IMG/VR virus record: IMGVR_UViG_3300042154_001974
Coordinates: 1-34,119 of that record
Strand: one strand, 5' to 3'
DNA length: 34,119 bases
Source of the DNA: a virus
Shown here: in pieces, positions 1 through 34,119 of the stretch
Numbering within the stretch: the stretch's first letter is position 1
Layout of the letters: each line of letters begins with the position of its first letter
Notes under the pieces: model-generated
Database searches by the model: none
What the model was told of the DNA's origin: nothing
The model's input: only the letters and a program-made list of their open reading frames with translations
Position numbers and translations under genes: made by a program

Positions 1-117
1 ACTATACATTACATCACACCTTCGGAGGAGTACTACGGTACTTCTAAACGCGTTCATGTATTCAATAAGGTACAAGACGCACTTGAGATACTATTGAAGA
101 TCTTACAAAATAAATAA
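1..117 (+). CDS. C-terminal end of an upstream gene, unidentified
   Basis: Frame 1 is open from the window edge to a TAA at 115-117 and gives 38 residues ending EILLKILQNK. The other forward frames are not better: the frame beginning at base 3 stops at about base 45. The fragment has a mixed N-terminal part (HYITPSEEYYG) and a helical end. It stops three bases before the next ATG, as expected for tight phage gene packing on the same strand. I do not recognise the family, and the fragment is too short to assign a function. Confidence 0.6.
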   Translation, partial: TIHYITPSEEYYGTSKRVHVFNKVQDALEILLKILQNK

Positions 118-120
118 GTT

Positions 121-894
121 ATGCTTACACCTGAACAAATCCAATCGAATTGGAATATCTTTATTTGGAACATTAGGAACTATATCTCTCCTGAGCGAGC
201 AGATAAGTTACTTGATTTCTACCTTCAACATGAGGAACGTTTTGTTATGATGCCTGCCTCTAATAAGGCACAATATCATAACTGTTTTCCTGGTGGGTAT
301 GTAGATCATGTTAATCGTGTTGTTACTGCTGCTTTGAAGATAGACGCTGTATGGCGTGAGTTAGGTGTATTTGATACTTACACTACTGAGGAACTAGTTT
401 TCGCTGCTATCAATCATGATCTAGGTAAATTTGGTACTCCTGAACAGGCGTCGTACATTGAACAAACTGACCAATGGAGACGAGATAAACTGAATGAAAC
501 ATATATGTTCAACGATAGACTAGAATATATGTCTGTTCCTGATCGTGGTTTGTGGTTACTAAATGAAGCTGGCATATCAGTGACAAAGAATGAGTTGCTA
601 GCTATTAAGTTACATGATGGATTGTATGATGATGCTAACAAGCCTTACCTATTATCTTTCATGCCAGAAACTAAACCTCGTACTTCAATCATTTTTATTC
701 TACATCAGGCCGACTTATTAGCTGCTCGAGTTGAATTTGAACGTGAATGGTTACCTAAATTATTAAACAATAACAATACTAAACCAACCCCTAAACCTAC
801 AACCACTCCTAAATACCCAGCCGCTAAACAGAAGGCGCTAAGTAGCTTAGGTAAGTCAAACCCAGGTCTAGCGGATTTAATTAAAAACTTATGA
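121..894 (+). CDS. HD-domain phosphohydrolase
   Basis: A 257-residue protein with the metal-binding signature of the HD superfamily: a first His at residue 63 in GGYVDHVNR and the His-Asp pair at 99-100 in AINHDLGK, with a further HDG (LHDGLYDD) and a late HQAD segment. HD proteins hydrolyse phosphomonoesters or phosphodiesters, often nucleotides; the substrate here cannot be told. The last 50 residues are a Pro/Thr/Lys-rich linker followed by a short helical tail, outside the catalytic fold. Its stop overlaps the next start (ATGA at 891), which suggests translational coupling. It lies directly upstream of late-transcription and tail genes, so a role in nucleotide metabolism is only inferred. 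Confidence 0.8.
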   Translation: MLTPEQIQSNWNIFIWNIRNYISPERADKLLDFYLQHEERFVMMPASNKAQYHNCFPGGYVDHVNRVVTAALKIDAVWRELGVFDTYTTEELVFAAINHDLGKFGTPEQASYIEQTDQWRRDKLNETYMFNDRLEYMSVPDRGLWLLNEAGISVTKNELLAIKLHDGLYDDANKPYLLSFMPETKPRTSIIFILHQADLLAARVEFEREWLPKLLNNNNTKPTPKPTTTPKYPAAKQKALSSLGKSNPGLADLIKNL

Positions 895-1163
895 TACTAA
901 GTATTATATCAATTGTAGTATGGGTATTAACCATTATTGGTTTTATTGCCTTCAATGCTATTAAAAAGATGGAACGTCAGGAAGACATTATTCGTCAACA
1001 AGCAGAAAAATTACAAGATATATATTCTGTTATTGCTGAATCAGATCGTTTAATTGTTGAAATTGATCAACGAGGGACCTTCTCATCTGATGATGAAGTT
1101 GGTTTCTTCTTTAAAACAGTTAAAGGCATTCAACAAACATTAAACGAATTTAGACCTAAGTAA
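891..1163 (+). CDS. Small membrane-anchored coiled-coil protein
   Basis: A 90-residue protein. Residues 2-23 are strongly hydrophobic (LSIISIVVWVLTIIGFIAF) and predict one N-terminal membrane helix. A charged helical stretch follows (KKMERQEDIIRQQAEKLQDI), then an acidic patch and the segment SSDDEVGFFFKT. Similar small proteins with a DDEVGFFFKT-like motif occur in T4-like marine phages (from memory, not searched), usually beside the late sigma factor. The start overlaps the preceding stop by four bases, and the gp55-like gene begins five bases after its end. No enzymatic motif is visible. Function unknown. Confidence 0.7.
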   Translation: MILSIISIVVWVLTIIGFIAFNAIKKMERQEDIIRQQAEKLQDIYSVIAESDRLIVEIDQRGTFSSDDEVGFFFKTVKGIQQTLNEFRPK

Positions 1164-1167
1164 TAAT

Positions 1168-1929
1168 ATGAGTGTATTAATTGATGATAAGGAAGTCCAA
1201 CTTACTAAGAAAGGAACTATACGCAGGCGTAAACCTAAGACAGCAAACGTTTATTTCACACAAGATACTGAAGACGCTATTATTGAGTATGTTAAAGCTA
1301 CTGATATGGTTGAACGTAATAAGATCTTTAATGAACGTATTAACTATGCTTTTCATAAATTAACAGAGAATATTATTCATACATTCAAGTTCTATTATAC
1401 TGAAGTAGATACTATTCCTGAGCTACAGCATGAAGTTGTTTATTTCTTACTTGAAAAACTACACTTATATAAACCAGACAAAGGTAAAGCGTTCTCATAC
1501 TTTGGAACCATTGCTAAACGTTACCTTATTTTATATAACAATGCCAATTATAAGAAGCTAAAGAATAGAGCAGGTATTGATGAAATAGACAACGATAAAA
1601 CCATAGTTACCGACATTATCAATAATACTGACAACTTTCGTTTACCTGACGAGGAACTCAATTTTATGGACGCTTATGTCGGCTATATCGACAAAAATTT
1701 ATACTCGTTCTTCCCTAAGGAAAATGATGCTAAGATTGCTGATGCTATTATGGAATTATTTCGTAAACGTGAGAACATTGATATATTCAATAAGAAGGCG
1801 CTTTATATATACATTCGTGAAATAACTGACGCGTCTACACCACAAGTAACAAAAATTATCAAGAAATTAAAGACTCACTACAAGAGTATATATAATGAGT
1901 ACCATACTCATGGGTACGTTAAGTATTAA
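1168..1929 (+). CDS. 55: gp55-like late-transcription sigma factor
   Basis: A 253-residue protein resembling T4 gp55, the phage sigma that directs host RNA polymerase to late promoters. It has a basic N-terminus (KKGTIRRRKPK), a helical segment FNERINYAFHKLTENIIHTF, and the section GKAFSYFGTIAKRYLI, which has the look of sigma region 2 (core binding and -10 recognition). The C-terminal third (TPQVTKIIKKLKTHYKSIY) may be a helix-turn-helix. It is longer than T4 gp55 (185 residues). The late structural genes start immediately downstream, behind a candidate late-promoter octamer at 1951. The assignment rests on motif-level resemblance and context; a profile search would settle it. Confidence 0.75.
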   Translation: MSVLIDDKEVQLTKKGTIRRRKPKTANVYFTQDTEDAIIEYVKATDMVERNKIFNERINYAFHKLTENIIHTFKFYYTEVDTIPELQHEVVYFLLEKLHLYKPDKGKAFSYFGTIAKRYLILYNNANYKKLKNRAGIDEIDNDKTIVTDIINNTDNFRLPDEELNFMDAYVGYIDKNLYSFFPKENDAKIADAIMELFRKRENIDIFNKKALYIYIREITDASTPQVTKIIKKLKTHYKSIYNEYHTHGYVKY

Positions 1930-1950
1930 CCGAAAATTTCTATAGCTTTA

Positions 1951-1958
1951 TATTTATA
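1951..1958 (+). promoter_or_regulatory. Candidate late promoter core TATTTATA
   Basis: The octamer TATTTATA lies in the 44-base gap after the sigma gene, 15 bases before the ATG at 1974. The same octamer recurs in most other intergenic gaps of the window. It is the reverse complement of the T4 late core TATAAATA. Promoter function is inferred from position and recurrence. Confidence 0.5.
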
Positions 1959-1973
1959 TCAAATATGTAATAC

Positions 1974-2339
1974 ATGGATTTTGATAAAGTTATATTCGGT
2001 AAAAAAACGTTCTCTACGTTACTTGAGGACATTTATACCAACTCAAAGAACAAAGAAAAACAACTATCCGCGATGATAGCGCAACTTAAAGAGTTCATTA
2101 ATGAACCGGGTGATGCTGTTATGATTGTTCCGTTATTAAAAGAATACTTGGAAATATCCGTTAAGAATGATGATGCCTTGATTAAAATGGCAGGTATTGT
2201 TCAACGCGCTATGACTAATAATAACACAAATGAAGAAGGATTATTGTCTGACAGAGACAAAGAATTACTATTTGAAGAAATAAGTAAAATCCAAATAGAG
2301 CCAGTTAAACAAATAGAACCTGTAAAACAACTTAACTAA
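1974..2339 (+). CDS. Conserved phage protein, unknown function
   Basis: A 121-residue, mainly helical and charged protein. It contains the section IVPLLKEYLEISVKNDDALIKMA, which I recall from T4-like marine phages at the head of the baseplate block. The C-terminus carries a short duplicated peptide (IEPVKQIEPVKQ). It begins 15 bases after a candidate late promoter, and its last base is the first base of the next start (TAATG). Co-transcription with the hub gene suggests a structural or assembly role, but no catalytic motif is visible. Confidence 0.6.
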   Translation: MDFDKVIFGKKTFSTLLEDIYTNSKNKEKQLSAMIAQLKEFINEPGDAVMIVPLLKEYLEISVKNDDALIKMAGIVQRAMTNNNTNEEGLLSDRDKELLFEEISKIQIEPVKQIEPVKQLN

Positions 2340-4018
2340 TGCCTCTTTTTGATATTCTAGATAAACCTACTGGAGTTGGTAATATAACTAGTCCTCTCTT
2401 AATTGGACGTGTTAAGGATATCATTATGGATGATAAACATCCTGAGTTTAAGAAGTATGGTGGTTGGGCTAGTTTAGGTTTTATTAAATTCTCTCCTGTT
2501 TATCAAACAGCTGATCCTAGCAAAACTGTATCTTTACCCTTTGCTAAACCTATTTCTTCTAACCATACTCAGTTTCCTTTATTAGAGGAAATTGTACTAG
2601 TAATTCAAGGTCCATCAACTAAATTAACTAATGATCCAAATGCTAAAGATTATTTTTATTTAAATATTTTTAACTTTTGGAACAGTGCCCACCATAATGG
2701 ATTCCCTGATCTTAGAAATGCCTCTAATCTACCAGACGCTATTAGAAAAGATTATTTAACTGTAGCTGAAGGATCTATTAGAAAAATTAGAGACAATAGT
2801 TCAGATTTAAGATTAGGAAGTACTTTTAAAGAAAGAGCTAATATTAGAAACATTGTATCCTATGAGGGTGATGTTATAATGCAAGGTAGATTTGGTCAGT
2901 CAATTAGATTTGGTAGTACATCAAAAAATAAAAGTATACCTAACTTTTGGAGTGCTAATACTGAAAGTAGAGAAGGCGAACCTATTACTATAATTAGAAA
3001 TGGTCAAAACAAAGCATTAGTAGGTGAAGGATGGGTCCCTATTCTTGAAGATATAAATTCAGATGGTTCATCAATTTATTTATGTAGTGGTCAAGAAATT
3101 AATATACAATTATCTTCTACCAACTTAAATTCATTTGGGGCTCAATTACAAACACCTATACAGTCTACATTACAATTGACAGATTCGCCTATTGGAGCTG
3201 AAATTCCTCTTAATGAGTCTGATAATAGTTCTCTTAGCGCTGCTCAACTGTCAGATAAAGTATTCCAAACTCCTACAACTACATCAGGTAGTGCTACTCC
3301 TTCTAACCCAGCATCTAGTGTTAATCCTAGTATAAGTGCTTTACCAACAGGATCAGTGACAGTATCTCCAACTGGTTTAGAGGCAGGTTCTAAGAATAAT
3401 CCAATTGGTGAGGAAGATTTATTACCTAGTGAAATTGAAGAATTCCAATCTGATTTTCAGTACGCTGAATTAGATAAAGAAGAACAAAAAGCAATTGATG
3501 CTCCTGACTATAGTTCTAGTGGTGAATCTGAAAATAATTTAGCTAAGGATGGAGTTTATTATTATGATGTACCTAGAGAAAAACAAATTAATAGCACCGC
3601 TTGCTTTATAGCTAGTTGTACTATGATATTAAAATATTTAAAGATTAGTATATCACAAAATTATATTTTACAAAATTATAATAAGGATGGTTTATTAGAT
3701 TCATCTCGTTTATTTACTAAAGAAGCTAAAAGAAGTATAAACACTAAGCCAATATCTGGTGGAAGTGCTGGATATAAACAAATAGTTGACTTTATTAAAT
3801 CAACAGGAAAACCATTCATACTTTGTAAAAAGAGTATAGGTAGTAAAGGACAAAACGGAACACACTTTATTGTTGTAAAGGGATTAAATGCTAAAGGTGA
3901 AGTATTATTAAATGATCCTGCTAATAGTAAAGTAGCATCTGTAGATACTATTTTAAAAGTAAGTGATCTATTAGATGGAACAGGAACAGCTAAAGGAAGT
4001 ATAAGGTTTTATAGTTAA
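2339..4018 (+). CDS. gp5-like baseplate hub/spike protein with C39-like cysteine peptidase domain
   Basis: A 559-residue protein. Residues 15-60 (GRVKDIIMDDKHPEF...GFIKFSPV) and the following strand-rich section look like the OB-fold part of gp5-type baseplate hub proteins. Residues 260-400 are a Ser/Thr/Pro-rich linker. The last 155 residues look like a papain-like C39 peptidase: Cys422 in STACFIASCTMI, His509 in GTHFIVVKG and Asp526 in LNDPA form a plausible triad. In T4, gp5 carries a lysozyme at the tail tip; here a peptidase, probably acting on peptide bonds, appears to occupy that place. The next gene has spike-like repeats. The hub assignment is inferred from fold impression and neighbours (gp25 and gp6 downstream); the peptidase motifs are directly visible. 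Confidence 0.65.
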   Translation: MPLFDILDKPTGVGNITSPLLIGRVKDIIMDDKHPEFKKYGGWASLGFIKFSPVYQTADPSKTVSLPFAKPISSNHTQFPLLEEIVLVIQGPSTKLTNDPNAKDYFYLNIFNFWNSAHHNGFPDLRNASNLPDAIRKDYLTVAEGSIRKIRDNSSDLRLGSTFKERANIRNIVSYEGDVIMQGRFGQSIRFGSTSKNKSIPNFWSANTESREGEPITIIRNGQNKALVGEGWVPILEDINSDGSSIYLCSGQEINIQLSSTNLNSFGAQLQTPIQSTLQLTDSPIGAEIPLNESDNSSLSAAQLSDKVFQTPTTTSGSATPSNPASSVNPSISALPTGSVTVSPTGLEAGSKNNPIGEEDLLPSEIEEFQSDFQYAELDKEEQKAIDAPDYSSSGESENNLAKDGVYYYDVPREKQINSTACFIASCTMILKYLKISISQNYILQNYNKDGLLDSSRLFTKEAKRSINTKPISGGSAGYKQIVDFIKSTGKPFILCKKSIGSKGQNGTHFIVVKGLNAKGEVLLNDPANSKVASVDTILKVSDLLDGTGTAKGSIRFYS

Positions 4019-4028
4019 AAATTAAACA

Positions 4029-4955
4029 ATGTCAGGTAAGAAAAAAGCAGAAAAAACCGCAGCATCCGCCACTACCGCCGCTAATCAGGCAAGTAGTCAA
4101 GCAGATTCTCAAGCTAACTCGCAGACTAATGCTGCTATGGCTGAAGCAGATGCCGCCGCCGCTCAAGCTGGGGGTGATGTAGGTTCGCCTAATGTTGACC
4201 CTAACGCTACTAGGGGTCCAGGAGGAAGAATACTTCAATTTGAAGACTTTAGTTCTGACTATGTCCCCGCATTTCCATATTTAAGTGATCAATTAATACT
4301 AAATTCTGGCAGAGTTTTACTTAACTCTAAGTTTGATTCAACAATGTTATTTGGTAAAAGATCTATAGCATTGTCATCAGATGGTACTTTAAATTTTGAT
4401 AGTCGTTTAAAATATATTGTTAATAGCCCTAGAATTGAATTAGGATTAGGTGATAAAGCGTCTGTTGCTTTAGGCGAACCATTAATAGAATATCTAGATA
4501 AATTATCAACTGGTCTTAGTGATTTAGCTAAAGAATTAGAAAAAGTATTCAACACAGGCAATAATAGTCCTTTCCAAGGTGTAAACATACAAGCAGGACG
4601 TTTAGTAAAAAAATTAGAAGAATTAAACACAATAAAAACAGATCTAAAATCTAATGTTGTGTTTGTAGGTAAAAATATTGTCACTACTGTTGCCCCATCA
4701 GTAACTGAAGAAGTACAAGAACCATCCCAATCAACCCCAGGGAATTCAGAAGGAGGTTACACTAGTAAAGGTGATCAACAAAATAGAGCAGACCAACAAG
4801 ATAGAAAAGATAAATCTGATAGATTTGAAAACGCAGAAGGTAAAGGCATAGGAGCTAATGATGAACCACAACCACGTAATTTTTCTCCAGGATCAAAAGA
4901 TACACTAGATAGAAATACAGGTAATCCACAACCATCACAAACTGAAGAATTATAA
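4029..4955 (+). CDS. Baseplate spike-like structural protein
   Basis: A 308-residue protein in three parts. Residues 1-60 are Ala/Ser/Gln-rich and low in complexity. Residues 85-150 (for example LILNSGRVLLNSKFDSTMLF and KRSIALSSDGTLNFDS) show short alternating strands like the intertwined beta needle of gp5/VgrG spikes. The last 85 residues are highly charged (KGDQQNRADQQDRKDKSDRF), rich in Gln, Asp and Pro, and probably disordered. It follows the hub/C39 gene by ten bases. I infer that it completes the puncturing device as a separate polypeptide. No metal-binding tip motif (HxH) is evident. Confidence 0.5.
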   Translation: MSGKKKAEKTAASATTAANQASSQADSQANSQTNAAMAEADAAAAQAGGDVGSPNVDPNATRGPGGRILQFEDFSSDYVPAFPYLSDQLILNSGRVLLNSKFDSTMLFGKRSIALSSDGTLNFDSRLKYIVNSPRIELGLGDKASVALGEPLIEYLDKLSTGLSDLAKELEKVFNTGNNSPFQGVNIQAGRLVKKLEELNTIKTDLKSNVVFVGKNIVTTVAPSVTEEVQEPSQSTPGNSEGGYTSKGDQQNRADQQDRKDKSDRFENAEGKGIGANDEPQPRNFSPGSKDTLDRNTGNPQPSQTEEL

Positions 4956-4962
4956 AAAATAT

Positions 4963-4970
4963 TATTTATT
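4963..4970 (+). promoter_or_regulatory. Weaker late-promoter-like octamer TATTTATT
   Basis: TATTTATT lies in the 20-base gap between the spike-like gene and the long hydrophobic protein, five bases before the ATG at 4976. It differs by one base from the recurring TATTTATA octamer. In an AT-rich gap this could be chance. Confidence 0.25.
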
Positions 4971-4975
4971 AAAGT

Positions 4976-7072
4976 ATGGCATTCGCTAAATTATCACAAA
5001 CTATCTTTAAGGGCATTGTTGATGCTGAGGCTAACCTTAACAAAACTATTAATAAAGTATATAAAAATGTTAATGAAATTAAAGATATTGATTTATGTAA
5101 TATATTAGAATATATTGCTAACCAAGTAGGAACAGCCGCTATTAGTAATAATAAAACTATTAATGATGTAAAAACATTAGCTCGTACACTTGATAATTTT
5201 ATAAACACATTTGAAAAAACATATCCATTAACTACTCCATTAATTCAAGCTAAACAAATACAAGATGTAGTTAATAGTTTAAATTCAATTCCTACAATTG
5301 AATCTAATGTTATTCCTCAAGGACCTAAGATTAATAATCTATTTAAAGCCGCTGCTGATAAATTAACTCCATTTACTGATTCTAAAAATCTAACTCCTAG
5401 AAGTATCAATACTGTTATTAATCTAATTAAGAGTATTAGAGGTACTTTACAAGCAGTAGCTAGTATTGCCAGCCCAGCTGATCTATTAGGTTTATTGAAT
5501 ATCAAATTAGATTTAAGTAAACTACAAAAGTTTATTGACCCAGCTAAGTTAATTCCTTTTTTAACTTTATTATTAAATTTACTACGTGGTATATCTAATG
5601 TTATACAAGTCATAATTAACTTTTTACAATCAATTAAAAACATAGTTAATTTATTAAAAACTATAGTTAGTGTTATTAATGGAGTAATTTTAGCTATATA
5701 TGCTGTTACTGCTGTTTTACCTACAATGTTTTTAACCGCTGGTATAGTACTAGGTTTTGAAAAAATACTTAAAACTATTCAGAAAAATATCCTAGATCCA
5801 CTCACAGCAGTATTAACTGAAATTGATAATGGTCTAGCTTTAGTTATAGGTATTTTAACCTCTATACAAAACTTCTTAAGTAAGATAATATCTATTTTAC
5901 TTGATATAATAAATCAACTTCAAAATTGTAGTGATTTAAGTGTGTCTAATTTATTAGTAGATTTTAGAAATACTATAGCATCTCTATTAGGAAATCTAAG
6001 AGACATTGATTCCGCTATATTTGATTTCACAGCGGGAAACACAGACCCAGGCATCAATGACGCTTTAAATCAAAGATTTAATGACTTAGGAGGAAACACA
6101 AGTGCTTCAGACGCTTTAATAAAAAATATTTTACTTAACGATAATCAGTTTAATAATCAAAATCCTGTACTTCAAATCTTACTAGACCGAAACCCAGGAA
6201 AATCCTTAAATGAAGTACTATTAGGTCAATTTGGTTTTAATAATAGTAATGCTCTATTAGATCCTGGAGCTAATGATTTAAATGGTATCAAAACTAATAC
6301 TGATGGACTAGCGGGAAATGGTATAGGAGGAACTTTAACACCAACAACTATTCCTGGTGGAGGTAATGGTTTATCATTTGATAATGGTGGATATAGTCTT
6401 AATGACTTAGATAGGTTAAATAGAATAGGTTTGGGAAATCTAAATAAGAATAGTACCTTAGGACAAACCGGTGATCGTAATGTTAATAATTTAAATAATT
6501 TAAAACGTCAAGACTTACTTGATATTATTAATCGTTTACAAAGAGATAAAAGAAATCAAACAGAATTAAATAGTTTAATCCGATATTATAAAGGTTTAAC
6601 TTTAAAAATAATTGTTGAGGAAATAGTAGATAATGGTATCACTTTAAAAAGACGATACGGTATTGCTTTAGATAGAAAGAGTATATTAGTCACATCTACT
6701 GACCCAACATTCGCTACTAATATTGAAGTAATATTTAATGAACTTATTTTTAGAATTAATGTAGGTAAATTAGGTGAACAAAGTGGTAGCAATCCATCAG
6801 ATGTTGAAGGACAAATAAGTAATTTAGGAGCAGGTGTTGTATCACAAGCTAATAACTACAATACTCAAAATAGCGCCATGGCTGATATTAAAAATCAATT
6901 AATACAAATACCAGCATTAAAGAGTGTATTAACAACAACAACTAAGAAGTTAGCTATTAATACAACACAACGTGACAGAATTGTTAAAACATTGCTTAAT
7001 ATTGGATATACTAAGGCAGAAATAACAGATTTGTTAAAAAATAAAGGATATAGCATCGAGAATTTAGTATAA
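4976..7072 (+). CDS. Long hydrophobic helical tail protein, candidate tape measure
   Basis: A 698-residue protein, almost entirely helical in its first 350 residues, with a strongly hydrophobic block at about 195-265 (FLTLLLNLL, VIQVIINFLQS, GVILAIYAVTAVLPTMFL) that could form membrane-spanning or amphipathic helices. Residues 400-500 are Gly/Asn-rich (GGTLTPTTIPGGGNGLSFDN); the end is charged and helical again (TTKKLAINTTQRDRIVKTL). It sits between the spike and gp25 genes. Length, helicity and hydrophobic helices fit a tape-measure or pore-forming tail protein; T4 gp29 is 590 residues. No sequence motif proves it, so the role is inferred from context. Confidence 0.45.
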   Translation: MAFAKLSQTIFKGIVDAEANLNKTINKVYKNVNEIKDIDLCNILEYIANQVGTAAISNNKTINDVKTLARTLDNFINTFEKTYPLTTPLIQAKQIQDVVNSLNSIPTIESNVIPQGPKINNLFKAAADKLTPFTDSKNLTPRSINTVINLIKSIRGTLQAVASIASPADLLGLLNIKLDLSKLQKFIDPAKLIPFLTLLLNLLRGISNVIQVIINFLQSIKNIVNLLKTIVSVINGVILAIYAVTAVLPTMFLTAGIVLGFEKILKTIQKNILDPLTAVLTEIDNGLALVIGILTSIQNFLSKIISILLDIINQLQNCSDLSVSNLLVDFRNTIASLLGNLRDIDSAIFDFTAGNTDPGINDALNQRFNDLGGNTSASDALIKNILLNDNQFNNQNPVLQILLDRNPGKSLNEVLLGQFGFNNSNALLDPGANDLNGIKTNTDGLAGNGIGGTLTPTTIPGGGNGLSFDNGGYSLNDLDRLNRIGLGNLNKNSTLGQTGDRNVNNLNNLKRQDLLDIINRLQRDKRNQTELNSLIRYYKGLTLKIIVEEIVDNGITLKRRYGIALDRKSILVTSTDPTFATNIEVIFNELIFRINVGKLGEQSGSNPSDVEGQISNLGAGVVSQANNYNTQNSAMADIKNQLIQIPALKSVLTTTTKKLAINTTQRDRIVKTLLNIGYTKAEITDLLKNKGYSIENLV

Positions 7073-7074
7073 AA

Positions 7075-7082
7075 TATTTATA
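7075..7082 (+). promoter_or_regulatory. Candidate late promoter core TATTTATA
   Basis: TATTTATA occupies most of the 13-base gap before the ATG at 7086 and ends only three bases upstream of it. If transcription starts a few bases downstream, as at T4 late promoters, the mRNA for this gene would be leaderless or would start inside it. Chance in AT-rich DNA is possible for any single copy. Confidence 0.35.
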
Positions 7083-7085
7083 TAT

Positions 7086-7550
7086 ATGAAAAGTGCAGAA
7101 TTTTTAAAAGAATTACGTAAAATTATACGTGAAGAAATAGAGATCGCGTTAGATAGTAGACTAGAAACGTTAAATGAGGTTAAACAACCAACACAAACTA
7201 AACGTGCTTCTTCAACGCTTTCTAGTATTTTACCGCCAAAAACACAACCTAAAAGGAATATTCCTGTACCTGACGTGAAAAATCCGTTATTAGCTAGTAT
7301 TCTTAACGAAACTGCTATGAGTATGACAGGAGATGACTACAGAACAGTAGTTGATGCCGATGCTAGTATGGCTCCTAACTTTGCTGGTATGATGCGTAGC
7401 AGTATGCCTCAAGCAGTGCCTGTAGTTGAATCTGTAGAAGGTATGTTAGCGTCATCTGCTCCTACTTCTGATATCAATGCAGTGCAAATCAACGCTGTAC
7501 CTGACTTCTCAGCTATAATGGGTAAATTTAAAGAAAACGGTAAAATATAA
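7086..7550 (+). CDS. Baseplate-cluster protein, unknown
   Basis: A 154-residue protein. The N-terminus is a charged amphipathic helix (KSAEFLKELRKIIREEIEIA), followed by a disordered basic stretch (TQTKRASSTLSSILPPKTQPKR). A conserved-looking section NPLLASILNETAMSMTGDDY comes next, and the rest is Met/Ala/Val-rich. The helix with IIREE resembles the second class of N-terminal peptide seen on accessory proteins later in the window, but here the neighbours are baseplate genes. The stop overlaps the gp25 start. The role is probably structural or in assembly; no family recognised. Confidence 0.5.
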   Translation: MKSAEFLKELRKIIREEIEIALDSRLETLNEVKQPTQTKRASSTLSSILPPKTQPKRNIPVPDVKNPLLASILNETAMSMTGDDYRTVVDADASMAPNFAGMMRSSMPQAVPVVESVEGMLASSAPTSDINAVQINAVPDFSAIMGKFKENGKI

Positions 7551-7972
7551 TGGCACGTATAATTAAAAATATTAATCCATTAGATCTGAAACCTAGTACA
7601 GGTATTGGATTATCTTTACCTTTTAATGGTCCAATTGGATTCAATCTTAATTATACTACTAAGGATCAATTCCGAAATAATATACTTAACTTTTTATCTA
7701 CTGCTCAAAGAGAAAGACCGTTCCAACCTAATTTTGGAGCTAATCTTAGACAATTCTTATTTGAAGCAAATGATGATTTAACTATTAGTGAAATAAAATC
7801 TTCACTACAAGATAGTTTAAATACTTACTTCCCTAATGTAGTTATAGATAACATTGATGTATTACAATCTATTGATGCTTATCTTATAAATGTAATTATA
7901 AAATATACCGTTCCGAACCTTAACTTAACCGATACTTTAACACTAGAATTTAATAATGGCAACAGTCAATAG
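7550..7972 (+). CDS. 25: gp25-like baseplate wedge protein
   Basis: A 140-residue protein of the GPW/gp25 family, close to T4 gp25 in length (132). The family core is visible: FRNNILNFLSTAQRERPFQP followed by NFGANLRQFLFE and DDLTISEIKSSLQDSLNTYF. gp25 is a component of the baseplate wedge that helps start sheath assembly in contractile tails and type VI secretion systems. Its 3' end overlaps the gp6 start by 17 bases, and the gp25-gp6 order is the common one in T4-like phages. The identification is firm, and it marks the phage as a myovirus. Confidence 0.88.
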   Translation: MARIIKNINPLDLKPSTGIGLSLPFNGPIGFNLNYTTKDQFRNNILNFLSTAQRERPFQPNFGANLRQFLFEANDDLTISEIKSSLQDSLNTYFPNVVIDNIDVLQSIDAYLINVIIKYTVPNLNLTDTLTLEFNNGNSQ

Positions 7973-9821
7973 CAATAAATCAGTAACGTATTTAAATAAA
8001 GATTTTAATACATTTAGACAAGCATTGGTAGACTTTGCTAAGACTTACTATCCTAGTACTTACAATGACTTCTCAGCAGCCTCACCAGGTACTATGCTTA
8101 TTGAAATGGCATCGTATGTTGGTGACGTTTTATCTTATTATGTTGATAGCCAAATACAAGAGAACTTTTTACAATATGCTAAACAAAGAAATAATTTATA
8201 TACTTTAGCTTATATGTTTGGTTATAAACCAAAAGTGACTAACGCCGCTGTTACTGATGTAGACATTTACCAAATTGTACCTGCTAAAACATCAGGCTCA
8301 GTTGTTACTCCTGATTTTGATTATTCATTAATTATACAAGAAGGAAGTCAACTTCAATCTAATGCTAACTCTGATGTTGTGTTCTATATTAAAGATAAAG
8401 TAGATTTTTCATTATCTGGTTCATATAGTCCTACATCTGCTTCAATTTATAGTGTAGACAATAATAACGTTCCTACTTTTTACCTATTGAAAAAATCAGT
8501 TGAAGCTATTTCAGGTACACCTAAATCAACTACTTTTACATTTGGTGCTCCTGCTAGTTTTCCTACAGTAATTGTAGCAGATACTAATATTATTGAGATT
8601 ACAAGTGTAACAGATGATGATAGTGATACTTGGTATGAAGTACCTTATTTAGCTCAATCTACAATTTATGATGAAGTTCAAAATACAGGTGCAAACGATC
8701 CTAATTTATCTCAATATAACAATAATGTTAGTTATTTATTAAGACTAACCCAAACCAGTAAACGTTTTGTAACACGCTTTAATTCATCTAATCAGTTAGA
8801 ATTACAGTTTGGAGCAGGTTTATCTACAAATGATAATAAAGAAATTGTACCTGATCAAAGTAATGTTGGTATAGGAATTTACGGTAGTAACAATAAATTA
8901 ACTACTGCTTTTGATCCTTCTAACTTCTTAGTAAGTGATGCTTATGGTATTGCTCCTTCAAATACAACATTAACTGTTAATTATTTAGTTGGAGGCGGTG
9001 CTGTTTCAAATACATCAGCTAACACATTAACTGTACCAAGAAACGTGACAACTTCATTTGTTGGTACTAATTTAAATTCTACATTATCTGGCCAAGTAGA
9101 AGCATCTCTTGCCTTTACTAACCCATCAGCCGCTACAGGAGGTGGAGATGGAGATGATGTAAATGAATTAAGATTTAATACTATTTCTCAATTCCCAACA
9201 CAATTGCGTGCTGTGACTAAAGATGACTACTTAATTAGAGCTTTAAGTTTACCTTCAAAGTATGGTGTTATATCTAAAGCATATGTAACTCAAGATTTAC
9301 AATCAGGTGGTAATACAGATCCTTTATCATTGTCATTATACTTGTTAAGTTATAATATTAACAATCAATTAACACCAGCCTCACCTGCTCTTAAAGAAAA
9401 TTTAAGAACATACCTATCACAATATAGAATGTTAAGTGATGAAGTTTTAATTAAAGACGCATTCATTATTAATATTGGTCTTGATTTTGATATTGTTGTA
9501 AGACCTAACTACGTTAATAGAACAGTGTTAGCTAATTGTATAGACGCATTAAAATCATATTTTGATATTAGTAAATGGCAAGTTAACCAACCAATTATAT
9601 TAGGTGAAGTATATAGTTTATTAGATACAATTGATGGTGTACAATTAGTACAAAACGTACGTGTTAATAACTTAGTTGGTGAAGGCGCTGGTTATTCACA
9701 ATATTCTTATGATATTAACGGCGCTACATTAAAAAATGTAGTATATCCATCGCTAGACCCGTCAATTTTTGAAATAAAATACCCAGATACCGACATACAA
9801 GGTAGAGTAGTTACATACTAA
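7956..9821 (+). CDS. 6: gp6-like baseplate wedge protein (baseplate J family)
   Basis: A 621-residue protein with the typical gp6/baseplate-J opening: LNKDFNTFRQALVDFAKTYY, SAASPGTMLIEMASYVGDVL and YVDSQIQENFLQYAKQRNNL. The middle is beta-rich. The end has the conserved gp6-type section around YDINGATLKNVVYPSLDPSI. T4 gp6 is 660 residues and forms the inner ring of the baseplate as a dimer, joining the wedges. It overlaps the gp25 gene by 17 bases. The ATG at 7956 puts the conserved core at residue 10, so no longer start is needed. Identification is strong. Confidence 0.88.
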   Translation: MATVNSNKSVTYLNKDFNTFRQALVDFAKTYYPSTYNDFSAASPGTMLIEMASYVGDVLSYYVDSQIQENFLQYAKQRNNLYTLAYMFGYKPKVTNAAVTDVDIYQIVPAKTSGSVVTPDFDYSLIIQEGSQLQSNANSDVVFYIKDKVDFSLSGSYSPTSASIYSVDNNNVPTFYLLKKSVEAISGTPKSTTFTFGAPASFPTVIVADTNIIEITSVTDDDSDTWYEVPYLAQSTIYDEVQNTGANDPNLSQYNNNVSYLLRLTQTSKRFVTRFNSSNQLELQFGAGLSTNDNKEIVPDQSNVGIGIYGSNNKLTTAFDPSNFLVSDAYGIAPSNTTLTVNYLVGGGAVSNTSANTLTVPRNVTTSFVGTNLNSTLSGQVEASLAFTNPSAATGGGDGDDVNELRFNTISQFPTQLRAVTKDDYLIRALSLPSKYGVISKAYVTQDLQSGGNTDPLSLSLYLLSYNINNQLTPASPALKENLRTYLSQYRMLSDEVLIKDAFIINIGLDFDIVVRPNYVNRTVLANCIDALKSYFDISKWQVNQPIILGEVYSLLDTIDGVQLVQNVRVNNLVGEGAGYSQYSYDINGATLKNVVYPSLDPSIFEIKYPDTDIQGRVVTY

Positions 9822-9837
9822 GAGTCCAACTAATTTA

Positions 9838-9845
9838 TATTTATA
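9838..9845 (+). promoter_or_regulatory. Candidate late promoter core TATTTATA
   Basis: TATTTATA lies in the 42-base gap after gp6, 18 bases before the ATG at 9864, in the context TTTATATTTATATTTAG. This is one of the most regular copies, with a 14-19 base spacing to the start like those at 1951, 16694, 21885, 24655 and 31740. Confidence 0.5.
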
Positions 9846-9863
9846 TTTAGAATACTCTTAATT

Positions 9864-10982
9864 ATGGCCGTTTACAAAATATTTTCTGAAAAAGACGCTA
9901 CGATTTACTCTGACGCACCTACTCAAAACACAGGTAGGGATGAAATATTAGACATATCTTCATTTAACTCTTTAAATATACAGGGCTTAGGTGAGAATCC
10001 ACAAGCCGCTCGTGCTTTAGTACAGTTCCCATCAAGCGAAATAAATAACTTGATTAATAACAGTGTTACAGGATCATATAAAGCATATTTAAAATTATTT
10101 TTAGCTAACGGTTCTAATGTACCTACTAATTACAATGTTTATGCTTATCCTGTTTCAGGAGCATGGAACATGGGTACAGGTAGAAGAAGTGATTCACCTA
10201 TTACAACTAATGGTGTAAGTTGGAGATATAGAGATAATGCTAACAGTGCTACATCTTGGCCAACATCTCCATCAACAGCAGGAGTAACAGCTTCATATGG
10301 CTCAGTAGTTGGAGGTGGTAACTGGTATACAGGTTCAGGAGGTACTAATTTAGAAGCTTCTCAATCATTCACTTATACAACTAATAAAGATTTAAGTATT
10401 GACGTCACTAACGCTGTTGCATTGTGGCGAACAGGCACTATAGTTAATAGTGGATTTATAGTTAAACAAGACACTGCTATTGAATTTAGTACATCTTCAT
10501 TTTTCTCTACAGCTTATTTCTCAATGGATACTCATACTATCTATCCCCCAGAATTGGAAATTAGATGGGATGATTCAACATATAGTATTGGATCAGGTAG
10601 CACATTAACTAATAGTACCTTTGTATCATCTTTATCTAATAATAAAGGTACTTACAATATGAACTCAAAACAACGTTTTAGAGTTTACAACAGAGATCAG
10701 TTCCCTACTAGGACATTCAGTACATCTTCCGTATATTTAAATAACAAATATCTACCTACATCTTCATATTGGTCTATTGTAGACAATAAGACAAATGAGA
10801 TAGTTATTGACTTTGATAATAATTACACCAAAATAAGTGCTGACATAACAAGTAACTATTTTGATGTGTATATGAATGGTTTAGAACCAGAAAGATATTA
10901 TAAAATAATAATTAAATCAGTATTAAGTGATACTGAAACTGTTATTATAGATGATGAGAATTATTTTAAAATAGTTAAGTAA
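9864..10982 (+). CDS. Baseplate/tail protein with DNRLRE-like domain
   Basis: A 372-residue beta-rich protein. The opening (VYKIFSEKDATIYSDAPTQN, then GRDEILDIS) and the later segments ARALVQF, KAYLKLFLAN and VYAYPVSGAW fit the DNRLRE-type fold, a jelly-roll domain found in surface and tail proteins: a load-bearing strand, an SW-type loop and a conserved Val/Asp-rich segment (LSIDVTNAVALWRTG). The last 110 residues are a separate beta domain (QRFRVYNRDQFPTRTFSTSS). It follows gp6 and precedes the giant fibre/baseplate protein, so it is likely at the baseplate rim or in a fibre connector. The exact T4 equivalent is not clear. Confidence 0.6.
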   Translation: MAVYKIFSEKDATIYSDAPTQNTGRDEILDISSFNSLNIQGLGENPQAARALVQFPSSEINNLINNSVTGSYKAYLKLFLANGSNVPTNYNVYAYPVSGAWNMGTGRRSDSPITTNGVSWRYRDNANSATSWPTSPSTAGVTASYGSVVGGGNWYTGSGGTNLEASQSFTYTTNKDLSIDVTNAVALWRTGTIVNSGFIVKQDTAIEFSTSSFFSTAYFSMDTHTIYPPELEIRWDDSTYSIGSGSTLTNSTFVSSLSNNKGTYNMNSKQRFRVYNRDQFPTRTFSTSSVYLNNKYLPTSSYWSIVDNKTNEIVIDFDNNYTKISADITSNYFDVYMNGLEPERYYKIIIKSVLSDTETVIIDDENYFKIVK

Positions 10983-11320
10983 TGGCCAATAATGTTAAAT
11001 TAGCTAGGCAAGTATTTGGTAAAGGGACATATCCTAGAGTTATTGACACTAACTTTCGCCAGTTTGTTGTCCCTGCTCCTATTGATGCCCCTACTGTCTC
11101 AGTTGAAGATTTTTTTATAGCTTATGATGATCTATTTTATCAAATACCAATTGATGGTAATGTAAACTCACACAAATATTTGATTCAAAAAAGTACAGAC
11201 TATGTTGGTGCTTTACAACAATCATCTGAAGTACAAGCTTTATTAGCTGAAATTAACCAATTAAGACAAGAAGTAAACGACGCTAACCAGACAATAGCAG
11301 ATCTATTAGCAGCAGTATAA
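10982..11320 (+). CDS. Small tail protein with C-terminal coiled coil
   Basis: A 112-residue protein that starts on the last base of the preceding stop. The N-terminal half (ARQVFGKGTYPRVIDTNFRQF) contains aromatic and Pro residues; the C-terminal 35 residues (EVQALLAEINQLRQEVNDAN) show clear heptads and predict a coiled coil, probably a trimer as in many fibre parts. It lies one base before the giant baseplate gene. A connector between wedge and fibre is plausible. I know no named family. Confidence 0.55.
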   Translation: MANNVKLARQVFGKGTYPRVIDTNFRQFVVPAPIDAPTVSVEDFFIAYDDLFYQIPIDGNVNSHKYLIQKSTDYVGALQQSSEVQALLAEINQLRQEVNDANQTIADLLAAV

Positions 11321-11321
11321 T

Positions 11322-14300
11322 ATGGCAGTTACAATTAAAAATATCAACGACGCTTACGTTTATCAGCTCTACAATCCACAAGATGAGAACCTGATAAAAT
11401 CAGTATATATATCTCGTAATTTTGGTCAACCTGAAGATTACGTTGAGTATAATATCTTTGACTCTAAAGGTGTTTTACTTACTACAACATATGACGTAGA
11501 TACTTTTAGAACAGTTGATCCTGATCCTGAAACTAACTTATATACTACAATTAAATTCGACCCTGAATTTGATGTTAAGAGTGAAGGTTTCACCACAGGT
11601 AAAGTTCAAATCACTTATAATGTATTTAGAAAATTATTTAAGAGTGGTTTACAAAACTTGTTTTGGATCAAGGATATTTCTACTGATAGAACAGAATTAA
11701 AAGTATATAGAAACGACTTATCAAATTTAGAATTACAACAGTTATTCTTTGAATTTAATACATTATTTGTTTCTAAAGCATACTACCAAGATTTTCTTTT
11801 AAACTTTGGTGATGGTATTAATCTTATTGGTATCAATGTAGCATATGTTGAAGATCCTATTCAATCTTACTTATTAATTAAGTTATACGAACCCTTACCA
11901 TCTCGATTCGGTAAGAAAGATACTTTTTGGGTTGTTGATAAAATCTCTGATCCTATTACTTTTGAAGTAACTAGTACAATTGAAGAAGCACCTATTGGTA
12001 CTACATTTGTACCTTTAAAAGGACCTAATTTTAATATTGATGTTAATGAGAAAGCTAGTCAAGCTACTCCTTATTTTAACTATACAGAATTATTTTCATC
12101 TCCTGTTTCATCATCTGTACAACAACTTAAGAGTTATTTAGATGTTAAAGGAGCAAATATTAATATTGATTTTTCTAATTACACTAATTTTGTTCATTTT
12201 TCATCCGCTCAAAAGCGTTTAGATAATTTTGTAACAAAGTTAAGTTTAATTGAGTCATACCAAAATGACTTAAATACTTTATCTAATCTTACTTCATCAG
12301 CTAATCAAATATTCACTACAGCGAGTGTTGTCACAACACAAACGTTGTTAGATAATATTATAACTAAGTTTGATGAATATGAATATTACTTATATTTTGA
12401 GTCTAGCTCATATGCTTGGCCTAAAATAAATTCAACTGCTCCTTACTTATTATACTCAGTGAGCAGTTCTCAAGGATCTACTTTCTATGTTAGCCAATCT
12501 GTTAGTGCGTCAACTCATGACTTAACTAATGAAAATTATTTATTTAATCTATTACCTCAATACATCAAAGATGATGCCACTAACGCAAACGTATGGACGT
12601 TTGTTTCTATGATGGGTCAACAATTTGATGAGATATGGTTATATATCAAAGCTATAACTGATAAGTACAATACTGATAATAGAACTGATTATGGTTTATC
12701 TAGTGATTTAGTTGCAGATGCTTTACAATCATTTGGTATTAAATTATACACTAATACTAGTACTAATGATGATCTATACAGCTCATACCTTGGACTAACA
12801 CCATCAGGATCATTATTACCTGCTACTGGTTCAGAATTAATTACTGACTATGTTACTGGTTCTAATGAAACAATACCATCTTTTGACATTACATCTGAGA
12901 TTTATAAGAGATTATATCATAATTTACCTTATTTACTTAAATCTAAGGGAACTGAGAAAGGAATTCGTGCTTTAATTAACTTATATGGTATTCCTGACTC
13001 AATACTTTCTGTAAATGAATATGGTGGAACTGATAAAACATCCACTAATCCTAATGTTTATAAGGAAAAAACAGCGTATTCTTTCTATACTTCCGGTTCT
13101 TACAACATAAAATTACCATGGGCCCCATTACTTGCCAATGATTGGGTAGGTAGTTATGTTAATAGTAACTATACCTTACCTGGCTATGTTGATGATTTAA
13201 TCACACCAGACACTATTGAATTCCGTTTCAAAACTGAAGGTACACCTAATAGTACATACTATAGTCAATCTATATTCCAAGTTGGATCAGGTAGTGCTAT
13301 GAAGTTTGGAGTGCAATTAAATTATAATCCTAATACAAGTACAGGTTCATATACTGAATATGGTAGTTTAAAATTGTTCTTATTTAATAATGCTACTTCA
13401 TCTGTTTACACTACAAGTAGTGCTATTACACTTCCATTCTTTGATAAGGGATGGTGGAGCGTAATGATTAAACGTGAGACCGGATCTATAACAAGTAATA
13501 CTGAAGACAACAGATATTGGTTATATGCTAAAAACTCATTGTATGATGGGTACGATGGTGTAAACTTAGGATTCCAAGGTTCATCTAGTATCTATATTAA
13601 CAGTGCATCTTCCTCCTATAATGACTCTTGGATCAACTTCAATATTAATAGTGAGTATGTTTCTGAAGGATATGTTCTTGAAAAATATGTTGACCAAGTT
13701 GATTCATTCAATGCTTATTTAGGAGGAACAGGTAACAACAATATTATTAGTCTAAACAATACTTTATTTAATGGTTACTTCCAAGAATTTAGATATTGGG
13801 CTGAACCACTAAATGAATCAGTATTTGATATTCATGTGTTAAACCCATCATCATATGTTGGTAACACTTATAGTTCATCATATTCTACTTTAGGATTTAG
13901 ACTCCCATTAAATAGTGTTTATAGTAATACAGTTGATGTTAGTCATTCTATACATCCATCTTATATTAATAATGGTTTACCTATTTCTGAATCATTCTTT
14001 GATGGTGATATTAGTTGGAGCTATGCTAGTACTATTACTAATAGTTTCAAGAAAACAAATTATTATGAAATAGTTAGTACACCTAATGCTGCTAATAGAA
14101 ATGTAAGCGATAAGATTAGAATCCAATCTAATCCACTTATCTCAGGAAGTACTTTATCTTTATTTACTAGTACAGTTAAACCTACATTTGAGAAAAATCC
14201 TAACTCACATGTTGTAGAAGTTGCTTTTTCTCCATCTAATGAAGTTGATAGAGATATTATTGACCAATTAGGTTATATTAATCTAGACAATTATATAGGT

Positions 14301-16676
14301 GATCCTAGAGATAATAGTAAAGTATCTTACCCAGAACTAACAGACTTAAATGATTTCTACTTAAAGAAATACATTAATAGATACAATGTACAAGATTTTG
14401 TTCGTTTAATTAAATATTTTGACAACTCATTATTTAAATTAATTAAGGATTTTGTTCCTGGTAGAGCTAATGTTTCTACAGGTATTGTAGTTAAACCTAC
14501 TATACTTGAAAGAAGTAAAATAGAACGCCATGAACCGGGTGTTATACCACAATATAATTCACCTTCAGGATCTATTGAGATGGAGACCATCACTGGTTCA
14601 AATGCTACAGGTAGAGAATATAATACTTCTTACACTGCTTCATTTACTACCCCATCAGGTTCTAAAACATACTTAGTTAGAAATGACAATAGAGAATTAT
14701 TTAATGGTGATTTTGGTGGTACAACATTAACTGTTTATACACAATCAGCAGGAAATATTATATTTGAAAGAAATACTTTACCATCAGGATCAAGTGAAGA
14801 TATAGGTAACAATTACCAATTATTACCATTCCAGCCATTACTTAATAATGTTAGTGGTAGTAGAACTACTAATAAATTTACTGTTGTTGATTACAATGGT
14901 GTGAGTACTAGACCTACTGATTTTGGTTACTTATTAAGCTGGTCATTCTCTGGTTCAACACCTGAATATGACAATAGTATTTTTAGAGCAGATGTTCAAG
15001 ATAGTAACTACACAACAGCTAGAATTATTAACCCAAGATATTTAGGTTCTAAAACTACAAGCGCTAGATATAATGTTTATACTAAAGGAGATACTTCATA
15101 TGGTCAGACAGCCGCTATTGATCACTATCCTGTAACATTCGCTTATTTTAATGAAGCGTACATAACAGGTTCTTCATTACCTGGTAGAACAAATGTTTAC
15201 ATTACATACTTAATTAACATTTTATCTGATGTAGTTGAATTGAATCGCCAAAATAAGAATTTAAATGATATTCAAAATATCTTCAAATCAGGAGACAATG
15301 TTGTTATATCATTAACAGACAACCAAAACCCAAGCAACCAAAAATTCTTGGATGGTCTTAAGAAAACATTTGCTGGAGGATTTAAATATGCCCCTATACT
15401 TTATAACCCAACAGCACCTGGTCAACCAACATTGACTTATACTTTAACTTCATCTGTATCTTACATCCCAACTTCAAGTGTATCAATTGGTATATTCCCA
15501 GCCACTAGTGCTTCAAATGAACTTTATATTGGTTCAAACCCATTAACAAGTAGTAATTTAATATTAGGAGATGATTTAGGTATAGCAGATTATAGATATC
15601 ACTATATTTCTTCATCAGCTGCTAGATTAACTGATTTATTAACAGTGTTTATTAATTATGATATTGATGTTCATGTCACTGGATCTTTTGTAGCAACAAG
15701 TACTAAAACTGTGACTGAATGGTTGGGTAATCCTGTATTAACATCTCCATTAAGTGCATCTTATATATTTAATACTACATTAAGAATACCTGCTACTGTT
15801 ACTGAGTACACAGGTTCACTTAGAGATCTTGTAGTAGGAGCTGTATATCCTGAACCATTTAACAGAGGAGAATTAACAATATCTGGCTCATGGAGATATA
15901 CTAATGAACCTGGAAATTATGAATATACAGCGAGTTATTATAGTGGAAGTACAGCAATTCCACCATCTGCTTCTGCTATATATGATGTGACAAGTAGTGT
16001 TTATTCTAATCCTCCATCATCAGCTTCATTATTTGTACCTATTGAAACTAATTTAAACACAGTATTGACCACTCAAGTTGTTGATACACCATTATCTAAA
16101 GGTTTCTTTTTACGTGATTTGAATAATAAAGCAATTATGTCTGGTTCATTATCAATGTCATATTGGTATGGTGGGTTTACTCAAGCTAATTCATTTACAT
16201 CTTCATATACTGGAGTTTCAGGATCAACACCTGTGTCATATTCATTATCAGGTTCATATGAATTAATTGAAACACCATTCCTATTAACACCAGGAGATAT
16301 GATTAGATTCTATGATGTTACAACTAACACATTCCCAAGAGCATTTGAGCGTGAAGTTAAGTCTATCACAGTTCCAAGAACAGATGAGGTTGTCCGACTA
16401 GGAAGACGTATATTGGTTGAATTAAATGATGTCATACCATCGAATGCTTGCGAAGAAGCTGTTGTTCCTGGCACAACATTGGAAAATGCTCGTCTAATTA
16501 ATCGATTTATTGTGTTAAAGAAACAACCTGATGAAACTAATGTGGTACTTGACTACCAAAAACAAGATGGTAGGACTTCATCAGGTATTATTATACCAGA
16601 ATTCATACCACAGGAATTAAGAGATCAAGCAGGTAATATCGTTAAGGAATTAAAAGCACAAAACTTAATAACGTAA
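11322..16676 (+). CDS. Giant baseplate/tail-fibre protein with tail-protein-I-like and LamG-like segments
   Basis: A 1784-residue protein, the largest in the window. Residues 1-250 are a repeated beta structure (VYISRNFGQPEDYVEYNIFD). Around 410-560, the stretch LFNLLPQYIKDDATNANVW, then FDEIWLYIKAITDKYN and LKSKGTEKGIRALINLYGIP, resembles P2 gpI/T4 wedge-type tail proteins. About 620-850 looks like a concanavalin/LamG-type carbohydrate-binding sandwich (DTIEFRFKTEG, WWSVMIKRETG, GYFQEFRYWAEPL). The remainder is Ser/Gly/Thr-rich with many TGS/SGS turns, typical of fibre shafts. It ends with a charged section (DEVVRLGRRILVELNDVIPS). I infer a baseplate-rim or host-recognition role. T4 gp7 (1032 residues) is a possible functional counterpart, but homology is unproven. 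Confidence 0.6.
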   Translation: MAVTIKNINDAYVYQLYNPQDENLIKSVYISRNFGQPEDYVEYNIFDSKGVLLTTTYDVDTFRTVDPDPETNLYTTIKFDPEFDVKSEGFTTGKVQITYNVFRKLFKSGLQNLFWIKDISTDRTELKVYRNDLSNLELQQLFFEFNTLFVSKAYYQDFLLNFGDGINLIGINVAYVEDPIQSYLLIKLYEPLPSRFGKKDTFWVVDKISDPITFEVTSTIEEAPIGTTFVPLKGPNFNIDVNEKASQATPYFNYTELFSSPVSSSVQQLKSYLDVKGANINIDFSNYTNFVHFSSAQKRLDNFVTKLSLIESYQNDLNTLSNLTSSANQIFTTASVVTTQTLLDNIITKFDEYEYYLYFESSSYAWPKINSTAPYLLYSVSSSQGSTFYVSQSVSASTHDLTNENYLFNLLPQYIKDDATNANVWTFVSMMGQQFDEIWLYIKAITDKYNTDNRTDYGLSSDLVADALQSFGIKLYTNTSTNDDLYSSYLGLTPSGSLLPATGSELITDYVTGSNETIPSFDITSEIYKRLYHNLPYLLKSKGTEKGIRALINLYGIPDSILSVNEYGGTDKTSTNPNVYKEKTAYSFYTSGSYNIKLPWAPLLANDWVGSYVNSNYTLPGYVDDLITPDTIEFRFKTEGTPNSTYYSQSIFQVGSGSAMKFGVQLNYNPNTSTGSYTEYGSLKLFLFNNATSSVYTTSSAITLPFFDKGWWSVMIKRETGSITSNTEDNRYWLYAKNSLYDGYDGVNLGFQGSSSIYINSASSSYNDSWINFNINSEYVSEGYVLEKYVDQVDSFNAYLGGTGNNNIISLNNTLFNGYFQEFRYWAEPLNESVFDIHVLNPSSYVGNTYSSSYSTLGFRLPLNSVYSNTVDVSHSIHPSYINNGLPISESFFDGDISWSYASTITNSFKKTNYYEIVSTPNAANRNVSDKIRIQSNPLISGSTLSLFTSTVKPTFEKNPNSHVVEVAFSPSNEVDRDIIDQLGYINLDNYIGDPRDNSKVSYPELTDLNDFYLKKYINRYNVQDFVRLIKYFDNSLFKLIKDFVPGRANVSTGIVVKPTILERSKIERHEPGVIPQYNSPSGSIEMETITGSNATGREYNTSYTASFTTPSGSKTYLVRNDNRELFNGDFGGTTLTVYTQSAGNIIFERNTLPSGSSEDIGNNYQLLPFQPLLNNVSGSRTTNKFTVVDYNGVSTRPTDFGYLLSWSFSGSTPEYDNSIFRADVQDSNYTTARIINPRYLGSKTTSARYNVYTKGDTSYGQTAAIDHYPVTFAYFNEAYITGSSLPGRTNVYITYLINILSDVVELNRQNKNLNDIQNIFKSGDNVVISLTDNQNPSNQKFLDGLKKTFAGGFKYAPILYNPTAPGQPTLTYTLTSSVSYIPTSSVSIGIFPATSASNELYIGSNPLTSSNLILGDDLGIADYRYHYISSSAARLTDLLTVFINYDIDVHVTGSFVATSTKTVTEWLGNPVLTSPLSASYIFNTTLRIPATVTEYTGSLRDLVVGAVYPEPFNRGELTISGSWRYTNEPGNYEYTASYYSGSTAIPPSASAIYDVTSSVYSNPPSSASLFVPIETNLNTVLTTQVVDTPLSKGFFLRDLNNKAIMSGSLSMSYWYGGFTQANSFTSSYTGVSGSTPVSYSLSGSYELIETPFLLTPGDMIRFYDVTTNTFPRAFEREVKSITVPRTDEVVRLGRRILVELNDVIPSNACEEAVVPGTTLENARLINRFIVLKKQPDETNVVLDYQKQDGRTSSGIIIPEFIPQELRDQAGNIVKELKAQNLIT

Positions 16677-16693
16677 AATCCGTAACTAATATA

Positions 16694-16701
16694 TATTTAT
16701 A
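16694..16701 (+). promoter_or_regulatory. Candidate late promoter core TATTTATA
   Basis: TATTTATA in the 44-base gap between the giant tail gene and the 219-residue structural protein, 19 bases before the ATG at 16721. Spacing and context (ATATATTTATAATAG) match the other copies. Confidence 0.5.
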
Positions 16702-16720
16702 ATAGCAATCAACAAGATTT

Positions 16721-17380
16721 ATGGGATATTTAAATAATTCAACAGTAACCGTAGACGCTATCTTAACGAAAAAAGGTAGAGAACTGTTAGCTCGTAATAA
16801 CGGGTCATTTCAAATCACGCAATTTGCATTGTCTGATGATGAGGTAGATTACACTTTGTATAATCCAAACCATCCATCAGGATCTGCTTTCTATGGCGAA
16901 GCCATTGAAGCGATGCCTGTGCTTGAAGCGTTTCCTGACGAGACACAAATCATGAAATATAAGTTAGTTACTCTACCAAGAGGTACAGCTAAATTACCAA
17001 TTATTAATATTGGTTATTCAAATATTTCATTACGTCAAGGTGCTTCATTAGCAATCACTCCTCAAACATTAAACTATTTAGGAGCATCAGCTACATTTGA
17101 ATCATCAGGTTATGTCGCTGTTATTGGTGATGTTAGATTAAGTTCTAACTTCACAGGTGTTGGTATCAACACAGCAGAAGCACAAGCTTTAAATTCAACT
17201 CCAACTATTGGTACTAACGTAAGTAAAACAATCGTAGGTACTACAATCAATATTACAGCAACTACTGTTAACTCATTATTTGGTTCTCAAACATCTCTTT
17301 ACACTACATTAACTGTGATTGGTAGAGATTCTGGAGCTAGAATAAGCGTTCCTATTGTAGTAACTAAAGTAACAACTTAA
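16721..17380 (+). CDS. Virion structural protein
   Basis: A 219-residue protein. The N-terminal segment NNSTVTVDAILTKKGRELLA, then FQITQFALSDDEVDYTLYN and HPSGSAFYGEAIEAMPVLEA, is a pattern I recall from predicted structural proteins of T4-like marine phages (from memory, not searched). The C-terminal half is a beta-rich Thr/Ser/Ile domain (TINITATTVNSLFGSQTSLY) of the kind that forms a tail decoration or Ig-like module. It has its own candidate late promoter and is followed by two paralogous structural genes. The exact virion location is unknown. Confidence 0.6.
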   Translation: MGYLNNSTVTVDAILTKKGRELLARNNGSFQITQFALSDDEVDYTLYNPNHPSGSAFYGEAIEAMPVLEAFPDETQIMKYKLVTLPRGTAKLPIINIGYSNISLRQGASLAITPQTLNYLGASATFESSGYVAVIGDVRLSSNFTGVGINTAEAQALNSTPTIGTNVSKTIVGTTINITATTVNSLFGSQTSLYTTLTVIGRDSGARISVPIVVTKVTT

Positions 17381-17389
17381 TAATAAACT

Positions 17390-18394
17390 ATGAGCTTTGT
17401 AAGGTTTAACCCTGAAGATTTTGTAATAAGTGCTGAGTCAGTAACCGCTCCATTATGGACAGGTAACACTCCAGTATTGAATGCCTTTTTTACAGGGTCA
17501 TCAGTAACATCATCATTTTATTTAGATATATATAATCTAGTCCCTGGTGCTTCTGGATCGGAAACTCAGTTTTCAATCGCATATGGTAACTACAAAGGAT
17601 CAGGTTCAATATTATTTAATCCATTAGTTACTGGTAGTTCACCTACTAGAACAACTTATGGTCAATATAGAAACTTAATCTATGGTGATGAAAATTCATT
17701 CTTCAACTTTGGTACTGGTAACACAGCATCATTAGATGCATTTGTGATTAATGTTAATAGAGCTCGTTATAAAGAATCTTTAATGCCTGGTACTTTCAAC
17801 TTGGTACTTTCAGGTTCTAGTTTAGGTGCTCCTGCAACATTACATTTAACAGATGATAGTAATGACTCAACAGTTATTAACTTCTGTGATGCTGGTAGAA
17901 TATATAATATCGTTACTGGAAGTAACGGTTCAGCTTTAACTACAACTACATCAGTTGGCGTTTATGGTAAGTTCTTACCAGATGTAGGTTTAATTGTTTT
18001 AAACCCATCAGCATTAGCTCTTACATCATTAAATGGTGGTATGAGTTTAAATGTTAGCCAATCAAGTAATGCACCAGGCAATAATAATGAAACATTATTC
18101 AACGCTATTAAATTAGGAGCTTCATTCCAAATGAATAGCCAAGAAACAATATCATCTAACTACTTGTTTGTTAGAGTAAAGAATGGTGAATTTAACTATA
18201 CAACTAACCCATCATTTATAAGTGGTAGTGGTGAATTAGTATTCCCAACTTTAGTTAATAATCCTCAAACATACATGACAACAGTTGGTATGTACAATGA
18301 TAATAACGAATTGTTAGCAGTAGCTAAGATGAGTAAACCATTAGTTAAGGATTTTACTAAGGAAGCATTAATTCGAGTTAAGTTAGATTTCTAA
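17390..18394 (+). CDS. Virion structural protein, paralogue of the next gene
   Basis: A 334-residue beta-rich protein (VRFNPEDFVISAESVTAPLW at the start). Ser/Gly/Thr turns are frequent. The C-terminal 60 residues, including FNYTTNPSFISGSGELVF and TTVGMYNDNNELLAVAKMSK, align with the end of the following gene (NPSIISDGSGSM, TTVGLYNDTNELLAVAKLST). The shared end is probably an assembly or trimerisation domain, with a divergent N-terminal part. It sits at the 3' end of the tail module. A neck, whisker or fibre-like role is possible; none can be fixed from sequence. Confidence 0.6.
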   Translation: MSFVRFNPEDFVISAESVTAPLWTGNTPVLNAFFTGSSVTSSFYLDIYNLVPGASGSETQFSIAYGNYKGSGSILFNPLVTGSSPTRTTYGQYRNLIYGDENSFFNFGTGNTASLDAFVINVNRARYKESLMPGTFNLVLSGSSLGAPATLHLTDDSNDSTVINFCDAGRIYNIVTGSNGSALTTTTSVGVYGKFLPDVGLIVLNPSALALTSLNGGMSLNVSQSSNAPGNNNETLFNAIKLGASFQMNSQETISSNYLFVRVKNGEFNYTTNPSFISGSGELVFPTLVNNPQTYMTTVGMYNDNNELLAVAKMSKPLVKDFTKEALIRVKLDF

Positions 18395-18397
18395 TGA

Positions 18398-19285
18398 ATG
18401 AGTTCAGCCTTCAAAACATTAAAACAGTCGGACGTTACAATCGTTCCCTATTCCGCTAATAAACAGTGGAGTATAACAAGTGCGTCTTTAAGTGATTACA
18501 ACATAACTGTTTTTCAAGGTTTAAATACTCCTGTACAAGGATATGGCGGAACTAACCCATCAGGATTAGCCGACTATGTAGGCAGTGGACCTGTATTTAA
18601 TCCATCTACCTTCGCGACCACAACTAATGGTGAATATAAAGCATTAGTTTATCGTTCAATCAAACAACTATACTACCAAAATTACCTAACCAGTTCATGG
18701 TTGCAGTCATCGTCATCATATGACAATTATGATACGTCAACTGCGGGATATGGTACAGGAAATGAGGTAAAAAAATATTTCCCTACAGGATCTAACGAAA
18801 CTATCCAAATATTGTCTATTCCATACAATATATTTGGAAATAATATAGTACCTGCGTCGTTTACTGTCAATAGTAGCGCGTATAACGTTGTTGATGATGG
18901 GGACGGCAACTTGTATGACTCTGATGTTTTAGTCGGTAATATCGCGTATTCTCACGGTATAGCCGTAATAACTAACCAATTATATCAAAATATTTTCACT
19001 AGTTCATTTAATTTGGCATTTAAGGGTGATACTACCATTTATAACAACGAAATACGTTGTAATATCAATGAAAATGACTTTAACATGTCATTAAACCCAT
19101 CAATCATATCAGATGGTAGTGGTTCAATGTATTCATTTGCTACACAATCTTATTTTCATCCATACGCAACAACTGTTGGTTTATATAATGATACTAATGA
19201 GTTACTTGCTGTAGCTAAGCTTAGTACTCCAATTCCTATACCATCTAACACTGATATGACATTTGTTGTTAAATTTGATACATAA
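18398..19285 (+). CDS. Virion structural protein, paralogue of the previous gene
   Basis: A 295-residue protein starting four bases after the previous stop codon. An overlapping ATG at 18394 is in another frame and was not chosen. Segments such as TNGEYKALVYRSIKQLYYQN and NEVKKYFPTGSNETIQILSI resemble marine-phage structural proteins. The C-terminus (ATTVGLYNDTNELLAVAKLS, ending VVKFDT) is shared with the preceding gene, so the two are tandem paralogues. It is the last gene of the structural block; its stop overlaps the start of the ParB-like gene by one base. Confidence 0.6.
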   Translation: MSSAFKTLKQSDVTIVPYSANKQWSITSASLSDYNITVFQGLNTPVQGYGGTNPSGLADYVGSGPVFNPSTFATTTNGEYKALVYRSIKQLYYQNYLTSSWLQSSSSYDNYDTSTAGYGTGNEVKKYFPTGSNETIQILSIPYNIFGNNIVPASFTVNSSAYNVVDDGDGNLYDSDVLVGNIAYSHGIAVITNQLYQNIFTSSFNLAFKGDTTIYNNEIRCNINENDFNMSLNPSIISDGSGSMYSFATQSYFHPYATTVGLYNDTNELLAVAKLSTPIPIPSNTDMTFVVKFDT

Positions 19286-19668
19286 TGATTAAATTAATAA
19301 ACATATTAAAAGAGATAAAAGAAGATATTAAAATAGTCTTATATAATAAAGGGAAAGATGTAGGAGCAGATTTAGATTTTTCTGATGAAGATATTAAGAA
19401 TGCTCCTAAAGTACAGATACCCCTTAGCAAGCTGGTTCGCTATGAACCCGCTATAAAGATGAAATCACCTGAATCTATTAAAATTGTTAAGCGCTTAGTT
19501 AGTAAATATAAGAGTGGCAAAACAATAGATCCAATATTAGTTCGTAAAAAAGGAAATAAATTTCAAATTTTAGATGGTCACCATAGATATACTGCAGCTA
19601 AACTCGCAGGTTTATCAAGCATAAATGCTATCATAGTCCCAGATGAAAATATCACAAAAGGTGAGTAA
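19285..19668 (+). CDS. ParB/Srx-like domain protein with N-terminal capsid-targeting-like peptide
   Basis: A 127-residue protein. Residues 1-10 (MIKLINILKE) match the recurring short N-terminal peptide of this window and end in L-x-E, a possible prohead-protease site. Residues 40-120 are a ParB/sulfiredoxin-type domain: IPLSKLVRYEP, then DPILVRKKGNKFQILDGHHR (D97, H99, H100, R101) and YTAAKLAG. Members act as DNA-binding partition factors, nucleases or NTP-using enzymes; which applies here is unknown. There is no HTH domain, so it is not a full plasmid ParB. It overlaps the last structural gene by one base. Packaging into the head is inferred only from the N-terminal peptide. Confidence 0.75.
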   Translation: MIKLINILKEIKEDIKIVLYNKGKDVGADLDFSDEDIKNAPKVQIPLSKLVRYEPAIKMKSPESIKIVKRLVSKYKSGKTIDPILVRKKGNKFQILDGHHRYTAAKLAGLSSINAIIVPDENITKGE

Positions 19669-19680
19669 TAATTAAAGTTT

Positions 19681-20142
19681 ATGAATAAATGGTTGCATTA
19701 CCTAGATGATGGTACACTCGCTGAGTGGCCAGAAATATTAGAACCACAATATTATGGTTTTATCTATATTATCCGAAATAAAACAAATAATAAGTTTTAT
19801 ATAGGTAAAAAAGCATTCTTCCACAACAAGAAGAAGAAACTCACCAAAAAAGAATTAGCTGAACAATCCGGACCAGGACGTAGGTCAACTACTAAAACCG
19901 AACAGGTAGATAGTGGATGGAAAGCATATTGGGGCAGTTCTAAAGAATTACTCGCGGATGTGAAGCAATTAGGTGAAGATCAATTTGAACGTGTTATATT
20001 ACAATTCTGTGATACTAAAAAACAACAAACATATTATGAGATATATCATCAAATTGTATATGGAGTTCTACATACCGAGAATTGCTATAATGATAACATT
20101 TTAGGCAAGTTCTTCCGTAAAGATTTGGCCCCGCAGGAATAA
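19681..20142 (+). CDS. GIY-YIG family endonuclease
   Basis: A 153-residue protein with a GIY-YIG core: G26-F-I-Y29 (YYGFIYIIRN) and Y40-I-G42 (FYIGKKAF), followed by a basic segment (HNKKKKLTKKEL) and later YEIYHQIVYGVL with conserved-looking Glu and Tyr. GIY-YIG enzymes make DNA nicks or double-strand breaks; in T4-like phages they include homing endonucleases (Seg) and the host-DNA-degrading EndoII. The usual homing-enzyme DNA-binding repeats are not visible, so a non-homing role in DNA processing is possible. It lies between the tail module and the primase gene, a place where free-standing endonucleases often insert. Confidence 0.75.
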   Translation: MNKWLHYLDDGTLAEWPEILEPQYYGFIYIIRNKTNNKFYIGKKAFFHNKKKKLTKKELAEQSGPGRRSTTKTEQVDSGWKAYWGSSKELLADVKQLGEDQFERVILQFCDTKKQQTYYEIYHQIVYGVLHTENCYNDNILGKFFRKDLAPQE

Positions 20143-20159
20143 GACGTTAACTTCTATGC

Positions 20160-21098
20160 ATGCTAAATGCCGCATTAGTAAGTACAGTAAATAGTGTGTT
20201 GGGTAAGGGAAAAGAAACAAGTGGTAATAACTACGCGTACCATTGTCCATTCTGTCAACATCATAAGCCAAAACTAGAGGTTAATCTAGTACCTAACTCC
20301 AAAGGTGAGAACTTTTGGCATTGTTGGGTTTGCAACGCTAAAGGCAAATCCTTACTTGGTTTATTCAAGAAACTTAAGGTACCTCAAGACAAAATACTTG
20401 AGTTACGTTCTATACTCAACTACACTGATAAGAAGGATGAGGAAGAAGTAGATATTACTAAAATAGAGTTACCCAAAGAATACAAATCATTACTCAGTAT
20501 ACAACGTACAGATATTTCAGCTAAACATGCATTAGCATATCTTAAGAAACGAGGTATTACTAAAGAAGATATTCTCAAATATAATATTGGTTTTTGTGAG
20601 GAAGGACGTTACAAAAATATGATTGTAGTACCATCGTATAATAAAGATGGGTCTATTAATTATTTTATTGCTCGTTCATTTGAAAAAGATCCATCACGCA
20701 AGTATGATAGTCCTAAGTGTAATAAAAACGCTATTATTGGACTAGAATATTTTATTAATTGGGATATACCAGTTATACTATGTGAAGGTATATTTGATGC
20801 TATTGCTATTAAGCGTAATGTAATACCATTATTTGGTAAAACAATTCCTAAGGCATTGATGATGAAACTAGTAGAAACTAACGTTAAAACAGTTTATATA
20901 GCGTTAGATAAGGATGCTCTTAAGGATGCTTTGAAATACGCTGAGGAATTACTTAACTTGGGTAAAGACGTTTATCTGGTGGATTTAGATGATAAGGATC
21001 CATCTGAAATGGGTTTTGAGAAATTTACCTCATTAGTCCATAAAGCAGAACAACTAACATTAAGTGAATTAATATATAAAAAAATAGAACTATCATGA
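20160..21098 (+). CDS. 61: DNA primase, gp61-like (zinc finger plus Toprim)
   Basis: A 312-residue protein of the DnaG-type primase architecture, short as in T4 gp61 (342). A zinc-binding domain has Cys29, Cys32 (CPFC), Cys55 and Cys58 (CWVC). The Toprim domain contains CEGIFDA (Glu209) and an Asp-rich motif ALDKDALKDA, with a final VDLDDKDPSEMGF. It would make RNA primers for lagging-strand synthesis with a gp41-type helicase, which is not in this window. Its stop overlaps the next start (ATGA). All catalytic motifs appear intact. An ATG at 20160 with the zinc finger at residue 29 fits the family. Confidence 0.88.
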   Translation: MLNAALVSTVNSVLGKGKETSGNNYAYHCPFCQHHKPKLEVNLVPNSKGENFWHCWVCNAKGKSLLGLFKKLKVPQDKILELRSILNYTDKKDEEEVDITKIELPKEYKSLLSIQRTDISAKHALAYLKKRGITKEDILKYNIGFCEEGRYKNMIVVPSYNKDGSINYFIARSFEKDPSRKYDSPKCNKNAIIGLEYFINWDIPVILCEGIFDAIAIKRNVIPLFGKTIPKALMMKLVETNVKTVYIALDKDALKDALKYAEELLNLGKDVYLVDLDDKDPSEMGFEKFTSLVHKAEQLTLSELIYKKIELS

Positions 21099-21883
21099 TA
21101 GACAAAAACGCAAACATCATCAAGGATCCTAAGATTAAAAGGATTGTTGAGTACAGTGAAGACAACAAACAAATAAATGTATTAGACCAACGTTTCTATA
21201 GACGAAATGATGCTTACTACCCATCAGTATCTAGTATATTGAATTATTTTCCTAAGAATCAATTTTTCCATTCATGGTTAAAGGATGTAGGGCATAATAG
21301 TGATATTATTGCTAATAAAGCCGCCGCTGAAGGTACTCAAGTACACAACGCGGTTGAATCATTTATCAATGGTGAGGAAATTTCATGGATTGATGAGTAT
21401 GGTAATGCTAAGTATTCACTAGATGTATGGAAGATGATACTTAAATTTGCTGACTTTTGGAATAGATTTAAACCAGAATTAGTGGCTGCTGAGTACCATT
21501 TATTCTCAGATGAACACAAATACGCTGGAACTGCTGACTTAATTGTTAAATTCCGTGATAAATTGTGGTTAATGGATGTTAAAACGTCAAATTCACTACA
21601 TACTTCGTACGATTTACAGTTAGCTGCGTATGCTAAAGCGTGGAATGAAACACATAATGAGAAAATTGAGGAAACAGGTATTATATGGTTAAAAGCAAAT
21701 ACACGTGGAGAAGATAAAAAAGGCGAGAAAGTTCAAGGTAAAGGTTGGGAATTAAAACATATTAGTGACATCGATACTAATTTCAAGATATTCCAAAATA
21801 TATACGAGATATATAGACTTGAAAACCCTGACGCTAAACCTGCTACTGAAACGTTACCTACAACTGTTAAATTAGCTGAGTAA
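21095..21883 (+). CDS. PD-(D/E)XK nuclease, RecB/Cas4-like
   Basis: A 262-residue protein. The nuclease core is visible: Glu near residue 134 (LVAAEYHLFS), Asp148 in AGTADLIV, D161-V-K163 in LMDVKTSN, and the downstream QxxxY (DLQLAAYAKAW) typical of RecB/AddB-type exonucleases. An upstream segment AAAEGTQVHNAVESFING is also typical of that group. It overlaps the primase stop by four bases and is probably co-translated, so a role in replication or recombination is likely. The four-Cys iron-sulfur cluster of Cas4 is absent. It ends just before a candidate late promoter. Confidence 0.82.
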   Translation: MIDKNANIIKDPKIKRIVEYSEDNKQINVLDQRFYRRNDAYYPSVSSILNYFPKNQFFHSWLKDVGHNSDIIANKAAAEGTQVHNAVESFINGEEISWIDEYGNAKYSLDVWKMILKFADFWNRFKPELVAAEYHLFSDEHKYAGTADLIVKFRDKLWLMDVKTSNSLHTSYDLQLAAYAKAWNETHNEKIEETGIIWLKANTRGEDKKGEKVQGKGWELKHISDIDTNFKIFQNIYEIYRLENPDAKPATETLPTTVKLAE

Positions 21884-21884
21884 A

Positions 21885-21892
21885 TATTTATC
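21885..21892 (+). promoter_or_regulatory. Candidate late promoter core TATTTATC
   Basis: TATTTATC in the 28-base gap after the PD-(D/E)XK gene, 19 bases before the ATG at 21912. It differs from the majority octamer by the last base and matches the copy at 31276. It would drive the accessory block that begins with the nucleotidyltransferase fusion. Confidence 0.45.
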
Positions 21893-21911
21893 GTCAGTTA
21901 AAAATAACAAT

Positions 21912-23216
21912 ATGCCATCTAACTATATATCATTGTCTTCATTATTAAAAGAAGAAGAATCTAATAATCTCGCTAACCCAGCGGGAATAGTATTCTATCC
22001 TGGTAACTTCAAACCACCACATAAGGGACACTATGCATCTGTTATGGAATTGGCCGCTAGAGCATACACAATCAAAATTATTGTTATTATTAGTAGTAAA
22101 ACTAATGACAATATCACACCTGATGAAAGTATGGCTATTTGGGATATATTCTTAAAAGCTAACCCAAATCCAAAAATAGAAATTAGACTATCAAATAACA
22201 AAACACCAATACAAGACATATTCCAAGCATTTGATGGTGATTTGAATTTAAAAGCATATGTTGCATTGGGTGCTGGTGAGGCTGATGATGCGAGTTATAT
22301 TCAAGCACTTACTAAAGCATTTGGTACTAGAGTAATGCCATTATATGTTCAAGAGAAATTTTTAGTTAATGGCGCTCCTATCTCAAGCACATATGTTAGA
22401 GAAGTTATAGTTAGACTTAATCAATACGCTGCCGCAGTTCGTTCAACACAAAGAGATACAACTGACTTTAGTAAAGCTAGAAATGGATATCTTAACACAC
22501 TAGAGGAATTTAAGAATTGTTTTCCTGATGCTGTTATGCAAAAAGGATTTTTTGATGATATAATGCGTGTATTAGGTATTGATTATATTTCTGTAGATGA
22601 ATTACAAGAAAATACATTTGATGTTAGTTGGTGGAAGAGAATATTAAATGAAAATGAGGAAAAAGAACAAGCAATACATAAATTTATTGACTTTGCTAGG
22701 TTAGAATTAGGATTAAAAGTACTACCTCAAATAGAATTACTTGATGATTCAAGTATGGCTAAGGATATGCGTTCATTAGGTGGTTATAATCCATCTAGTA
22801 ATAAACTATTAGTTATCACTAATAATAGATTAACAGCGGATATTTTAAGAACTATCGCTCATGAATTAGTACACCGTAAACAAGATGAAGACAACCAACT
22901 TAATCCTGATTCAGGCTTAACAGGCTCACCTGAAGAAAATGAAGCTAACGCTATGGCTGGTGTGTTGTTAAGAAAGTATGGTGAACAACATGAAGAAATA
23001 TATGAAAGTTTAAGTGGTGTTGGTAAGGGCAAGAATTTAGAAGATATAGCTAAGCATCATAGTGTTGATATTAATGTTATTAAACAAGAACTTAAAAAAG
23101 GTCTTAATGTAGAAATGGAACATACTAAAGATAAGAAAACAGCACTTAAAATTGCTATTGATCATTTATGGGAAGACCCAAAATATTACACTAAATTGGC
23201 TAAAGCTAAGTTATAA
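21912..23216 (+). CDS. Nucleotidyltransferase (NMNAT/CoaD-type) fused to a zincin metallopeptidase and a DUF5661-like tail
   Basis: A 434-residue multidomain protein. Residues 1-14 (MPSNYISLSSLLKE) end in an L-x-E site like the packaging-type peptides elsewhere in the window. Residues 25-175 form a HIGH-type nucleotidyltransferase: H37-K-G-H40 in GNFKPPHKGHY and ISSTYVRE (157-164), the ATP-binding pair of NMN/nicotinate-mononucleotide and pantetheine-phosphate adenylyltransferases. Residues 255-365 hold H317-E-L-V-H321 followed by a Glu-rich SPEENEANA segment (341-344), a zinc metallopeptidase signature. The end (VEMEHTKDKKTALKIAIDHL) resembles DUF5661. All motifs look intact. The substrate is unknown; NAD synthesis is one possibility. 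A transcription unit probably starts here. Confidence 0.8.
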   Translation: MPSNYISLSSLLKEEESNNLANPAGIVFYPGNFKPPHKGHYASVMELAARAYTIKIIVIISSKTNDNITPDESMAIWDIFLKANPNPKIEIRLSNNKTPIQDIFQAFDGDLNLKAYVALGAGEADDASYIQALTKAFGTRVMPLYVQEKFLVNGAPISSTYVREVIVRLNQYAAAVRSTQRDTTDFSKARNGYLNTLEEFKNCFPDAVMQKGFFDDIMRVLGIDYISVDELQENTFDVSWWKRILNENEEKEQAIHKFIDFARLELGLKVLPQIELLDDSSMAKDMRSLGGYNPSSNKLLVITNNRLTADILRTIAHELVHRKQDEDNQLNPDSGLTGSPEENEANAMAGVLLRKYGEQHEEIYESLSGVGKGKNLEDIAKHHSVDINVIKQELKKGLNVEMEHTKDKKTALKIAIDHLWEDPKYYTKLAKAKL

Positions 23217-23217
23217 T

Positions 23218-23586
23218 ATGGTTGGTAAAAAGTTTCATGGTTATGATTGGATTGAAATAGCACCTAACAATTATACTTTTAATACCCCAGGTAACAAGTA
23301 TATAGTTGAATTTGAAAATCAAGGTAATGATGACTACAATGTAGTATTCAAAACTGTTGATAAACTTGAAGACTCAACTAACGAAGGTGTTCAATTTAAA
23401 GTTATGGCTACTATACTAGAAATAGTTCAGCACTTTATTGCGGCTTATCCATATAAAGCACTTACCTTCAAACCCAGAGATGGGCGTCGACATAAGTTGT
23501 ATAAGTTATTTATAGACAATAATTTTTCACCTAACGACTATCATTTCTATTTCAGACCCGATATAATAAAAATGGTTAAAAAATGA
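23218..23586 (+). CDS. Conserved phage protein, untagged paralogue of the 25443 gene
   Basis: A 122-residue protein. I chose the ATG at 23218 because an earlier in-frame ATG at 23152 would lie inside the preceding gene and add residues unlike any homologue. The body (YTFNTPGNKYIVEF, YNVVFKTVDKLEDS, VMATILEIVQHFIAAYP, HKLYKLFIDNNF, ending in KK) aligns along its length with the product of the gene at 25443. Unlike that protein it lacks the MIKLTNILQE-type N-terminus. The fold seems alpha/beta; function unknown. A stray TATTTATA inside it (23507) is presumably chance. Its stop overlaps the start of the HAD gene. Confidence 0.65.
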   Translation: MVGKKFHGYDWIEIAPNNYTFNTPGNKYIVEFENQGNDDYNVVFKTVDKLEDSTNEGVQFKVMATILEIVQHFIAAYPYKALTFKPRDGRRHKLYKLFIDNNFSPNDYHFYFRPDIIKMVKK

Positions 23587-24053
23587 GTTATACAATTTAT
23601 TGCGATTTAGATGGAGTATTAGTTGATTTCGCTGGTGGATATTTTAAGTTAACAGGCTTAAACATATCAAAATACCAACCAAGTACTCCTCAATTTTGGA
23701 TACCTGTTGATAGAGAAGGACCAAGATGGTGGGCTACTTTGAATTGGATGAATGATGGAAAATTATTATGGGATTATATTAAAGGTTATAAACCACATAT
23801 TCTATCATCTCCATCACGAAGTAATAGCTCTAGAATAGGTAAAGACGCTTGGGTGAGAATGAATTTAAAACCTGACTATAAGTCATTGTTACTATATCCA
23901 AGACATGAAAAACAAAATTTTTCTGGTGAAAATAAAATATTAATAGATGACATGGCTAATACTATTGAGGAATGGAACGCTAAAGGTGGCGTTGGCATTC
24001 ACCACACATCAACAGCAGATACTATTAAACAACTTAAAGAATTAGGGTTATGA
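23583..24053 (+). CDS. HAD-superfamily phosphatase, 5'(3')-deoxyribonucleotidase-like
   Basis: A 156-residue protein with HAD motif I at residues 8-12 (D8-L-D10-G-V, nucleophile and acid/base Asp), a motif II Ser in ILSSPSR, a basic region with WVRMNLKP, and the motif IV acidic pair in ILIDDMANTIEEW. Size and the short cap fit the 5'(3')-deoxyribonucleotidase branch, which removes phosphate from deoxynucleoside monophosphates. In a phage it would help tune dNTP pools. It overlaps both neighbours by four bases, so the three genes are probably translated together. No capsid-targeting-like N-terminus is present. Confidence 0.8.
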   Translation: MSYTIYCDLDGVLVDFAGGYFKLTGLNISKYQPSTPQFWIPVDREGPRWWATLNWMNDGKLLWDYIKGYKPHILSSPSRSNSSRIGKDAWVRMNLKPDYKSLLLYPRHEKQNFSGENKILIDDMANTIEEWNAKGGVGIHHTSTADTIKQLKELGL

Positions 24054-24631
24054 GTGTAAATGATAATACATTAAAAAAAGAATTTAGTCAACGTGATGTA
24101 AACCGTGCTAGAAACTTACTTACTAAGAAATTTGGTGACGCCACTGGCATCCAATCTGGTTATACTAAACAAGTAGTAGAACATAGTGAAGGTGAAGTAT
24201 GGGAAGAAGATGGTAGAAAATGGACTATTAAAAACGGTATCAAACAAACTGTAACTAAGTTTGACGCTATTAAGAAACTATCAGTAGTACCATTACTATG
24301 TCCTAACTGTAGTAAACCCATGAAAAATAGTGACACTATACGTAAAATGTACTTTATTCATGGAATGTGTCTAGATTGTGTGATTAGGATGGAATCTAAA
24401 CTGAAACTTGAGGGAAAATACAAGGAATATGAGAGTAGATTACTTAATCTTAACAAAAATGCTGAGATGGATGATATGCTAGCCATGCTAGATGATTGGG
24501 CTAATCAACGTGATGATGCGTTTATTACTGAAGCAGGTGATATTGAACAGTGGAGTGGCGGCGAAAATCGACATGAAGCTATAAAACAACTAAAAGAAAA
24601 CATCAAGAAATTCAGGGATACACAGATATAA
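24050..24631 (+). CDS. Zinc-ribbon protein, unknown
   Basis: A 193-residue protein with one zinc-ribbon: C84-P-N-C87 and C107-L-D-C110. Before it is a conserved-looking section VWEEDGRKWTIKNGIKQTVT; after it come helices (IRMESKLKLEGKYKEYESRL) and an acidic tail. I recall similar proteins in T4-like marine phages as conserved hypotheticals. It might bind nucleic acid or another protein. It starts inside the stop of the HAD gene (ATGA) and ends before a 48-base gap with a double promoter-like motif. No packaging-type N-terminus is evident. Confidence 0.65.
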   Translation: MSVNDNTLKKEFSQRDVNRARNLLTKKFGDATGIQSGYTKQVVEHSEGEVWEEDGRKWTIKNGIKQTVTKFDAIKKLSVVPLLCPNCSKPMKNSDTIRKMYFIHGMCLDCVIRMESKLKLEGKYKEYESRLLNLNKNAEMDDMLAMLDDWANQRDDAFITEAGDIEQWSGGENRHEAIKQLKENIKKFRDTQI

Positions 24632-24648
24632 CATATTCCATTATTCCA

Positions 24649-24662
24649 TATTTATATTTATA
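24649..24662 (+). promoter_or_regulatory. Double candidate late promoter core (TATTTATATTTATA)
   Basis: Two overlapping copies of TATTTATA (24649-24656 and 24655-24662) lie in the 48-base gap before the ATG at 24680; the second ends 17 bases upstream. A doubled motif might give two start points or simply reflect AT-rich slippage. Confidence 0.5.
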
Positions 24663-24679
24663 TACGAAATTTCACAAAT

Positions 24680-25087
24680 ATGGATATTAATATCTCAACG
24701 GCTCCTCAAGGCGCACCTACTGAAGTAATGGCGAACTTTGTTTCAACATTATTTCATTCTCGTACTCAAGCGCACACTTTTCATTTACAAACTAATTCAT
24801 TCGCTGCTCATAAAGCACTAAACAAATACTATGATAGTATCATTGATTTAGTTGACAGTTTAATAGAATCATATCAAGGCCGTTACGGTGTATTAAAGGG
24901 ATACAAAGGCATGGCTGATGTGTTGGAATATGATGAAAATGTAGTAGTTAAATACTTTGAAGCACTTTGCATGTATGTTGAGAAAAACAGACCATTGCTC
25001 CCACAAGACTCATACATCCAGAACCAAATTGATGAGCTTATAGCGTTAATTGAATCCACTAAATATAAGTTAATCTACCTACACTAA
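24680..25087 (+). CDS. Ferritin/Dps-like helical protein (DUF5856-like)
   Basis: A 135-residue, all-helical protein. Its first helix (FHSRTQAHTFHLQTNSFAAH) and second helix (LNKYYDSIIDLVDSLIESYQ) carry His, Glu and Asp at spacings like those of ferritin-like four-helix proteins; I recall the family as DUF5856 in phages. Dps-type proteins bind DNA and oxidise iron, but the ferroxidase ligands cannot be confirmed here. It follows a doubled late-promoter-like motif, and its stop overlaps the start of the next gene. There is no capsid-targeting-like N-terminus. Confidence 0.6.
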   Translation: MDINISTAPQGAPTEVMANFVSTLFHSRTQAHTFHLQTNSFAAHKALNKYYDSIIDLVDSLIESYQGRYGVLKGYKGMADVLEYDENVVVKYFEALCMYVEKNRPLLPQDSYIQNQIDELIALIESTKYKLIYLH

Positions 25088-25443
25088 TGGTTAAATTATC
25101 TACCATATTAGCGGAGTTACTATCCGAAGCGGAAAACCCAAACGTTTACAAGTTTAGAGGTATTTTAATTACTGATACTGAAAACCGCGGACAAACAGAA
25201 ATATTATCTGATATACGTTCTATAGCAGGTGTTACAGTAGCAACATCTAAGGAATTGCCTACATCAGGAGATGTTACAGGTGCTAAATTCTATAAGACAG
25301 AACTTAATCTAAAGATTGACCCCCATCCATATAAAGGATTCTCAAGTCAAACACTTAAAACTATAGTTAACGATATTAAACGAATTGAAGGAGTAAGAAA
25401 CTTTACTCCTATTGGTAACGTTCAATTAACAAAACCATATTAG
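25087..25443 (+). CDS. Tagged small protein with ferredoxin-like repeat
   Basis: A 118-residue protein. The N-terminus MVKLSTILAELLSEAENPNV matches the recurring peptide and contains two possible L-x-E cleavage points (ILAE and LLSE before Ala). The body shows two similar halves, each with strand-helix-GV-strand: DIRSIAGVTV and DIKRIEGVRNF. This is the pattern of a ferredoxin-like beta-alpha-beta sandwich that I recall from phage proteins of unknown function. Its start overlaps the previous stop (TAATG) and its stop shares one base with the GTG start of the next gene. The packaged-protein role is inferred from the N-terminus alone. Confidence 0.65.
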   Translation: MVKLSTILAELLSEAENPNVYKFRGILITDTENRGQTEILSDIRSIAGVTVATSKELPTSGDVTGAKFYKTELNLKIDPHPYKGFSSQTLKTIVNDIKRIEGVRNFTPIGNVQLTKPY

Positions 25444-25862
25444 TGATTAAGTTAACTAACATATTACAAGAAGTACTAACTGAAGTTGGTGAAATCCAAA
25501 ACCCATATAAATGGAAATATGATTTTGTTGATGATGATGGTAACTACTTCTATTCATTTCGTACTCCTGAAAACAAATACACAGTTGGTATCACTTGGAA
25601 TGGTAATAACACATATGAATTATTATTTAATACTGTTGAGGAAATGGGAAGAGATACTCAAGAGAATGTAGCATTACGTGTGTTGTCTACAGTATTTGAA
25701 ATAGGATTAGACTTTGTCAAAAAACACCAACCAGATGATTTTATAGCTAGACCCACAGAACAAAAACGTGCTCGTGTATATAAAACATATATGGAAAAGA
25801 ATTTACCTGATGGATATAAATTAGTGACAATGGCTGACACATATCATTGGATAAAAAAATAA
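25443..25862 (+). CDS. Tagged paralogue of the 23218 gene (GTG start)
   Basis: A 139-residue protein. Translation begins at a GTG that shares its G with the preceding TAG; this start gives MIKLTNILQEVLTEVGE, matching the ATG-initiated peptides elsewhere, which supports the GTG choice. Residues 20-139 align with the 23218 gene product (NYFYSFRTPENKYTVGI, YELLFNTVEEMGRDTQENVA, STVFEIGLDF, ARVYKTYMEKNLP, ending KK). The paralogue lacks this N-terminus, so the peptide behaves like a detachable tag. Function of the body is unknown. Confidence 0.7.
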   Translation: MIKLTNILQEVLTEVGEIQNPYKWKYDFVDDDGNYFYSFRTPENKYTVGITWNGNNTYELLFNTVEEMGRDTQENVALRVLSTVFEIGLDFVKKHQPDDFIARPTEQKRARVYKTYMEKNLPDGYKLVTMADTYHWIKK

Positions 25863-25872
25863 AGTTAACCAA

Positions 25873-26079
25873 ATGACACTACTTAAATTATTAAATGCAG
25901 TGAACACACCTGAAGCAAATACAGCTGGATTAGTAACAACATGCCTAGCGGCGCTAAATACATTCTTTCAAATGTTTAATCCTATCCTAACAGGATTATT
26001 TTACATTGCTTCTATAGGATGGCTATGTGTACAAATGTATTACAGAATCAAAGATAAAAAACGCAAAAATGACAAATAG
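25873..26079 (+). CDS. Small membrane protein, candidate holin
   Basis: A 68-residue protein with a hydrophobic centre (about 19-56: GLVTTCLAALNTFFQMFNPI and ILTGLFYIASIGWLCVQMYY) that can form two membrane helices with a Pro turn, and a very basic C-terminus (RIKDKKRKNDK). Size, topology and charge fit a holin, which makes holes in the inner membrane so that endolysin can reach the wall. A GH19 endolysin gene lies about 2.5 kb downstream. Not adjacent, so the role is likely but unproven. Its stop lies within the next gene, which starts at 26069. Confidence 0.55.
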   Translation: MTLLKLLNAVNTPEANTAGLVTTCLAALNTFFQMFNPILTGLFYIASIGWLCVQMYYRIKDKKRKNDK

Positions 26080-26260
26080 TAAATTACGCGCTTTAGTAAA
26101 AGAAATCATTCAAGAAAAACTTAAACCCTCAATGGGCGCAGGTGAGTACATTTCTGATTTTGAAAAATCTAAAGCACCTCAATTTAGAGGTAAGTCTAAA
26201 GAGAAAAGACAAAAAATGGCTGTAGCCGCTTATTTATCTGCTAAAGACAAAAAGAAATAA
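26069..26260 (+). CDS. Small basic protein with packaging-type N-terminus
   Basis: A 63-residue, very basic protein. I chose the ATG at 26069 rather than the in-frame ATG at 26027 because the latter lies deep in the candidate holin. The N-terminal helix (KLRALVKEIIQEKLKP) ends in an I-x-E/E-K step like other accessory proteins here. The body PSMGAGEYISDFEKSKAPQF followed by RGKSKEKRQKMAVAAYLSAK is a motif I recall from phage hypotheticals. Basic character suggests DNA binding. Its last base is the first base of the next start (TAATG). Confidence 0.6.
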   Translation: MTNSKLRALVKEIIQEKLKPSMGAGEYISDFEKSKAPQFRGKSKEKRQKMAVAAYLSAKDKKK

Positions 26261-26493
26261 TGAAACTAATAGACGCTCTACTACTAGAAGGACCAATTGA
26301 ATACCCAGCTGACCATCAGCCTGGTATGAGGGTGACTAAAGGTGGTTCTATGTGTGCTAACTGTGAATATTGGGTAGCAAAAGGTAACAAATGTAATAAC
26401 AAATATTGGCTACAATGGAATGATGATAAAGCTGAAGTTCCATATCCCGCTGATGAATATTGCTGCAATTGGTGGCATCCAACTAATAAGTAA
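26260..26493 (+). CDS. Cys-rich small protein with packaging-type N-terminus
   Basis: A 77-residue protein. It opens MKLIDALLLEGPIEYP, where LLLE before Gly is a good [LI]-x-E step. Five Cys follow in the pattern C32-x2-C35 (CANCEYW), C45 (NKCNNKYW) and C68-C69 (EYCCNWWHP), with many Trp and Tyr. The arrangement resembles small metal-binding folds, such as high-potential iron-sulfur proteins or a zinc knuckle; I cannot tell which. The last Cys-Cys-x-W-W is unusual. Function unknown; co-expression with the flanking basic proteins is likely from the tight spacing. Confidence 0.62.
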   Translation: MKLIDALLLEGPIEYPADHQPGMRVTKGGSMCANCEYWVAKGNKCNNKYWLQWNDDKAEVPYPADEYCCNWWHPTNK

Positions 26494-26494
26494 C

Positions 26495-26947
26495 ATGGAC
26501 ATAAAAAGAATTGTTGAATCATTAGCTATTGAGATTGTTGAGAGTAAACTTTGCCCTCGTGGTAAAGCATATCTTGCAGCTCGTAAAGCCGCTGGTGAGA
26601 AATCATCTGCTTATCTATCTGGTCGTGCCGTTAAAGTATGTAAGGGTAGTATTAAGTTTAAAGGTAAAAAACAAAAAACTTGGAAGGAAGAAATTGAGAA
26701 TGAGTCATTAAAGAATTGGTTTGATAAAGAAAAGTGGGTTAGAATTGACACTCAAGGAAATATAGCTGGTGATTGTGGTTCAATGCCTAAAGGTAAACCA
26801 ACACAACGTTGTTTACCTAAAGCTAAAGCTCAAAGTTTAACTAAAGCTGAGCGTGCCGCTACTACTCGTAAAAAAATAGCTGGGTCTAAACAAGGAAAAC
26901 AATTTGTACCTAACACTAAAAAAGCAAAAGTTAAATTTAATAAATAA
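26495..26947 (+). CDS. Basic protein, DUF5872-like, with packaging-type N-terminus
   Basis: A 150-residue basic protein. I place the start at the ATG at 26495, one base after the previous stop; the longer in-frame option at 26420 would overlap that gene by 74 bases. The N-terminal helix is MDIKRIVESLAIEIVESK. Then follow a segment of the LCPRGKAYLAARKAAGEKSS type with SGRAVKVCKGSIKF, and a DUF5872-like region (WFDKEKWVRIDTQGNIAGDC, then CLPKAKAQSLTKAERAATTR). The end is Lys-rich. Such proteins are common in marine T4-like phages and probably bind DNA; direct function is not known. Confidence 0.65.
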   Translation: MDIKRIVESLAIEIVESKLCPRGKAYLAARKAAGEKSSAYLSGRAVKVCKGSIKFKGKKQKTWKEEIENESLKNWFDKEKWVRIDTQGNIAGDCGSMPKGKPTQRCLPKAKAQSLTKAERAATTRKKIAGSKQGKQFVPNTKKAKVKFNK

Positions 26948-26952
26948 AAACT

Positions 26953-27318
26953 ATGAAAACACCAGAATCAAATATTAATGAAATAGATGAATATGATGTT
27001 GAAAACGCAGATGATATTAAAGAGTTTGTTCAATTCATAAGAGAATACGTTAAACAATTAGATGAGTCTGATATAACAGAAGCTGAATACCGTGGTCGTA
27101 AAGTAGCGTTAGGTAAACCAATGCAAGGTGATGTTAAGAAGTTTAAAGTATATGTTAAAAATCCTGCTGGCAAAGTAGTTAAAGTTAATTTCGGCGCTAA
27201 AGGAATGAATATAAAGAAAAATAATCCTAAACGTCGTGCTGCATTTAGAGCTAGACATAATTGTAAAAACCCAGGACCACGTACTAAAGCTAGATATTGG
27301 TCTTGTAGAAAATGGTAA
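26953..27318 (+). CDS. Basic head-associated-type protein with internal ITE cleavage-like site
   Basis: A 121-residue protein split sharply by charge. Residues 1-45 are acidic and helical (NINEIDEYDVENADDIKEFV), ending in DITE followed by AEYRGRKVALGK, a good prohead-protease-type step (I-T-E before A). The remainder is very basic and ends in a conserved-looking RHNCKNPGPRTKARYWSCRKW-type terminus with two Cys. I recall this C-terminus from T4-like marine phages (DUF6321-like). An acidic propeptide removed to release a basic DNA-binding body would resemble T4 internal proteins; this is inferred. Confidence 0.62.
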   Translation: MKTPESNINEIDEYDVENADDIKEFVQFIREYVKQLDESDITEAEYRGRKVALGKPMQGDVKKFKVYVKNPAGKVVKVNFGAKGMNIKKNNPKRRAAFRARHNCKNPGPRTKARYWSCRKW

Positions 27319-27319
27319 T

Positions 27320-28507
27320 ATGAACGAGTTATTAGATATATTAAATGAAACAGATCCTAAAGTAGGTACAGGAAAAAAACCTAAAGGATCAGGCCGTCGT
27401 TTATATACTGATGAAAATCCAAAAGATACTGTAAGTATTAAATTTAAAACAACTCAAGATATAAAAGATACTTTATCAAAATCATCATTTAAGTCTAAAC
27501 CACATGCTCGTAAATCACAAATTATTAATGTAATTCATCAACGTGTAAGAGCAGCATATAGTAAAGCTAAAGATCCTGATGTAAAATCTCGTTTAAAACG
27601 TGCTTTAGACTATATTGAAAAACGTAGAGAAGCATCTAAAGCAAAAACACAACGTTTAAATAAAATGAAAGAAAATATTGATCCATCTGAGGCGTACAGC
27701 AATGTTGGCTCTGTTCAAACATTAGTTAATGGTAAAAGAAAAGTAGCTATGATTGCTTTAAGAGGACAATCTGATGCTGCTGAAACTATTAAAATAATTA
27801 ATGATAACGGACTTAAAAAAATAGGTATAGACCAAAGACCAGGGGCTGAAGTATATGTAGTGTATGTTCCTGGAGCTGAAGCAGATGCTAAAGAATTTAC
27901 TAATATAATTAATAGATACGGTGGGTATGCTTCTTCTAAAGCATCATATGAAGATACTAAACGTATGGGTGAATTATTGGGTTATAAGAAATCAACTATA
28001 GATGCTTTCCTTGTTAAGAATTACAATGATGATAAATCATTAAAAGAAAATATAACAGAAATGAATTGGAAACAAGCATTAGCTGGAGCCGGAATTACTT
28101 TAATGTCATTAGGTACTCCTAAAACAGGACAAGCGCAAAATTTTCAAGGACTAAAAGATAAGGTTAAGCAAGGTGTATCTTTTGTTCAAAGTAAAATACA
28201 AAAGAAACAAGACGAGCCAAAAACTGTAATGATACCTGGCAAACGAACTCAAGATAGAGATTTAGAAAAAATAAGAAAAGAATGGAGTGGGTATAATAGT
28301 GATTCTACTACATCTAAAGCGTTTGGTGAAGCTGTTGGACAAACAGAATCAGCAGCAAGAATGGCAGCTCGTGCAAATGCTAGAACTCAAATTTTTAAAA
28401 AAATGAAAACAGACCAAGCTAGTTTTGGTAGTTTTATAGTAGATGAAGCTATGTGGCAATTGCCAAATGGTAATTACCAAGCTATGGTGGTTATGGATAA
28501 AAATTAA
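27320..28507 (+). CDS. Tagged multidomain protein (DUF5824-like start, LPP20-like end)
   Basis: A 395-residue protein. I chose the ATG at 27320, two bases after the preceding stop, because it gives MNELLDILNETDPKVGTGKK with the ILNE step seen in other tagged proteins; the longer in-frame start at 27236 overlaps the upstream gene. Residues 16-120 (KPKGSGRRLYTDENPKDTVS, then KPHARKSQIINVIHQRVRAA) look like the phage DUF5824 family. A middle alpha/beta part (VAMIALRGQSDAAETIKIIN) follows a Lys-rich linker. The end (QTESAARMAARANARTQIF) has an LPP20/SIMPL-like look. Two KENI segments with nearby Glu could be internal processing sites. Function unknown. Confidence 0.65.
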   Translation: MNELLDILNETDPKVGTGKKPKGSGRRLYTDENPKDTVSIKFKTTQDIKDTLSKSSFKSKPHARKSQIINVIHQRVRAAYSKAKDPDVKSRLKRALDYIEKRREASKAKTQRLNKMKENIDPSEAYSNVGSVQTLVNGKRKVAMIALRGQSDAAETIKIINDNGLKKIGIDQRPGAEVYVVYVPGAEADAKEFTNIINRYGGYASSKASYEDTKRMGELLGYKKSTIDAFLVKNYNDDKSLKENITEMNWKQALAGAGITLMSLGTPKTGQAQNFQGLKDKVKQGVSFVQSKIQKKQDEPKTVMIPGKRTQDRDLEKIRKEWSGYNSDSTTSKAFGEAVGQTESAARMAARANARTQIFKKMKTDQASFGSFIVDEAMWQLPNGNYQAMVVMDKN

Positions 28508-28509
28508 AC

Positions 28510-28517
28510 CATTTATA
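28510..28517 (+). promoter_or_regulatory. Weak late-promoter-like octamer CATTTATA
   Basis: CATTTATA lies in the 19-base gap before the endolysin ATG at 28527, nine bases upstream of it. It differs from the consensus octamer at the first base. It may give the lysis gene its own start or be chance. Confidence 0.25.
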
Positions 28518-28526
28518 TAAAATAAT

Positions 28527-29126
28527 ATGAACTTAAATAAATTAAAAGGACACATACCTGACAAAGTAATTGAACAAATTCCAGGAGTAATGGAAAAGTT
28601 CCAAATCAATACCCCATTACGTTTAGCTCATTTTTTAGCTCAATGTGGACATGAAAGTGGTGGATTTAGATTAACAAAAGAGAATTTAAATTATTCAGCA
28701 AAAGGATTAAATGGTATTTTTAAAAAATATTTTCCTACATTAGAATCAGCTTTGCCTTATGAAAGAAAACCTGAAAAAATTGCTAATAAAGTGTATGGTG
28801 GTAGAATGGGTAACGGTCCTGAATCTACTGGTGATGGAGCTAAGTACTGTGGTCGTGGCTATATCCAATTAACAGGTAAAGATAACTACACAGCATTTGG
28901 TAAATCAATAAACGAAGACATAGCTGCTAACCCAACAGTAGTTGCAGACAAATACGCTTTATTATCAGCGGCTTGGTTCTTTAATAAGAACAAATTACAT
29001 ATAATGGCTGATGGTGGTGCTACAGATGCTGTAGTAACTTCAATTACTAAGCGTGTGAATGGAGGAACTATCGGTTTAGCTGATCGTATTAAACATTTTA
29101 AAGAATATCATAATTTATTATCGTAA
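28527..29126 (+). CDS. GH19-family endolysin
   Basis: A 199-residue protein of the glycoside hydrolase 19 (chitinase/lysozyme) family. The first catalytic region is [10 protein letters not shown] (Glu43); the family's glycine-rich loop appears as [20 protein letters not shown], followed by [14 protein letters not shown]. It would cut the glycan strands of peptidoglycan at lysis. No signal peptide or membrane anchor is seen, so export would depend on a holin; the gene at 25873 is a candidate. It has no packaging-type N-terminus, unlike most neighbours. All catalytic sections appear present and the length is typical for a phage GH19 enzyme without a wall-binding domain. Confidence 0.88.
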
Positions 29127-29488
29127 TGATTAAACTATCCAAAATATTAGAATCAATGGATCCTGTAGGACAAGAAGATTCTGACATCAACAATGATGGA
29201 AAAGTAGATAAAACAGACAAATATCTTCTTAAGCGTCGTAAAGCAATTAGCAAAGCTACAACTAACGAAGGTGGAGATGTTTTAGGTCAACCATCATCTG
29301 ACCATGAAGCTACAATGGCTAAAGGTGAATTAAGAGATATGCTTATGAATGGAGCTAAAGCATACAGAATGATACAACCAGGAACTGAACTTCCAGGTTG
29401 GATATCAGCTTACATTACATTAGCTTCAGACTACATACACAGTGTAACTGAGTATATGACTGAAAAAAACAATGAAGAAACATACTAA
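29126..29488 (+). CDS. Tagged small protein with EF-hand/dockerin-type calcium loop
   Basis: A 120-residue protein. Residues 1-9 (MIKLSKILE) are the recurring N-terminal peptide. A canonical EF-hand/dockerin loop lies at 20-31: D20-I-N22-N-D24-G-K-V-D28-K-T-D31, followed by a helix ([13 protein letters not shown]) as in dockerin repeats. Only one loop is visible, so it is not a full dockerin pair. The C-terminal half is helical ([20 protein letters not shown]). It starts on the last base of the endolysin stop and ends on the first base of the next ATG. A calcium-dependent fold is likely; its role is unknown. Confidence 0.68.
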
Positions 29489-30435
29489 TGGAACAAACTA
29501 AAAAAGACATATTGCGTAATGCAATAATACAAAAAGTTCAAGAGCGTATCAAAGGACATGATGTAGATCTTATGGAGGTTGATGAGGAAACTCCTGAAGA
29601 AACACCTGTAGACACACCTGAAGAAACACCTGTAGATACTCCTGAAGAGACACCTATTGAAGAACCAAAAGATGAACCTATCACTTTTGAGTCTAATCCA
29701 TTGGAATATATTTTACAGACATACCCTTCACTTAATCGTACTATTGAGGATTTAATGACTCCTGACTTTAGAAATTACGTTACAGGTATCTATATTATAG
29801 CGCCTAAACCAACTACTTTTAAAGTTGTACTTCATAATAACCAATCCTTCTATATGAAGTTTATGGGTAAAACATATGAGATAAAAGCAGGAGGTAGACG
29901 TTATTACTTACTTAATTTAGGTGAGTTTGAGAACGCGGTTGAGAAAATTGCTACTCTATTATCTATAGGCTCTCCTAAACCTATTGAAGCAGTAGGAACA
30001 GAAACATCAGCTGAAGCTCCTGCTCCTGAAACACCTATAGGAGGTGAAACAGCACCTGAAGCAGCTCCTGAAACACCAGCGCCTGGTGAAGGTGAAGGTG
30101 AACCAGGTAGTTTAGCATTACCAGGTGAGGAAGAGGCTCCGTTGGCTGAGCAAAAGAGAAGACGTAGTGTTATTAAAGAAATTAAACAAAGAATTATAAA
30201 CAAGGTTATGAAACAAAAAACAAACGAAGCGGTATCTGCCGCTCATATCAAAGATGGAGATACATTTACTGTAGCAAGTGGAATGGGTAATTTTTCTAAA
30301 GGAGATAAAGTTACTGTCACTAAAATTGAAGCGTACGGAAATGATATTCGAATCTACATGACTAGTGATAGTGGAGTCAAGGATTTCATTATAGTAGACA
30401 AGAACGATGACTCAATCGATCTTGACATAGATTAA
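29488..30435 (+). CDS. Pro/Glu-rich linker protein with two small domains
   Basis: A 315-residue protein. Residues 1-30 are a charged helix (KKDILRNAIIQKVQERIKG) followed by VDLME, a possible L-x-E step. Residues 35-58 are three tandem 8-residue repeats of TPEETPVD type. A compact alpha/beta part at about 70-165 (PLEYILQTYPSLNRTIEDLM, FYMKFMGKTYEIKAGGRRYY) is followed by an acidic Pro/Ala/Glu-rich stretch (170-215). Then comes a second basic helix (RRRSVIKEIKQRIINKVMKQ), TNE before AVSAA, and a final small beta domain (GDTFTVASGMGNFSKGDKVT). It ends before a terminator. Function unknown; the repeated helix-plus-acidic-site layout suggests processing. Confidence 0.6.
   Translation: MEQTKKDILRNAIIQKVQERIKGHDVDLMEVDEETPEETPVDTPEETPVDTPEETPIEEPKDEPITFESNPLEYILQTYPSLNRTIEDLMTPDFRNYVTGIYIIAPKPTTFKVVLHNNQSFYMKFMGKTYEIKAGGRRYYLLNLGEFENAVEKIATLLSIGSPKPIEAVGTETSAEAPAPETPIGGETAPEAAPETPAPGEGEGEPGSLALPGEEEAPLAEQKRRRSVIKEIKQRIINKVMKQKTNEAVSAAHIKDGDTFTVASGMGNFSKGDKVTVTKIEAYGNDIRIYMTSDSGVKDFIIVDKNDDSIDLDID
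29590..29661 (+). repeat. Three tandem 24-bp repeats coding TPEETPVD
   Basis: Three near-identical 24-base units encode TPEETPVD, TPEETPVD and TPEETPIE within the Pro/Glu-rich linker of the 29488 gene. Units differ by a few third-position changes. Copy number probably varies between related phages. Confidence 0.85.
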
Positions 30436-30448
30436 ATAAACAAGCTTG

Positions 30449-30474
30449 GCTGCCCAAATAAGGGCAGCTATTTT
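30449..30474 (+). terminator. Rho-independent terminator
   Basis: A 7-bp stem GCTGCCC/GGGCAGC with a 6-base AAATAA loop is followed by TATTTT. It lies 13 bases after the stop of the Pro/Glu-rich gene and ahead of the exonuclease gene. High GC in an AT-rich gap and the T-run make a terminator likely. Confidence 0.82.
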
Positions 30475-30495
30475 CATGTTAACCAATATATCGTT

Positions 30496-31275
30496 ATGAT
30501 AGAAAACAAGAAGAAAAGACTATTCTTTGACATAGAGACTAGTCCAAACATCGGATTCTTTTGGTCTGCAGGGTACAAATTAAATGTACCATACAGCAAT
30601 ATTATCAAAGAAAGAGCCATTATCTGTATCTGCTATAAATGGGCAGGTGAAGATAAGGTTTATTCATTAACTTGGGATAACAACCAAGACGACAAAAAAA
30701 TGTTAGAAAAATTCATAAGCATCGCAAACGAAGCATCTGAATTAGTGGGTCATAATGGAGATAAATTTGATTTACCTTGGATTAGGACACGTTGCCTATT
30801 CCATCGTATACCTGTTTTCCCAACATACACTACAATTGACACTTTAAAACACTCACGCTCTAAATTTAGATTCAATTCGAATCGTTTAGACTATATCGCT
30901 CAGTATTTGAAGGTAGGTGAAAAATTAGAGACTGGTGGTTTCGACTTATGGAAAGAAATTGTCTTAAATAAGGATAAGGAATCATTAGAGAAAATGGTAA
31001 CATATTGTAAAAATGATGTTACTATACTTGAAAAAGTACACGATCAATTATCTAACTATGTTCCCCATAAAACACATTATGGTGTAGCAAATGGTGGTGA
31101 AAAGTATTCATGTCCTGAATGTGGATCTGAAGATTTACGTTTCTCACAAAAACGCTATACTGCAACTGGTACACCACGTATTCAATTACAATGTAATGAG
31201 TGTCATAAGTATCATACTGTTTCTAACAGAGTTTATGAAGCTAAAACCGCTAAGGAAGCGAAAGTAGAAGAATAA
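30496..31275 (+). CDS. DEDDy 3'-5' exonuclease with C-terminal zinc ribbon
   Basis: A 259-residue protein of the RNase H-like DEDDy exonuclease group (YprB/DnaQ-like). ExoI is FFDIETS (D12, E14), ExoII is GHNGDKFDLPW (D92), and ExoIII is Y170-C-K-N-D174, with Tyr in place of His. A zinc ribbon follows: C206-P-E-C209 and C233-N-E-C236, absent from plain DEDDy enzymes. It would remove 3' nucleotides from DNA or RNA; the ribbon probably grips nucleic acid. It is the first gene after a terminator and has no clear TATTTATA motif before it, so it may have an early-type promoter or rely on read-through. Confidence 0.82.
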   Translation: MIENKKKRLFFDIETSPNIGFFWSAGYKLNVPYSNIIKERAIICICYKWAGEDKVYSLTWDNNQDDKKMLEKFISIANEASELVGHNGDKFDLPWIRTRCLFHRIPVFPTYTTIDTLKHSRSKFRFNSNRLDYIAQYLKVGEKLETGGFDLWKEIVLNKDKESLEKMVTYCKNDVTILEKVHDQLSNYVPHKTHYGVANGGEKYSCPECGSEDLRFSQKRYTATGTPRIQLQCNECHKYHTVSNRVYEAKTAKEAKVEE

Positions 31276-31283
31276 TATTTATC
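31276..31283 (+). promoter_or_regulatory. Candidate late promoter core TATTTATC
   Basis: TATTTATC directly follows the stop of the exonuclease gene and ends three bases before the ATG at 31287. As with the 7075 copy, a normal late start point would fall at or inside the start codon, so this copy may be leaderless or not functional. Confidence 0.35.
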
Positions 31284-31286
31284 AAT

Positions 31287-31673
31287 ATGGCAAGCGACAA
31301 AATTAAAAGACAAATAGTAAAAAGTATCATTAAGGAAATACTTAGTGAAGAAGAAGAAGCACCTGCTTCAACTCCCACTAGTGGACCAACTAAATTACCA
31401 TTGGATGATATCATTCAGTTAATTAAGGATACTAAAGGTGCATTTTTCACTGTTAAGTTTATTAAGAAAGATGGTACTGAACGCACCATGAACTGTCGCT
31501 TGGGAGTTAAAAAATATCTACATGGTGGTGAATTGCCGTACGATCCAGTAGCTAAAGGTTTATTGCCTGTATGGGATCCGATCGCCGCTAAAACGTCCGA
31601 CGGTTATCGTATAATCAACACTAAAACGATTTTATTCGCTAAAATTGGCGGTAAAGAATACGAACCAGCATAA
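31287..31673 (+). CDS. WYL_2/Sm-like (DUF2693-like) protein with packaging-type N-terminus
   Basis: A 128-residue protein. The N-terminus KIKRQIVKSIIKEILSEEEE is a basic amphipathic helix ending in I-L-S-E, then a Ser/Thr/Pro linker (APASTPTSGPTK). The remaining 85 residues, with FFTVKFIKKDGTERTMNCRL, the segment LHGGELPYDPVAKGLLPVWD, and a final TILFAKIGGKEYEP, match the small beta-barrel family known from T4-like phages as WYL_2 or DUF2693. These are Sm/SH3-like folds thought to bind nucleic acid. It is followed by a terminator. Confidence 0.7.
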   Translation: MASDKIKRQIVKSIIKEILSEEEEAPASTPTSGPTKLPLDDIIQLIKDTKGAFFTVKFIKKDGTERTMNCRLGVKKYLHGGELPYDPVAKGLLPVWDPIAAKTSDGYRIINTKTILFAKIGGKEYEPA

Positions 31674-31701
31674 TTACCATATTCAAAAATTAACGTTAAA
31701 T

Positions 31702-31733
31702 AATGCGTCTTACTAACAATAAGGCGCATTTTT
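31702..31733 (+). terminator. Rho-independent terminator
   Basis: A 10-bp stem AATGCGTCTT/AAGGCGCATT with one G-T pair, a 9-base loop and a following T-run (TTTTT counted from the end of the stem). It lies 28 bases after the WYL_2-like gene and just upstream of a candidate promoter at 31740. Confidence 0.82.
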
Positions 31734-31739
31734 ATTACA

Positions 31740-31747
31740 TATTTATA
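31740..31747 (+). promoter_or_regulatory. Candidate late promoter core TATTTATA
   Basis: TATTTATA directly follows the terminator, 14 bases before the ATG at 31762. Terminator-then-promoter order is what a boundary between two transcription units should look like, which strengthens the promoter reading of this octamer. Confidence 0.55.
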
Positions 31748-31761
31748 ATATATTACTACCA

Positions 31762-33819
31762 ATGACGCGATTATCCAATATATTACAAGAAGTTTTGCTA
31801 AGAGAATACACAGAAAAGACAATAAATGATACTATTGCTAGATGGGGTATTGATTCTAATGATAAAGCCGCTGTTAATGCTGCTCGTCAATTAATTCAAC
31901 AATTTGATCAAAAGAAATCATCATTAGCACAGAAACTAGACATAATTGTACTACCAGATGATTTAAAACAAAATAATAATTATCTTAACATTGATAAGTA
32001 TTCTTACAATGATATGGTAAACTTACTTAAGTCTTTACCTCAAAACGAGGAGAAAATTAAGAAAGAAGCCATTAAGAAATTTGTTGATAAAGAGCAAATA
32101 GACAAAACTACAGCTCAATCATACGTGGCTCGCTTCATGAATAAGAAGAAAGATTTAAAGTATGCTGTTGAGAATGGTACTGAAGATGAAAGATTCACTA
32201 AGGAGGAAGTTAAGAAATTTATACCTGCTCGTTTGTTAGCTAATGATTTATATTTAGATCCTCGTAATTACAGATGGCAAAGTTTAGAGCAAATGCTAGA
32301 TGCTTTATTTCCAACACAAATTAAAGTTGGAGAGGAAGGTGAAAACTTAGCTGAAACTGACGCTGATAAGATATATAGTAAAGGAGATATTGAGGTTTAT
32401 AAGTGTGATGAAGTACATAAGTGTATTCAATACAATCCTACAGTAGCATCAACTAACAGAAAAAAATATGGTTGGTGTGTCGCACAACCCGGAAATACTA
32501 ACTACGATTATTATCGATTCAAAGAAGAAGCACCTACATTTTATTTTATTTTTGATCGTAGTAAAACATCAGCTCCTGAACATTCTTATTTTGATGATCC
32601 GTACCATGCAATCGCTTTGCAAGCTAATGCTGATGGTAAATCATATGTAGTCACTAATGCTGATAATGCTGGAGATAATAAAGCCGCTAGTTGGGATGAT
32701 ATATCTAAAATTGTTCCTGCTGACACTTGGGCTAAAATTAAAAACTTAAAAGAATTATTCAAACCAGTAGCGTTATCAGGTAGTGAACGTGCTAGAAAGT
32801 TTGCTCAAGGTAAAAATTTATCTGTTGATGAATTTAAGGAATTAACTCAAGATGAGAAAATAATGTATGTTCAAGCTAAAGCAATGAAAAACGCTTTGAA
32901 ACAAGACATACTAAGCATATTACCTAAATATAAGATTTCACTTGAAGGTAGAACTACTACTTTAGCTAATATTGCTATTGATAGTGGTCAAAAATTCACT
33001 TACGCTGACTTAAAAGATTATCCATCATTAGCTAGTCGTTATGCTATATATCGTTTTAGACATACAGACTATAGTAAAACACCTATACCATTACCTTTCA
33101 TTCAGTATCTAGATGAGCCTGCTAAGGAAAAGTATATGGATGCTTATGATAATGTTTTATCTCTTGAGTTAGTAGAAAAATATTTTGGAGAAAAATCATC
33201 TAAGGAGTTTGTTAAGAAACATCTTAAAGAATTAGATTACTTACCTCCATCTGCTATCAAGTACATTGATAATGATAAATTAAAAAATTTATTTTCAATA
33301 TATAGTAAGTTATTTGTTAACTGGAAATTTGGAGAAAATCTTAATCCTGATGAAGAGAAAATGGCTACATTTTTTGATTCACCAAACCAAGATGTAGATC
33401 CTGCTCCTATTTTAGCTAAACAGTGGCTTACATTATCACCACAAGAAAGAAAAACATTACTTGATCTAGCTAATAAGGTGAATGGGGATCAAAAATACTT
33501 AACAATGCTTTACGCATTACCATTCTTTATCCAATCAGGAGGAAACTATTATACTCTACTACCAGTAGAAGAAACTGAAGGACGTTACACAAATTGGGTA
33601 TTATTAGATAGTAATGGTAAAGTAGTAGAATCAAATATTGATGGTGATGAATCATTCATTAATGATGAAAGTATAAGTGGAGGATATTTCTCAGACAATG
33701 AATCACCTAAACGTGTTTATAGCGCTAAAGAAGTAACACTTAATGGCTCACCTGCCTCTAGTGTGTTAAAAGAAGAAGCGGATAGGTTAAAACAATTAGC
33801 TAATATCAAGAATGATTAA
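31762..33819 (+). CDS. Tagged 685-residue protein with GWCVA...FYFIFD motif
   Basis: A 685-residue protein. Residues 1-15 (MTRLSNILQEVLLRE) are the recurring N-terminal peptide with two L-x-E steps. Residues 20-160 are helical and Lys/Glu-rich. Residues 200-300 hold a domain with GWCVAQPGNTNYDYY (W238, C239), FKEEAPTFYFIFDRSK and HAIALQA; I have seen similar G-W-C-x-A then F-Y-F-I patterns in large-phage proteins but know no name. The second half is helical, with a beta-rich end (GNYYTLLPVEETEGRYTNWV). No catalytic signature is certain; Cys239 is a candidate. It has its own promoter-like octamer after a terminator. Its end overlaps the next tagged gene by eight bases. Confidence 0.68.
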   Translation: MTRLSNILQEVLLREYTEKTINDTIARWGIDSNDKAAVNAARQLIQQFDQKKSSLAQKLDIIVLPDDLKQNNNYLNIDKYSYNDMVNLLKSLPQNEEKIKKEAIKKFVDKEQIDKTTAQSYVARFMNKKKDLKYAVENGTEDERFTKEEVKKFIPARLLANDLYLDPRNYRWQSLEQMLDALFPTQIKVGEEGENLAETDADKIYSKGDIEVYKCDEVHKCIQYNPTVASTNRKKYGWCVAQPGNTNYDYYRFKEEAPTFYFIFDRSKTSAPEHSYFDDPYHAIALQANADGKSYVVTNADNAGDNKAASWDDISKIVPADTWAKIKNLKELFKPVALSGSERARKFAQGKNLSVDEFKELTQDEKIMYVQAKAMKNALKQDILSILPKYKISLEGRTTTLANIAIDSGQKFTYADLKDYPSLASRYAIYRFRHTDYSKTPIPLPFIQYLDEPAKEKYMDAYDNVLSLELVEKYFGEKSSKEFVKKHLKELDYLPPSAIKYIDNDKLKNLFSIYSKLFVNWKFGENLNPDEEKMATFFDSPNQDVDPAPILAKQWLTLSPQERKTLLDLANKVNGDQKYLTMLYALPFFIQSGGNYYTLLPVEETEGRYTNWVLLDSNGKVVESNIDGDESFINDESISGGYFSDNESPKRVYSAKEVTLNGSPASSVLKEEADRLKQLANIKND

Positions 33820-34119
33820 ACTAACAGAAATATTAAACGAGTACAAAGTAAACAAACCTACTACTTACAAGTATAAGGTAGGTGAAATTGTACGTGAATT
33901 ATATGGTGATGAAGAATCATGTAAAATATTAGATAGAAGACCTAATTGGGAAGCGGTAATATCAAATCCCACTAATCGGGAATATATATTTCAACATCCA
34001 TATGAAGATGATAATACAATAAATGAACCTTGGTATTTGATTCAATGGTTAGAGCATAATAAAGATGCTAGTCCAACATGGTGGACAGAAGAAGAATTAC
34101 AACCATATAACAATATTGA
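33812..34119 (+). CDS. Tagged protein, partial at window end
   Basis: An ATG at 33812 within the end of the 685-residue gene opens a frame of 102 codons that is still open at the last base. It begins MIKLTEILNEYKVNKPTTYK, again the recurring peptide with an L-x-E step at residues 8-10. The body is rich in acidic and aromatic residues (RRPNWEAVISNPTNREYIFQ, then NEPWYLIQWLEHNK and SPTWWTEEEL), suggesting a small SH3-like or beta fold. No family recognised. The shared start peptide is the main evidence that the frame is real. Confidence 0.65.
   Translation, partial: MIKLTEILNEYKVNKPTTYKYKVGEIVRELYGDEESCKILDRRPNWEAVISNPTNREYIFQHPYEDDNTINEPWYLIQWLEHNKDASPTWWTEEELQPYNNI

Follow-up and report, generated by a model that had tools for sequence, protein, structure and literature searches.

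A shared N-terminal peptide on unrelated phage proteins as a probable capsid targeting sequence of the T4 type

We identified a short N-terminal peptide shared by many otherwise unrelated phage proteins, which is probably a capsid targeting sequence of the T4 type, with the cargo docked, cut after Glu-10 and injected with the DNA. The window analysed here is the whole stretch of 34,119 nucleotides of IMG/VR record IMGVR_UViG_3300042154_001974. The main form of the peptide, class A, has the consensus M-x-[KR]-L-x-x-[IL]-L-x-E, and the strict motif, in which Glu is required, is a stricter form of the pattern in the original prediction, which had been made from the letters of the window. The six tag starts given there (19285, 25087, 25443, 29126, 31762 and 33812) and the three variant peptides (MKLIDALLLE at 26260, MNELLDILNE at 27320 and MPSNYISLSSLLKEEES at 21912) were all recovered among the open reading frames of the window.

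19285 to 19668, plus strand: tagged gene with a ParB-like body, MIKLINILKE; ParB N-terminal domain (ParB_N), 6.4e-8
21912 to 23216, plus strand: tag-like gene, ISLSSLLKEEES at residues 5-16; cytidylyltransferase-like, metallopeptidase-like (weak), DUF5661
25087 to 25443, plus strand: tagged gene, MVKLSTILAE (MVKLSTILAELLSE)
25443 to 25862, plus strand: tagged gene with a GTG start, MIKLTNILQE (MIKLTNILQEVLTE)
26260 to 26493, plus strand: tagged gene with a Cys-rich body, MKLIDALLLE
27320 to 28507, plus strand: tagged gene, MNELLDILNE
29126 to 29488, plus strand: tagged gene with a dockerin/EF-hand-like body, its tag having Ser where others show Glu
31762 to 33819, plus strand: tagged gene of 685 aa, MTRLSNILQE (MTRLSNILQEVLLRE)
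33812 to 34119, plus strand: start of a module chain, MIKLTEILNE followed by YKVNKP; cut by the window end

The bodies behind these peptides are unrelated, as had been claimed. Pfam searches with E up to 0.05 found ParB at 19285, a cytidylyltransferase-like domain at 21912 (9.3e-5) together with DUF5661 and a sub-threshold M78 metallopeptidase match, and Dockerin at 29126 just under the cut-off (2.7e-4). The DUF6934 match of the 25443 product, which has an untagged paralog at 23218-23586, was below the cut-off, and the bodies of 25087, 26260, 27320 and 31762 matched no Pfam family at this threshold. The 19285 gene has an ortholog in L128/L129 at 97%, and its product is among 3 of 10 proteins with a weak PADLOC match (the others being L140 and L132), to which we give no weight. 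The strict motif heads 5 of the 40 window proteins of at least 45 aa, with a mean of 0.04 for shuffled N-termini. The tag DNA had been described as similar too, and here only a small excess stood: because synonymous identity is 0.60 vs 0.50 expected (11 tags of the twin contig, with the expectation taken from codon usage), the likeness comes mostly from the protein and from AT-rich codons.

In 17 genomes or contigs, with the window and its twin set apart, 48 of the 415 proteins encoded in the syntenic block between the baseplate genes and the terminase carry the strict motif, vs 12 of 2203 elsewhere (Fisher 8e-29, with genes treated as independent, though orthologs are not). The peptide is rare outside the block, and shuffled block N-termini gave a mean of 0.3 strict matches with a maximum of 2 in 300. 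The primase and the terminase served as landmarks for placing the block limits, which were drawn by hand in five genomes, and IMG/VR genes were called with a simple script and no gene finder. All but one of the 17 contain the motif. Flavobacterium phage immuto, the one cultured close relative and one with a named host, carries it on 2 of 27 proteins in the block, of which one is better described as class B, and on 1 of 199 elsewhere; Mel-JY01 has it on 0 of 22 and 1 of 219, respectively. The exact 10-mer MIKLIDILNE, sought in IMG/VR by back-translation, occurs at 78 sites and in 52 unique proteins, where it heads 29 body families. None of the 74 complete ORFs with this 10-mer is under 40 aa, and each of its 71 loci (the twin's included) has one or more untagged genes with relatives among the 19 sequences studied, with three or more in 62. 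Bacterial genomes scanned with the twin's terminase yielded 2 contigs, one of them in a Flavobacteriaceae MAG, a weak hint of the host.

The end of the peptide was examined with seeds chosen without the last position: Leu and a following [IL][IL] were imposed, and the position of Leu (3-6 from Met) and the Glu were left free. The next residue is Glu in 69% of 202 non-redundant seeds, whereas 878 matches inside proteins give 11%; over the 20 columns that follow the Glu position, no residue exceeds 22%. With signal-peptide-like and capsid proteins removed, Glu is found in 136 and Asp in 2 of 176 non-redundant N-termini. Glu stands at position 10 in 89 of these 136 tags and at position 12 in 21 (the seed allows 9-12), and 89 have their first Leu at position 4. 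Targeting of T4 IPIII is reported to be sensitive to residues 4 and 7 and its processing to residues 8 and 10; an Asp at 10 blocks neither targeting nor docking signals but does inhibit processing, and gp21 cleaves after L/I-X-E (PMC9026906). The conserved tag positions 4, 7, 8 and 10 coincide with these functional positions (PMC9026906).

In the mechanism that we propose, the hydrophobic residues 4 and 7 would dock the protein on the prohead core soon after its synthesis, the phage's own gp21-type protease would cleave after Glu-10 ([LI]-x-E) and free the cargo in the head, and the freed cargo would enter the cell together with the DNA; the tagged genes form a block of exchangeable cassettes. 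We infer that the proteins dock, are cut, reach the virion and are injected, and we infer the cargo roles; a literature search, with the immuto papers outside its scope, found no virion proteome or other virion data for these phages.

The protease had been reported as missing from the window, and our search of the window agrees. Beyond it, in the near-identical twin contig G008 (34110 of 34119 bases), a gp21-like protease of the S77 type lies downstream (E 3.1e-31; E 9e-18 to the T4 gp21 structure 5jbl), as do a scaffold and a capsid protein of the gp23 type (E about 1e-28 to T4 gp23); six further genes with tags, following the one truncated at the window end, precede them. Of the 24 records searched, 18 (with G008 among them) contain a gp21-type protease, and the six without it are contigs of 18 to 102 kb. 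The same LxE form, sought in the major capsid protein, occurs at the predicted maturation site Q[AS]KQ[LI][VI]xE in 14 of 14 relatives holding the gene; this site was predicted from a weak alignment to mature T4 gp23 (i-Evalue 4.7) that puts the mature start near residue 52, with the site ending at 59, and one tally of the sites took an earlier match for Mel-JY01. The capsid N-terminus as the source of class A is unproven, its tag-likeness ranking inconsistently from 3 of 196 to 96 of 234.

The capsid-targeting reading of the original prediction is partly supported: it is strengthened by the cognate protease, scaffold and capsid, by the [LI][VI]xE site in all 14 relatives, by Glu rather than Asp, and by the rarity of the motif elsewhere (12 of 2203), whereas a likeness to T4 peptides by profile was not found. 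For T4 we used 253 proteins typed in again from its annotation, which left aside split genes and some of the shortest, and this comparison drew on a list of 11 T4 head-processed proteins. None of the 253 has the strict motif, and the tag profile placed gp24 4th of 253 but IPII and IPIII 106th and 105th; by strict motif and profile, sequence similarity to T4's own peptides was therefore not found among these 253 proteins. A loose phi-x-x-phi-phi-x-E near Met is present in 8 of the 253, including IPII, IPIII, Alt and gp24, and four of the eight are not known cargo. In the present genomes the loose motif occurs in 55 of 415 block proteins vs 41 of 2203 outside, so it is less specific; among its outside matches are a gene of the baseplate cluster (MAVYKIFPEKD type) and, in G002 and G004, the N-terminus of the terminase.

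We call the tag T4-type for how it would work, and common descent with the T4 peptides is not claimed. The likeness to T4 (the propeptides of IPI, IPII, IPIII, Alt and gp24, with gp21) consists of a short N-terminal peptide with hydrophobic residues 4 and 7, an [LI]-x-E end at 8-10 as in IPIII, an S77 protease and a gp23-type capsid in the same phage, and unrelated, exchanged bodies. The present phages differ in having many more carriers, a consensus of MIKLxxILxE vs the T4 MKTYQEFIAE, bodies that are not basic, a second tag type copied from the C-terminus of the scaffold, and several modules joined within one ORF. The median charge of the tagged bodies is -0.93 per 100 aa and that of others -1.62, with +5.6 for IPII and +5.5 for IPIII. 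T4 Alt loses 7 residues, according to the same review (PMC9026906), and is therefore not cut at Glu-10.

Further peptide classes were found, of which class B (IIREEI type) is represented at three places in the window:

26069 to 26260, plus strand: class B helical peptide gene, MTNSKLRALVKEIIQEKL
31287 to 31673, plus strand: class B-like peptide gene, MASDKIKRQIVKSIIKEILSE
7086 to 7550, plus strand: class B peptide, gene adjoining a gp25-like baseplate gene, MKSAEFLKELRKIIREEIE

Class B was dropped as a head tag and is not head-specific, because it also stands on this baseplate-cluster gene; similar helices are found on the gene before gp25 in immuto, G002, G003, G004 and Mel-JY01. Of the 61 class C matches, 8 lie at C-termini. 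Class D is a second tag type, an N-terminal copy of the scaffold C-terminus with a phi-phi-x-E site behind it in 26 of 33 cases. The scaffold-copy tags, the chained modules and class B on the baseplate-cluster gene are additions to what had been noted before.

Class A heads 58 body families in single-linkage clusters, gene turnover was seen between near relatives, and bodies change behind the tag. For example, zeta-toxin-like kinase bodies that are 66% identical follow MISLMQLLKE and MDNFNYKKYIAEGKLLKE, a relative of 27320 in L128 stands behind MKLIDILNE (83% over 2-119), and by eye a body like that of 26260 stands behind MIKLIDLLSE in L132. Relatives of the 21912 gene carry MPLNYTSLSSLLKEEES and MSKYKSLSSILKEEES, and the G004 homolog of 31762 has about 175 aa extra between tag and body. 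The body of 25087 sits behind a class B peptide in G004, where the gene at 52296 (MEKLKKIIREELRKILRE) matches the 25087 protein and also G002 21633 (MNSKLKQIIREEIRKILRE). We rely on single examples because a count of 140 of 232 tagged proteins with otherwise tagged or untagged homologs was discarded, many of the 'untagged' partners being near-misses of the regular expression.

Three phages chain modules in single ORFs through a junction of [LI]xE followed by [YI]K[IV]xxP. ORF 33812 of the window opens a chain of 813 aa (full length in G008), and the longest chain ORF has up to 1795 residues, with modules of roughly 80 to 200 residues each that also exist as separate tagged genes. Since synonymous identity at the junctions equals its expectation (0.53/0.54, 0.62/0.59 and 0.69/0.68), a copied DNA element or recombination repeat is ruled out, and the peptide has been kept while the DNA drifts. 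The 813-aa chain matched no Pfam family at E 0.05 and nothing in PADLOC at 0.01, so no embedded peptidase was seen in it, nor did these searches find known effector, peptidase or polymerase domains fused in this chain. Neither the 813-aa nor the 1795-aa chain matched INPHARED at E 0.1, and the AlphaFold2 models are of low confidence (mean pLDDT 35.5 for the 813-aa chain and 35.2 for a YHFT-type cargo). Tentatively, we suggest that in some phages cargo might enter the prohead once as a polyprotein, each module following an [LI][ND]E junction with [YI]K[IV]xxP, and that the gp21-type protease might there split it into numerous small effectors; other cargo might reach the shell through its copy of the scaffold C-terminus.

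The peptide could instead dock proteins on the prohead core or shell without being cut; Glu-10 would then cap a helix or make a contact, and the proteins would remain whole. We consider this unlikely, although a bulky residue (any but A, S, G, T, N or D) follows Glu in 76 of 136 tags, that residue being small in 11 of 14 capsid sites, and although the chained modules are conserved past Glu ([YI]K[IV]xxP), which a plain L-x-E site would not need. A further [LIVMF]xE site before a small residue lies within 18 residues in 21 of the 76 bulky-type tags (control 12%). Uncut docking fits poorly with 136 Glu vs 2 Asp (although Asp could also cap a helix), with the [LI]xE form at all 14 predicted capsid maturation sites, and with conservation that ends at Glu in the pooled tags.

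Less probable still is a general amphipathic helix that docks on a partner outside the head, such as the host membrane, RNA polymerase, the replication complex or the tail. The class B peptides on the gene before gp25 speak for such a helix, as do the class B peptides that the strict class A pattern lets in (MKKSQLRQIIKE type; Glu is at position 12 in 21 of the 136 pooled tags) and the tagged genes far from the head block. However, strict class A is on 0 of 15 window proteins outside the block, mostly tail and baseplate, and of the 12 outside matches two resemble chance matches on clamp loaders and at least 8 look like cargo by eye. The Glu-specific end, the protease, scaffold and capsid genes adjoining the block, and the class D copies of the scaffold C-terminus also argue against it. 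That the peptide has no function, its likeness arising from recent gene duplication and DNA recombination in an AT-rich block, is scarcely credible: class A synonymous identity in the twin is slightly above expectation and the tandem genes 39070, 39433 and 39794 of G008 have much tag DNA in common, but the junctions show no such excess and the motif recurs across the relatives.

Among the cargo, L096:6662-7210 matches Pfam Acb1 with 31.3 bits vs a cut-off of 27, and its two HxT motifs align with T4 57B, which we take to be Acb1 and which its record labels an RNA ligase. It also matches 2_5_RNA_ligase2 below the cut-off, and phmmer gave no PDB match for it. Judged by family model and HxT motifs, this protein is a putative Acb1-like anti-CBASS nuclease. 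An ADP-ribosyltransferase identity of L086, L095, L154, L388 and L410 is only a guess by eye, without support in Pfam and PHROGs and, for L410, the one compared, in PDB sequences.

In encapsulin cargo-loading peptides and P22 scaffold-fused cargo, a short peptide binds an HK97-fold shell and brings cargo in; the class D tags are alike in copying the scaffold end and differ in that the peptide is N-terminal and then followed by a phi-phi-x-E site. In P1, an N-terminal address of DarB suffices to bring a foreign protein into the head (PMC9024508). The Dar proteins likewise combine an N-terminal address with antirestriction cargo, whereas no consensus among their N-termini is reported (PMC9024508) and here one stands on dozens of body families. 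The inner head proteins of phiKZ and SPN3US, trimmed by the prohead protease and injected, resemble the cargo predicted here from sequence, but several of their propeptides exceed 100 residues (PMC5694885), vs about 10 here. Polyvalent proteins (Iyer et al. 2017) also hold many effector domains per polypeptide and are thought to be packaged and injected (PMC5512222); the present chains differ in their repeated [LI]xE and [YI]K[IV]xxP junction and in modules that also occur as separate tagged genes.

Overall, our analyses suggest that a little-studied phage group packs a large, changeable set of proteins for delivery with its DNA. If so, injected head cargo would rank as a main arm of these aquatic phages. 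The tag would then provide a simple rule by which dozens of uncharacterized protein families could be marked as probable early effectors, and an Acb1-like anti-CBASS enzyme and zeta-toxin-like kinases would belong to this set. The targeting rule of T4 (positions 4, 7, 8 and 10) would extend well outside T4's near relatives, the scaffold end would be reusable as an address label, and perhaps head proteases free effectors from polyproteins.

The six N-termini listed in the original prediction (starts 19285, 25087, 25443, 29126, 31762 and 33812) all read exactly as written there, and the peptide type they represent, M-x-[KR]-L-x-x-[IL]-L-x-E, is referred to here as the class A tag. The contig IMGVR_UViG_3300042549_005585 (G008, the twin; 79.8 kb) contains the entire window, itself an IMG/VR viral fragment, with 34110 of 34119 bases identical, and because it is near-identical over the whole window, it was used as further sequence of the same phage. 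The head protease had been placed outside the window; none was found within it, and the twin has a Peptidase S77 (E 3.1e-31), which also matches the structure of T4 gp21 (E 9e-18). The twin capsid protein matches T4 gp23 with an E of about 1e-28. A predicted maturation site of the form [LI][VI]xE is present in 14/14 capsid proteins.

Features of the twin contig beyond the window end
From about 11 kb beyond the window end: terminase and portal
About 17 kb beyond the window end: Peptidase S77, then scaffold, then gp23-type capsid protein
38228, 38587, 39070, 39433, 39794 and 40386 (contig reversed): six more genes with the same type of start, in tandem, after the gene cut by the window end and before the terminase

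The baseplate wedge protein of the window has 46.6% identity to its counterpart in Flavobacterium phage immuto (160 kb; host Flavobacterium sp. LMO8) and 45.5% identity to that of Microcystis phage Mel-JY01, and T4-type head and tail genes are present in both phages. Mel-JY01 (PP395634.1) is deposited as a Microcystis phage with a wedge protein almost as near to the window's as that of immuto, and its host assignment may deserve a check. In addition, the protein at 19681-20142 of the window has NAD synthetase as its top PHROG label, with homing endonuclease families ranking next. By eye it looks like a GIY-YIG protein, as the Mel-JY01 record says, and the NAD synthetase label, also carried by the immuto record, seems wrong.

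The strict form of the class A motif is concentrated in a syntenic block of gene cassettes, taken here to start some 3.5 kb ahead of the primase and to extend as far as the terminase. Among 17 related genomes/contigs, with window and twin excluded, it was found on 48/415 block proteins versus 12/2203 others (Fisher 8e-29, genes treated as independent), and shuffled block N-termini gave a mean of 0.3 matches and a maximum of 2. Two of the 12 matches outside the block resemble clamp-loader proteins by eye. In the window, it is on none of the 15 proteins outside the block, and neither the primase nor the exonuclease carries it. Carriage across relatives is uneven: immuto has 2/27 in the block and one elsewhere, Mel-JY01 0/22 and one elsewhere, the related genome G004 8/39 in the block, and another relative, G005, zero. 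Tagged or tag-like N-termini in immuto belong to the genes with annotated starts 24569, 103366, 109856, 111675 and 112261, and its predicted capsid site reads KQIVSE. A looser form near the initiator Met, with hydrophobic residues (phi) as phi-x-x-phi-phi-x-E, occurs on 55/415 block versus 41/2203 other proteins, including some baseplate-cluster or terminase proteins. Calibrated on T4, it picks out only 8/253 proteins, and IPII, IPIII, Alt and gp24 make up four of these.

The terminal Glu was assessed in 5051 unique proteins (distinct in their first 60 residues) from 19 genomes/contigs and 240 fetched loci, with N-termini selected on the opening portion of the motif and the end residue left free. 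Glu stands at the expected place in 69% of 202 non-redundant N-termini, after which conservation ceases, compared with 11% of 878 internal matches. Once signal-peptide-like and capsid proteins are removed (n = 176), there are 136 tags with Glu and two with Asp. Of these 136, 89 have Glu at position 10, and the 21 tags with Glu at 12 are better seen as helices of a second type (class B, IIREEI). In PMC9026906, amber-suppressor mutagenesis of T4 IPIII is described as assigning residues 4 and 7 mainly to targeting and 8 and 10 to processing, Asp at position 10 inhibits processing and not targeting, and gp21 cleavage follows L/I-X-E. The conserved tag positions here (4, 7, 8 and 10) are the functional positions of IPIII.

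Tags swap in front of bodies, the proteins behind them, and bodies swap behind tags. In G004 and, via G004, in a further relative (G002), the 25087 body follows a class B peptide; a paralog of 25443 at 23218 lacks the tag; and the deoxyribonucleotidase, which has no tag in the window, starts with a leader peptide in immuto, in G002 and, judged by eye, in G013. A zeta-toxin-like kinase cluster, assembled without untagged homologs, has 29 tag-bearing members, 27 of them class A and one with a Pfam match at 3.3e-17, and the same kinase body stands behind MISLMQLLKE and MDNFNYKKYIAEGKLLKE at 66% identity. Back-translated MIKLIDILNE gave 78 sites in IMG/VR, representing 52 unique proteins and 29 body families, with 0/74 complete ORFs below 40 residues. 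Of the 71 loci, every one has one or more untagged genes in common with the phage group and 62 have three or more, some contigs having been studied already.

Recognisable cargo families include ParB-like proteins, zeta-toxin-like kinases, an Acb1-like 2H phosphoesterase that exceeds its Pfam cut-off, and, weakly, a HAD-like hydrolase; most of 30 tagged proteins searched against Pfam have no family above its cut-off. The Acb1-like protein (L096:6662-7210, IMG/VR 3300017917_003859) begins MIKLVDLLKE, and 7/7 such loci encode a short leader containing [LI]xE. One of these leaders is of a different kind, and the set includes two near-identical pairs and the query itself. The T4 counterpart, 57B, lacks such a tag. 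A YHFT/WHLT...ILK pattern was seen in tagged proteins L086:10276-10926, L095:2056-2607, L154:4507-4935 and L388:11265-11945, which look like ADP-ribosyltransferases by eye, with no support from the libraries searched.

A further tag type (class D) involves the scaffold. There are 64 instances of the form [RKH]xQxLAG[ILVM] among the 5051 proteins, homologs each counted, versus 0.43 predicted from composition: 33 in the first 30 residues, 29 C-terminal and 2 internal. A scaffold N-terminal signature is present on 27 of the 29 proteins with the C-terminal form, and 13/14 identified scaffolds end in it under a slightly looser pattern. In 26 of the 33 N-terminal cases phi-phi-x-E comes next. The simplest reading is that such cargo copies the scaffold end, presumably the portion that meets the shell, with a cleavage-like site after the copy. 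Other terminal peptides were also seen. A class B helix (KIIREEI type) is carried by a baseplate-cluster gene (window 7086-7550) and by the gene that precedes gp25 in immuto, G002, G003, G004 and Mel-JY01, and helices of this type head many uncharacterised proteins near head genes. FDLRK[FY]L.ENRK is C-terminal at L207:3189 and seven other loci, and the same kind is N-terminal elsewhere (MENFDLKKFLVENKL).

Of 18 phages, with window and twin taken as one, three (the window phage, G004 and G021) have [YI]K[IV]xxP after the tag end, a junction that repeats within long ORFs. The window-cut ORF 33812 has 813 residues and six modules in the twin, while G021 has chains of 1795 residues with 17 junction matches and of 500 residues with four. 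In the relative L204 exactly one 98-residue module is absent between two junctions, and a 269-residue ORF of L204 fuses two modules; in the twin, the second of these stands alone as a tagged gene. The G004 homolog of 31762 has a stretch of about 175 residues, beginning IKVFKP, between tag and body. The residue before the putative cut is Glu in 39/43 matches (over 13 residues tried), with Leu/Ile two residues earlier in 30/39, and synonymous codon identity at junctions equals expectation, so the peptide is kept and not the DNA. This conservation is consistent with either a processing site or a binding motif that is repeated, and two observations count against a plain cleavage site: both G021 chains begin MNE|IK, the longer being without a helical tag given the stops upstream of its start, and the motif occurs once each in another head-cluster protein and the scaffold of the twin (WKEYKINKP and IEEYRIKKP; G008 51264, 171 aa, and scaffold 54076).

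A limited literature search turned up no earlier report of the class A tag for this group of phages, of tags that copy a scaffold or of cargo polyproteins cut by a head protease, and no virion proteome. A P1 targeting peptide has already been published (PMC9024508), and the internal proteins of T4 have been described as varied proteins that share a conserved targeting peptide (PMC3012670, PMC9026906). Class A is probably a T4-type capsid targeting sequence. The motif, its position, the choice of residue, the protease, the form of the site and the modular exchange are shown. Sequence comparison did not establish similarity between class A and T4's own peptides, and a bulky residue after Glu in 76/136 tags, bodies that are not basic and the uneven carriage across relatives count against this reading. 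Tagged proteins would dock in the head, be cut there, be packaged and be injected. The class A tag appears to work like a T4 peptide, and common descent is no part of this claim.
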